NCBI GenBank assembly: GCA_032871835.1
Contig: CM065301.1
Span: forward strand, 82,594,278-82,658,277
Direction: 5' to 3'
Source: Dipteronia dyeriana
Taxonomy: Eukaryota; Streptophyta; Magnoliopsida; Sapindales; Sapindaceae
DNA: 64,000 nucleotides
Positions 1 through 64,000 of this stretch are shown piece after piece. The first letter of the stretch is position 1, and each line of letters opens with the position of its first letter. The notes below the pieces were generated by a model that made no database searches, was not told the DNA's origin, and saw nothing but the letters and a program-made list of their open reading frames with translations. The position numbers were made by a program, and so were the translations under genes.

Positions 1-446
1 CGAGCATTTTTTTTTTTAGAATTTTTTGTTGAATTTTTGAACTTTTTTATCAAAGGCCCTGAGTTTTTTAATAAAGTCTCCGAGACTTTTACTAATAGGT
101 TCAAGCTTTTTTTTAAAGCTATGTTCTCAACCCTCGAAAGCGTATGCGTAACGCCACTCCGTCGTTGTTCGAGTGATTGCCTGAGTTTCAACAGACTTTC
201 TCTCTATTTCACAACTCTATTATTGTAAAATGAATGAAAAAAATCTGACGTGAAACAACTATTGAAAGTATTTTTATCCGTTCGATATAATAGGTGTATT
301 TTAAACATAAATTATTAAAACAGTTACAATATTGTAATATCAACTTCTAAAAGTGTAATTTAATTTTTAAACCCGATTGAGATGATGTGTTGGTGATGTG
401 GTAGTATTACTCGTATTTTCCACTAACAACTGCCTATCATCTCCCC
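1..446. other. Upstream intergenic DNA, no gene seen
   Basis: This stretch is AT-rich with long T runs. Its short open frames have no recognisable content. It lies upstream of the probable promoter of the amino acid transporter gene, so it may hold distal regulatory sequence. No specific site can be supported. Confidence 0.5.
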
Positions 447-478
447 CTATATAGTATATTTTCATCTTGTATATATAG
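447..478 (+). promoter_or_regulatory. Probable TATA boxes of the CAT transporter gene
   Basis: CTATATAG is at 447-454 and a second TATA-like string, TATATATAG, is at 470-478. They are followed by a CT-rich leader (481-520) typical of plant 5' UTRs. A start of transcription near 480 would fit the first TATA. This is inferred from spacing to the splice donor at 535 and not proven. The ATG is 2.2 kb downstream, so the assignment depends on the 5' UTR intron being real. Confidence 0.45.
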
Positions 479-479
479 C

Positions 480-534
480 TTCTCCTACTCTCTCTCTTCT
501 CACACCTCACCACTTCTCTTGTCGGCTTGACTAG
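480..534 (+). other. Probable non-coding 5' UTR exon 1 of the CAT transporter
   Basis: A short CT-rich segment follows the TATA-like boxes and ends in CTAG|GTATGT, a good plant splice donor. The matching acceptor TTTTGCAG ends at 2708, 13 bases before the transporter ATG. The exon has no ATG. Inferred from splice-site consensus and position only. Confidence 0.4.
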
Positions 535-2708
535 GTATGTATATCCCTCTCTCTTCTCTTCTTTTCTCTCTCACTCACACACCTGCAGGTCATGCTTTCT
601 CTGCGTATTGGAATTTTATTATTTCATAATGAAGTGCCATATTTGTGAGAAAACATCAACTGTCGGCTTGTTTCTCAAATGCATGCAATTCTGTCAAAAT
701 GACAACTCCATACATGTTTTTTAATATCATATTATTTAATTATATATATATTATTAATGCTTGTTTGTGCCTTGTATATATGATCTTGTTTGTGTATGTC
801 AAAATAGAAATACATATCGGGTTGAATAATCAATTTATAAATGGTAAAATAATGAATTGATAATATGCCATGATAGTAGTGAATAGATGGTGAGACCACA
901 CACAAGTTTTGATGATGGTTTTTTCTTTTTATTTTACAAAATTATGGATGATGAATTGATGAGAGGGACGTGAGCTTGTCTGGAGAAGAGAAATCATTTC
1001 GTTGACTGTTTTTTTTCATTGAAAATATTAGTTGACCGTTGACTATTAATGTTATTAAATTACTTTAATAGTTTAATTTGTCTTTTAAGTCTTAATTGCC
1101 GTCTTATCATCTTTGCACATTTTCTCATGCTGTATGGCTGTCAATATCTTTTAAAGACGTGTGTATATATAGGTTAATTAAGAATTAATCTATATTTCTT
1201 TCAAAATAATTTCTATAAAAATGGTTGCAAGGCAGAACTACCTTATTCATGCTATGTAAAATTAAAGTGTTTTCATTTTTAATTTCATTTTTCTTTTTGT
1301 TTCCTTTAGTACTTTGTTTCTTCCCACGCGACTTTTTTTTAAGCACTTTTCAAGAGCTAAATTTCTGGTTTATTAATTAGGCTTCCTTTTTAAGGGATAA
1401 TTATTAACAAGAGTAAGGAATGACAAATATGATTTCTAAAACACTAATGTTAGAAAATAAAAAAAATTAGTTCAAAATTCAATCCAAATAATATGGTAAG
1501 TGATTTGTTCATTGACAATATCATCTCACGATTTATATGGTAATAACAATTCAGTTACCACATTATCTAGAATGAATTTTGAATAATTATTTGGACCGTA
1601 TAATATTACTCTTTTTAAAATATACTCACAACTAGTTGTATAAAATGGGCCACACAACTCAGCCCAGTAAACTACATGAAGTGGGTCATGCTCTGACCCG
1701 GCCTAACAATTCTTGGATCATGTTAGGCCGTGTCTAGGCCGTGTCTAGGCTGCCGATCCAATTTACATGTTTACCCACAACGAAAGGATTTATTTCTTTA
1801 ATTTTTTTAATGAAGAAAAGAACTTATTTCTTTTGAAAAAAAAATGAAAGAATTTATTCCTATTTTTTTGTAAAAAAAAGGTAAGAATTTATTTCTATTA
1901 TAAATGAGATGTTTATAATTTTTTATCCTTTTTTTTAATGGTGAGATGTTTATCTAACAGTCCTTAATAGGTCCCCATTTTAATTGGTTTCTCTCGTTAG
2001 CTTTTGTTAATGTTTGAAATACTACATGAAATCATTTTTGCTATACTATGTGGAATCTTTTGCAAAATGGGGAAGACAAAGTGAGGCATTTGGGACATTT
2101 CAATTCTCATTTGGTTAAAAACAATCACCTAATGCATGTTATTAAAAATAATTTTCATTATTTCTAGAGAACTACTTATGAAATTGTCCCATAAAAATAT
2201 TTATTTTGAGAATATGAGAATTTGAGAATTTTTTAAATTTTGACATTTGAATAATATGAATTAAATTAGGATATCACAGATTTTTGGATGATAAGGAATT
2301 AATGATATCCTACAATTTTTATCCTAATTCCTTAATTGTCTCTTTTGTTAACCTTCCTTAAGTGAGTCAAACAGCAGATTTTTATGCTTTGTATTCCAGC
2401 TGTATCAATCAACCAATTCAAACCTAATTTGTCAATTGATCTGTTTGTGAAGCTGCTGCTCATTTGGGGGTACTTTTGATTTACTCAAAAGCGCTTTGTA
2501 AGTTGTCAAAAACACTTGTTACTATGATGGTCGAAAAAACCGATAAAAGTGATTATTTAAAAAGTACTTAGGTTACCAACAAAAAAAAAATCCCTCATTC
2601 TCAAAATTCCCAGTTCATTTTCATCTGTGTCCTTGTATTTGACGATCTCTATTCTACTATGAACCACTTAATAAAAAAAAATTAAGAGCTTGAATTGTTG
2701 TTTTGCAG
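535..2708 (+). other. Probable 5' UTR intron (about 2.2 kb) of the CAT transporter
   Basis: The donor GTATGT is at 535 and the acceptor, a T-rich tract then GCAG, ends at 2708. The interval is AT-rich and T-rich on the + strand, as plant introns are, and has no credible coding sequence. It includes a short GC-richer patch at 1650-1760 with GGCC-containing motifs and two tandem copies of GTGTCTAGGCC, which may be a decayed transposon scrap. Large 5' UTR introns are common in plant membrane-transporter genes. If this one is not real, the interval is simply promoter and intergenic DNA. Confidence 0.4.
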
Positions 2709-2721
2709 TGACTAGGCAACA

Positions 2722-4491
2722 ATGGTGATCAGTGGCAGCGACAATGGCATCAAGAAGAGAGGATGTGCATTAACCAAACAAGATTTCTTGCCAGAGGAGT
2801 CATTCCAGAGCTGGGGAAACTATGCCAAGGCTCTCTCCAGCACGAAAACCAGGCTCCAAGATCGCCTCCTGGCACGCTCCGATGACAATCTTGAGTTGCA
2901 CGCAATGCGTGCTCGTAGCGAGCATGAGATGAAAAAGACCCTCAATTGGTTTGATCTTATTTGGTTTGGAATCGGGGCTGTAATGGGTGCCGGAATCTTT
3001 GTTCTCACCGGAGAAGCTGCCCGGAATGATGCGGGCCCAGCCGTGGTAATTTCGTATCTAATTTCAGGTACATCTGCATTGCTATCAGTGTTATGTTACA
3101 CGGAGTTTTCAGTGGAGTTACCGGTGGCTGGTGGCTCATTTGCATATCTTAGAGTGGAGCTTGGTGATTTTATAGCTTATATTGCAGCTGGCAACATTCT
3201 TTTTGAGTATGTAGTGGCTGGTGCAAGTGTGGCTAGGTCTTGGACTTCTTATTTTGCTACCTTATGCAACCATGATCCCAACGATTTTCGGATAAATATA
3301 TCGTCTTTTCCTGCAGAATATAGCCATTTAGACCCAATTGCTGTAGCAGTTTCGATTGCTATTTGCATCGGTGCTTGCATAAGTATGAAGGGTTCATCAA
3401 GATTCAATTCTGTTGCCACCATAATCCATCTTGTGATCTTGCTTTTCATCCTTGTCACGGGACTTACCAAGGCTAATCCTGCCAATTACGACAGCTTTGC
3501 TCCAAACGGGATTCGTGGAATTCTGAAAGCTTCGGCGGTGCTGTTCTTTGCTTATGTAGGGTTTGATGGGGTGGCAACTTTGGGTGAGGAGATCAAAAAC
3601 CCTGGAAGAGATATCCCAATTGGGCTAATTGGTTCTATGTTGATCACAATCACAGTCTACTGTATTCTATCAGGGACATTGTGTTTGATGCAGCCTTACT
3701 CTGAAATTGATGTTGATGCACCATTCACCAAGGCATTTCAGGCTGCTGGCATGAATTGGGCAAAATTCATAGTTGCATTGGGTGCATTGAAGGGCATGAC
3801 TACAGTCTTGCTGGCTAACATCATAGGCCAGGCTCGCTATTTCACCCACATCGGTCGAACCCACATGGCTCCACCTATTCTTGCAGCCATAAATGAGCGA
3901 ACAGGGACCCCAATGAATGCCACTGTTATAATGACCATAGCAAACGCCACTGTAGCATTCTTCACCAGCCTAGATGTTCTCTCTAACCTCCTTTCAATAT
4001 CAACCTTGTTTATCTTTTCACTCGTTGCTCTTGCACTTCTAGTAAGGAGATACTATGTCACCGGTGAGACTTCCAATTCTGACCGGAACAAGCTCATTGG
4101 TTTTTTGGCAGTGATCATCGGATCCTCCATAGCTACTGCAGTTTACTGGGCAATAGTTGAGGGAAACGGGTGGGTTGGATATGTAGTGACAGTTTCGATT
4201 TGGTTCTTCGCTACACTATGGCTACAACTTAGTCTGAAGCAAGCAAGGAAGCCTAAAATGTGGGGAGTACCATTACTTCCATGGTTGCCATCTGCTTGCA
4301 TTGCTGCTAATGTCTTCATCATGGGTTCAATTGACAAACCCTCGTTTGTCAGATTTATTTTGTGGACACTTGTGCTGCTCTTATACTACTTGTTTGTCCC
4401 GCTTCATGCTTCGTATGATGCAGCTAGAGAGACCGAAAGAACAGCAAATGCATCTCGTACTTCAAACATTGAGGCAGGCGTTGCTCAATAA
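2722..4491 (+). CDS. Cationic amino acid transporter (CAT family, CAT1/5/8-like clade)
   Basis: The intact 589-residue frame encodes a plant CAT-type permease of the APC superfamily, which takes up basic amino acids (arginine, lysine and others) across the plasma membrane or an endomembrane. The APC signature GIGAVMGAGIFVLTG is at residues 83-97, the ELPVAGGSFAYLR loop at about 132-144, the GEEIKNPGRDIPIGL motif at about 288-302, and QARYFTHIGRTHMAPP at about 370-385. There are about 14 hydrophobic segments and a hydrophilic N-terminus of about 70 residues. A C-terminal CAT extension (about 505-565) starts at the KMWGVPLLPWLP stretch. The length matches Arabidopsis CAT1/CAT5/CAT8-type proteins (about 570-595 residues). 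The coding region is uninterrupted, as in that clade. The start is the first ATG after the acceptor at 2708 and gives the family's usual N-terminus. The sequence does not settle which CAT paralogue this is or its substrate preference. Confidence 0.95.
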   Translation: MVISGSDNGIKKRGCALTKQDFLPEESFQSWGNYAKALSSTKTRLQDRLLARSDDNLELHAMRARSEHEMKKTLNWFDLIWFGIGAVMGAGIFVLTGEAARNDAGPAVVISYLISGTSALLSVLCYTEFSVELPVAGGSFAYLRVELGDFIAYIAAGNILFEYVVAGASVARSWTSYFATLCNHDPNDFRINISSFPAEYSHLDPIAVAVSIAICIGACISMKGSSRFNSVATIIHLVILLFILVTGLTKANPANYDSFAPNGIRGILKASAVLFFAYVGFDGVATLGEEIKNPGRDIPIGLIGSMLITITVYCILSGTLCLMQPYSEIDVDAPFTKAFQAAGMNWAKFIVALGALKGMTTVLLANIIGQARYFTHIGRTHMAPPILAAINERTGTPMNATVIMTIANATVAFFTSLDVLSNLLSISTLFIFSLVALALLVRRYYVTGETSNSDRNKLIGFLAVIIGSSIATAVYWAIVEGNGWVGYVVTVSIWFFATLWLQLSLKQARKPKMWGVPLLPWLPSACIAANVFIMGSIDKPSFVRFILWTLVLLLYYLFVPLHASYDAARETERTANASRTSNIEAGVAQ

Positions 4492-5707
4492 CGCAATTTG
4501 CAATAAGTTTAAAAGTCCGTAATTAAAGTTAAATGTCCTGTATCTTTTCTATTTATGTTTTTCAAGTAGATGATTGTAACCCGGAGATCATTCAGACATT
4601 TTCTTTTTAGGTTACTATAATAGTGATGACAAATCTTCTTACTTTTTTGTGGATTAGACAAGAAATTCTTCATTATTTCTCTGCCCCAACACTATATCAA
4701 AGGGAAATTTTCATTCTAGAGAGAATATAAAAACCCTACATAATTTACTACCGATGTTCAAGAGGTTAAAGCTCCATCTAAATACAACAAATGAACACAC
4801 CCTCACAAGCAAATAGAATAAAAAGAAAATTACATGAATAAGTATAACATTATCATTGATGTTATGATGTACAATAATAATTGTGTATAACCAACCCTTT
4901 TGTATAGAACACTGCACACCACAATATTGCTATCTACAAAAAATAATAAATCAACCTGGCAATATCACCCAAATTGGCAACATAAAATAAATATAGCCGA
5001 ACGAAAATTGGGACTAGGAGAGTGGTGCCATGCATCAAAACTAAACCTTTACTTTTCTTAACCTAAGTTACGTTTCTATTTTGAGGAGAGAATTTAGAGA
5101 TGTACTATTGAATTGCCGAGCAAGGCCTCAGATCACAAGGACTATAACATCACGCTGATGCCGAGAGTGGACCATCAAGGCTTCGGATCACAAGGACTAA
5201 ACCCTAAGTTTGTAAGATAAAGAATTTATAAAATTAGGTATTAGTACTCAAACCCAAAGGTTTAAGTTAATAAGAAAGAGCTCAACAATAGTATTTAAAC
5301 ATTGTAACAAACCCTTGCATGCAAGAACGCCCTAATTTCCCCATTTTTCCCAACAAAAAAGAAATCCCTAAATGGGGATGGGGACACGAGGAATTGGAAC
5401 CCCGGAAAAAAATGTACATCTATAAATATGAGTGATAGAATAAATATTTTATCTCATATTTTTTTGTTGAAGTATTATATAAATTCGAGATTTTTTGGGG
5501 AGGGAGAAGGATTCGAACCCGCAAAATATGTTATCTCATTTCAATATAATATTAAAAAATATATTATTTTGGGATGAGGATAGATAGTTTAACCTGCAAT
5601 AGGTATGAGACGGGGATGAGTTTTTTACTTCACACCCTGCTCCGCTTAAAATAATACTTAGTTAAACTATCTAGTTTCAAAGAAAATAAATATATCTAAA
5701 AAAAAAA

Positions 5708-5756
<49 letters not shown>

Positions 5757-5915
5757 CTAACTTTACATCTCTTCACTGTTATTTAACATAAAGTGACAAT
5801 ACAAAATACTATTAAAAAAAAACTTCAGCCGTTAACTGTAACTTTAAGTCCTTAATCCTCAAACAACTCGAAGTTCACCGTTCAAACTTCAACCCCAAAT
5901 ACAAGAGGACATACA
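4492..5915. other. 3' UTR then intergenic DNA with small repeats
   Basis: The first 200 or so bases probably include the transporter 3' UTR. No unambiguous polyadenylation signal stands out. At 5121-5200 a 27-base phrase around GGATCACAAGGACT occurs twice about 56 bases apart. At 5340-5650 there is a GGGGATGGGGA-type patch that looks like a decayed non-coding element. No gene is supported. Confidence 0.5.
5710..5753. repeat. (TA)n microsatellite
   Basis: About 22 uninterrupted TA dinucleotides, seen directly, just upstream of the decayed Mutator-like transposase. Confidence 0.95.
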
Positions 5916-7925
5916 GTAAGTTTTTTTCTCAAATAACTTTTAACTTGTGTTATTGACTTGCAGTGTAGATCCTGATGGCCTAGAGAACTACTTCATCTTT
6001 AGGGTGCATAATTGTGGGGAGTTTAATGGAAAGTTGGATAACTATATTGGGGAACATTTTTTTTTTTACTATGTTAGTTTAGAGGAGTTATCTTTGATGG
6101 ACATTGATGATATTGCCATCAAACTGGGGTATAAACTGCCCGTGGGGTGTTCGATTGGGGTGGAAGGGTATGGAGAGCCCTTTAGCATAGGGAATGATCA
6201 ACAATTGATGTGGTTTCATATGGAATTCCTCATAATAGAGTGGTATATCTGTATATTGAGCCTATAGTCCCATTGTAGGAAGTCAAAGGGAATGAATTGA
6301 TTCCATCCCAGTAACCAGAGTCTCAGTATCAAAACTATGAAGAAGCTGTTGATGACAATGGGGCAGAAGTTGATGATGACAATGGGCAAAAATGATATTG
6401 AGGTGCATGGGCTTGTTGATGATAAGCATAGGCATACTAGTGATAAGCATGGACCTGATTCTGTTGATTATGGGACTACTAGTGTTTATCATGGGGTTGT
6501 AGGTGTTGAGCCTAGGTCTGCTGGTTTTTATTATGAAGCTACTGGTGTTGATCATGGGGATGCTTGTTTTGATTATAGAGCTATTGGTGTTGATCATGGG
6601 GCTGCTGATGTTGAGCCTAGGTCTACTGACGTTGATCATGGGCCAACTAGGGTTAATAAAGAGGGTGACAACGAATTGACTAGAGAAGCTGCTGAGAGAG
6701 ATAAAGGTAAATAGGTAGTAGAAGAGTCAGATAATGTTGAGCCTGAGGAACTTGTAGAATCTGATTATGAGCAAGAACCAAAAGACTTAGCAGCTGATAC
6801 TTATGTGTTTTCTACAATGTATTGGGATGCCTTACAAGTCCCAAATCTACCACGTGTGGAATGTTTAGATGGATCTGATATTTATGATGGATCAGATGAA
6901 CTGAAGAGCTTGTAATGATCAGATGGTGAGGAGGTAAAAGGAGGACCAATTAGGAAGTTCATCAATAGAGGTTACCATGAATTCAATCCAAGTCGTGACA
7001 TGCAGGATCCAGTTTTAAAGTTTGTATGAATTTGGTAGTGCTGGAATTTTTAGAAAGGTTGTCAGGGCACATGATGTGAAACAAATGAGGAATTTTAAGT
7101 TTGCTAAAAGTGACCTTAACAAGGTTAGAGCAGTATGCAAGTCAGAGGGATGCAAGCGGTCTATCTTAGTTAGGGGATTACAAGACTTTAAAGATTAAGA
7201 CTTTAATGGATGAACACACATGTCCTATGAGTTTTAAGAACACGTTTGTTAACTCCAAAATCATAGCTGAGAAGTATGTAGGTCAATTGAGGGCTAACCC
7301 AGATTGGAACTTTGTTGGAATGTTTGAACGATTGAGGACAGACACTAATGTGGATGTTTCCTGATGACAATATCACCGTGCTAGAAATAATGCTAAACAT
7401 ATGATCGAATATGCTGTTAATGAGCAATACTCCAAGCTTTGAGAGTATGGTGTAGAGCTTAAAAGGATGAACCCATGCGCTTCAGTTACCTTCAAGCGTT
7501 CACAACAACAGGGTCATGAAAATCCAAGGTTTCAAAGGCTATACATTTTTCTAGATACTTTTAAGAAGAGATGAAAAGAATGAAGTATGCCACTTTTAGG
7601 TTTGGATGGCTATTTTGTCGATGGTTATCACATAGGCCAGCTTTTGATGACAGCTATTGGGGTTGATCCAAATAACCAGGTGTAAAGACACACGGACTTG
7701 GTATCTGGAGCAATTGGCTGTTGATTTAGGAATTAACAACTCTTTTGGTGTTGTATGGATTAGTGACAAACAAAATAGCTTAATAAATGCCATTGGAGAT
7801 TTTTTTACAAATTCTAAACATAGATTTTGTGTCAAGCATTTCTACAAAAATTTCAAAGTCCAATATAAAGGGTTACTGCTAATACAGATTTTGTGGAGTA
7901 TTGCAAAATCTATTACTGAACAAGA

Positions 7926-8022
7926 GTAAGCATTTTAAGTTGTTTTATCTAATAGTATGCTTAATATTTTAAGGTTTCTATCTTGCTTAACATCATTTCT
8001 TTTTCACCTGACTGATTTACAG
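7926..8022 (+). other. Probable intron in the MULE pseudogene
   Basis: The donor GTAAGC at 7926 and the acceptor TGATTTACAG ending at 8022 remove 97 bases between the DDE core and the segment containing RAFFKDTALCDML, which follows it in MULE proteins. The interval is T-rich. Inferred from splice consensus and protein order. Confidence 0.6.
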
Positions 8023-8300
8023 TGTATGGAGAGGATACAGAGTAAGAGCAATGTTGTATATTAGTGGCTAGTTAGCAAAGATCCTATTTACTGGTCAAGG
8101 GCCTTCTTCAAAGACACTGCATTGTGTGACATGTTATGTAATAACATGTGTGAAGCTTTCAACTCAACAATAATACAAGCTCGTAACAAGCAAGTTATCA
8201 TTATAATGAAGATGATCATAAACTATTTGATGGTAATGCTAGTAAGGAAAAGATCTGAAGTGGAGAAGTCGCAGCATGAAAAAGAGCCAAAAGTTTTCAG

Positions 8301-8393
8301 GTTTGTTTTGTGTACATTATTTTTTGTTATAATACACTTAATGTTTTTTCTTATGCCCTGCTTAATGTTTTTTCTTATGCTTAATGTATTCAG
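8301..8393 (+). other. Probable 93-base intron in the MULE pseudogene
   Basis: The donor follows TTTTCAG at 8300 and the acceptor GTATTCAG ends at 8393. The length is divisible by three and open, so the frame reads through it with a hydrophobic, non-family insert. Both ends carry a near-identical TTCAGRTTTGTT phrase, so splicing and read-through give the same flanking residues (FRFV). It could also be a short duplication. Confidence 0.5.
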
Positions 8394-9081
8394 ATTTGTT
8401 GAGAAGGTTAAGAAAAAGAGTTGCTTATATTACCCAGTGTACAATGGAAACTACAAATATCAAGTCACGAGTCGTGGAGAAGATCAATTTGTGGTTGACA
8501 TCGACAAGAAAACTTATGCATGCAAGAAGTGGCAGCTTATAGGGATTCCGTGTATACATGGAATGGCTGCCCTATTAAGCTCTAACCGTGACCCTATTGA
8601 CTTCATAGACAACAAGTACAAGAAGACAATCTTTCTAAAGGCATCAATGGGACAAACATGTGGCTAAAAACCAATGACAAACCTATACAATGTCTAGATT
8701 TCAAGAAACAAATGAGTAGGCCAAAGAAGGCAATGACTTTACACTCTGATGAGGTTCGAGTAGGAGGAAAAACTAAGATGAAGAGGAATTACCTTGTGGA
8801 TAGGTGTGGGAAATGTGGCCTAGATGGGCACAACAGAGCTACTTGTGACAAAAGGGCAGGAAGTAACGGAGATGGGACTGAAAGTGTTGTAGGGATTGAA
8901 GGTGGGAATCAACCTGTTGAAGGAACTCATGGTGTTGTTGGGACTCAAGGTGAGAGTGAAGTTGTTGAACCAAGACAAAGGAAAAAAAAACAAAGACCAA
9001 GATGTAGATTGTTATGTGTTGTTTGATGAAATTACTGAAGTTGTGCTATGGATTCTTGCTTTTGATATTTTGTGGTTGTAA

Positions 9082-10568
9082 TCTGAATGTGGTTGATGAA
9101 ATGAATCAGAGATCATATTAAATATGCTTGTTTGCTTTTGTACTGTCAAGTGATGGTAGACCTTAAACAAAAACTGTGTACAATGTGTTTGCTTTTCCTA
9201 GGTGGTGTACAATGTGTTTAACAAATTGTCATTATATTCAAATGCCATGGACAAAATTAGTTGTCATTATATTCGTAGGAATTGTTCACAACAGATTCAT
9301 TCAACAAAACAATATAACCATACCTTAACATAAAACATAGAAATTTGTTATAGAAGTAACCAGTTACATATTTTCCAGCAACTTTTTCCCAAAAAAACAA
9401 AATCCCTATTGCTAAAACAAAAACAGATAACCAATTTCTTCTCATTTGTCGTGCGTAACTAAATTCTTCATTAATAATAATTGCTGATACATATGTATAG
9501 CTTCTATCATTGCCTTCAAAAATGTTTGTTTCCGACAATCTCATCTCAAGCTCTCATATTCTTCTAAGCAATTTAGGAATAATTATTTTCGACTTTGCAC
9601 ACATCGGAGGGTCATATCATCTGAATAATCCACAATTTACATCTCCCTAACAAGCAAAAAAAAAAATACAAGAAAAATTCGATAATATTTCATACACAAA
9701 TCGTGTTTAATTTCATGCCAACCTCAACACCCACATACTCGAAAATTAGAGCAACCCCAGAAACGTCTTTCCAGGTTTGAATCTGTCCAAAATGTGAAAC
9801 GCCTCACCGATGTTCCACAAAGACACTTTGGGTACAAGTCCCCAATATCCAAGCCATCATTCATGTTTGCCCAAGCAAAGTGGAACAACCAATGATGTTT
9901 TCGACGAGGAAAAATTACAAAGATGAAGTTTCAACAACCAACAAACTGACACCGAGCAAAAATGACGAAGATGAAACCTCAACACTAAGAAGCTTTTGAA
10001 GACGAAGGTTCAACAACCAAGATGCATGAAGCTTTCGAAGACAAGCTTTGGAAAAATTTGATTTGTTCATGTTGTTAATTTAGGGCAATATATTAAAGCC
10101 GTTGAAATCTGATATTTCAGCTTTGCCCTTATGTACAAACAAACGTGAGGAGCACATGACAAAGATATGGACGGAAAGGAAGTTCGTCACTATTCCTTGA
10201 GCTATTACCAATATATCAAAATTCAGAGGGCTTAATGCCTAAAAAAAATATTCAGGGGGCAACTTGCTACATCTCGTATTATTTAAGGGCATTCATGCAA
10301 TTAAGCCTTATTAATAATAAAATGTGTTAAAACTAAGTATATTTATTTTATTAAGGATGATATGACTTTTAAAAAAAAAATGAGTGCTTATAATATTAGT
10401 TTAATTTTATATTTTATATTTTATATATGATATTGTAAATTATTCAAAAACATTAATGGAAGAAAAAATGAAATGTAAAATGAAATGTTTAATGAAACTT
10501 AGGGTTCAGGTTCAAGGCTCAGGGTTCGGGGTTATGGGTTCGGAGTTTGGGATTCAATACACTATATA
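9082..10568. other. MULE 3' flank and unassigned AT-rich DNA
   Basis: No coding content is recognisable. Sequence at about 10200-10310 (GGGGGCAACTTGCTAC and GGGCATTCATGCAATTAAG) resembles the ends of non-autonomous plant Mutator-like elements and may be the 3' end of the MULE. At 10500-10555 there is a decayed GGGTTCAGGGTTCGGGGTT tract, loosely telomere-like. Confidence 0.4.
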
Positions 10569-10655
10569 AGATGTAGTTGGTCCATGTTGGGGTTTATGCA
10601 CTAAAGCTTGTAATTTGTAAATGTAAATGAATATTAATAAAAGAAGTTGTGATGT

Positions 10656-11248
10656 AGGCGGAAGCAATTTGAAGCAGGAAATTCACACACTTACACGAGC
10701 AACAAGCTTTGTCGTCCCTGACTCCCTGTTGATTCAAAGAATACCAGGAAAAAGAATAATTCGAGAGCAAAAGCTCAATCACGAATTTTATTTCACTAAA
10801 AACCGATTTTCAAACCCTAATAGATTCTATTAAATAGAGAACGAAATAAACTCCTAGACTCTTAAAACCACTCGATCAAATCAAAAAAAGAACCCTGGGT
10901 AATACTAAACAACTTAAAAGAAAAATCCAAATATAATCTCATTCGAAAAAGGAAATAAAAACCCTAATTGTCGCGCAAGTAACTTAAAGTGCCCGAACGA
11001 CAAACTAAATGACCTTTTTTGGGCTTTTCCTAGGCCTAATCACGAGAATCAAAGTTTTGTGATGAATTGTAAAGAACGTCTTGGGCGTTCCGAAAATATA
11101 TTATAATATTAATTTCGAGCCTGTATGAAAAAGTTGTACCCCTGTGAAGTTAGGCCCGTTATGGGTGCTCCAAGCGACCCAAAAACGAAAGTGAAACCTG
11201 CGATGCATCATCCTTTCCCAGCTGAAAAGAATTCGACAGCGAATTCGA
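10656..11248 (-). mobile_element. Probable LTR / 3' end of a Ty3-gypsy element
   Basis: This non-coding segment directly follows, on the minus strand, the C-terminal end of a gypsy integrase. That is where a polypurine tract and 3' LTR belong. Read on the minus strand it has an AT-rich core (TATTTAATAGAATC region) typical of LTR promoters. Exact LTR ends were not fixed. A short copia-LTR-like phrase (TGTTGGGGTTTATGCAC) sits just outside, at about 10576. Confidence 0.4.
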
Positions 11249-11940
11249 TCACAAATTTGACCCCTCCTCATCCTCTGAAGACGTATCACCATGATATGGA
11301 ATGAGATGTTTTACATTGAACACATCAGCTGTCCGAATCTGGCTTGGCAACTTCAAACGATATGTATTGGAGTTAATCTTCTCGATGATCTCGACAGGAC
11401 CAATCTTGCGAGCTGAGAGCTTATTATACTCGCCTACAGTGAAGCAATCTTTGGTCAACACTGCCCAAACAAAATCACCGATATCAAAGTCAACCAAACG
11501 TCTCTTCTCATCTGCTTCCCATTTATACCGAGCACTAGATTCCAACAAATTCTACTGAGTCTTCTCATGAATTTCTCACAGATGAACTGTGAAATCTTTT
11601 ACCTTTCGATGGATTTTGGTATTGTTTGGCAGAGTTGCTAAGTCAAGAGAACCTCGTGGAATGAAACCATAGATCACTTCGAACGGACTTAACTTGGAGC
11701 TACGGTTCATAACATGGTTATGGGTGAATTATGCTTGCCTAAGCTTTTAATCCCATGTCTTTAACTGATCACCCACCTGACTACGAAGTAAGTTACCTAA
11801 TGACTTGTTCACCATTTCAGTTTGCCCATCGGTTTGAGGAAGGTAGGTTGTACTGAAATTCAACTTAGTACTCATCATCTTCCACAAACTGTGCCAGAAG
11901 TGGCTTGAACAATATGAACGCCATCCTTCTTCCACAAAAG
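11249..11940 (-). pseudogene. Ty3-gypsy integrase fragment
   Basis: Minus-strand reading gives the C-terminal third of a plant Ty3-gypsy pol polyprotein. The end of the integrase core is clear ([18 protein letters not shown], then [20 protein letters not shown] at 11747-11880). The stretch leading to an NxxKLSPFEVIYG phrase follows, then the C-terminal integrase domain (KIGPVEIIEKINSNTYRLKLP and FNVKHLIPYH, 11249-11500). At least one in-frame stop separates the two open parts, near 11552. Reverse transcriptase and the catalytic start of integrase are missing. The fragment is cut at about 11940, where plus-strand copia-type LTR sequence begins. Confidence 0.88.
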
Positions 11941-12732
11941 AAGTTAGGATTTATTGTTTGTTATAGAATCGATGGTACTTAATGGAAAAGATATAATTAG
12001 AGGGGTATAACAAACTTTATGACCCAGCTCATATTATGAACTACTTATGAATGATCATATCATATGTAATAACTATATCGATAGACACTGAATTTTGGTT
12101 TGTGTAAAAACATCTACAGCTACAAGAGTGCAGCCTCGATTTTTTTGTGGTGTAACTCCGATGTTAATAATCATGAAATATTAATTAGAGAGTTTAATTG
12201 ATTTTTCTAAGGATTATTGGAGCTCAAGACTGTGAGTTCATTAGGTCCCCTTACTAGCCCAGAACGTTGAAGGTAACGAGGGTCACAGTTAATTAATTAG
12301 ATTGCCCAATTAATTGTGTTACAAAAGTGACATATATTTATTCATGGAATTAATTAAATGATGAGATTATTTAATTAATATATTAATAATTAAATGAATT
12401 AAATAATTAGATTATTTAATCAATAAATTAATAAGTGAGAATTATTAATTGGAGGTTATATGTTCGAACCGTTACTGAGACAAAGGATAAAATAATAAGA
12501 TTATTTTATTTTCTAACTAGGTCAAGTGTTCAAGTCTTAGTGAACTAGGGTTATGTGGAATTTGAAATCATATACTACCTTGAGCAATAAAATGCTAATT
12601 ATCTTATTTGAAATAGGAATAGTATCTTGTTTTTAAAAAAATATATAAAGATATTTTTTTTATTAAAAACAAAAATAAAAGCACAACTATCAAGAAAACG
12701 TTGAAACAACAACATAAAAAAAGCATAAAATT

Positions 12733-13140
12733 ATCTCCAATGCATATGCCAATATCAATGCTAAATTTGACATAAAAAATAGTAAAATACTATATTTGGT
12801 ACATCATTTTAGTATCGTACTCCAATGCATAACTCTATTTAAAATGTTATTTTTTTATTATTTAAAATTATAAAATTCAGCAATTAATGCATTCAATATA
12901 GTTATACAATGACATTTTTGTTATTAAAAAAATAGTATTTATTGTTGTGAAAAATTTGGCATATGTTATTCTTTGTGTTAAACTTTTATGCCAAATTTGG
13001 CACAAAGAATAACATATGTCAAATTTAACACAACATTTGACATTGCATTTTAAATTTGACATTGCATTGAAGCATGCTTTTTTTTTCGCTTTATACCAAA
13101 TTATAGTATTAGCACATTCAAATAGTATTGCATTGGAGAT
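12733..13140. mobile_element. Short inverted-repeat transposon (MITE-like)
   Basis: A perfect 12-base terminal inverted repeat, ATCTCCAATGCA at 12733-12744 and its reverse complement at 13129-13140, bounds about 408 bases of AT-rich non-coding DNA. Inside, 12953-12977 and 13001-13025 form a 25-base inverted repeat with one mismatch and a 23-base loop. Terminal ATCTCCAATG-type sequences are common in plant MITEs. Target duplications were not resolved, so the superfamily is left open. Confidence 0.65.
12953..13025. repeat. Hairpin: 25-base inverted repeat inside the MITE
   Basis: AATTTGGCATATGTTATTCT continues to 12977. Its reverse complement occupies 13001-13025 with 24 of 25 bases matching. 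A transcript would fold into a long stem with a 23-base loop, a shape compatible with small-RNA production. That role is inference only. Confidence 0.8.
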
Positions 13141-13516
13141 GCTCTAAGGGGCGGCCAATAAAAAGGTTTTTATTTTTTTATTTTTTTTTGTTCTTTATTA
13201 TTCAAGTAGCCGAATTCTCTATAAACAAAGCAAAAGTTGTTTTGTATGTTTTCTTCAACCTCCATACAACTTCCTGAAGCCCGTGACGTGCCTACACGCA
13301 GTTGTCGGAATCTAGGAGATATCGAGGAAGATCTGGTGGTACAAATCGGGAATCTATATCAAGAAGTGAAAGAACGAAGGAGTTTACCTGTAGGTATGAT
13401 TTCGAATCCTACATTTTATTTATTCGTATATATCGTACACGGCTTTAAAGTCGCTTAAACAATATTTTTAAAAAGTTTTAAAATCCCTTCCGATGTACGA
13501 CTCTAGGGCTTTCAAT

Positions 13517-13527
13517 TGGTATCAGAG
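13517..13527 (+). other. tRNA-Met primer-binding site of copia-1
   Basis: TGGTATCAGAG is complementary to the 3' end of plant initiator tRNA-Met and sits 2 bases after an LTR-like CA end. This is the standard start site for minus-strand DNA synthesis in plant Ty1-copia elements. Confidence 0.85.
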
Positions 13528-15775
13528 TCTAGTTTTATATATTCGAATAAATCATTATTTGTTCTTGATTAATTGCATGTATATATGTGTAAGCACAATC
13601 TATTGAATGAATGGGGTTTTAATTTTTTATTTAAAACATGATTGATCGTTAATTGTATGGTACGGTGAATTTTAGGGTTTTAGATATTATATATAATATT
13701 TTTTCTGATATAATATTAATTCCATTTGTTGTTTTGTTGTAATTTGTTTTTTATTGATGTATTACGGCGAGGAACAATGATCTGGAACATGATGCACCAA
13801 CATACCATTTTATGGATTGTGATGCGATTGCGACTTTGCGTGATAAACTGCATGCAATGGTTGCTTGCATGCGCAACACGTGCAAAATATCAGCATTGAT
13901 ACACATGCACAAGTGATGCGCACAACACCACTGCACCACAATATTGTTATGTGTATGTGAAAAGCCGTAACAACACACAATTGGTATATCATATGTGCAA
14001 AGCCACAACCCGCGTGCATTTCACACATGCGCAACAATGCACTACTGCCAGGGCCGACCCATAATGGGATCAAACCCAACCATTTACTGAAGCCCCCAAA
14101 TGCTCAAATCAATTTCTTCTTATTTTAAGATCTCACTGTCTCAATTTTTATTAATATCATTAAATGGATTGGGCCTCAAAATGCCTAGAGACGGCTCTGA
14201 CTACTGTAACATGCAGTTGTTGTGCATTTGTGAAGCGGTCATGCACGCCTAAGTGTAATGCTTCAACGTGCAGCTTGCGTGTCTCTCATGCATGGGCAGC
14301 AACTGTCGCATATGTTTTTCTTTTCTTTTCACGCAAGCAGCAGCAGCCGCATGTGCTGAACACGCAAGCGTTGCAAGTCTGCAAAGCGGTCCATACACGT
14401 GAACGTGGCCACACACGTAATGCGCTAAGGCAGCACGTTTGCAAGCGCTAGGGCTCTGTTTATGTGAGCACAATTTGGGTCTATTTTGGGAATTCTCGAG
14501 CCTTCGAAAAATATTAGAGTAACATTTAGGCTTTAAGGGATTTAATACATGAGATGGATCCATCTAAAATAAATTAAGTTGGACTTGATTTTTGAGCCTG
14601 AAAACGCAAAAGATTCAGAAGACAATACTTGAAGATTATGGAATTACAGGAAGACCAAGAAATGTCTTGGATAATTTTTTGTAATTAGATTTTTTTTTTA
14701 AGTAAGATAAACTCATCGTACTCAGTCAATTAATGTATGCTTTTATTATGAGATAATTAAAGTATTGTCGTGCATACACATGCCATATAGATTAGTAATG
14801 TTTACACATACATTTTTTTTTATTAAATGTCATACATACATAATAGCCTATCATATTATGTGTTTTTTTTTAAAAAAAATTGATTAATAAAATTGGTAAT
14901 TCACATAATGAGCTATTAGTTGGGTCCTTTTATTATTATTATGATTAATTTGATTAAGAGCCTAATAATAATTGGACTGAAAAATATATTTAGTTTTAAT
15001 AGTTAAAACTTGGTAAATCACATTATTAATTCTAGTCTTAGTAAATTGGTTTACATAGATTAGAATTAGATTAATAAACTAGATTTTTTATTTGTTAAAA
15101 AATCGAATAGTTTTATAATTAGTTTAAAGAATGAGATTCTACTAATTTACTAAAATGCCCTAGACACTTAGAATTCATTAGCTGTTAATTCTTAGTATAA
15201 TCTGCATTAATAAATGAAAATCTTAACCGTAAAATAGTGAGTGGGAGAAGGATATATGACATTATATCTCACAGTCTCCATCATTAGTTTAACACCGTGA
15301 GATTCAAGTGGGGCATCGAGGCGGCTTTGTTTTTGTTCTCTCTAAGAATCAATACCAAGGTTGACTTCCGAACGGATAGGATTTCGGAGTGTATTTTGGG
15401 ATTGATTGACCTTAAGGCAGCAATTCTCAAGTTAAGCTTAAGATATCTGAAATGGTAGGTTACACTCACAAGGTTTTAATTAAATTAATTAATTATAAAC
15501 CTCACTGAATTAAACGATGGTTGAATGACAGAGGAATAAGAGTTATTTTGGTATATCATTTGATTGAGAATGTCTCGATTCAACATGCAAGAATTTGACC
15601 TACCGTAAGGTGACACTTGCTTATGGTATGTTGGATTGTCGTGGCGTAAAAATGGTTTTTAGGGATTTTCTTGTTCATTAAATATGTTAATGCATCATAT
15701 TTAATTTTATGCAAAACAAAAACTTGAGAATTAAATGTGTGGTTGAATGAATTCTTTATTTATGTTTTTCCAGCA
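13528..15775 (+). mobile_element. Untranslated leader of copia-1
   Basis: About 2.2 kb lies between the primer-binding site and gag with no coding content. From 13790 to 14450 it is rich in GCGCAAC/GCATGC-type phrases, open in several frames by chance. A 151-bp hAT-type MITE is inserted at 14049-14199. The remainder (14460-15775) is AT-rich. Long, repeat-rich leaders are usual for plant copia families with this type of gag. Confidence 0.55.
14049..14199. mobile_element. 151-bp hAT-type MITE with 8-bp target duplication
   Basis: The termini CAGGGCCGACCC and GAGACGGCTCTG are inverted repeats matching at 9 of 12 positions. They are flanked by ACTACTGC (14041-14048) and ACTACTGT (14200-14207), an 8-base target duplication with one mismatch. 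An 8-bp duplication and CAG-GGCCG termini are characteristic of hAT elements. The interior is non-coding. It is inserted in the copia-1 leader, so it is younger than that element. Confidence 0.8.
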
Positions 15776-16219
15776 ATGTCTTCTGCACTATTACAAATCC
15801 TTGCTAATGATAAATTAACCCGGAAAAACTATACTAAGTGGAAAAATAATATCAATCCAATATTGGTAACAAAAGACCTAAAATTCGTGCTAACGGAGGA
15901 ATGTCCTCCAGAGCCTGCTGCTAATGCCACACGAAATGTTTGTGAGGCATACCAGAAATGGATCTTAGCTGATGAGAAGGTGCGAACATATCTGTTAGCT
16001 AGTTGACAGAAGTACGTTACAAAGCACGAAGAAATGACTACATCATTTGAAGTCATGGAGCCATTGCAGGCTACGTTCGGGTAACCTTCTAAGCAAAAGC
16101 GGCACGAAGTTGTTCGTTTCGCAATGCTTGCTCGGTTGAAGGACGGTGCATCTGTTCAGGAACATGTCCTGAACATGATATCCTACTTTAACACAGTTGA
16201 GGTCAATGGCAGACTGAAC
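15776..16219 (+). pseudogene. Ty1-copia gag relic (copia-1)
   Basis: Starting at the ATG at 15776, the frame has the copia gag N-terminus (LTRKNYTKWKNNINPIL, then FVLTEECPPEPAANATR). It continues through the UBN2-type capsid region with stops at about 16004 and 16082, up to the HVLNMISYFNTVEVNG phrase near 16205. The zinc knuckle and the protease region are absent, and non-matching sequence follows from about 16220. The gag protein would form the cytoplasmic virus-like particle, but here it is clearly broken. Confidence 0.88.
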
Positions 16220-16377
16220 TAGAGGAGGGGGCTTTCTCAATGCACGTTAGGTCGAGGGATGTCGTGTCAGCAAGAGCAGTGAGAGTAGTTAGACTTCATT
16301 TTAATGGTTGTTTTATTATTTTGAACATTGTTTATTGTATTTCTGGATTTATTAGAAATTTAATTTCAGTATCCTAG

Positions 16378-17955
16378 TTGTTGGATCAATTTTTTTCAAT
16401 TTCTTTTAACGATAAATTAGTTATTATTTCTAGAAATGGATTAAATATTTGTTCAGGTTTAAATGAAACCAACTTGTATGTTTTAAGACCATTAATTTAT
16501 ACATCATTGCTCAATGCTGAATTGTTTAAAGCTGAAAAACATAAAACAAAACGACAAAAAATTTCTCTAGGTAATGAAATGTATCTATGACATCTAAGAC
16601 TTGGCCATATTAATCTTGACATGATAGATAGACTCGTTAAAAACGGGCATATAGCTAAGGAACCACTAGAGCTTTACTGGAAAAGGACCAATAGACCTTT
16701 TATTGGAAAAGGACTTAGAGCTAAGGAATCACTAGAGCTTATACATTCAAACGTCTGGAGACCAATAATGTTAAAGCAATGGGTGGTTATAAGTATTACG
16801 TCACATTTATAGATGACTACTCTAGATACGGTTATGTTTACCTAATGCAACAGAAGTCAGAAACTTTTAAAAAGTTTAAAGAATTCCAAGCTGAAGTTAA
16901 GAACCAATTAAGCAAGACTATCAAGGCTCTACGATCGGATCGTTGAGGTGAGCATCTTGACGAAGAGTTTAAAGACTGCTTGGTTGAACATGGGATCATA
17001 TCCCAAGTCATAAGTCTTGGAACACCACAACAGAATGGTGTTACGGAGAGGAGAAATATAACTCTAATAGAACTGGTGAGATCTATGAATAGTTTCTCAC
17101 AATTACCAAATTCCTTTTGGGGATATGCACTATAAACAGCGGCCTACATTTTGAATGTAATTCCATCCAAATCTGTTCCTAAGACTTCCCTAGAAATATG
17201 GAATGGGCGTAAAGCTAGTTTGCGACATTTTTGCTTATGGGGGTGCCCAGTACATGTGTTGAACTACAAAATTGGAAAGCTAGACCCAAAGTCTATGGTC
17301 TGCTTGTTTGTTGGTTATTCCAAAGAGAATAGAGATGATACTTCTATAGTCATGAATAGAACAAAGTACTTGTATCGATAAATGCAACGTTTCTTGAGTA
17401 TAACTATATGACTGATCATAATCTCGAAGCAAAATTGTATTAAATGTAATGAAGTCTGGTATGACCAGTGCTCAGTCAATAAGAGTTGTTGATCCATTAA
17501 CATTTGACAGTCAGATGATTCATAGTCAGGATACACTACCGCCTAGACATAGTGGGAGGGTTGTATGACAACCTGAACGCTATTTGGGTATTGGAGAGGG
17601 ACGAGATGTAGTCACTAATGATACTGTGAATGATCCACTGACATTTAAAAATATAATGGAAGATCCTGACAAAGAGGAATGGCTTGAAGCCATGAATTTT
17701 AAGATGGAATCCATGTACTCCAACTCAATATGAGAACTTATAGACTTACCATATAGGATAAAACCCATAGGTTGTAAGTGGATCTACAAGAGAAAGAGAA
17801 GAGTAGACCGAAAGGTAGAGACCTTCAAAGCAAGGCTAGTGGCAAAGGGTTATACCCAAAAGGAGATGGTCAATTATGAAAAGACCTTCTCGCTAGTAAC
17901 TATGTTTAAGTGTATTCAGATTCTCTTATCTATTGCTGCTTATTTTGATTACAAA
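16378..17955 (+). pseudogene. Ty1-copia pol relic: pre-integrase, integrase, start of reverse transcriptase
   Basis: Pieces in order are the GAG-pre-integrase domain (LNICSGLNETNLYVLRP at about 16440, LRLGHINLDMI at about 16590), the integrase core (FIDDYSRYGYVYLM at about 16810, TPQQNGVTERRN at about 17020), the C-terminal integrase region (PSKSVPKTSLEIWNGRK, then LRHFCLWGCPVHVL), and the start of RVT_2 reverse transcriptase (WLEAMNFKMESMYSNS at about 17680, then CKWIYKRKRRVD and LVAKGYTQKE). Several stops break it, including one replacing a Gly in the conserved SDRGGE motif (about 16943). At 17954 the sequence switches abruptly into a 1-kb tandem array, so the catalytic YVDD region, RNase H and 3' LTR are missing. 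Confidence 0.88.
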
Positions 17956-18711
17956 GAGCATAATATGGAATATAAATTAAAATAATACTGACCCATTTCT
18001 AAGATCTTCAGAGACATTGTCTTCAAAACCGAATTTCACCCAGTTAATGTCCAAACCTCACCTCTTTCGAAACCAAATTTTACCCAGCCAATGACCAAAC
18101 CTAATTTTTCATCTACTCAATATTTAATGACTCAAAAAACTCCTTTCCAATATTTAATGACTCAGAAATTTAGACATTTCCACAATTAAATAATCAAATA
18201 AATCTAAAGCCAACTATTTTAAAAGATTAAGCAAACCTAATAAGTGAGATTCTCATTTAGATTAATGAACATATATTACCAAAAATATGAAATCTTCATT
18301 GAATCGAAGCACACCAGAAAGATGGTACAGATACGAATTGGTATGCATATACAAAGAAGTATAGAATGAGGCACACGTACCTAAAACGGAGTCGAGCTGG
18401 AGATATTGGACTGGATCAACTAACTTTTGGTGATTAACCAATGTCCAGTGTGCTCCAATTTTGACGACGTCAGCGTGCTGTTCTGACCGAGAAGATTCGA
18501 AGGCTCGACGATTGCTGGATATCGACTACGATGCCGATGTCGCGATGAAGAAGTTACGGTTGGGCAGGTATGGACGTTGGAGACAGAAGATGGGCAGCCA
18601 GATGAATAGGGATTTTAGAGCATATAGAGTTAAATTGATTTCAATGATTTAAAAGGGCAAGAAGGTCATTTTAGGGTATTTTTACAAAATATTTGGATAT
18701 CAAGGTATTGT

Positions 18712-18852
18712 GGCTTGGGGATTAGGGCTTGGGGCTTAAGGCTTAGGGCAGAAAGGTCATTTTAGGCTATTTATGCAAATTATTTGGATTTCAAGGTATT
18801 GTGGCTTGGGGTTTAGGGCTTCGGGCTTCGGGCTTAGGGCTTAGGGCTTAAG
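18712..18852 (+). repeat. Telomere-variant island (CTTAGGG-like), unit 1
   Basis: Degenerate GGGCTTA/GGGCTTC heptamers follow a conserved ATTTCAAGGTATTG lead-in. CTTAGGG differs from the plant telomere heptamer TTTAGGG by one base. Mixed TTTAGGG-type copies also occur. Confidence 0.7.
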
Positions 18853-19740
18853 CATCAGAACTGAGGAAAAATAAATTGGAGTGATTCTAGTATTGAAGAA
18901 TTTTCTATATAATGACAACTTCAGTGCAATCTCTAATTGTAATAAAAAATTAAAATGGCAAAAATAAATCAAATTTCGATAAGTAGAAGAACATAATATG
19001 AAATATTAATTAAAATAATACTGACCCATTTCTAAGATCTTCAGAGACATTGTTTTCAAAACCGAATTTCACCCTGTCAATGCCTAAACCTCACCTCTTT
19101 CGAAATCGAATTTTACACAGTCAATGACTCAACCTAACTTTTCATCTGCTCAATAGTTACTGCCTCCCAAAACTCCTTTCAAACTCAGAAATTTATACAT
19201 TTCCACAATTCAACAATCAAATAAATCTAAAGCCAGCTATTTTAATAGATTAAGCAGACCTAATAAGGGAGATTCTCATTTAGATTAATGAACATATATT
19301 ACTGAAAATATGGAATCTTCATTGAATCAAAGCACACCTAAAAGACGGTACATATACGAATTGGTATACGTATACAAAGAAGTATAGAAGGAGGCACACG
19401 TACCTAAAATGGAGTCGAGCAGGAGATACTGGACTGGATCTGCTAACTTATGGCGATTAACCTATGTCCAACGTGCTCCAATTTTGGCGACGTCCGTGTG
19501 CTATTCTGTCCGAGAAGATTAGAAGACTCGACGGTAGCTGGATATCGAGTACGACACCGATGTCGCGAAGAAGAAGTTATGGTTAGACAGGTTTGGGCGT
19601 CGGTGACGGAAGATGAGCAGATGCAAGATGGGTGGCCAAATGAATAGGGATTTTAGGGAATATAGAGTGAAATTGATTTTAATGATTTAAAAGGGCAAGA
19701 AGATCATTTTAGGGTATTTTAACAAATTGTTTGGATTTCA

Positions 19741-19792
19741 AGGTATTGGGGCTTAGGGCATAGGGTTTAGGGTGTAGGGCTTAGGGATTAAG
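19741..19792 (+). repeat. Telomere-variant island, unit 2
   Basis: A short run of GGGCTTAGGGCATAGGGTTTAGGG-type heptamers in the same place of the unit as in unit 1. It includes canonical TTTAGGG. Confidence 0.65.
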
Positions 19793-19797
19793 CATCA

Positions 19798-19924
19798 TAA
19801 CCGAGGAAAAATAAATTGGAGTTATTCTAGTATGGAAGAATTTTTTATATAACGACATCTTCAGAGAAATAAATTGGAGTGATTCTAGTATTGAAGATTT
19901 TTTTATATAATGACATCTTCAATT
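19798..19924 (+). repeat. Short tandem duplication within unit 2
   Basis: The phrase AAATAAATTGGAGTGATTCT, followed by the GAAGAATTTTTTATATAA stretch and GACATCTTC, occurs twice about 62 bases apart. In other units it occurs once. This is a local duplication next to the inserted 620-bp element. Confidence 0.6.
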
Positions 19925-20544
19925 AGGGGTGGGCACGGTTCGATTTTAAGTAAAACCTAACTGAACCAAAAATATTTTGATTCGTCTAAAATTGAACCGG
20001 TTTAAACCGAATAAAAAATGGTAACCGAACTAAACTGAATTGGTTTTAATCAGTTCGATTAAATTCGGTTCGTTTCGGTTTTGGACCTAATGGGCTTAAT
20101 GGATCTTTTTTATTATGTTACTAAATTTGATGGGTTGTTGGATTCTAATTTTGAACCAAAGTTTCATAATTTTATAATTTTAATAATCCAAGCCCAAAAA
20201 AACACCCAAATCAGACCTAACTAATAATAATAAAAAGACTGGAGACGAGCAGCGGAGGAGTTAAGGAAGAGATGAGAGAACTCAGAGAAGTAGAGAAATC
20301 GGCGTTAGGAACTTGGAGGAGAAGAAAATATGAAAGAGAATAAGTGTGTTAATGTATTAGGGTTTTTTTTCGTTTAGTAATATAGGGGTTTAATTGGTGT
20401 AAACCGGTTTGAAACGAATTTTTTTCTGTTTTTCATTTTTTGAACCGGTTAAAATCGAATTCAATCGACGAACGGAACCGAACACCCTTTTTTTGGTTCG
20501 GTTTGGTTCGGTTCGGTTCGGTTCGAAACTTAGTGCCCACCTCT
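19925..20544. mobile_element. 620-bp GGTTCG-rich element with 10-bp target duplication
   Basis: The termini AGGGGTGGGCAC and GTGCCCACCTCT are inverted repeats (11 of 12). The perfect 10-base direct repeat ATCTTCAATT flanks it (19915-19924 and 20545-20554). The other units of the array show the uninterrupted target. The ends are rich in GGTTCG/CGAACC repeats facing each other, and the middle is unique AT-rich DNA with no coding capacity. A duplication of 9-11 bp points to a Mutator-type non-autonomous element. That class is inference. Confidence 0.75.
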
Positions 20545-21384
20545 ATCTTCAATTCAATATTTAATTGTAATAAAAAATTAAAATGGCAAAAATAAATCAA
20601 AATTCAATAAGTAGAAGAACATAATATGGAATATAAATTAAAATAATACTGACCCATTTCTAAGATCTTCAAAACATTGTCTTCAAAACCGAATTTCACC
20701 CAGTCAATGCCCAAATCTCACCTCTTTCGAAACTGAATTTTACCCAGTCAATGACCAAACCTAATTTTTAATCTGCTGAACAGTTATTGTCTCCCAAAAC
20801 TTCTTTCGAAATCTGAAATTTAGACATTTCCACAATTAAACAATCAAATAAATATAAAGCCAGCTTTTATAAAAGATTAAGTTGGATTAAGCAGACCTAA
20901 TAAGGGAGATTCTCATTTAGATTAATGAACATATATTACAAAAAATATGAAATCTTCATTGGATCGAAGCACACCTGAAAGGAGGTCTAAATACGAATTG
21001 GTATACGTATACAAAGAGGTATAGAAGGAAGCAAATGTTTCTAAAACGGAGTCGAGTTGGAGATACTGGACTAGATCTGCTAACTTTTGGCGATTAACCT
21101 ATCTCAAGTGTGCTCCAATGTTGACGACGTCGGCATGCTGTTCTGATCGAGAAGATTCGAAGACTCGACGATGGTTGGATATCGACTACGACGCCAATGT
21201 CACGATGAAGAAGTTATGGTTCGACAGGTATGGACGTCGGCGATAGAAGATGGGCAAATGCAAGATGGGTGGCCATATGAATTGGGATATTAGGGCATAT
21301 AGAGTAAAATTGATTTCAATGTTTGAAATGGCAGGAAGGTCATTTCAGGGTATTTTTGTAAATTATTTGGATTTCAAGGTATTG

Positions 21385-21552
21385 AGGCTTGGGCCTTGGG
21401 GCTTAGGGTTTAGAGTTTCGAATTTCGGGTATAAGGCTTAGGGTTTAGGACTTAGGGCTTATGACCTAGGACTTAGGGCTTATGACCTAGGACTTAGGGA
21501 TTAAAGTTTAGGTCTTAGGCTTAGGGCTTAGGGCTTAGGGCTTAGGGCTTAA
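21385..21552 (+). repeat. Telomere-variant island, unit 3 (longest)
   Basis: The longest island has several tandem GGGCTTA heptamers at its end, preceded by diverged GACCTAGGACTTAGGG copies. Seen directly. Confidence 0.7.
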
Positions 21553-22309
21553 GCATCAGAATTGAGGACCATTAAATTAGAGTGATTCTAGTATTGAAGA
21601 ATTTTTTATATAATGTCAACTTCAATTCAATCTCTGGTCAATTCCCAAACCTCACCTCTACTAAAACCGAATTTTACCCAGACAATGACCAAACCTAATT
21701 TTTCATCTGCTCAACAGTTAATGTCTCCTAAAATTCCTTTCAAACTCATAAATATAGGCATTTCCACAATTAAACAATCATATAAATCTAAAGCCAGCTA
21801 TTTTAAAAGATTAAGCAGACCTGATAAGGGAGATTCTCATTTAGATTAATGAACATATATTACAAAAACAATGAAATCTTTATTGAATCGAAGCACACCT
21901 GAAAGGAGGTACATGTACGAATTGGTATACGTATAAAAAGAGGTATAGAAAGAGGGGCACGTACCTAAAACGGAGTCAAGCTGGAGACACCGGACTAGAT
22001 CCACTAACTTTTGGCGATTAACCTATGTCAAGTGTGCTCCAATGTTGACGACGTCAGTGTGCTGTTATGACTGAGAAGATTCGAAGACTCGACAGTGGCT
22101 GGATATCGATTACATTGCTGATGTCGTGATGAAGATGTTACGGTTGGGCAGGTATGGACGTCGGAGACGGAAGATGGGATGATGCAAGATAGGTGGCTAG
22201 ACAAATTGGGATTTTAGGGCATATATAGTGAAATTGATTTCAGTGATTGAAATGGGCAGGAAGGTCATTTCAGGGTATTTTTGCAAATTATTTGGATTTC
22301 AAGGTATTG

Positions 22310-22405
22310 GGGCTTGGGTCTTATGGCTTGAGGCTTATGGATTAGGGCTTAGGGTTTAGGATTTAAAATTTAGGGTTTATGGCTTAGAACTTAGGGTAAG
22401 GCTTA
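22310..22405 (+). repeat. Telomere-variant island, unit 4
   Basis: Degenerate GGGCTTAGGGTTTAGGA-type heptamers at the homologous place of the fourth unit, partly decayed. Confidence 0.6.
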
Positions 22406-23150
22406 AGCATCAGAACTGAAGAACAATAAATTTGAATGATTCTAGTATTGAAGAATTTTTTATATAATGACAACTTCAGTTCAATCTCTAATTGTAATAA
22501 AAAATTAAAATGACAAAAATAAATCAAATTTGGATAAGTAGAAGAGCATAATATGGAATATAAATTAAAATAATACTGACCCATTTCTAAGATCTTCAAA
22601 GACATTATCTTCAAAACTGATTTTCACCCAGTCAATGCCCAAACTTTCCTATTTCGAAACCGAATTTTACCCAGTTAATGACCAAACCTAGTTTTGTATC
22701 TGCTCAACGGTTAATGCCTCCTAAAAATCCTTTCGAACTGAGAAATTTAGACATTTCCACAATTAAACAATCAAATAAATCTAAAGCCAGCTAATTTAAA
22801 GGATTAAGCAGACCTAATAAGGGAGATTCTCATTTATATTAATGAACATATATTATAAAAAATATGAAATCTTCATTGAATCGAAGCACACCTGAAAGGA
22901 GGTACTTATACGAATTGGCATACGTAAACGAAGAGGTATAGAAGGAGGCGCACGTACCTAAAACAAAGTCGAGCTGGAGATACTGGACTGGATCCGCTAA
23001 CTTTTGTTGATTAACCTATATCCAGTGTGCTCCAATGTTGACGACGTCGGCGTGCTGTTATGACCGTGAAGATTCAAAGACTCGACGGTGGCTGGATATC
23101 GATTACGTCGTCGATGTCACGATGAAGATGTTACGGTTGGGTAGGTATGT

Positions 23151-25753
23151 ATGTCGCTTCTCCTTATTCTCATTCTTCCTATGCTTCTCTCTTCTTCTTC
23201 TTCTTCTCCTCCTCATCCGATCCTCTGATTTGCTCCTCCAAGGCCGGATGAGAAGGCTGGATGAGGATCTCATCCGTCCTTGGTGTTGCCTATGAGTATT
23301 GGAAAAATAGGAAAAATAACAGGGAATAAAGAAAATGAAATGAAGATAGAGATTAGAGAGATGGACTATTCGGCCAAATTAAAAAGTTGAGAAAATAGAG
23401 ATTCAACAAAAAGAAAAAAAAAAGGGAAAGGCGTGAGAGAGTTAGAGATAGAATCTGAGAAATTGAGAAATTGGTAACTGGTTCTTCAATTCAATTAAGC
23501 TAAAAAAATTATACTGAATATCTTTTGGATCAATTTATTGCCAATTTTTGATATTTTTATTTAATGACATTTTTTGTTATTTTAAATCAATTTAGTGTTA
23601 AATTTTGATATTTTTTTGGTTTACTTACCAAACGTATTTTTGTGTTTTTATTTTCATAATACAGTTTTCGGTACATGCTACCAGAAAAGTTTTCGGATTT
23701 CGAAACTGAAACCAAAAATATTGTTTTCATTTTCATTTTCATTTTTCTTTTCGTAAAACAACAACTGAAAAACGATTATAGAACGACCCCAACATTTTTA
23801 TAGATGTTAGGGAGGGAAATTATAATGGAAACTTGTAAGATGCATATTTCATTACATAGTGCAATATTTTCCAAATTGTTTTTATTAAACTATTTAAAAT
23901 AGTTTTGTAATATTTCAAAAAATAAATCCGTAGTGCAAAAATTACAAGTTTATTGTTAAATTGAAAAATATATTGGTACCCTTATAATTGTGCCACCCAA
24001 AAAACAATTAACCACACACAAACTTAACAAATTTATTAAACATGTTGCATGGATTGATACAACCCGATCAGTTTAGCTACGGTACAAAATTTGTATAGTT
24101 GCTGGATCAATTTATAGCATTTAGATTTCAATCATAAGGTTTACAAAAGTTAAGAATTTGAAAAGAAATAAAAATAAAACCAACTCTCTCCTACATAACT
24201 CTAATTAACAATATAGTTCCTTTATAGTAACTAAACCCTAATCCGTCTATTAACATCACCAGTGACCCAATTAACTCCATCTTAAATTCCTAATCCATTC
24301 TAAATGTCTGTTACATATTCCACTCCATGGATCCCAAGATGAATTGACGGTGGTGATGAAATCATTCAACGTTGGGAACAATGTGGGGTCTTATTCCGAC
24401 GGGAAAATGCCCAAATGGCGAGAAAAAATCGAAGGCAAAAACATTAGAAGTATAGGGAATATAAATACTAAACTCAACCCTCATCAATGCCTTTATATCT
24501 ACTTTTAAAAAGCAAATCAAGATTTCTCTAATTCTTTTTGCATTTTCTGGAGAGGAAAATCAAAATGAGAAAGAAGAAAACTAGGGTTTCACATTAAGAA
24601 GAAGTGGAGGAACAAAATAAGGAGAATCTAAACCAGTCTTTCTCGTACAAGAAGAGCCTATATGAGGAACCACCCATCTGTTTTTTTTTTGCTCCTTTTA
24701 TGCATTTTCTTTTGTAACCGCGTTTGATGTAGGAAATGATTATAAATTAGAATTTTTAGTTGATTGTACGTATTTGTTCTTGTAATAGTTTAAGCAGAAT
24801 TAAGAATAGAAAACAGCTCATGAAATTACTAATTGGAGTTGACATTTTCAGAAGAAAGATTGTCGTGGTCAGTGAGGAAAAAGAGTTGATTGAATGATTT
24901 TTTTACCAGGTTCAAAGTTCAGACCCTAGTGATTTCAGTAAAATAAAGCACTAGCTAACCTCGGATTTTCAATAACTTTATTTTTTTTCTTTATTATATG
25001 TACGTTATATTCAAAGGAAGATGATCAACAAAGAAGGTAAAACCCTAGAAAGAACTTTCAAGACAAATAATAAACCTTTGAACCATTTGGAGGACACTGA
25101 AAAGGAGTTAGAGAAACGTGAAAAGATACTCATGCTAGGACAAACCCATTTTGAAAATGAGAGAGAGAGAGAGAGAGAATAAGAAGAAGAGAAAGGGAAT
25201 TTTACTTCTACAATAAATTTCTATCGTTTTATTTTTCCAAATACTTGATACCCTTTTAAGATAATGATGACTATGTTTATACATGTGTATAATTTTATAT
25301 ATTGTGATATTGATATTGTTTTTGCTTGGTTGCTCATCTGTAGTTTCAGTTTTAGCTTCTTTGGCTTATTTATTTATTTTTAACTTTCAATTGTATGTTT
25401 CATTGAAGCAAGAAATCTGGGTTCAGTATTTTTGAGAATTTATAGTTGGTTGAATTGTATACAACACAATTCATTTTAGATCATGGTCAATTGTAACTCA
25501 CTAGGATATTGGTAATTTGTAGTATTGGTTTTAACTGCAATGTGTTATTACTGGCCGCTTGTTTGGTTGCTGAGGATCAAATTCTTAGCAATGACATGAA
25601 TTTTAGTTTGCTTAGATTACATTCTGTAAGGTTCTTATAAAACTGTGAGCAACATATGACGTTATATTTTATGTTTACGAAAAACCGAATTGATTGTAGT
25701 GTTTAAGTAAGTGAGAGTTGACCGAAAAAGCTCGTTTGATTGTGATCCATATT
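23151..25753. other. Unassigned AT-rich DNA
   Basis: No gene is supported. The first 130 bases are CT-rich (TTCTTCTTCTTCTTCTCC) followed by a GGATGAG-rich patch, and could be the 5' edge of an unrelated fragment. A (GA)n run of about 10 units is at 25159-25178. The rest is A/T-rich with stops in all frames. Confidence 0.5.
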
Positions 25754-26139
25754 TGTTGGGCTCATTGCACCTTAGCTACATTAAATAAATGTAGGATATG
25801 ATATGGGCTATTGTATATGTGTGAGCCTAGTATTCCTTTTAGGACTAGCCATCCTATTAGGGTTGAGAATCCTTTATGGGTTAGGATTCTAGGAAGTTAT
25901 ACTATATATAGAGGGTCCCTACTCTCACTCATATAACGGATTACATAATTGTTTCCCCATTGGACAATCTGAGAAAGGTGAGTAGAGAGTATAAGACTCT
26001 CTATTGTTTTAACTATTTCTTTGTTTTATTTTCAGGTTGATTTTCTTGAATTATTCAATAGATTCGAGAAATTCATGCATGAATTCAGGCTTATGTATTT
26101 AATACAAATATATATGTTTGATTACATAAAACTCCAACA
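25754..26139 (+). mobile_element. 5' LTR of a second Ty1-copia element (copia-2)
   Basis: The 386-base segment begins TGTTGGGCTC and ends CTCCAACA, so the ends are TG..CA with an inverted TGTTGG repeat. Inside it has a CTATATATAGAGGG promoter-like box (about 25904-25918) followed by a probable transcribed region. One base separates it from a perfect primer-binding site. The 3' LTR was not found because the element is truncated. Confidence 0.85.
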
Positions 26140-26140
26140 G

Positions 26141-26152
26141 TGGTATCAGAGC
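26141..26152 (+). other. tRNA-Met primer-binding site of copia-2
   Basis: TGGTATCAGAGC is the standard plant copia primer-binding site, complementary to initiator tRNA-Met. It lies one base past the LTR end. Confidence 0.92.
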
Positions 26153-27852
26153 ATTCGTATTTTTATATAGGCTGAATATTAAAGTTATTATTATTCTTCT
26201 ACTGTTTTGATACATGAAGATATTGATATATGTTAAATCCATTTGAGAAATAACTTCTGTTTGATGATTTATTTCTATATAGAAATTTGATGATAGGATT
26301 CGACCAATATACGAACAAGAATTTAGATTTTAGATTTAGTTTTCAGCTGTTCAAATTCGAAGGCCATGGTCTGATGGTTGTAGGATCTGACCATACAAGA
26401 ACTGGGTTTCTCACCAGACCTAGATCCTTCTTGATTTCCTTCTTGGGTCACAACCCAATACTTGTTGTTGGTCTCTGATCCTATCACCAGACAAGTTGTT
26501 CCTTCTCTCTAGTCACTCAGCCAAACTCTGCTCAACCATGCCCAAACCCGATTGCCTACCCACCCATTGCTGCATCTTCTCTAGTAAACGTCACAGTCGA
26601 CGACTTGTGCTGCTTTTCCAGTCGTTTTGCACCTGCAAACCAGGTCGGCTGTCGATCACGACCAGATGAAGGTCAGTCGACCACACAGATCGATCGTCCA
26701 AGACTCGCGCTTAGAGGCCGATCAATCACAATCGTTCGAGATCTGGGGTGGATTGGGTCTCATTGCACAGTCGTGCGTTGCATTCAGGCGATAGACAGGT
26801 TGTAGAGGCGGCAGTGCATAAAGGTCTAGGGTTTACATGGCTGATTTTTCTTTGGGCCATCTTTTGAGAATTTGATATTCTTAAGGGACTAATTTACAAT
26901 TATTTTAGGCCTTTTTGTAATTTTGATAAAATTATGGGGTTACTTTGATATTATAAAACTTACTGGACTAGTTTGGAATTTCAAAATAGTTTTAGGGTCG
27001 ATTTATAATTAATGAAAATTTATGAGGTCACTTTGTCATTTTAAAAAGTTTTAAGGCCAATTTATAATTATCAAAACTCACTAGGTCAGTTTGTAATTTT
27101 GATAAAATTCAAGGGTCGATTTGTAATTGCTAAATCTTAAGGGGCATTTTTATAATTTAACAAAATCAGGGGCATTTTTTGTAATTTTTCAAAAATATTT
27201 TGGAAATAATTGCAGTTGATAATCTTTGTGATTTCGGATAGTTATGTTTCTACGTAGTTGACTAATCATTAAGTTTTTATATTGATTATTTTGTTGAAAT
27301 TAATAATTTGTTTTGTATATTCTCGTGAATCGGATGGTAATGTTTTCACGTATTAGCTAATCATTTCGATTTTGAGAATTTAGTTGGCTGACGATTATTA
27401 ATTTGATAGTTTTAATATTTGATTGAATACTCTCGTAATTTAGATGATTATGTTTCACGTAGTGACTAATCATTAAAGATTTTAATATATTCGTCGGTAA
27501 TCAATTATTAAATTTGAACTGCAAAGATGAAAATGCTTGTGTTAATCATCTCCGTAGAAGGGTTATCACATGTGATAGATGATGTTCTTCTCCGTAGGAG
27601 GTTCATCACCTTGAGGTATTCATGTATAGAACTGCAATAATGGAAACTATATACATGTTTTAGTCATCCCCGTAGGAGGGCTATCACATGTGATAGGTGA
27701 TGTTCTTCTCCGTAGGAGGTTCATCATCTTAAGGAATTCATTTATATAATGTAGTGATCTTTGCCCAATCACATGTTGAATTTTATTTCTATAAATGTTT
27801 TGATTGTTATCTTATATGAATGAAATCCTTTGTTTTGATATTCAATTTTCAA
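26153..27852 (+). mobile_element. Leader of copia-2 with three kinds of internal repeat
   Basis: This is non-coding leader between the primer-binding site and gag. From 26880 to 27200 there is a degenerate repeat of roughly 45 bases around GGTCGATTTGTAATT. From 27220 to 27500, three copies of a roughly 110-base unit are built around CGTAGTTGACTAATCATT. From 27544 to 27740, two copies of a roughly 117-base unit contain CTCCGTAGGAGGTTCATCA and TATCACATGTGATA. CTCCGTAGGAG and TCACATGTGA are themselves near-palindromes, so the leader RNA should be highly structured. Confidence 0.7.
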
Positions 27853-28262
27853 TGTCAACAACGTTGTTTCGCAATTGTCTGCTATTAAACCATTGGATGT
27901 GACTAATTTTGAGGAATGGAAAAGTGACTCTCACTACTGTTCTAGCTCTTTGGGGTATAGACCTTTCGTTACGTGAGAAGAAGCCTTCTAAACTCACCGA
28001 TGAAAGTACTGATAAACAGAGGTCTTATCGAAAGAAGTGGAAAGAGTATAATTGGAAATGTCTAATGATCATGCGTTTGTCCATTGCCAAAACTATTAAG
28101 AAGATTATTCCAAAATGTAAGGATGCAAATGCTTTTCTTAAAGCTGTGAGTGGCAAGTTCAAGAAGCGAAGCAAGGCTGAGAGGGGAAAGTATCTGAGCC
28201 AGCTGGCGACAACGGTTTATGATGGTACCGGTGATGTTCGTAAGCATATTATGAAAATAACT
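27853..28262 (+). pseudogene. Ty1-copia gag relic (copia-2)
   Basis: A copia gag (UBN2-type) N-terminal half. The start is in one frame (SAIKPLDVTNFEEWK) and the continuation in another (LALWGIDLSLREKKPSKL, then KKIIPKCKDANAFL and LSQLATTVYDGTGDVRKHI). The frame changes near 27918. Homology ends at about 28262 with a switch to GT-rich unrelated DNA. All of pol is missing. Confidence 0.85.
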
Positions 28263-30300
28263 TATATGGCGATGTGTGGTTGTTGTGTGGTGGTGGTGGC
28301 TGGATTTTGGAGGTGGTGATGGGTGGTTCCTAGACTAATAATGGTGGTTGTGTTATTGATGATATTCTGGATTTGGTTTTTCAAAATCTGTGTTGATGAT
28401 AAGTATTGATGATAATATTGATAATGGTGATTGTGGTGTTGAATTTGAATAGACTCAAAATCTGGACTTGAATTTGGTTTTTATTTTTGGATAGGGAGAG
28501 AGAGAGAGAGATTTTTAATTTTCTTTTTAAATGTTTTTTATGAATATCTTAGAGGGTATAATTGTAATTTCAGCAATTTAATCAAACAAAAGACAAATTT
28601 AAGGGTAAAACGGTCTTTCGGCAACCTTTAGGGGCACTAAGGTCATTTAATAAGTCTGGCATCGCAGAATCTATCACAGAAAGATTAAATATTACAATTC
28701 CAAAAAAATTGTGGACTAAACGCAGATTAAGGCAAATTACAGGAACTAAAATACAATTTATCCAAACGTACAATGACCGAAATAACCTTAATGAATGTTT
28801 CTGATGAGGGGGCAGAATGATAATTTTATATTAAATTAAATAAAAAACTAAAAGAAAATAAAAAAAATTAAATATAAAATTAAAATATATGAAAAACTAA
28901 TTAAATAATAATAATAATAATAATAAATAATATTAAATGAATTAAATTTATAAAAAAGGATTAGGTGGAGATTCAAACCGTCCAGATGGACGGTGGATAT
29001 CTACCAAATCTTTTTTTTTTTAATTTAAAAATAGTGAAAAAAAAAATTGGATTTGGTGGAAATCCAATTTGGATCTCCACCAAATTAAACCTTAATTTTT
29101 TTTTCCAAAAATCATATCAAACACAAAAATCCATTCACAATTCATCACTATCATCATCAATCAAAGACCACCATAATATAACCAGTCTCATTAATTACAC
29201 AAAATATTAGCAATTAATCAACAAAAACGATCTAAATCTCAAATAAACTGAATCATAAATAACAAAAACACATAAATCAAACAGCAAAATCAAGCTCGAA
29301 TTTTCACTTAAAAAGAAATTTGCATTTTCTTTCGAACATAGACTTGCTTCTCTTTCCGCTCATAGTCCTACATGATCTTCTTCTTCCTTGACTCCACCAG
29401 TTGCAACTACTCTATCCTATCTATTTATCTCTCTATCTTCCCCACTGATCTCTGATCTCATCTCTCTAGATCGATTAATCGATCGATCTCACAACCACCA
29501 CCAACCACCTACTGCTAACCACCCCAAAGCCGAGAAAAAAGAAGAAGAAGAAGAGAGAGATATGGTCGTCGTCGCACTTTCGAGCGTCGTCGCTTCTGGT
29601 CATTGTTGTGGGAGTTGCTTGGGTGTTGGGAGGTTTGATGTTGATGATGAACGAGTGAGAGAAAAACAAAAAATATTTTATTAGAGTTTGGTGATCTTGA
29701 ATGTGTGAGGGAGAGGAAGAAAGATTTTATATTTTAATTTTAAAATTAATTTGTTTTGTTTTTTTAATTATTTTAATATATTATTTTAATTTTTAAAATT
29801 TTTAAAATTTTTATGTTATTAAATACCATTTGTTCCAGAAAAGTTTCTAGAAGCTTTAGTAACATTTCCCATATTGCCATTGTTGATCTAACGGAAGTCA
29901 ACCTAAATCTAATGTAATTAGATGGTAGAGACTCGAATTTGTATTGTCAGAAAACTAATGGACTAATGTTAGTAATTTTAAAATTTAGTGGATCAAATCC
30001 AGATAAACGTAAACCAGATGGACTAAAATCGTAATAACCCTTTATTTATATAATTAAAATAAAAAATAGATTTTGGACTTTTTTTTAAGGGTATGAATGG
30101 ACTTTTATGAACAGATTTGATAGATATTTTTTTTTTCCTCAACATTGAGATATGACAAAGCAATTAGTAATAAACCAAAACAACCAAATGATGAAATGAA
30201 TGAATGATTTATTGAAACAACTCATTGAAGTAAATTTTGTGATTAGGAAATAAAAATTATAATTTATTTATTTTAAGTGAACCAAAATATTAAAATTTAT
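28263..30300. other. Unassigned AT-rich intergenic DNA
   Basis: A GT-rich patch (28265-28480) and a (GA)n run at about 28494-28512 come first, then low-complexity A/T DNA including (AAT)n at 28908-28930. A CT-rich segment (29340-29560) is followed by a short open frame to 29684 with a GAAGAAGAAG tract. That frame has no recognisable domain and is not called as a gene. Confidence 0.45.
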
Positions 30301-30427
30301 TTTAAATTATATGTAAAACCGTGATGGAGTCGAGTCGGAAACAGCGAAATATTTAAAAGTCACGCAAAGTCGGGCAAAGTAATCGTTCCTCTTTTTTGTC
30401 AGCCAAAAAACCTCACCTGATAGAGCA

Positions 30428-30642
30428 ATGGCGGCAACTCTCCCGCTGCTCGTCTCCGTGCCAAAAACCCATTATTCACCCCTTACTCTTCTCTTCTCTG
30501 TTACACGAAGCCCTCGAAACCCTATTCAATCCGCCGCCTCTGAGACGCCGTCGTTTTGGTCGAAATCTGTCCGCGGCTGCGATTAGCACTTCTGCAGTTT
30601 AACAACAACAACAGCGTTCTTCCTCGACCGATGCGACGAACA
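30428..30642 (+). pseudogene. Possible first exon of a plastid-targeted protein gene (broken)
   Basis: ATG at 30428 (context GAGCAATGGCG, a good plant start) opens MAATLPLLVSVPKTHYSP. This reading is Ser/Thr/Leu/Arg-rich and lacks acidic residues at the start, like a chloroplast transit peptide. It stops at 30584-30586. The other two frames also look transit-peptide-like here (one reads LSAAAISTSAV), which suggests frameshift decay. A strong donor, ACA|GTGAGT, lies at 30643 and an acceptor, CTTATAG, ends at 30817. The mature protein is not recognised. It could be a gene fragment, a decayed gene, or a very short real exon. Confidence 0.3.
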
Positions 30643-33314
30643 GTGAGTCAAAATGTTTCGGTTCATACTTTTCAACATGTCATTCAAAGACTACAAATCC
30701 GATTGCAATTCACAATTTTCTTGATTCTTATTTTATTTGTTCCTTTTTTATCTTTTTTTTACTTTAATTTTTTTCTGCGGATTCTTGTTCTTTTGGCTGA
30801 CGAGATTATTCTTATAGGAATATTGGGCATCGGTTGGATGTGCCGTAATGCAATACAGCAATACGGAGGCAAGATTCTCTTCTATTCTCTCTTTTGGCCG
30901 TATTACGTTCAATTTTAATTGCTTAGAGGAAAATTTAATCTGAATTGATAATAATTAGGGTTTTGTTTTAAGTATGTTTGCTTGTTTGTTTGTTTACTGA
31001 TAAGAAAGGAATTTGGGGAAAGAAACAGAGAAGAAGAGAACAGAGGTTAAGAGAGTATTTTGATTTTTAACTGATAAAGTATTATTCAATTCAATGTTGG
31101 AACCTAAATAGGCCCAACGTTACAACGTTACAAAGGATTTCCCAACACACTAGGGATCCTAACTTAGTGGAACCAGATACTGAAGAGAGCTTTCAGCCAT
31201 TCCTCAACTTAATAATTTAACAACTAACTTAATAACTTAACAACTAACTTATTACTTGACTCTTTCAAAAGCAAAAATAAATAACATGAAATAACTTGGC
31301 CACCACCCAAGCTTGTCACCCTCTATGTATATGACTTGAAGACTGATTCCATGCACACAAGCAGGTGATGCAGTAGCAGCCTGTATCATATCATTTGCTC
31401 ATAGTAGTGATTCAATTTGATTTAGAATAAGTAACATGTTAGTGAAGTTTTGTTGATTTTGATTTAGAATAAGTAGCATGTTAGTGAAGTTTTCAAAGAA
31501 TCGATTGTTGAGCTTGTGTTAGTCGATAGTGGTGTATCCAAGTATAGATTTTGAGAATTTTTTCTTGATTCAATCACGTAAAATAATGCTATACACCTCC
31601 CATCTCCCAAAAAAAAAAAAAAACTTTTGAAAGAGTCGGACAACTATATATATCTTAGCTTGTGGGGTCTTGTTCTTTTGCTTATTTTGTGCTTTGCTTC
31701 ATGAATCAAAACATAGATGCTTCAAAATCACTCATTTCCTTCACATAAAATAACGTTAGCTACGTAGAGAGGGGTCCAGAATCGCCTAGTACATGTTCTT
31801 GATCTCATCTCAATCTCAATCTCATCTTCTCTTTAATTTTTCCTGTTTTCTATTTCAGGTTTAATGGATGCAGATTCAAGTGGGGTGGTTGTTGTTTGAT
31901 TGATCTTCATTTGCTGGTGATAAAGATTAAAGAGTCTTACTTTTGCAGGTGGTAAAAAGTGCAGATTGATAGTAAAATTTGGTAGCAATTCCGATCATAG
32001 CTCAAACGAAGATATTGCTTTGAATTCTATTGTTGTATCGGAAACAATGGCTTTAAAAGTTTGCCAGTTTGCAAAATTTTCACATCTTCATCAAACACCA
32101 CCTTGAATGCACACATTGATTAGTGCCTTTCGGCAGAGTTACCACCTAAGTGGACGGCGGATTCTAAACTCACCAGGCACAGAATTAAGCCAATGAAGAC
32201 CAGATTGATGGAGGATATTTATGTCACAGCCAGAAACTGCACATTAGAAGATTGTGGGTAAATGATGATTGGTAACACTATTCTCTGCAGAGTTTTTGAG
32301 ATCTTCGAGCATGTGTAAAAAGTTTAGTGATTTTTTAAAATTCTAAATCCTACATTGGCTCTTAATTTGGTTACCAAAAAATATTCAACATCTTTTTTTT
32401 AGTTATTAATATAGATGACGAATTAGCCTCTGGAATATCTATGTTTATGTAAGATAGGAATTCATGTTAAACTTATTGAGATTGATATTTTTTTATCAGA
32501 TAGATTTATTTCTATTAAAATACCTTTTACTTTGCATTACTATTATCTTCCTACGAGTAGAACTTCAGCAATTGTAAATTCGACCTCATCACTTCTATTA
32601 TGCCATTTTTGTAAAAGTTGAATAATATCGGGTACTGAATGTTGCACTGCTGGTTCTCTATCAGAAGATGTAGTTTTCGAAATTGCTGATTCTAAGGGTG
32701 ACATTGATATAACTTTTTGGACTAGAATTTCATTAATTATTGCATTCTATACTGGAAGATGTAGTTTTCGACATTGATTATGGACTTATAACATTCTATT
32801 TAGCAATCATTAAACTCTTTTATACACGAGAGATATGTAATATATATTTAGAAGAGGATGAAAATAGGTTTAAACCCTTATTTGTGATCTTATAAACTAA
32901 AATGGTTATTGTATGGTGGCCGCTTCTGTTTGCTTAGGAGCCTAATTAGTAAATTGTTTGTTGGGGTGTTTGTTGAATGCTTAGGTTACTTTCTTTTATG
33001 GAATTATAAATTTAATTTCATTTGAGGTTTACTAATTTTTGTTATTGTGAAGAAATGAATGAACAAGTTAAGTGGAAAACTTAAAAAGGTTGTATTGATG
33101 ACTTGTTTTCATCTTCCATTGAACCTCATAACCATCCCTCCTTGACCACAAAAGGGGAAATCATAAAAAGTGTTCTGAAGTGTACTTGGGTTTCTGTATG
33201 GTGACTAGGGTGGTGAGGTGGGTTTGTGCAAGTATGAGAAGGTTTGGTCTGAATGTGTTTTGGGTGTGGGTGTGGATCCGCGTTTTCTTTTCACATATTT
33301 TCTTCATGTTCTAG
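30643..33314. other. Unassigned DNA, possible intron material
   Basis: Only short exon-like pieces appear here. 30818-30920 follows a plausible acceptor but matches nothing known. A 34-base phrase around GAATAAGTAACATGTTAGTG is repeated at 31419-31452 and 31461-31494. GAAGATGTAGTTTTCGA occurs twice near 32663 and 32756. No gene can be supported. Confidence 0.4.
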
Positions 33315-33528
33315 GTTGCTGCGGATGTCTTTGGCGGCTGTTGTGGATTCAAGTTCCAAAAACAAGAAGGAAGATCCACGATCAGGTGCGTGAGTTCTAT
33401 TTTATTTTTGTTGGTGTCATCAGATTCATGAATCTGTTCCAAACTTACTTGTATTTGTCTGTTGCTCCTCTCTTTTGCAGTCAAGAAGTTGGAGATTCAT
33501 GTAAAGTATTCCATATTCAAGAGGTTTA
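33315..33528 (+). other. Exon-like segments of unknown gene
   Basis: 33315-33385 is bounded by a T-rich acceptor (TTCATGTTCTAG) and a donor, CAG|GTGCGT. It is rich in AAC/AAG codons. 33481 onward follows CTCTCTTTTGCAG. Joined in one frame they stay open (a Lys-rich stretch) until TAA at about 33558. No domain is recognised. A roughly 115-base copy of the intervening intron-like segment is repeated at 33745-33860, including the same TTCGCAG|TCAAGAAGTTGG acceptor. Confidence 0.25.
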
Positions 33529-33849
33529 GAGTATCGATGTGCAATCTTTTCGATTTCTAACAGTAAGAAAGGTTGCTCTAAGGGTTTTGAGGTAATTTTT
33601 AAGTATTTTATTTTTATTTTGCCTTGATTAATCAACATTAATTCGCAAGATTTTGGTGAATGCACAATTCCGTTGATCAATTATGCTTTTGAAGGAAATA
33701 TATCTATTCATTTTTTACACATTATCTGCTTATTTGCATAATGGAATCTTCTATTTTATTTTTACTGGTATCATCAATTCATCATATTCATGAATGTGTT
33801 GCTTATTTACTTGTATTTGTGTAGCTACTCTTTCGCAGTCAAGAAGTTG

Positions 33850-34030
33850 GTAGTGTGGGTATTTGCATTATGATCAGAGGGGACTTTCCATATTCGTGAT
33901 CGCCCTCCGACCGGAGATATAGTCTGTGCTCGATCCTGCTTCCACTGTAGAAATTCGGATTTTGGTGGTGAACGGTAATCCGAAATTCCTGTCCTTTATT
34001 CATCGAATTTACTTTCATTAGTATCAGAGT
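33850..34030 (+). mobile_element. Possible decayed copia LTR end
   Basis: The phrases TAGAAATTCGGATTTTGG and GGTGAACGGTAATCCG, followed by ATTAGTATCAGAGTATGC at about 34018, resemble the last part of a copia LTR and a mutated primer-binding site (TGGTATCAGAGC). No gag or second LTR follows, so this is tentative. Confidence 0.25.
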
Positions 34031-34318
34031 ATGCTTGGGATTGTATTCTGATAGAATATTCCATGTTTAGGAATTGATTTTTATGCTTGAATACTTCACA
34101 ATTCATTAATTGCATAACACCCACACACTTGTTACATTTCGTTTATTGTGGAATGTATGTATACATGTATATGTCATTATATGTTCTGGATATGCATGCC
34201 TTGAATTGACTCAAAATTCTGAGAATTTTAAAGAATTAAAATTAGAACCCATGACAGTGATCATTGTTTTAAAACTCGAAAGGTGAGGCGAGGTGATAGC
34301 CTCGATCGAAAAATGGAA

Positions 34319-34940
34319 AGATGTAGATGATGTAGATGTAGATGTAGATGTAGATGATGTAGGTGTTGATATAGATGATGTAGAAGATGTAGATGATGCA
34401 TAAGATATGGATGATGTAGATGTAGTAGATGATGTAGATGTAGATGTACAAGATGTAGAAGATTTAGATGTAGATGTAGATGATGTAGAATATATAAGTG
34501 TAGATGATGTAGAAGATATGGAAGATGTAGATGTAGATGTAGATGTAGATGATGTAAAAGATGATGATGATGATGTAGATGTAGATGTTTTAGATGTAAA
34601 TGTATATAGGTAGATGTAGATGTTGTAGATGTAGATGTAGATGTAGATGTAGATGTATGAAGATATAGATGATGTAGATGATGTAGATTTATATGTAGAT
34701 GTGGATGATGTGGATGATGTGGATTATGAAGATGATGATGTAGATGTAGATAATGTAGAAGATGATGATGATATAGATGTAGATGTAGATGTAAATGTTG
34801 TAGATGTAAATGTATAGGATTATGTGGATGATGAAGATGATGATGTAGATGTGGATGATGTGGATGATGAAGATGAAGATGATGATGTAGATGTAGATGA
34901 TGTAGATGTAGACATTGTAGATGATGTAGATGTAGATGTA
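34319..34940 (+). repeat. GATGTA hexamer array
   Basis: Degenerate tandem GATGTA with GATGAT and GAAGAT variants covers about 620 bases. One frame reads as alternating Asp/Val by chance. It marks the left edge of the satellite domain. Its mirror partner should lie just beyond the right end of the window. Confidence 0.9.
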
Positions 34941-36255
34941 TTATATTATATTAGATGTATAGTATTATATTAGAAGTAGAAGTAGAAGTAGAAGTACAAG
35001 TATACTATTAGAAATAGAAGTAGAATATTAAAGTATAATATTAGAAGTAGATGTATAATATTATACTAGAATTGGAAGTATAGTATTAGAAGTAGATATA
35101 TAAAGTTGATGTATAATATTACATTAAAAGTAGATGTATAATATTAGGAGGTAACTTTATTTCATTTTACTATTCTTTATTTAAATTTTTTAAAATTGTT
35201 TTTTAAGGTTGGGAGCTGAAGCAATAGCACTGCTGTAAAGTGTTGTAACTTTCTTTTAATTACTTTCTTATATTTTACGTTTTTAAATTGTTTTTTATGC
35301 TTGGAAGTGAGAGTGGGAGTGGTAGCTAAAGCATTGAGGTAACTTTTATTTTAAAATTTAAAAATTGTCTTTCAAACTAGGAAGTAGGGGTTGGAGCTGG
35401 GGCTGGAGCAGGAAAGAGAGCTGGAGCAAGATAATATTAGAAGTATTTGTATAATATTAGAAGTATAAGTATGAGTAGAAATATGATATTAGAAGTAGAA
35501 GTATAAAGTAGAAATAGAAGTAGAATATTAGAAGTAGAATATTAGACTTAAAGTATAATATTTGAAGTAGATGTATAATATTTGAAGTAGATGTATAATA
35601 TTAGAGGTAGAAGTATAATATTAAATGTATAATATTATATTTGAGGTAGATGTATAATATTATATCAGAAGTAGATGTATAGTGCTATAAGTAGAAGTAT
35701 AGTATTAGATGTATAATATTAGATGTAGATGTATAATATTATATTAGAAGTGGAAATATAATGTTAGAAATAGAAGTATAATATTAGAAATAGAAGTATA
35801 ATATTAAATGTAGATATATAATATTCAAGATAGATGTATAATATTATATTAAAAGTAGATGTATAATAATAGAAGTTGATGTATAAAGTAGAAGTATAAT
35901 ATTAAAAGTATAATGCTAGAAGTGGAAGTATAATATTAGCCGTATATGTATAATATTAGAAGTAAAAGTATACTATTAGAGGTAGATGTATAAATTAGAT
36001 GTATAATATTATATTAGAAATAAATGTATAATATTATAAGTAGAAGTAGAAGTAGAAGTAGAAGTAGAAGTATAATATTAAAAGAAAAATTATAATATTA
36101 GAAGTAGATGTAAAATATTAAAAGTAGAAGTATAATATTAGAAGTAGAAGTAGAAGTATAATATTAAAAGTATTAGAAGTAGATGTATAATATTAGAAGT
36201 ATTAGAAGTAGATGTATAAAATTAGAAGTAGAAGTATAATATTAGAGTGTAATAT
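34941..36255 (+). repeat. TATAATATTAGAAGTA minisatellite (left arm, blocks B1/C1/B2)
   Basis: Tandem variants of AGAAGTAGATGTATAATATT cover 34941-35150 and 35430-36255. A short island of the exon/intron-like satellite sits between them at 35150-35430. The same order (B2, C1, B1) appears reverse-complemented at 62581-64000, down to shared details such as GCTTGGAAGTGAGAG inside C1. Confidence 0.85.
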
Positions 36256-37248
36256 TTGCTGGGGGTAACTTTTATTTATTTTACTTTTTTAATAAAGTTG
36301 GGAGCGGGAGTGTTGTTAATTGTTTTTGTATTTTTTTTTTATTTTACTTTATTTTGTTTTATGTTTTTAAATTGTTTTTTAAGTTTGGGAGTGAGAGTGG
36401 AAGTATTGAGGTAACTTTCACTTTTTTATTTTATTATTTTTAAAAAAATATTTTTTAAGCTGGGAAGGTTAGAGCTGGAGCAGGATAAGGTGCGGAAGTG
36501 TTGTATTAATTTTTAATATTTTAAATTGTTTTAATGCTGGGGAGCTAGAGCTGAAGTGGGAGCGTTGAGGTAACTTTTTTTTTTCTACTTTGGTATTCTT
36601 TATGTTATCTCTTTTGAATTTGTTTTCCATGATAGTAAGTTGGTGCGGGAGCGGGAGCGGGAGCGCTGAGGTAATTTTTTTTTACTTTTCTAAAATTGTT
36701 TTTTAAGCTAGAAGGTGGGAGCAGGAGCGGGAACGAAAGCGTTGAGATAACTTTCTTTCCATTTATTTTATTTTATTTTACTTTTTCAAAATTATTTTTT
36801 AAAATTGATAGTACTTTTCCAAAATTGTTTTTTAAGCTAGGAGGTAAGTGTAGGAGCAGGAGCAGACACATGACGAAAGCGTTCAGGTAACTTTCTTTCC
36901 ATTTACTTTATTTTATTTTACTTTTTCAAAATTATTTTTTAAGATTGAGAGCGGGAGTGAGAGCGTTTTGGTAACTTTATTTTACTTTAATTTCATTTAC
37001 TTACTTTTTCTTTAAAAATGTTTTTTAACCTCGGGAGCGGGAGCAGACACGATAGCGAAAACGTTGAGGTAACTTTCTTTTACTTTACTTTCTTTTATTT
37101 TCCGTTTTTAATTTTTTTAATAAAATATTTTTTAAGCCTGAGAGCGGTAGCAGAATCGTTGATGTAACTTTCTTTTACTTAATTTTTTTATAATTTATTA
37201 AATTGTTTTTTAAGTTGGAGAGCTGGAGCGGTAGCAAGAAAGGGATTA
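36256..37248 (+). repeat. GGGAGC / GTAACTTT satellite (left arm, block C2)
   Basis: Units of about 90-110 bases each have two parts. A purine-rich GGGAGC block of 25-60 bases ends in (T/C)TGAG|GTAACTTT. Then 55-75 bases of T-rich DNA end in TTGTTTTTTAAG. The same family fills 41336-42110, 42811-42964, 43881-44630, 45262-46075, 47026-47544 and 48141-48555. On the opposite strand it fills 51434-52050, 52602-54780, 54946-55745, 61746-62580 and 63691-63912. No protein product is supported. Confidence 0.85.
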
Positions 37249-38021
37249 TGGCTTAGGGCTTAGGGCTTAGGGCTTAGTTCTCAGTTCTTAGTTTGACATT
37301 GTTTCCCCAGTTGCTTTTGGGGCCAAAAGTGATTCTGGACCTAAGACAATGTGTTTGGTAAAATCGCGAGAAAGTGCTTTTGGTCACTTTTAGCTTCTCC
37401 CAACTGAGTTTTTGAGAAACTACAAATACATGGATTTTAGCTTCTGCTTTTAGAAAACGTGCAACAATGATATTGAATGAAATTTTACTAACTTTCCAAC
37501 TTTGTCCTTGTCTTCAACGAAATTTAACAAAATTAAATTGGACTTATATTTATGTACAAAAAAAATGTTACCATAATTGTATAAAAAATGGGATAATTAA
37601 TTCAATAAAGTAGAATAAAAATCAAATAAAAAAATAAAGTAGAATAAAATAAAGAAATGAGGCTAATTAATTAAATAAGGTAGAATAAAAAAATAGGGCT
37701 AATTAATTCAATAATGTACCATAATTATATAACACTTAACACTTAACACTAAACACAAATAAACAAGAAAAATGTAAAGTATATCACATTAGTACCATTT
37801 AGTTGTCTATGTCATTTTAGTAATTTTACACACTTACAACACTTTTTATTTCAGTTTACCCAACACATTGAAATTGCTTTTAGTTCTCACAGCACTTTTG
37901 AAAATCATTTTACCAAACACTCAACTGATTCTTCCCACAACAATTCCAAAAGCAATTCCCTCCACAACAATTTCAAAAGCACTACTCCCCACAACACAAC
38001 AACAATGTCAAAGTGGGCCTA
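37249..38021. mobile_element. Insertion with CTTAGGG-like end and inverted TTTGACATTGTT
   Basis: Compared with the homologous segment at 59461-59475, which reads AGGGATTAGGAATTGC, this copy is split after AGGGATTA by about 770 bases ending GGGCCTA. The insert starts GGCTTAGGGCTTAGGGCTTA, then holds an inverted repeat, TTTGACATTGTT (37292) and AACAATGTCAAA (about 38001-38012). The interior has facing GTGTTTGGTAAAA and TTTTACCAAACAC. The TTA/CTA at the borders may be a 3-base target duplication. It is a non-coding, MITE-like insertion, class uncertain. Confidence 0.6.
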
Positions 38022-38224
38022 GGAATGGCATTACCATTGACATTAGGATTGAGATTGGGATTGTTTGCATTAGGATTAGGATTAGGATTAGGATTAGGGT
38101 TGTTTGGGATTGGGATATCTATCGGGATTGTTTGCATCAGGATTTGGATTATGTTTAACAAGAACGGGAGTGGGAGTGGGAGTGGGAGTGGAAGTGGGAG
38201 AGGGAGAGGGAGTTGGAGCTAGAG
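38022..38224 (+). repeat. GGATTA and GGGAGT hexamer arrays (block D)
   Basis: TTAGGATTAGGATTAGGATT-type repeats are followed by GGGAGTGGGAGTGGGAGTGG. A diverged copy in the same orientation is at 59469-59640. The GGG runs spaced by 3 bases meet the simple G-quadruplex pattern. Confidence 0.85.
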
Positions 38225-38590
38225 TTGGGGAAGTGTTTTTGTTCGATTCACTTATTACTTTTTTCGTTTACTTTTTCTAATATTTCTAGTACTATCAATT
38301 TCAGATGCAGGAGTACTTAAATTGAGCATTTTATCCATATGGATTTGGTAAGCTAAATTCTACTATTCGGGATAGGAAATCTCTGACCGTAGAACCAAAC
38401 AATTTAAATGTTTATTATGGAGTCGAGTACGTTTATTGTTGAGTTAAGCTTTTGGCACATATTCTAGTAGTATAGTTATTATATTTCTCAGCTTAGCAAT
38501 GGTTGACACTTGACAGTAGCATTTTTTAGGAGTAAGGGTTGAAGTAGGATTTGTAGGAGCAGGAGCAGGAGCATGAGGATTAGCAGGATG
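38225..38590 (+). repeat. Unique-sequence block E, first copy
   Basis: About 365 bases of complex sequence contain GTGTTTTTGTTCGATTCACT, TTTATCCATATGGA, GACCGTAGAACCAAACA and TTCTCAGCTTAGCAATGG. Copies are at 39365-39705 (+), 57546-57880 (-), 59641-59950 (+), 59985-60125 (- partial) and 61600-61745 (- partial). Because it is not simple sequence, it is the best marker for showing that the arms are duplicates. Confidence 0.85.
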
Positions 38591-39320
38591 ATTAGATTGC
38601 TTGCTTACTTGTTTATTTTGTGTGTATTTTAATTTTATTTAATGTGTGTGTTCCTTGCTTGCCTGCTTGCTTATTCTGCGTGTATTTTATTTTTATTTAG
38701 TGTTTGTTTGTGTTTTTGTGTATTGTTTGTTTGCTTTTTTATTTATTGTGTATATTTTACTTGTTTGCAGGCTTGTTTTGTGGGTGTGTTTATTTTAATT
38801 TTATTTATCGTGTGTATTTTGTTTACTTGCAGCAAGCAAGCTCGTTTATTTTGTCTGTATTTTATTTTTGTTTATTGTGTGCGTTTTGTTTGCTTGCTTG
38901 TATGTGTGCACTTGTTGTTTACTGTGTGTGTTGCTTGCTTGTTTACGTATTGTGTGTGTATCTTGCTTGCTTGCTTGCTTCCCTACTGTGTGTATGTGTT
39001 TTATTTTTCACTTGTTTATTGTTTTTTGCTTGCTTGCCTACTCTTTGTTTGTGTGTGTATCTTGATTGCTTATTTGTGTGTGGGTGCTTGTTATTTATTG
39101 TGTTTGTGTGTGTTTTATTTTTTTGCTTGCTTGCTTGCTTATTTTGTGTATCTTGCTTGCTTACTTATTATGTGTGTATCTTCCTTGCTTATTGTGTGTG
39201 CGTGTGTGTATATCATGTTTGTTTGCTTTCGTGTGTTTTTCTTGCTTGCTTATTGTGTGTGTATCTTGTCTGCTTGCTTGCTTATTGTTAGTTACTATGT
39301 GTGTGTGCGCGCGTGGTTAA
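38591..39320 (+). repeat. GCTTGCTTGCTTATTGTGTGTGTAT array (block F, left arm)
   Basis: Tandem GCTTGCTT plus ATTGTGTGTGTATCTT phrases. All three frames stay open for long stretches and read as Cys/Leu/Val-rich products (for example 227 codons at 38642-39325). Such simultaneous openness is a property of the repeat and not of a gene. Reverse-complement partners are at 57945-59045 and 60186-61575. Confidence 0.85.
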
Positions 39321-39364
39321 CATGAGCAATAATAAGATTAGGATTAGCTGTATTAGTAAGAGTT

Positions 39365-39705
39365 GGATTAGCACTCTCTAGAGCTAGGAATGTGTTTTTG
39401 TCATTTTCACTTTCTTGTTACTCTTTTGTGTTTACTTTTTCAAACATGTCTAGTATTGTCAAATTCAGGAGCAAGAGTAAGAGTACATGAATTGAACACT
39501 TTATCCATATGGACTTGGTAAGTTAAATACTTCTGTTTGAAGTAGGAAATCTATGACCGTAGAACCAAACATTTTATATGTTTATTGTATAGTAAAACAT
39601 ATGTTTATTGTTGAGCCAAGCTTTTGGTATACATTATAGTGGTATAGTTATTATAGCATTTCTCAGCTTTGCAATGCTTGACACATGATAGTTCTAATGG
39701 TAGGA
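39365..39705 (+). repeat. Unique-sequence block E, second copy
   Basis: Diverged copy of 38225-38590, including TTTATCCATATGGACTTGG, GACCGTAGAACCAAACA and TTTCTCAGCTTTGCAATG. Its closest partner by order is the minus-strand copy at 57546-57880. Confidence 0.8.
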
Positions 39706-39916
39706 GTAGGAGTAGGAGTAGGAGTAGGATTTTGATTTGTAGGATTTGTAGGAGCAAGATTCGGAGCTGGATCAAGAGCAGGAGCAAGAGCATGATGAGT
39801 AGGATGAGGATTAGGATTAGGATTAGGATTAGAATAATAGGATTGTTTGCCTTACGATTAGGATATTGTGATTATTTGTATTAGGATTAAGATTGTTAGG
39901 ATTATGATTAAGATTG
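39706..39916 (+). repeat. GGAGTA and GGATTA hexamer arrays
   Basis: GTAGGAGTAGGAGTAGGAGT, then TTAGGATTAGGATTAGG and diverged GATTAAGATTGTTAGG. The mirror partner is at 57270-57545. Confidence 0.8.
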
Positions 39917-39919
39917 TTA

Positions 39920-40082
39920 GGCCCCTTTTGGTGCATGAGATAGTATATGATTGTTTTTACTGGATTGGATAGGATTGGATGAGATTAATTTTAATGTTAT
40001 CATGTGTTTGGTGTAATATAGGATAGGATTAAAAATAGAGTAATCATGTGTTTGGAGTAACTTGGGATAGGATTAAAAATAG

Positions 40083-40132
<50 letters not shown>

Positions 40133-40754
40133 CATATATGATGTGAACATTTTACCAAAACCCATCAATTTTGTTTTCCTCTTTCATTCCTCATTTTTTC
40201 TTCCTCATCTTCTCATCTTCTCATCTTCTCTTTTCTCTTTCTCCGCGACAATAATATTGTCATCCAAGCACTTGGGTGACTCGCAATCAAGATTTCTTTC
40301 AAGCCATTTCTCAAGTTATATTATTAATTTATCAAAGAAAATTTGTTTGATTTGTGTGTTGATTTAGTTTATTGACTTAGGTGTTTGTGTAACCGATAGA
40401 ATTGGATCCTCTGTTCTTGTTTTTCATTTCTTTTACCTCCCTTGATCTGGCCTTGTTTTTGGTTGTGTTGTAATCTGTTTCTTGCTTTTCTTGTGAGGCA
40501 TCTTATGTTTGTGTTGTTTTGATGAGTGCTTCTTTGCTTTACTGGGTGCTTCTTACTTTTTGTAGACGATTGAATTTGGTAGTTGGTTCACAAGCAATCG
40601 GGAGAAGGAGAAGGGTGGGATTGTTTTATCCCATTGAAATGGGATAAAAGCACTATTAGGATTAATGTGAATCATATCCTATCGACGAGCCAAACACGGT
40701 AAAGGGACTAAAAATAATCCTTTTCTCATCCTATCTCAGCCGCCAAACGTGGCC
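39920..40754. mobile_element. PIF/Harbinger-like element, left-arm copy
   Basis: The termini GGCCCCTTTTGGTGC and (reverse complement) GGCCACGTTTGGCGGC flank 835 bases, with TTA on both sides (39917-39919 and 40755-40757). A 3-bp TTA duplication and GGCC..GTTTGG termini are typical of PIF/Harbinger-type non-autonomous elements. The interior has facing copies of a GGATAGGATT phrase, a (TA)n run (about 40086-40130) and no transposase. The same insertion occurs at the homologous site in the right arm. Confidence 0.8.
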
Positions 40755-40914
40755 TTAGGGTATTAGGATTAGGATCAAGATGTTTAGGATATTATGATTA
40801 GGATCAACATTAACCAAACTGTTGTCTGATTAACTTTACTGCAGATTATTTTTTTAGTGCAACTAACGATGATTATTTTAAAAGCTACACAATTATCAAA
40901 CTGACCTGTAGAAA
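40755..40914 (+). repeat. Unique-sequence block I (left arm)
   Basis: About 160 bases include CAAACTGTTGTCTGATTAAC and GATTATTTTAAAAGCTACAC. The reverse complement lies at 56226-56367 in the right arm with the same neighbours on both sides. Confidence 0.8.
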
Positions 40915-41335
40915 AGTATTAGAAGTAGAAGTAGAAGTAGAAGTAGAATATTGGAGGTAGAGGTAGAGGTAGAAGTAGAAAAGTAGAAAGTAGAAGTAGA
41001 TGTAAAAAAGTAGAGGTAGAGGTAAAATAGAAGAATAGTACGTAGAATAGTAGAGTAGAAGTAGAAGTAGAAGTAGAAGTAGAAGAGTATATTTAGAATA
41101 GTAAAGAAGTAGAAGTAATAATAAAATAGTAGTGGAATAGTGGCAGTGGAATAGTAGAAGTAGAAGTAGAAGTAGAAGTAGAATATTAGAAGTAGACTAT
41201 TAGAATTAGAAGTAGAATACTAGAAGTAGAAGTAGAATATTAGAAGTAGAATAATAGGAGAAAAAGTAGAATAAATAGAAGTAGAAGTAGAAGTAAAATG
41301 GGTAGATGTAGAAGTAGAATTAAAATATACAGAAG
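40915..41335 (+). repeat. AGTAGA hexamer array (left arm)
   Basis: Degenerate AGTAGAAGTAGAAGTAGA with AATAGTAG and ATATTAG interruptions. The mirror partner TCTACTTCTACT is at 55746-56225. Confidence 0.9.
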
Positions 41336-42110
41336 CTGCTCGGGAGCAGGAGTAGTAGCGGAAGTGTGAGGTAACTTTCTTTTCTTTTATTTATTTTTTA
41401 ATTGTTTTTTAAGCTGGGAAGCTAGAGTGGGAGCGGGAAAGGGAGCAGAAGCACTGCGTTAACTTTTTTTGTTTGCTTTATTTTATTTTATTTTATTTTA
41501 TTTTTAAATTGTTTTGTAAACTAGGGAGCTAGAGCGTTGAGGTAACTTTCTTTTAATTTGTTCTATTTTATTTTACTTTCTTTTATTTTACCTTTTTATT
41601 TTTTTATTTTTTTTTAAGATAGGAAACTGGAATGGGAGCGGGAGCGGGAGCAGGAGTGGGAGTGGGGCGGGAGCGTTGAGGTATCTTTATTTTACTTTAT
41701 TTTCTATATTTTTACTTTTTAAAATTGTTTTATAAGCTCGGGTGTGGGAGTAGGAGCGTTAGCAGAAGCGTTGATGTAACTTTTTTTTACTTTACTTTTA
41801 TTTTATTTTATTTTAATTATGTTTTAGGTTGAGGAGCTAGAGTGGGAGTGGGAGTGGGAGTGGGAAAGGTAGCGAAAGCGCTGAGGTAACTTTCTTTAAC
41901 TTTATTATATTTTAATTTTTTAATTTATGTTTTAAGTTGGCAAGTTGGTACGGGAGCGGGTGCGAGAGAGAGAGTGCTGAGGTAACTTTCTTTTACATTA
42001 GTTTATATTACTTTTCTATAATTATTTTTTAAGCCATGGAGGGGGAGTAGGAACGGAAGCACTGATGTAACTTTCTTTCAGTTTACTTTATTTTAGCTAT
42101 GGAGCTGGAG
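41336..42110 (+). repeat. GGGAGC / GTAACTTT satellite (left arm)
   Basis: Seven or eight units of the exon/intron-like satellite. Clear examples are GAGGTAACTTTCTTTT at about 41367, 41539, 41882 and 41979. One purine block, at 41636-41672, has many GGG runs. Confidence 0.85.
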
Positions 42111-42810
42111 CTGGTTATTTTTATTGTGTGCTTGTTTGTGTTTATGTTTATTTTTATTGTGTCGATGTATGTGTTTGTGTTTATTTTTATTTAGTATGTG
42201 TTTTTTTATGTTTATTTTTATTTAGTGCGTACGTGCATGTGTGTATTTGTATTCATTTTTATTGTATGTATGTTTGTGTTTATTTGTAGCACGTGCGTGT
42301 ACGTGTTTTATTGTGTGTTTATTTTTATTCATCGTGCGTTTGTGTTTCTTTTTAGTGCGTGCATGTTTGTTTGTATTTATTTTTTAATGTTTATGAGTGC
42401 GTTTATTTTTTATTGTGTGGGTATGTTTATGTTTATTTTTACTTAGTTCGTGTGTCCATGTATGTATTTGTATTACGTGTTTGTATTTTTGTGTTTATTT
42501 TTAATGCGTGCATGATATGTTTGGGTGGTGTGTGCGTGCGTGTGTTTATTTTTATTTATTGTTTGTTTATTTTTATTTAGTTTTTACGTTCGTGTGTACA
42601 TGTATTTATTTTTATTGTGTATGTGTTTATTTTCAATGTGTGTGCGTTGCCTGCTTGTGTGTGTGGCGTGTTTGCATAGCATGCGTGCGTGTGTTTTATA
42701 TTTATTGTGTGTTTGTATTTATTTTTATCTAGTGTGAGCATGTGTTTATTTTTAGTGTGCATGTGCATGTTTGTGTTTTAATTTTATTGAGTGCGTGAGA
42801 CAATCTTTTT
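42111..42810 (+). repeat. TTTATTTTTATTGTGTGTTTG array L1
   Basis: Degenerate tandem phrases of the type GTGTTTATTTTTATTTAGTG, GT-rich on the + strand. All frames are largely open by chance. The right arm has no comparable block at the matching place (about 54946), so this array expanded in the left arm or was lost on the right. Confidence 0.8.
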
Positions 42811-42964
42811 TTACTTTACTTTCTTTTATTTTACTTTTTTAAAATTGTTTTTTAAGATAGGAAGCATGAGCGTTGTGGTAACTTTCTTTTATTTTTATTT
42901 TACGTTTTTTTTAAAATTGATTTTTAAGCTGGGAAGCTAGAGCGGGAGCGGCTAGGGAGGTAGA
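42811..42964 (+). repeat. GGGAGC / GTAACTTT satellite, single units
   Basis: One to two units of the exon/intron-like satellite between GT-rich arrays, with TTGTTTTTTAAGATAGGAAG and GTGGTAACTTTCTTTT. Confidence 0.75.
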
Positions 42965-43380
42965 GCGTGCGTGCGTTTATGTTTATTTTTAGTACATGCA
43001 TGTATGTGTGTGTTTTTGTATGTGTTTGTGTTTATTTTTGTTTTGTTCGTGTATGCATGTGTGTATTTGTATTTATTTTTATTGTGTTTTGAGTTATTTT
43101 TTGCCCGTGTTTATGTGTTTGTATTTATTTTTAATGTGTGCATTGCGTGCGTTGCCTGATTAAGTGGTGTGCATAGCGTGCATGTGTGTTTTAGTGTGTT
43201 TATGTTTATTTATTTTGTGTATGTGTGTGTGTGGGATTTAGTGTGTGCGTCTGTGTGTATTTGTATATAATTTTATTTTCTGTTTGTGTTTATTTTTAGT
43301 GTGTGTGCGTTTGTATTTGTGTTTAATTTTATTGCGTGTGTGGCGTGTTTGCGTGGCAAGCATATTGTGCTTGCTTGCTT
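42965..43380 (+). repeat. GT-rich array L2
   Basis: Same family as 42111-42810. It ends in GCTTGCTTGCATGCGTT at the border of an inserted element. Confidence 0.75.
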
Positions 43381-43389
43381 GCATGCGTT

Positions 43390-43776
43390 AGAGGTGTCAA
43401 CGGTTCGGTTAAATCGTTCAAAACCGAACCGAAACCGTTCATCTAAAACTGTAACCGAAATCGAAACGTAACAATCGGTTACGAAACCGGTTTTCCGACG
43501 GTTCGATTACGGTTATCCTTCCCTAAAAACCGTTTCAAAACCGTTTCAAAACCGGCTTTATGTATAAAAAGATCAACCAATAGTATTGTGACACGTGACA
43601 ATTCGTTTGAAAAAAAAACTGGCTGTAACGAAACCAAACCGTAACCGCCCAACTTCGGTTATGGTTACGGTTACAGTTAGTTTTTTCCACGGAAACGAAA
43701 ATGGAACCGGAACCGGAACCATAACCAGCAGTTTGTAACTGAAACCGAACCCGAACCCGAACAGTGGACACCTCTA
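43390..43776. mobile_element. Inverted-repeat element rich in GGTTCGG/CCGAAC (left arm)
   Basis: Perfect 9-base inverted ends, AGAGGTGTC and GACACCTCT, enclose about 387 bases with facing CGGTTACGG/ACCGTAACC phrases. The flanks GCATGCGTT (43381-43389) and GCGTGCATT (43777-43785) match at 7 of 9, consistent with a worn 9-bp target duplication of Mutator type. A truncated partner lies in the right arm at 54781-54945. It belongs to the same general class as the 620-bp element at 19925. Confidence 0.65.
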
Positions 43777-43785
43777 GCGTGCATT

Positions 43786-43880
43786 GATGTGTGTTTTATT
43801 GTGTGTTTATTTTTTTTATTGTGTGTTTGTTTGTTTATATTTATTGTGTGTTTTTGTTTATTTTTAGTGCGTGTGTGAGA
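43786..43880 (+). repeat. GT-rich array remnant
   Basis: Continuation of array L2 after the inserted element (GTGTGTTTATTTTTTTTATT). Confidence 0.7.
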
Positions 43881-44630
43881 TAATTTTCTTTTACTTTTCT
43901 TTCTTTAATTTTTTTAAAATGTTTTTTTAATCTAGGAAGCAGGGGCGGGTGCGTTTAGGTAAAATTGTTTTTTAAGATAGGGAGTGAGAGTGCTGCGGTA
44001 ACTTTCTTTTACTTTATTTTATTTTAATATTTTTAAAATGTGTTTTAATCTAGGAAGCAGGGGCGGGTGCGCTGAGGTAATTTTCTTTTACCTTATTTTC
44101 TTTTATTTTACTTTTTAAAAATTGTTTCTTAGGCTTAGCAACAGGAGCGAGTGGGAGTGGGAGTGGGAGTGGGAGCGGAAGAGTTGATGTAACTTTCTTT
44201 TACTTTACTTTACTTTATTTTATTTTAATTTTTTTAAAATTGTTTTTTAAACTGTGGAGCTGGAGCGGAGCGATGAGGTAACTTTCTTTTACTCTATTTT
44301 ATTTTAATTTTTTAAAATTGGTTTTTAAGATAGGGAGCTGGAGCTAGAGTGCTGAGATAACTTTCTTTTACTTCGTTCTCTTTTATTTTACTATTTTATT
44401 ATTTATTTTTTTTTAATTTGTTTTTTTTTAGCTAGTTAGTTGTCACGGAAGCAGGAGCGTTGTAGTAACTTTCAATTATTTTACTTTATTTTATTGAACT
44501 TTTCTAAAATTGTTTTTTATGTTATGGAATTGGAGCGGAAACGGAATCGCTGAGGTAACTGTATTTCACTTTACTTTCTTTTATTTTACTTTATCAAAAT
44601 TATTTTTTAAGATGGGGAGCGGTAGCGGGA
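43881..44630 (+). repeat. GGGAGC / GTAACTTT satellite (left arm)
   Basis: About eight units. The stretch around 44480-44630, including GATGGGGAGCGGTAGCGGGA, aligns in reverse with 53990-54120 in the right arm. Confidence 0.85.
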
Positions 44631-45261
44631 TGTCACGGGCCGCAAGCTTACAAGCCCAGGAGTCCAACAGAGGCCCTTAATCTGCCAAATTCCTGGAAGA
44701 TTCTAGAGACTTCCCCATAATTCCGGCATTGGTCAAGCTTCTAGAAGTCTCTTGCAACCCAACCATCTCTACACCATTCTTGTGCTTAGATAGGTGTAGA
44801 ATAATCAAGAACCTTGTAAAGGCATGTAAATACATGTAGAGTATTCTAGTTAGATGTAGAATATTCTGGAGACTTAATCTCCACTATTAGACTAGATTAG
44901 TCTAGAACATTCCTTAAGGAGGTGGCTCACCTATAAATAGCCAACCCCTCTCATTTGTAAACCATCCTAGAATTTTTACATTAATACATCTCTTCCTTTG
45001 AGAGTACTTGTGAGCATTCTAGCGATCCAGAGCATTGTGGTCTTCCTTCGCAAGTCCACCGATCCTCTGCCTCTGGGCTCCCCATTTCGACCCTCTCCCG
45101 ACTCTCCTCACTCTAAATCGCTTCCGCATCTTCACACTCGGCAACGTTCGTCCAAGAACCTGCCCGAGTGTCTCTCTTACAAGGCTTACTTAGCAACGTT
45201 CCAACGGAAGTTGCCTAAGTGCCGCACGGGTGTGCCTAGATGAAATTCTCACCCCGTGACA
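44631..45261 (+). mobile_element. Solo LTR
   Basis: The 631 bases start TGTCACGGGCC and end ACCCCGTGACA, a perfect 9-base inverted end with TG..CA termini. GGGA flanks it on both sides (44627-44630 and 45262-45265). It contains a TATA-like box, CCTATAAATAGCC, at about 44930-44942 and no coding domain. The right arm has the uninterrupted target at about 53998-54022, so this is a clean insertion reduced to one LTR. Gypsy or copia origin was not determined; the TGTCACGG start is more usual in Ty3-gypsy families. Confidence 0.85.
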
Positions 45262-46075
45262 GGGAGCTCTACAATAACTTATTTTTACTTTATTTTCTTT
45301 TATTTTACTTTTTTTAACTTCTTTTTACTTTATTTTCTTTTATTTTACTTTTAAAAAAATATTTTTTACGTTAGGATGCTAGCGCGGGAGTTGGGGCGGC
45401 AGCGTTGAGGTAACTTTATTTTACTTATCTTTTTTTTTAATTTTACTTTTTAAAAACTGTTTTTTAAGCTCAGGAGCAGGAGCAGGAGCATGAGCGGAAG
45501 CGTTTAGGTAACTTCATTTTATTTTATTTTAAATTGTTTTATTTTTATTTTGGGAGTAGAAGTTGAAGTGAGAGCGTTGAGGTGATTTTTTTTTACTTTG
45601 TTCTATTTTATTTTATTATCGTTTATTTTAGTTTTTTTAATTTTGTAAGTTAGGGAGCGGGAGCGTTAAAGTAACTTGCTTTTACTTTAATTTATTTTAT
45701 TTTATTTTATTTTTAAAATGTTTTTTAAGCTAGGAAGCTAGTGCGAGAGTAGGAGTGAGAGCAAAAGTGGGAGTAGAAACGAGAGTGGGAACAGAAGCGA
45801 TGAGGTCACTTTTTTTTACTTTACTTTTTTAGATTGCCTTTTTATTCTGAAGAACCGGAACGGCAGTGGGGTTGGGACTGGGAGCTTTGGGGTAACTTTT
45901 TTTTTTTTTTACTTTATCAAAATTGTTTTTCGAGATAGAGACCGGGAACGGAAGCGTTGATGTAACTTTCTTTTACTTTACTTTTTTTTAAATAAGTCGG
46001 GGTGCTGATGCGGGAGCAAAAGCAATGTTGTAACTTTCTTTTTCTTTACTTTTTTAAGCTAGGAAGCTAGAGCTT
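45262..46075 (+). repeat. GGGAGC / GTAACTTT satellite (left arm)
   Basis: About eight units. The order of small variants matches the right arm at roughly 53045-54000 read in reverse (for example GGGAGTTGGGGCGGCAGCG against the minus strand at about 53870). Confidence 0.8.
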
Positions 46076-47025
46076 GAGCTGTTTATTTTTGTTGTGTGGG
46101 TGTGTGGGGGTGTGTTTGTGTTTTTTTGTTTTTTTGTTATGCATGCATGCATGCATGAGTTATGCGTGCTTGCATAGCGAGCGTGTGCACGTGTGTTCTG
46201 CTAGCGTACGTGTGCGTATGTTTATTTTTTCTTTTTGTGTGCTTATTTTTATTTAGTTTATGTTTGAGTTTGTTTTTATTGTATGACTGTTTGTTTATGT
46301 TTATTTTTATTGTATGTGTTTGTTTTTGTGTGTGTTTGTGTTTTTTTTGTGTGCATACGTGCATGTGTATTTGTATTTATTTTTATTGTGTGTGTTTGTT
46401 TTTATTTTTAGTGTGGCTATTTATTTGTGTTTACTTTTGTTTAGTGTGTGTATGCATGTGTATTTTGTGTTTATTTTTTTTGTTTGTGTTTTTTTAGTGC
46501 ATACATGTTTAGTTAATGTGATGTTTAGTTAATGTGTATGTTTGTGTTTATTTTTATTTTGTTGCTGTTTGTTTGTGTTTATTTTTAGTGAATATGTGCG
46601 TGCATAGCTTGTTTGTGTGGCGTGCATAGTGTGCGTATGTGCCTGTGTTTTATTGTGAGTGTTTATTTTTATTTTTAGTGTTTGTGTTTGTGTTTGTGTT
46701 TATTTTTATTTAGTGCGTGCGTTCGTGTATGTATTTGTGTTTATTTTTAGTTAGTGTGTGTGTACGTTTGTGTTTATTTTAAGTGATTGCTTGTGTTCAT
46801 GCATTGCTTGCTTGCATGTGTGGCATGCATACTTTGCTTGCTTGCACGCATGCATGCTTGTGTGTTTAATTTTGTGTGTTTATTTTTATTTATTGTGTAT
46901 GTTTATTTTTATTTATTGTGTGTTTGTGTTTGTTTTTGCTTTGTGTGTTTATTTTTATTTAATGTGTGTTTGTTGTTTTTAGTGTGTGTGTATGTTTGTG
47001 TTTATTTTTATTGCATGCGTGAGGT
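46076..47025 (+). repeat. GT-rich array L3
   Basis: About 950 bases of TGTTTATTTTTATTGTGTGT-type sequence with GCATGCATGCATGCATG at about 46141. The partner in the right arm (52945-53040) is only about 100 bases, so the array length differs roughly tenfold between arms. Confidence 0.8.
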
Positions 47026-47544
47026 AACTTTCATTTAATTTAATTTATTTTATTTTTTCAAAATTGTTTTTTAAGATTGGGAATGGGAGCGGTAGCATTG
47101 CGGTAACTTTTTTTTTTTTTTTACTCTACTTTCTTTTGATTTGGTTTCTTTTTATTTTATGTTTTTAAATGTATTTTAAACTACGAAGCTGGCGCCGGTG
47201 CAGGTGTGAGGGCGGTAGCGCTGAGGTAACATTCTTTTACTTTACTGTCTTTCATTTGACTTTTTTTTTTAAATTAAGCTTGAGAGTGGGAGCGGCATCG
47301 AAAGTGTTAAGGTAACTTTATTATACTTTAATTTCATTTATTTTAATTTTTAAACTGATTTTTAAGCTGGGGAACTGGAGCAGGGAAGGAGCGGAAGCGG
47401 GAGCCCCGAGTTAACTTTCTTTTACTTTATTTTATTTAACATTCTTAAAATTGTTTTTTAAGTTAGACCGGGAATGGAAGCGTTGGGGTAACTTTTTTTC
47501 ACTTTAATTTCCTTTATTTTACTTTTTTAAAATTATTTTTTAAG
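47026..47544 (+). repeat. GGGAGC / GTAACTTT satellite (left arm)
   Basis: Five units. The last ends TTTTTTAAGATTGGGAG, the target of the next inserted element. Confidence 0.8.
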
Positions 47545-47552
47545 ATTGGGAG

Positions 47553-48132
47553 TAAGGATGACAACAGGTCGGGTTCGGGTGGGTTTTGTAAAATCCAAAC
47601 CCTTACCCGTGAAAATTTTTCTTATCCACGCTCGCCTTCAAACCCGTATAGGTAAGCGGGTTCGCAGGCAGGTTTGAACCCGTCAAACAATGAGGGTTCA
47701 CAGGTGGATGCTTCACCCGCGGGATACCCATAAACCCGTAACCCACGAGCCTGTAACCCACGAGCCCGCAAACCCGCGATTTGTCATTTGTAAAATTTTA
47801 CATGTAATAACCTATTTGATACTTAACTGAATTAAATTTCCATTTCTAATTTCCTACTTGATACATTACAAAACAATAATAACCATAAAAATAAAACGAC
47901 CAAAAATAATTCAAATGTTTATATATGTTTATATACATGTATTTTATTTATATGGGTTCGCGGCTCCAATCTGTGGGTTCGTTTTTTCAACCCACACCTG
48001 CTCTTGAACCCATCAGATTTTTTATTAAACGGGTTCACGGGTCAGAGGGTCATAAATTCACCATCCACACCCGACCCTACAGGGTCGGGTGCCCACGGGT
48101 GCCCACGGGTGCGGGTTAAATTGTCATCTCTA
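47553..48132. mobile_element. GGGTTCGGGT-rich inverted-repeat element (left arm)
   Basis: The ends TAAGGATGACAA and TTGTCATCTCTA are inverted repeats. The flanking ATTGGGAG (47545-47552 and 48133-48140) is an 8-base direct repeat. The ends hold CCCGAACCC/GGGTTCGGG-type repeats, and the middle is AT-rich unique DNA. The reverse-complement partner at 52059-52593 has the same flanking target, so the insertion is older than the duplication of the arms. Confidence 0.7.
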
Positions 48133-48140
48133 ATTGGGAG

Positions 48141-48555
48141 CTGGAGCGCTGTGCTAACTTTTTTTTTTACTTTACTGTATTATATTTTATGTTTTTAAAT
48201 TATTTTTTAAGCTTGAGAGCGGGAGCGGGAGCGGGAGCGGTTGTGGAAACATTGAGATAACTTAGTTTTACTTTCTTTTATTTTAATTTTTTTAAATTGT
48301 TTTTTAAGCTGGGAAGTTGAAGCTGGAGCTAGAACAAGAAAGGGTGCGGAAGCGCTGTTTTAACTTTCTTTTACTTTGTTTTTTTTTTAAAAATAAAATT
48401 GTTTTTTATGCTGAGGAGTTGGTTCTGAAGCGGGAGCGTTGAGGTAACTTTCTTTTACTTTGTTCTCTTTTATTTTACTTCTTTTGAATTTGTTTTTCAA
48501 GATAGGAAGCTGACGCAGAGGTGGGAGAGGGAGTGTTGATGTGATTTTCTTTTAA
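48141..48555 (+). repeat. GGGAGC / GTAACTTT satellite, inner end of left arm
   Basis: Four units, with GAGCGGGAGCGGGAGCGGGA at about 48216. The array stops at about 48555, where the non-satellite centre begins. Confidence 0.85.
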
Positions 48556-49685
48556 GGTTGGACTATTTGTTCTGGGGTTTTTTGAACATGGGTCACATGT
48601 GTAAGATTTTCAGGTCTGGGTCTGGGCCTCCTTCTTCTTTGTGTTAGGTTAACAGGTTCACTAGATTCATCATCTGGTTCATAATTTGGGATAGGAAATA
48701 AGTTGGTTGTCTGTCTGGTTTGTCTAGGAGCCAGACTAGGTATTTGCCTAGCAATATTTTGTCTGGATAAGCTGGAAAGGGAATTTCTAGCTGATTGGAA
48801 ATCGTTTAAAGATCTGGAATGGTTACTGTCATTATCTCTAATGGACAGACTTCTTCTAAAAGATATTTTAAGTGTTCCATCTTGTTCAGTAACACAGTCA
48901 TGGAGGTTCCTCATAGGTGGTTTATAGGAGGGTTGGTCTACTTTTTCCTTAACCCAATCATCTGAAAATTTAATGTTTTCCCATTTGACAGGTACAGGAA
49001 CAAGAACATTAACAGATAGTGAAGTATTAAAACATATAGTCTGGCCAGCTGGCACAGAAGGGGGTATATAACTAGGTATAAGTCCAGAAGTTAAAACACG
49101 ATAATGGACTCTATAAACTAGTTTATAAGGGTTTGATTTTTCAAGGAATTTATAGTTATGGGTTTGAATGTCAATAACCAAACATTTTTCTTTGTATTCA
49201 TCTGTGTTTAAAGTAATAGTAAAATTTGGATAGACTTGAAAATAGATAGGTTCATAAGTCAAAGATGTTTCTGCCATTCCAAGAATGGATTCTTTATAGT
49301 CAGTAATTCTTTTGTCTCTTAAAACAATTAATAAAGAATTATTTAATCCAATTTTCGAAAGGGGTTCAACACCTACTTGGACACTGCCAATATGTAGATC
49401 ATTAAAACCAATTTTGTTGTAATGAGTCAGACTGTTCTTGTTTGAAAGATTTGTCGAAAAAGTATTATTTTAAAATTTAACATTAATTTCTTTCGTCTTT
49501 TGTCCCAACAATGTTCTAAAATCTAAAAGTTTCTTTTTATAAATATTGTTTTGTTGAATGTTGGGTAATTGCCAATTTATCAAATCTTTGTCATTCCAGT
49601 TTGTCTCAAAATTGGCTACAGATTGTCTAGTGCAACTATTAATGTCATCGGGCTCAATCCCGGGTTGAGAACTACTTGTAGACAT
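48549..49685 (-). pseudogene. Endogenous pararetrovirus relic: movement-protein region
   Basis: The minus strand encodes a relic of a caulimovirid (plant DNA pararetrovirus) 30K-type movement-protein domain, the cell-to-cell transport function of those viruses. One open part runs from an ATG at 49685 to a stop at about 49470. The domain then continues in another reading to an open part of 241 codons (49277-48552), which ends in a basic Arg/Pro-rich tail. The match rests on the conserved spacing and residues of the domain. Capsid, protease, reverse transcriptase and RNase H are absent, and the copy ends where satellite DNA starts. At least one stop interrupts it. It is an old integrated, non-functional fragment. 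Genus-level placement is uncertain. Confidence 0.7.
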
Positions 49686-49890
49686 GATAAAGAAAATGAA
49701 TAGTGAAAAATCCTAGGTTTTGACTCACAGCCTGATCAACGGGCCAACAGCCTACAGCACACTAGCGAACGACAAAAACCCTTAGATCTATTGACTTTTG
49801 CACCTAGAAATAATTAACCATATATATATATATATATAAGATCCAAACAAAATGAGGTCGTTTTGGAAAAAACGTTCCAGCTTCCTCTAC
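49686..49890. other. Non-coding spacer with (TA)n
   Basis: Unassigned DNA upstream (minus strand) of the pararetrovirus relic. A TATATATATATATATATA run at about 49820-49838 could act as an AT-rich promoter core of the retroelement-like sequence to its right. Nothing coding. Confidence 0.4.
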
Positions 49891-50200
49891 GTGCGCTGGT
49901 GACGTGCGCTGGTGACGTGCGCTGGTCGAGTAGCGCACCACCAGTGCACAACCTATTTTTAAAACAGGCACTGGATGAGTGGCGCATCCCAGTAGCGTAA
50001 CACAAACGCATATCCTTTGGGAAGATTGCGCTGGTGAGGTGCGATGGACGAGTAGCGCACCACCAGCGCACGCCTACATTTTTCAACTACGCGCGGGTGC
50101 AGCAGCGCAACTCAATGGCGTAACACTAGCGACAGACCACTGTGAAAGTTGCGCTGGTGAGGTGCGCTGGTCGAGTGCACACCACCAGTGCAATGCCTAT
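49891..50200. repeat. Three copies of a 122-base GCGCTGGT / ACCAGCGC repeat
   Basis: GCGCTGGTCGAGTAGCGCAC-type cores start at 49919, 50041 and 50164. Each copy holds GTGCGCTGGT near its inverse ACCAGCGCAC, so each can fold on itself. The segment is GC-rich in an AT-rich setting. It probably belongs to the LTR/leader of the retroelement fragment in this centre. Confidence 0.75.
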
Positions 50201-50541
50201 TTATCCAACACTCAAATGCACAAAACATTAAGTTTAAGAGTGATGAAATTGCATCATATTTTAATGCCTAATATGACATACAACTTTCATAGCAAGATGC
50301 AAATAGGTCAACAAGAGTCAATTAAACTAAAATGCACACAAGAGAACAATCAACATATAAGATCAAGAGTTATGCATGAATATGTGAGTCTGTGCAATTA
50401 TCTCTTCCAAGCAAGTAAGCACAAGAATTTTACCTTTGATGCTTCTCCTCTTGAGGTCTTGACAGCCTAAGCTACCCTTACATGAACCCCAACAATGTGG
50501 TTGTTCATGAAATAAGTCAATCAACAAATGAGGACTTTTCA
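50201..50541 (-). mobile_element. Possible LTR part of a retroelement (minus strand)
   Basis: Read on the minus strand, this follows a purine-rich tract, AAAGAGGGAGATTG (50540-50553), and would start TGAAAAGTCCTC. That is where a 3' LTR should begin. The CA end of the LTR was not identified and the 122-base repeats may be inside it. Placement rests on the polypurine tract only. Confidence 0.4.
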
Positions 50542-51427
50542 ATCTCCCTCTTTGGCTATTTCATGACAAAACCACCTCTCACATTGATCCTCACAAAACA
50601 AAATAGAAAAACACTGGGAAGATATTCTACATTACAAAGAGATAAACATAAAAAAAACATAAAAAAAACTTCAAGTCTTAAATCTCTTGTAGAACTATCA
50701 ACCCTACACACAAGGCAAGCATAAATACGCTTTCCAAACCAAGTGCATGTGAGAAGATCAAGTGACTATAAAACAAAAGCATTTGCATTTAGAAATATGA
50801 GTATGATATCATGAAATGCTCATGCAATGCTCCCCCTTAAAAGCCAACACATGCTACTCTCATAACATCACAATGCTAGGTCAATGCTACTCCCCCTTTT
50901 TGTCATGATATAGACAAATGAGAAGTCCCCAACCAGGTCAATCAAGGCAAAGAAAGAAAGAAAGAAAAGAGCATTCAAGATTGTTGCATAATTATATAAG
51001 CCACATTTATGCAACCTCAATTGATAGAAGAGACACAAGGAGATTTATTTGAAAGACAATGTGTGAATCAAAAAAGTGCTTTGCATACAAGACATGTTGT
51101 ATTCAAGTCAAAAAACAATGGTATTTGGCAAAGCAAATGACAAATGTTTTCAATATAATGCAAACCAATTTCACTATTTGTCATGAGAGAAGCAAGGATA
51201 TAGAGTTCTTATAAATATCAAGTTTTTATAAATATCAAGTTTTAAAGGCACTATATCCAACTTTAAAAACTAAACATGGCATGAGCAATTTTGCACCCTA
51301 TTTGATTTTTCTGGGAGGATACCCGTATGATAATAGCCATGTTCAACTAATAAAGAAAGAGAGACATGGATTAAACATTTTAGTCTCACTAGTATTTTCA
51401 CAGAACAAACCCATGTGACACATGTGA
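50542..51427 (-). mobile_element. 3' non-coding end of a retrotransposon, Sirevirus-like
   Basis: On the minus strand there are several polypurine strings: AAAAAGGGGGAG (about 50893-50904), TTTTAAGGGGGAGCATT (about 50830-50845) and AAAGAGGGAGATTG (about 50540). Multiple GGGGGAG tracts before the 3' LTR are a known hallmark of plant Sirevirus-type copia elements. There is no coding sequence. The family call is inference. Confidence 0.4.
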
Positions 51428-51433
51428 CTCATG

Positions 51434-52050
51434 CTCCCGCTCCCGAGCTTAAAAATAGTTTTTTTTTTAAAAAGTAAAGCAAATGAAAGTAAAGTAAAAT
51501 AAAGTTACTACAACGCTTCCGCTCCTGCTCACAATCTTAAAAACTAATTTTAAAAATGTAAAATAAAAGAAAGTTACCTCAGTGCTTTCGTTCCCACTCT
51601 TGCTCCTGATACCGTTTCCTAGCTTAAAAGACAATTCTGGAAAAGTAAATAAAATAAAGTAAAACAAAAGAAAATCACATCAGCACTCTCTCGCTATCGC
51701 GCAAGCTTCCTATCTTAAAAAACAAATTCAAAAGAAGTAAAATAAAAGAGAACAAAGTAAAAGAAAGCTACCTCAGTACTCCCGCTTTAGCTCCAACTCC
51801 CTAACATAAAAAAACAATTTATTTAAAAAAAAAAAAGTAAAAAAAAGTTAAAACAACGCTTCCGCACCCTTTCCTGCTCCAGCTCTAACTTCCCTACTTA
51901 AAAAACAGTATTAAAAACTTAAAATAAAAGAAAGTAAAAGTAAGTTACCAAAATGCTTCCACAACCGGTCCCGCTCCCAAGCTAAAAAATTAATTTAAAA
52001 ACATAAAATAAAATACAGTAAAGTAAAAAAAAGTTAGCACAGTGCTCCCG
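51434..52050 (-). repeat. GGGAGC / GTAACTTT satellite, inner end of right arm
   Basis: The same satellite as the left arm but reverse-complemented (CTCCCGCTCCCGAGCTTAAA, then AAAGTTACCTCA). This marks the point where strand orientation flips. Confidence 0.85.
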
Positions 52051-52058
52051 CTCCCAAT

Positions 52059-52593
52059 TAGGGGATAGTAATTTGACCCGCACCCGCCCGAACCCTGACC
52101 CTGTAGGGTCAGGTGTGGATGGTGAATTTACTACCCGCAGATCTGTGAATCCGTTTAATGAAAAGCCCGGTGGGTTCACAGGCGGATGCGGGTTGAAAAA
52201 ATGAACCCGCAAATTGGACCCGTGAATCCGCATAAATAAAATACTTGTATATAAACATACATAGACATTTGAATTATTTTTTATCGTTTTATTTTTATGG
52301 TTATTATTGTTTTGTAATGTATGAAGTAAGAAATTAGAAACGGAAATTTAATTCAATTAAGTTTTAAATATGTGATTACATGTGAAATTTTACAAATGAT
52401 AAATCGCGGGTTCGCGAGTGAGGGTATGGGTGCAGTCATAAGCTGAGGGTTCAAACACACCTGCGAACCCACTTACCTACGCGAGTTCGAGGGCAGGCGT
52501 GGGCGAGGAAAATTTTCACAGGTGAAGGTTTGGATTATAGAAAACCCACCCGAACCCGAACCTGACCCCGACCCCGACCCGCTGTCATCCCTA
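52059..52593. mobile_element. GGGTTCGGGT-rich inverted-repeat element (right-arm partner)
   Basis: Reverse-complement partner of 47553-48132. The flanks CTCCCAAT (52051-52058) and CTCTCAAT (52594-52601) correspond to the ATTGGGAG target in the left arm. Its ends read TAGGGGATAGTAATTT and GCTGTCATCCCTA. It is somewhat shorter than the left copy. Confidence 0.7.
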
Positions 52594-52601
52594 CTCTCAA
52601 T

Positions 52602-54780
52602 CTTAAAAAACCATTTAAAAAAAGTAAAATAAAGAAAATTAATGTGAAAAAAAATTACCTCAGCGCTTCCATTCCCGGTCCCTAACTTAAAAAACAATTT
52701 TGAGAATATTAAATAAAATAAAGTAAAAGAAAGTTAACTCAGCGCTCAAGCTCCCCAGCTTAAAAACCAGTTAAAAAAATTAAAATAAATGAAAGTAAAT
52801 TATAATAAAGTTACCTTAACGCTTTCGTTACCGCTTCAACTCCCAAGCTTATTTTTTTTTTAAAATGTAAAATTAAAGACAGTAAAGTAAAAAAATGTTA
52901 CCGCAGCGCTCCGGCCCTCACTCCTGCACACGCTCGCTACGCACGCAGGTAACTCAAGCACGCATGCATTACAAATAAACACAAACACACACCCACACAA
53001 TAAAAATAAACACAAAGAAAAACACAATAAAAATAAACAGCTCTAACTCTAGCTTCCTAACTTTAAAAAGTAAAAAAAAAAAAAAAGTAACCACATCGCA
53101 TCCGCTCCCGTATCAGCACCCCAGCTTATTTAAAAAAAAAAGTAAAGTAAAAAAAAAATTACCTCAGCGCTTTCGTTCCCGATCTCTATCTCGAAAAACA
53201 ATTTTGATAAAGTTAAAAAAAAAATAGTTACCCCAAAGCTTCCGATCCCACCCCTTTTCCAGCTCTTCAGAATAAAAAAAACAATCCAAAAAGGTAAAAT
53301 AAAAGTAAATTATAAGAAAGTTACCTCATCGGTTCTGTTCCCACTCTCGTGTCTACTTCTACTCCTGCTCCTACTCCCGTGCAAGCTTCCTTGCTTAAAA
53401 ACATTTTTTTAAAAAAAGTTAAATAAAAGAAATTAAAGTAAAAGAAAGAAACCCCAACGCCCCCACTCTAGCTCCACATCTTAAAGAATTTTAAAAACTA
53501 AAATTAAAAAAGTTATCCAAATGCTTTCGTTCCCGCTCCCTAGATTAATAAATAATTTTGAAAAAGCAAAAATAAAACAAAGTAACAAAAAAAAAAGTTA
53601 CCTCAACGCTCGCACTCCCGCTTCCTAACTTAAAAAAATTAAAATAAACGATAGTAAAATAAAATAGAACAAAGTAAAAGAAAGTCACATCAACGTTCCC
53701 GCTTCTGCTCCTACTCCCTAAAATAAAAAAAACAATTTAATATAAAATAAAATAAAATAAAAGGAAGTTACCTAAACGCTTCTGCTCATGATCCTGCTCC
53801 TGAACTTAAAAAATAATTTTTAAAAAGTAAAATTAAAAAAAGGTAAGTAAAATAAAATTACCTCAACGCTCCTGCCCCAACTCCCGGGCTAGTATCCTAG
53901 CTTAAAAAAATATTTTTAAAAAAGTAAAAGAAAAGAAAATAAAGTAAAAGGAAGTTAAAATAAGTAAAAGAAAAGAAAATAAAGTAAAAGGAAGTTACTG
54001 TAGCGCTCCCGTTCCCCATCTTAAAAAATAATTTTAAAAAAGTATAATAAAAGAAAGTAAAGTGAAATAAAGTTACCTCAGTGCTTTTATTCCCGCTCCA
54101 TAGTATAAAAATCAATTTTAGAAAAGTAAAATAAAATAAAGTAAAATAATTGGAAGTTACTACAACGCTCCTGCTATCGTGACAACTTCGTAGCTAAAAA
54201 AATAAATTAAAAAAAGAAAAATTAAATAGTAAAATAAAAGAGAACGAAGTAAAAGAAAGTCACCTCAGTGCCCCAGCTCCAGAAAAACCAATTATAAAAA
54301 ATTAAAATAAAATAAAGTAAAAGAAATTTACCTCAGTGCTTCCTCCCTAACTCCATAGCTTAAAAAACAATTTTAAAAAATTAAAATAAAAGAAAGTAAA
54401 GTAAAAGAAAGTTACCGCTTCCGCTTCCGCAACCACTCCCACTCCCACTCCCACTCCCACTCCCACTCTCGCTCCCCTTCATGTGCCTAAAAAACAATTT
54501 AAAAAAAGTAAAATAAATGAAAATAAGGTATAAGAAAATTACCTCAACACACCTACCCCTACTTCTTAGATTAAAACACATTTAAAAAAAAGTTAAATAA
54601 AATAAAGTAAAAGAAAGTTACCACAGCGCTCCCGTTCCCTATCTTAAAAAACAATTCTGAAATAGCAAAATTAAAGAAAGAAAAGTAAAAGAAAATTATC
54701 TCACGCACACTAAAAATAAACAAAACACACTATAATTATAAACAACCAAACACACAATAAAACACACATCCACGCACGAT
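52602..54780 (-). repeat. GGGAGC / GTAACTTT satellite (right arm)
   Basis: About twenty units on the minus strand. 52945-53040 holds the short partner of GT-rich array L3. The empty target of the left-arm solo LTR is at about 53998-54022 (GCGCTCCCGTTCCCCATC). 54690-54780 is a short partner of the GT-rich arrays. Confidence 0.85.
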
Positions 54781-54945
54781 AGAGGTGTCCACGGTTAGGT
54801 TTCGATTACAAACTACCGGTTATAGTTTCTGTTCCGGTTCCGGTTCCGTGGAAAGACCTAATCGTAATCGTAATCGTAATTGTAACCGTAACCGTAACCG
54901 TAACCGTAACCGTAACCGTAACCTTAACCAGAGTATGACGGTTAT
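54781..54945. mobile_element. Truncated GGTTCGG-type element with CGTAAC expansion (right arm)
   Basis: It begins AGAGGTGTCCACGGTTAGG and tracks the reverse complement of 43390-43776 (GTTCCGGTTCCGGTTCCGTG). It then runs into CGTAATCGTAATCGTAAT and CGTAACCGTAACCGTAAC hexamers and stops, without the other end. Confidence 0.65.
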
Positions 54946-55745
54946 GCTCCAGCTCCATTGCTTAAAAAAGAATTCAACAAATTAAAATAAAATAAAGTAA
55001 ACTGAAAGAAAGTTACCTCAGTGTTTCCGTTCCCGCTCCCGCTCCCGCTCCATGGCTTAAAAAATAATTTTAGAAAAATAATTTTAGAAAAATAATATAA
55101 AGTAAAGTAAAGTAAAAGAAAGTTACCTTAGCGATCTCGTTCTCGTTCTCTCTCTCACCCGCTCTTGCACCAACTCCCCAACTTAAAACACAAGTTAAAT
55201 AATAATAATAATAATAATAATAATAAAGTTAGAGAAAGTTACCACAACGCTTTCATTACCTTTCTCACTCCCGCTCCAGCTCCCCAACCTAAAAAATAAT
55301 TAAAAATAAAATAAAATAAAATAAAATAAAGTAAAGTAAAAAAAAAAGTTACATCAACGCTTCAACTCCCGCTCCTGAACTTATAAAACAATTTTTAAAA
55401 GTAAAAATATAGAAAGTAAATAAAGTAAAATAAAGATACATCAACGCTCCCGCTCCCACTCCCGCTCCTGTGTCAGCTTCTATCTTAATTTTTTTTTTTA
55501 AATTAAAAAGGTAAAATAAAAGAGGACAAAGTAAAAGAAAATTACCTCAACGCTCTAACTCCCCAGCTTACAAAACAATTTAAAAATAAAATAAAATAAG
55601 TTAACGTAGAGCTTCCGCTCCCTTTCTCGCTCACTCTAGCTTCCCAGCTTAAAAAACAATTAAAAAAATTAAATTAAAAAAATTAAAATAAAAGAAAGTT
55701 ACCTCAACACTTCCCTACTGCTCCTGCTCCTGCTCCCGCTCCCGA
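54946..55745 (-). repeat. GGGAGC / GTAACTTT satellite (right arm)
   Basis: Partner of 41336-42110. It includes an (AAT)n run at about 55199-55226 and a CTCCTGCTCCTGCTCCCGCT stretch at its outer end. Confidence 0.85.
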
Positions 55746-56225
55746 GCTACTTCTGCATATTATAATTCTACTTCTACATCTACCTATTTTACTTCTACTT
55801 CTACTTCTATTTATTATACTTTTTCTAATACTTCAAATATTCTACTATTCTACTTCAACTTCTACTTCTAATATTCTACTTCTACTTCTACTTCTACTTC
55901 TACTATTCTGCTTCTAATCTTCTACTATTCTAATAATCTACTTCTACTTCTACTTCTAGTATTCTACTACTAATTCTAATAGTCTACATCTAATAATCTA
56001 AATCTCTAATATTCTACTTCTACTTCCACTATTCCACTATTCCACTATTCCACTATTCTACTATTCTACTTCTGCTCTACTATTACTATTCTATAATTAC
56101 TTCTACTTCTACGTTTACATCTACTTCTCTACTTCTTTACTATTCTGCATATACTCTTCTACTTCTACGTCTACTCTACTACTTCTCTACTATTCTTCTA
56201 TTTTACCTATACCTCTACTTTTCTA
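55746..56225 (-). repeat. TCTACT hexamer array (right arm)
   Basis: Partner of the AGTAGA array at 40915-41335, with CTATTCCACTATTCCACTAT variants. Confidence 0.9.
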
Positions 56226-56367
56226 ATGGTGTAGCTTTTAAAATAATCATTGTTAGCTGTGTTAAAAAAATAATATACAGTAAAGTTAATCAGACAACAG
56301 CGTGGTTAATGATGATCCTAATCCTAATCCTAATATCCTAAACATCTTGATCCTCATCCTAATACCA
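56226..56367 (-). repeat. Unique-sequence block I (right arm)
   Basis: Contains GTGTAGCTTTTAAAATAATC and GTTAATCAGACAACAG, the reverse complement of 40755-40914, ending next to the Harbinger-like copy as in the left arm. Confidence 0.8.
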
Positions 56368-56370
56368 TAA

Positions 56371-57266
56371 GGCCACGTTTGGCAACTGGGATAGGATAGG
56401 AAAAGGATTATTTTTAGTCCCTTTCCTATGTTTGGCTCGTCGATAGGATAGGATTCAAATTAATCCTAACAGTGCTTTTATCCCATCTCAATGGGATAAA
56501 ACAATCTAACCAAAATGATGGGATTCATTTGAATCCCATCTATGTCCTTCGTCTCATCATCCTTTTCTTTCGTTGAAACTGTATCATCATCATCTTCTTC
56601 TTCTTCTCCCAATTGCTTGTGAATCAACTACCAAATTCAATCGATTTAAAAAAAAACGTAAGATGCACCCAGTCAAGCCAAGAAGCACCCATCAAAACAA
56701 CACAAACATAAGATGCCTCACAAGAAAAGCAAGAAACAGATTACAACAAAACCAAAAACAAGGCCAGAACAAGGGAGGTAAAAGAAATGAAAAACGAGAA
56801 CAGAGTGTCCAATTCTACCGATTACACAAACACCCAAGTCAATTAACTAAACCAACACCCAAATCAAACGAATTTTCTTTGATAAATTAATAATATAACT
56901 TGAGAAATGGCTTGAAAGAAATCTTGATTGCAAACCACCCAAGTGCTTGGATGACAATATTATTGTCGTGGAGAAGGAGAAGGAGAAGAGAGAAGAAGAG
57001 AAGATGAGGAAGAAAAAACAAGGAATGAAAGAATAAAACAAAATTGATGGGTTATGGTAAAGTATTTGCATCATATCTGATCAAATATATATATATGTAT
57101 AATCTATTTTTAATCATATCTCAAGTTACACCAAACACAAGATTACTCTATTTTAAATCTTATCCTATATTACATCAAAAACAAGATAACATTAAAATTA
57201 ATCTCATCCAATCCTATCCAATCCAGTAAAAATAATCCTATACTATCTCATGCACCAAACGGGGCC
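56371..57266. mobile_element. PIF/Harbinger-like element, right-arm copy
   Basis: Reverse-complement partner of 39920-40754, starting GGCCACGTTTGGCAACTGG and ending TGCACCAAACGGGGCC. TAA lies on both sides (56368-56370 and 57267-57269), the reverse complement of the left arm's TTA. It keeps shared interior phrases such as CAAGTGCTTGGATGAC (left arm, CATCCAAGCACTTGG) and differs in the length of its TA tract. Confidence 0.8.
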
Positions 57267-57269
57267 TAA

Positions 57270-57545
57270 CAATCTTTATCTTAATTCCTAATCCTAATTC
57301 AAATCCTTACAATCTTAATCCTAGTGCAAATAATCCCAATATCCTAATCATAAGGCAAACAATCATATTATTCTAATCCTAATCATAATCCTAATCTGAA
57401 CCTTAATGTTAATCTTAATCATAATCCTAATCCTAATGTTAATGCTCATCCTACTCATCCTGCTAATCATACTGCTCTTGATCCAGCTCTAGCTTTAGCT
57501 CCGAATCCTGCTCCTACAAATCAAACTCTTACTCCTACTCATATT
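57270..57545 (-). repeat. TAATCC / TACTCC hexamer arrays (right arm)
   Basis: Partner of 39706-39916, with diverged CCTAATCCTAATC and ACTCCTACTC strings. Confidence 0.75.
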
Positions 57546-57880
57546 CCTACCATTATACCTGTCATGTGTCAAGCATTGCAAAGCTGAGAAATTCTATAAT
57601 AACTATACCACTAGAATATGTACCAAAAGCTTGGCTCAACAATAAACATATGTTTTACTCCACAATAAACATATAAAATGTTTGGTTCTACGGTCAGAGA
57701 TTTCCTACCTCAAACAGAAGTATTTAACTTACCAAGTCCATGCGGATAAAGTGTTCAATTCATGTACTTTTGCTCTTGCTCCTGAATTTGACAATACTAG
57801 AAATGTTAGAAAAAGTAAACGGAAAAGAGTAATAAGAAAGTGAAAATGACAAAAACACTTCCCCAGTTCTAACGAGTGCC
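57546..57880 (-). repeat. Unique-sequence block E (right arm)
   Basis: Contains TTGCAAAGCTGAGAAATTCT, TGGTTCTACGGTCAGAG and CAAGTCCATGCGGATAAA, the reverse complement of block E at 39365-39705. Confidence 0.8.
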
Positions 57881-57944
57881 AATCCAACTCTTGCTAATAC
57901 AGTTAATCCTAATCCTGTTATTGCTCATGCTAACCGTACGCACA

Positions 57945-59045
57945 TACACAGAGTAACTAACAATAAGCAAGCAAGCAAACAAGATACACACACAATAAGA
58001 AAGCAAGAAAGGCATGAAAGCAAACAAGCACACACAATAAGTAAGCAAGATACACATACATAATAAGTAAGCAAGCAAGATACACAATAAGCAAGCAAGC
58101 AAGCAAGCAAAAAAATAAAACACACACACAATAAATAACAAGCGCCCACACATAAGTAAGCAAGCAAGATACACACACAAAAAATGGGAAGGCAAGTAAG
58201 CAAGATACACAAATAATAATCAAGCAAGATACACACAATAAGTAAGCAAAAAATTAAACACATACACAAAAAAAGCAAACAAGATACACACACAATAAGC
58301 AAGTGAAAAAATAAAACACATACACACAATAGAGAAGTAAGCAAGCAAGATACACACACGGTAAACAACAAGTGCACACATACAAGCAAACAAGCAAAAT
58401 ACATAATAAATAACAAGCACACACTTAAGTAATCAAGCAAAATACACAATAAATAACAAGCGCACACACAAAAGCAAGCAAGCAAAATAAACATAAACAA
58501 AACAAGCAAACAAGCAAGCTAGTCCGCACAATAAATAACAAGCGCACACAAACACACACAAGCAAGCAAACAAGCAAAATATACACAATAAATAGCAAAC
58601 GCACACACACAAAAGCAAGTAAGAAATATACACATACAAACAATAAAGCAAGGAAGAAAGCAAGCAAGCAAAATATACACAATAAATAAAATAATATAAT
58701 ACACAGACACATGCAATAAATAAGCAAGCTAACTAGCAAGTAGCAAAACACACAATAAATAAGCAAGCAAGCAAGCAAAACGCACACAATAAACAAAAAT
58801 AAAATACACACAATAAACGAGTTTGCTTGCTTTAAGAAAACAAAATACACACAATAAATAAAGTTAAAATAAACACACACAAAACAAGCCTGCACACCAA
58901 CAAAATACACAATAAATAAGAAAGCAAGCAAACAAAACACAAAAACACACAAACACTAAATAAAAATAAAATACACAGAAAAAGCAAGCAGGCAAACAAG
59001 GAACACACATTAAATAAAATTAAAATACACAAAATAAACAAGCAA
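57945..59045 (-). repeat. AAGCAAGCAAG / ATACACACACAATA array (block F, right arm)
   Basis: Reverse-complement partner of 38591-39320, about 370 bases longer. Long minus-strand open frames here (194 and 175 codons, among others) are Cys/Leu-rich by-products of the repeat. Confidence 0.85.
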
Positions 59046-59071
59046 GCAAGCAACCGAATCATCCAGCTCCA

Positions 59072-59292
59072 GCTCCAGCTCAAGCTCCAGCTCAAGCTCA
59101 AGCTCAAGCTCAAGCTCAAGCTCAAGCTCAAGCTCAAGCTCAAGCTCAAGCTCAAGCTCAAGCTCAAGCTCAAGCTCAAGCTCAAGCTCAAGCTCAAGCT
59201 CAAGCTCAAGCTCAAGCTCAAGCTCAAGCTCAAGCTCAAGCTCAAGCTCAAGCTCAAGCTCAAGCTCAAGCTCAAGCTCAAGCTCAAGCTCA
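59072..59292 (-). repeat. AGCTCA (AGCTTG) hexamer array, near-perfect
   Basis: About 36 almost identical AGCTCA hexamers, far more uniform than any neighbouring array, so recent expansion is likely. The minus strand reads as an alternating Ser-Leu run from an ATG at about 59293. It has no counterpart in the left arm. Confidence 0.95.
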
Positions 59293-59955
59293 TAACTATA
59301 CCACTAGAATATGTACCAAAGACTCAACAATAAACGTACTCTTGACTCCATGATAAATAACGAAAGCGTTGAGAGCGTCGAGGTAACTTTTTTTTACTTT
59401 ATTTTTTTTATAATTTATTAAATTGTTTTTAAAGCTACAGAGCTAGAACCGTGGCAGGAAAGGGATTAGGAATTGCATTGCCGTTGGTATTAGGATTGAG
59501 ATTGAGATTGTTTGCACTAGGATTAGGATTAGGGTTGTTTGGGATTGGGATATGTATCGGGATTGTTTGCATCAGGATTTGGATTAGGTTGAACGGGAAC
59601 GGGAACGGGAACGGGAGCGGGAGTTGGAGTTGGAGCTAGAGTTGGGGAAGTGTTTTTGTTCTATTCACCTCTTATTACTCTTTTCGTTTACTTTTTTAAA
59701 TATTTCTAGTATTATCAATTTCAGGTGTAGGAGTACTTAAATTGAGCACTTTATCCACATGAACTTATTAAGCTAAATACTACTATTCGGGATAGGAAAT
59801 CTAACCGTAGAACCAAACAATTTATATGTTTATCATGGAGTCAAGAGTACGTTTATTGTTGAGTCTTTGGTACATATTCTAGTGGTATAGTTATTATAGT
59901 ATTTCTCAGCTTTGCAACAGTTGACACTTGACAGTAGTATTTTTGAAGAGCAGGG
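59293..59955 (+). repeat. Left-arm-like segment in direct orientation
   Basis: After a short minus-strand block-E piece (59293-59345), 59345-59955 repeats the left-arm series C2 end, D and E in the same orientation as 37150-38530, not inverted. It lacks the 770-base insert (AGGGATTAGGAATTGC at 59461). The CGGGAACGGGAACGGGAACG run at about 59596 is a simple G-quadruplex pattern. Confidence 0.8.
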
Positions 59956-60125
59956 GTTGGAGGCCTGCTCCTGCTCCTGCTCCTGCTCCATGTGGATAAA
60001 ATGCCAAGTCCATGTGGATAAAATGCTTAATTCATGTACTCTTGCTCTTGCTCCTAAATTTGACAACACTAGACATGTTTGAAAAAGTAATAAGTGAAAA
60101 TCACCAAAACACTTCCTCAGCACTA
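59956..60125 (-). repeat. Small palindrome centre and partial block E
   Basis: Orientation flips again at GGTTGGAGGCCTGCTCC (about 59957-59973). The plus-strand block E before it is followed by minus-strand block E (TCCATGTGGATAAAATGC twice, then CTAAATTTGACAACACTAG). Confidence 0.7.
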
Positions 60126-60185
60126 ACGAGTGCTAATCCAACTCTTGCTAATACAGCTAATCCTAATCCTGTTATTGCTCATGCT

Positions 60186-61575
60186 AACCGCACACGCACA
60201 CACGCGCACACACACACAGAGTAACTAACAATAAACAAGCAAGCAAACAAGATATACACACAATAAGCAGACAAGAAAGGCACGAAAACAAACAAACAAA
60301 ATATACACACAAACACAATAAGCAAACAAGCAATATATACATACATGTGCACACAATAAGCAAGCGAGATACACACATAATAAGTAAACAAGCAAGATAC
60401 TCACAATAAGAAAGCAAGCAAGCAAAAAAATAAAACAAACACAAACACAATAAATAACAAACGCCCACACACAAGTAAGCACGCAAGATACACACACACA
60501 AACAATGGGTAGGCAAGCAAGCAAGATACACAAATAATAAGCAAACAAGATACACACAATATGCAAGCAAGCAAGCAAGCAAAAAATTAAACACACATAC
60601 ACAATAAACAAGTGAAAAAACAAAACACATACACACAATAGGGAAGCAAGCAAGCAAGATACACACAATATGCAAGCAAGCAACACACACGGTAAACAAC
60701 AAGTGCACACATACAAGCAAACAAGCAAAATACATAAGACAATCAAGTAAAATAAACACAAACAAAACAAGCAAACAAGCAAGCCAGTCCACACAAGAAA
60801 GCAAGCAAACAAAATATACACAATAAATAACAAACGCACACACACACAAGCAAGCAAGAAATATACACATACACACAATAAAGCAAGGAAGAAAGCCAAC
60901 AAACAAAATATACACAATAAATAAAAAAATAAAATATTGACACATGCAATAAATAAGCAACCTAACTAGGAAGATGTAAAACACACAATAAATAAACAAG
61001 CAAGCAAGCAAAAAAGCAAAATACATAAAGCAAGCAAGTAAAATAAACACAAACAAAACAAGCAAACAAGCAAGTCAGTCCACACAATAAATAACAAACA
61101 CACACAAACACACAAAAGAAAGCAAGCAAGCAAATTATACACAATAAATAACAAACGCGCACACACACAAGCAAGAAATATACACATACACAATAAAGCA
61201 AGGAAGAAAGCAAGTAAGCAAAATATACACAATAAATAAAAGAATAAAATACACAGACATGCAATAAATAAGCAAGCTAACTAGCAAGCAGCAAAACACA
61301 TACAATAAATAAACAAGCAAGCAAAACGCACACAATAAACATAAATAAAATACACATACAATAAACGAGCTTGCTTGCTGCAAGCAAACAAAATACACAC
61401 AATAAATCAAATTAAAATAAACACACCCACAAAACAAACCTGCAAACAAGCAAAACACAAAAACACACCAACACTAAATAAAAATAAAATACACTTAGAA
61501 TAAGCAAGCAGACCAGCAAGGAATACACACATTAAATAAAATTAAAATACACAAAATAAACAAGCAAGCAATCTA
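60186..61575 (-). repeat. Second block F array of the right arm
   Basis: The same GCAAGCAAG/ACACACAATA family as 57945-59045. The longest minus-strand frame here, 293 codons (61065-60184), is an artefact of the repeat, since other frames over the same bases are open too (230 and 107 codons). Confidence 0.85.
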
Positions 61576-61745
61576 ATCATCATGCTAATCCTCATGCTCC
61601 CGCTCTTACAAATCCTACTCCAACCTTTACTCCTTAAAAATACTACTGTCAAGTGTCAACCATTGCAAAGCTGAGAAATACTATAATAACTATACCACTA
61701 GAATATGCACCAAAAGTTTGACTCAACGATAAACGTACTCTTGAC
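61576..61745 (-). repeat. Partial block E (right arm)
   Basis: Contains GTCAACCATTGCAAAGCTG and ACTATACCACTAGAATATG. It joins the inverted C2 satellite directly, so block D and the rest of E are missing here. Confidence 0.75.
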
Positions 61746-62580
61746 TCCCGCTCCCAGGTTTAAAATTTTTTTTATTAAAAACATAAAATAAAAGAAAATA
61801 AAGTAAAAGAAAATTACCTTAACGTTTCAGCTACTGTTTCTGCTCCCGCTCCCGAGCTTAAAAAATATTTTTAAAGAAAAAGTAAGTAAATGCAATTAAA
61901 GTAAAATAAAGTTACAGCAGCGCTCCCACTTCTACTCTCAATCTTAAGAAATTATTTTAAACAAGTAAAATAAAATAAAGTAAATAGAAAGTTACCTCAG
62001 CGTTTTCGTTCCCGCTCCCGCTCCTGCTCCCACCTCCTAGCTTAAAAAACAATTTTGAAAATGTAATATAAAATAAAGTAAAAAAAAAAAAAATTACCTC
62101 GGCACTCCCTCTCCCTCTCCCTCCCCTCCCCTCTCCTCTCCTCTCCTCTCCTCTCCTCTCCAGTCCAGTCCAGCTCCCGCACCAACTTCCTATCATGGAA
62201 AACAAATTCAAAAGAGGTAAAATAAAAGGGACCAAAGTTAAAATAATAATAAAAAAAAAACAATTTACCTCAACGCTCCCGCTTCAACTCCAGCTTCCTA
62301 GCATAAAAACAATTTAAAATATTGAAGATTAAAACAGCGATTCCGCACATTTTCCGGCTCAAGCTCCAACATTCCAACTGTGAAAACAATTTTTTTTTTT
62401 TTTTTTTTAAAAAAAAGTAAAAGTAAGTTACCACAATACTTCCCCGCTCCCAAACTTAAAAAACAATTTAAAAACATAAAACAAAAGAAAGTAAAACAAA
62501 AGAATTACAAAAACAATTGGCATCACTCACGCTCACAACCTTATTAAAAAAGTAAAATGAAAGAAAATTACCCTAACTAA
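61746..62580 (-). repeat. GGGAGC / GTAACTTT satellite (right arm, block C2)
   Basis: Partner of 36256-37248. A CTCTCCTCTCCTCTCCTCTC tract at about 62128-62161 is a local expansion. Confidence 0.85.
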
Positions 62581-63690
62581 TATTACACTCTAATATTGTA
62601 CATCTACTTCTAATATTATAATTTTACTTTTAATATTATACTTCTACTTCTAATTCTAATAGAATATTATAATATAATATTATACATCTCCTTGTAATAT
62701 AATATTATACATCTACTTTATACATATAATATTATACTTCCACTTCTAATATTATACATCTACTTCTAGTATTATACTACTTCAAATATTTTACATCTAC
62801 TTCTAAATAATTTTACTTTTAATAGTATACTTCTACTTCTACTTCTGCTATCACTTTCAATACTATACACTTCTAATATAATATTATAAATCTAATTTAT
62901 ACATCTACTATTAATATTGTACTTCTACTTCTACTTCTAACATTATACTTTTAATATTGTACTTCTATTTTATATATCTACCTATAATATTATACTTCCA
63001 ACTTATAATATTATAAATATACTTTTAATATAATATTATACATCTACTTTTAATATTATACTTCTATTTTATATATCTACCTCTAATATTATACTTCAAC
63101 TTATAATATTATAAATCTACTTTTAATATAATATTATACGTCTACTTTTAATATTATACTTCTACTTCTAATATTATACATCTGCTTCTAATATAATATT
63201 ATACTACTACTTTATACCTCTACCTCTAATATTATACATCTACTTGTAATATTATAAATCTAATACTATACTTCTACATCTACTTCTAATATAATATTAT
63301 ACATCTACTTTATACATCTACCTCTAATATTATACTTCAATTCTATTATTATACATCTACTTTTAATATAATATCATATATCTATCTCGAATATTATGCA
63401 TCTACATTTAATATTATACTTCTATTTCTAATATTATACTTCTAATATTATATTATACATCTACTAATATTATAAATCTAATAATATACTTCTACTTCTA
63501 CTACTATACATCTACTTCTAATACAATATTATTCATTTAATTCTAATATTATACATCTAATATAATACCTCTACCTCAAATATTATACATCTAATTCAAA
63601 TATTATACTTTATGTCTAATATTCTACTTCTACTTCTACTTTTAATATTATACTTCTACTTTTAATATAATACAAATACTTCTAATATTA
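62581..63690 (-). repeat. TAATATTATACATCTACTTC minisatellite (right arm, block B2)
   Basis: Reverse-complement partner of 35430-36255. Confidence 0.85.
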
Positions 63691-64000
63691 TCTTGCTCCA
63701 ACTTAAAAACAATTTTTAAAAATTAAAATAAAAGTAAAAGTTACCTCAATGCTTCCTCTACCACTCCCGCTCTCACTTCCAAGCATAAAAACAATTTTAA
63801 AACGTAAAATATAAGAAAGTAAAGTAAAAGAAAGTTACCGCAGTGCTCCCGCTCCCAACCTTAAAAAACAATTTTAAAAAAGTAAAATAAATAATAGTAA
63901 AATGAAAGAAAGTAACCCCCAACTAATATTATACTTCCACTTTTAATATTATACATCTACTTCTGCTTTTACTTTTACTTCTAATATAATATTATACATC
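63691..64000 (-). repeat. Right-arm blocks C1 and start of B1, cut by the window end
   Basis: 63691-63912 is the reverse complement of 35150-35430, with the same variants (CTCTCACTTCCAAGCATAAA). 63913-64000 returns to the TATAATATTAG family, as 34941-35150 does. The palindrome therefore continues past the window. Confidence 0.8.

Follow-up and report, generated by a model that had tools for sequence, protein, structure and literature searches.

Organization of the C7 assembly end

The 64-kb stretch of Dipteronia dyeriana DNA analyzed here, referred to as the window, corresponds to C7:82594278-82658277 in a 914-Mb genome, and its last base is the last base of pseudochromosome C7. It ends in a palindrome with a proximal (left) and a distal (right) arm (Table 1). 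The center of this palindrome is occupied by two later insertions of dispersed repeats, one of which carries a caulimovirus-like movement-protein fragment. We take the element present at 47553..48132 and again at 52059..52593 to belong to a hAT-like family. Neither Rfam matches at gathering scores nor tRNAs (ARAGORN) were found within the 64-kb window.

Table 1. Features of the window and segments of the antiparallel chain (window positions)
Feature	Position	Strand	Remarks
Proximal flank, parts common to C6	14500..34000	+	96% at 14.5-17.95 kb, 94% at 21.6-28.3 kb
Outer part of proximal arm (gene-fragment and GATGTA-array region)	30090..34940	+	Comparison with C6
GATGTA array	34320..34940	+	
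Left (proximal) palindrome arm	34954..48553	+	Self-comparison
Block I, ~0.7-kb dispersed element common to both arms	39920..40613	+	Right-arm copy within 56597-57396
LTR-like insertion with TG...CA ends, in left but not right arm	44628..45261	+	
hAT-like element, left arm	47553..48132	+	8-bp target duplication ATTGGGAG at 47545-47552 and 48133-48140
Caulimovirid-like fragment, dispersed repeat at center	48552..49825	-	ORF matching movement protein family PF01107
Second dispersed repeat at center	49823..51405		
GGGAGC satellite prolonging distal arm beyond paired part	51427..51665	-	Also on C1 and C6
Right (distal) palindrome arm, up to last base of pseudochromosome	51666..64000	-	Self-comparison
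hAT-like element, right arm	52059..52593	-	Same target site as left-arm copy (ATTGAGAG/ATTGGGAG)
Block in left-arm orientation inside right arm, local inversion	59376..59962	+	Same block not inverted on C6
Chain segment	35431-37150 vs 63507-61745	antiparallel	Self-comparison
Chain segment	38593-40613 vs 58735-56597	antiparallel	Self-comparison
Chain segment	40619-42095 vs 56506-54988	antiparallel	Self-comparison
Chain segment	43659-44627 vs 54879-54004	antiparallel	Self-comparison
Chain segment	45262-45738 vs 54010-53535	antiparallel	Self-comparison
Chain segment	47198-48553 vs 52929-51666	antiparallel	Self-comparison

Throughout, the end of a chromosome means the end of its assembly, in which telomeres are mostly absent. 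Six of the 18 pseudochromosome ends start with N, 11 lack a telomere array within the terminal stretch inspected, and only the left end of C9, one of those carrying the unit described below, opens with telomere-like CCCTAAA units (12 in 1,500 bases). The palindromes on C7 and, as shown below, C6 thus sit near pseudochromosome ends and are called terminal here in the sense of the assembly.

Mirror order of the two arms

The mirror structure of the window end was confirmed by self-comparison. As the first-pass annotation had claimed, the blocks of the left arm recur on the other strand in reversed order, forming an antiparallel collinear chain that covers 8,423 bases of the 13,613 in 34941-48553 (left) and 8,374 of the 12,573 in 51428-64000 (right). 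Within the aligned part of the chain, the arms are 76.5% identical with gaps counted and 86% identical with gaps ignored. Substitutions between them amount to about 14%, indels are many, and one-sided gaps and insertions are numerous in both arms. The proposed layout of inverted arms around a short spacer likewise held, but the spacer, put at 2.9 kb in that annotation, spans 48554-51665, its last part (51427-51665) still consisting of arm satellite.

Simple repeats do cross-match, and chance likeness of unordered low-complexity satellites was therefore weighed as a source of this pattern. When the left arm was compared as 55 tiles of 300 bases, three tiles gave no other match in the window and 52 did. 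For 37 of these 52, the best match was at the mirror position on the opposite strand; for the remaining 15 it lay elsewhere, nine times within the same arm. However, the antiparallel chain scored 8,220 against 1,403 for the parallel one, and 60 shufflings of 1-kb blocks gave a mean of 4,734 and a maximum of 6,652. In addition, the hAT-like insertion occupies one target site common to both arms. Collinear mirror order and this common insertion site together indicate an inverted duplication, as the first-pass annotation had maintained, and leave chance likeness a virtually negligible probability.

Copies of the unit at other chromosome ends

The palindrome is present a second time near the start of C6, between 10 and 64 kb; there the spacer measures 16 kb instead of 3 kb, and C6:10-85 kb contains both arms together with the proximal flank. 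C6 and C7 are homologous in a series of blocks that starts at 14.5 kb or earlier in the window and reaches 63.8 kb, with a divergence of 2-6%, whereas window positions 1-5.6 kb had no match at the C6 end. On C7, the mirror partner of 30090..34940 would fall beyond the end of the contig, but C6 has it at C6:10001-15.4 kb. The GATGTA array that the first-pass annotation predicted past 64 kb likewise occurs in the C6 sister arm, at the place expected from the mirror, where C6:15091-16231 matches window positions 34192-35150. C6 could represent an alternative C7-end haplotype assigned to the wrong place, but the divergence of 2-6% and the unequal spacers argue against this. The stretch C6:34136-41555, made of inverted spacer pieces, was considered as part of a larger palindrome and dismissed: it is flanked by 253-bp direct repeats, has homologs in the proximal flank and on C1, and is read by us as a putative retroelement insertion.

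The phylogeny of the arms groups the proximal arms of C7 and C6 and, separately, their distal arms, each with 100% support, and pairing of the arms within chromosomes was rejected by the AU test (p = 9e-51). Among 363 informative sites, 342 group by arm, five by chromosome, and 16 crosswise. Since the arms pair across chromosomes, the palindrome is older than the split of the C6 and C7 copies, and the arms show no sign of mutual homogenization since then. With the rate of 4.66e-9 per site per year reported for Acer pentaphyllum (PMC11891484), rough hand calculation from tree distances dates the arms to about 15 million years and the C6/C7 split to about 6 million years; the slower non-satellite flank gives about 6 and 2 million years, equally roughly, at the same rate. 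The palindrome probably formed once, and probably millions of years ago. The first-pass annotation had called palindromes of this size unstable; this one has lasted long enough for its arms to diverge by about 14%.

Homologous blocks lie near the ends of C1, C4, C5, C6, C7, and C9 in this assembly, the exceptions being copies on C8 and C9, 3.8 Mb and 1.1 Mb from an end, and on the unplaced contig C65. Among the 40 of 409 candidates that were scored, the block E satellite of the unit occurred only within 136 kb of pseudochromosome ends, barring two interstitial places on C8 and C9. At the C1 end lie a complete arm and a poor remnant in inverted orientation, and C1 shows collinearity with C6 across the spacer and the proximal arm. 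Both the hAT-like insertion and that of block I are shared by the proximal, distal, and C1 arms. One arm lies at the C4 end, with no inverted self-match among the 40 matches listed, and C8 carries an interstitial direct-repeat version of the unit, with direct repeats but no inverted self-match at E 1e-20. Neither the C4 end nor the initial 10.8 kb of the C8 copy gave a match to the hAT-like query. At the C5 end, E-satellite copies stand opposed 8-10 kb apart. A third palindrome centered there on the GGGAGC satellite was discarded, as the 7.5 kb between and into the E copies comprises the C array, a ~744-bp tandem repeat, and the next E copy, with no such mirror. A candidate terminal 110-bp satellite at the C1 end was judged by eye to be a short piece of a gene fragment present in duplicate.

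Origin of the palindrome and comparison with known systems

We consider it likely that the window ends in an old and diverged inverted repeat pair that exists in two copies, near the assembly ends of C6 and C7, and that was formed once by reverse joining of subtelomeric blocks and later copied whole between ends. An old subtelomeric duplication would have joined one unit to another in reverse, and the inversion may have come about by exchange or inversion within units also known in single or direct-repeat forms (C1, C4, and C8). One chromosome end then probably received the whole pair from the other, possibly by a terminal exchange such as break-induced replication. The two central insertions are later additions to the palindrome, and the structure now appears to be passive and decaying, without a function of its own.

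As the proximal, distal, and C1 arms separate in a nearly three-way star, a simple fold-back origin is possible, if on the whole doubtful. Such a single duplication, by sister-chromatid fusion after breakage or by template switching, would have copied its own neighbor, and the C1 arm would later have been copied from it. The rooting that makes the two arms sisters with C1 outside stands in the AU test (p = 0.16); C1 with the proximal arm reaches p = 0.87, a placement also compatible with later copying to C1, and C1 with the distal arm p = 0.016. The flank alone leaves this order without resolution. The hAT-like and block I insertions shared by the three arms suit a fold-back too, but the collinearity of C1 with the C6 spacer and proximal arm fits separate units that existed beforehand, and any clean breakpoint is gone, its place taken by the later insertions. 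Of the origins named in the first-pass annotation, namely breakage-fusion, fold-back replication, and array inversion, recent forms of the first two are disfavored by age, and no old mechanism was singled out.

Contig ends in satellite DNA are places where assemblies fail, and a fold-back read or a false join could produce a mirror image. However, fold-back read artifacts yield near-identical arms, whereas these arms are some 14% apart with many indels, and the palindrome recurs on C6, where the spacer is different but the arm-specific differences are the same. An assembly artifact is therefore highly implausible, and the concern over a false join is largely answered without reads. Satellite-rich contig ends of scaffolded assemblies may, as a warning, contain genuine old inversions. 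Fold-back transposons have long inverted arms made of tandem repeats, and a giant element of this kind, with 13-kb inverted repeats, might have moved to C6 and C7, given two inverted-arm and several single-arm copies. We regard this as very unlikely: such an element should have sharp ends and a target duplication between unrelated flanks, but the blocks of C6/C7 homology go on past the proximal arm, for about 15 kb beyond 30 kb; the copies gather at chromosome ends; and a non-systematic look revealed no target duplication at an arm end, the distal end lying outside the assembly.

The preferred reading, an old pair copied between ends, invites a bolder version, which we think rather improbable: that the inverted pair acts as a transmissible chromosome-end module, copied whole between nonhomologous ends, with diverged arms and central insertions preventing it from folding or converting. 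Mirror ends would recur accordingly, on C6 and C7, in the C1 remnant, and in opposed units on C5 and C9.

Breakage-fusion-bridge cycles also leave an inverted duplication at a chromosome end, but the palindrome described here is old, lies on two chromosomes, and retains no junction. As a rule, large inverted repeats are either young and unstable or maintained as identical copies through gene conversion. In this case, arms 13 kb or more in length have persisted to 14% divergence at two chromosome ends, with no exchange between arms seen after the copies split, which offers a natural case for studying when palindromes escape conversion or deletion and how plant subtelomeres swap material. As in subtelomeric segmental duplications, where homology runs from a breakpoint to the chromosome end, the block lies near several nonhomologous ends and C6/C7 homology extends in blocks out to 63.8 kb of the window. 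The cited parts of work on potato (PMC3276127) and on the bean khipu satellite (PMC3797529) likewise describe satellite-rich blocks at nonhomologous ends, with sequence exchange between such ends in potato; in contrast, the unit shared here is an inverted pair of single origin with arm-specific divergence, which those parts do not describe. Large inverted repeats also form the sex-chromosome palindromes of the primate X (PMC8981503) and the willow W (PMC7023750), where, in the sections cited, willow W.P1 has 20-kb arms around a spacer of 2.6 kb (text) or 3,586 bases (table), and arms are mostly more than 99% identical through gene conversion (96-99% for willow arms 3b/4b). The D. dyeriana palindrome shares with these gene-converting structures the inverted arms around a short spacer but not the homogenization to about 99%, its arms being about 86% identical ungapped, with 342 versus five sites grouping by arm and by chromosome and no arm-to-arm conversion evident after the C6/C7 split.

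The palindrome and its centre

The mirror structure is real. Minus-strand self-comparison of the window yielded an antiparallel, collinear series of blocks, bearing out the first-pass annotation, which had read the region as an imperfect palindrome of satellite blocks. In the best antiparallel chain, 8,423 of the left side's 13,613 bases align with 8,374 of the right side's 12,573, with 76.5% identity (gaps counted). Chaining of the two sides scored 8,220 antiparallel versus 1,403 parallel; shuffling the right side in 1-kb blocks (n = 60) gave a maximum score of 6,652. Among 55 tiles of the left arm, the best other in-window match fell at the mirrored coordinates on the other strand for 37 and elsewhere for 15 (same arm, 9/15), while three had no match. 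The right arm contains a small inversion, with the arm on pseudochromosome C6 showing the uninverted order. An LTR-like element in the left arm is absent from the right arm; at least 73 other matches to it exist at 90-98%, frequently as runs of two or three spaced about 1.2-1.3 kb from one another, like a miniature LTR retroelement family.

The centre consists of two adjoining dispersed repeats. In a search with 40 of 7,239 candidates scored, the caulimovirid-like fragment occurs at at least 36 other genomic places (84-95%) and the second repeat at at least three (89-90%); the latter also partly matches the C6 spacer, at 90%. C1 crosses the corresponding point without either repeat. Both are taken as later insertions, and the original junction is hidden by them.

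Features of the window
Feature	Position	Strand	Observation
Cationic amino acid transporter	2722-4491		Intact open frame, centromeric to the shared region; its product shares 97% identity with Dipteronia sinensis and Acer proteins, suggesting that the plant is a Dipteronia, perhaps D. dyeriana; paralogue at C6:30.6 Mb, 89% identical
Transposase region, presumably MuDR/FAR1-like	5900-9100		Decayed; SWIM zinc finger
Degenerate GGGCTTA repeats	18654-22397		Resemble the telomere repeat units of plants; found in the flanks on C1 and C6 as well
Apparent 5' gene fragment	30410-31680		Short ORF beginning MAATLPLL (read by eye); part of the subtelomeric unit found on C1, C6, C7, C8 and unplaced contig C65
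Left (proximal) arm	34954-48553
LTR-like element	44628-45261		Left arm
Centre	48554-51405		Two dispersed repeats
Caulimovirid-like fragment	48552-49825	-	Movement-protein ORF (PF01107, E 3e-13)
Right (distal) arm	51666-64000
Small inversion	59376-59962		Right arm

Copies elsewhere in the genome

A search of the plant's own genome (914 Mb, 78 contigs, of which C1 to C9 are chromosome-sized at 76-123 Mb) placed the window at C7:82594278-82658277; C7 terminates at base 82658277, the final base of the window. Of the 18 pseudochromosome ends, six start with N and the left end of C9 starts with telomere-like units; the other 11 lacked a telomere array within the terminal stretch inspected. Four units of TTTAGGG gave 441 matches genome-wide. 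At C9:1-1500, the sole inspected end with telomere-like units, 12 CCCTAAA lie among CCCGAAT-like variants, and this end also bears the subtelomeric unit, at 95 and 136 kb. The C5 and C9 ends were covered partially or through the rows returned by searches.

The palindrome structure is present, turned round, in the first 80 kb of C6, the first 10 kb of which are N. There, 10.0-33.4 kb corresponds to the distal arm together with its outer continuation, and 49.5-63.7 kb to the proximal arm, with main blocks at 78-96% (gaps counted) and a 16-kb spacer between the arms. Along the proximal flank, C6/C7 homology persists in blocks down to at least 14.5 kb of the window (96%), and the first 5.6 kb found no match near the C6 end. 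The C1 end combines a proximal-flank-like part, a poor inverted-arm remnant (about 70%), and one full arm, which extends to the contig end. The C4 end has a single arm, with no inverted self-match among the 40 listed, and C8 carries a direct-repeat version at 72.42 Mb, in which no inverted self-match was found at E 1e-20.

The block E satellite of the arms was found on C1, C4, C5, C6, C7, and C9, in all cases at most 136 kb from assembly ends, with two further sites lying 3.8 Mb (C8, 72.4 Mb) and 1.1 Mb (C9, 77.2 Mb) from an end; with 40 of 409 candidates scored, this survey is a lower bound. The region preceding the GATGTA array recurs at the ends of C1, C4 (both), C6, C7, and C9, as well as at C8 72.42 Mb and on C65; the own-genome search gave no match on C5, and the remaining matches of this query represent a roughly 0.4-kb dispersed element on its right side. 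The interstitial pieces of end-linked satellite and unit, spanning C8:72.38-72.44 Mb and C9:77.23-77.27 Mb, may be remnants of what were once chromosome ends, or else contigs placed wrongly. On C5, a tandem repeat with a unit of about 744 bp, in roughly three copies (89%), sits between opposed end-satellite units, at positions 3924-6122 of C5:108828501-108836000.

History of the arms

Across eight alignable blocks, ungapped identity between the two arms was 86.1% on C7 and 86.5% on C6, and between C6 and C7 it was 93.6% for the proximal and 94.7% for the distal arms. In the tree, proximal arms paired with each other, as did distal arms, with full support, and within-chromosome arm pairing was rejected (AU p = 9e-51). 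Of 363 two-against-two sites, 342 united like arms, 5 united the arms of one chromosome, and 16 were crosswise; these counts give no sign of conversion between arms once the C6 and C7 copies had separated. The first-pass annotation had also claimed transposon sites common to the arms, and indeed an element that we take to be hAT-like occupies an identical 8-bp target in both C7 arms, implying that it inserted before the arms split. It lies at the matching place on C6 and C1, with target copies partly mutated, and had no match within the initial 10.8 kb of the C8 copy or in the C4 end. Applied to the distances from the tree and from the flank, the rate published for Acer pentaphyllum (excerpts of PMC11891484) suggests, as orders of magnitude only, an age of 6-15 million years for the arms and 2-6 million years for the C6/C7 split.

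We think that a subtelomeric unit became joined in reverse orientation to a second one, through inversion or ectopic exchange within GGGAGC-type satellite. Two observations favour this: single and direct-repeat units occur elsewhere, and in the best tree the C1 arm falls with those of the proximal side (AU p 0.87; bootstrap 99% in one tree and 87% in another). Under a plain fold-back the two arms would be sisters, and a tree of this form was not rejected (AU p 0.16); the flank alone gives no resolution of the branching order. Reverse joining would have been followed by copying of the whole end between C6 and C7, most simply via terminal exchange, as suggested by homology extending nearly to the assembly end. 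C6 might instead represent a haplotype of the C7 end that was misplaced in the assembly; the palindrome itself would then be unaffected, but the copying story would be shorter.

Literature listings on subtelomeres, inversions, and palindromes in plants showed no subtelomeric palindrome of this kind shared between chromosomes, a weak negative. Exchange among plant subtelomeres is known (excerpts of PMC3276127), and in the large palindromes of sex chromosomes gene conversion holds the arms mostly above 99% identical (excerpts of PMC8981503 and PMC7023750). The palindrome described here has the shape of the sex-chromosome palindromes but behaves like exchanging plant subtelomeres.
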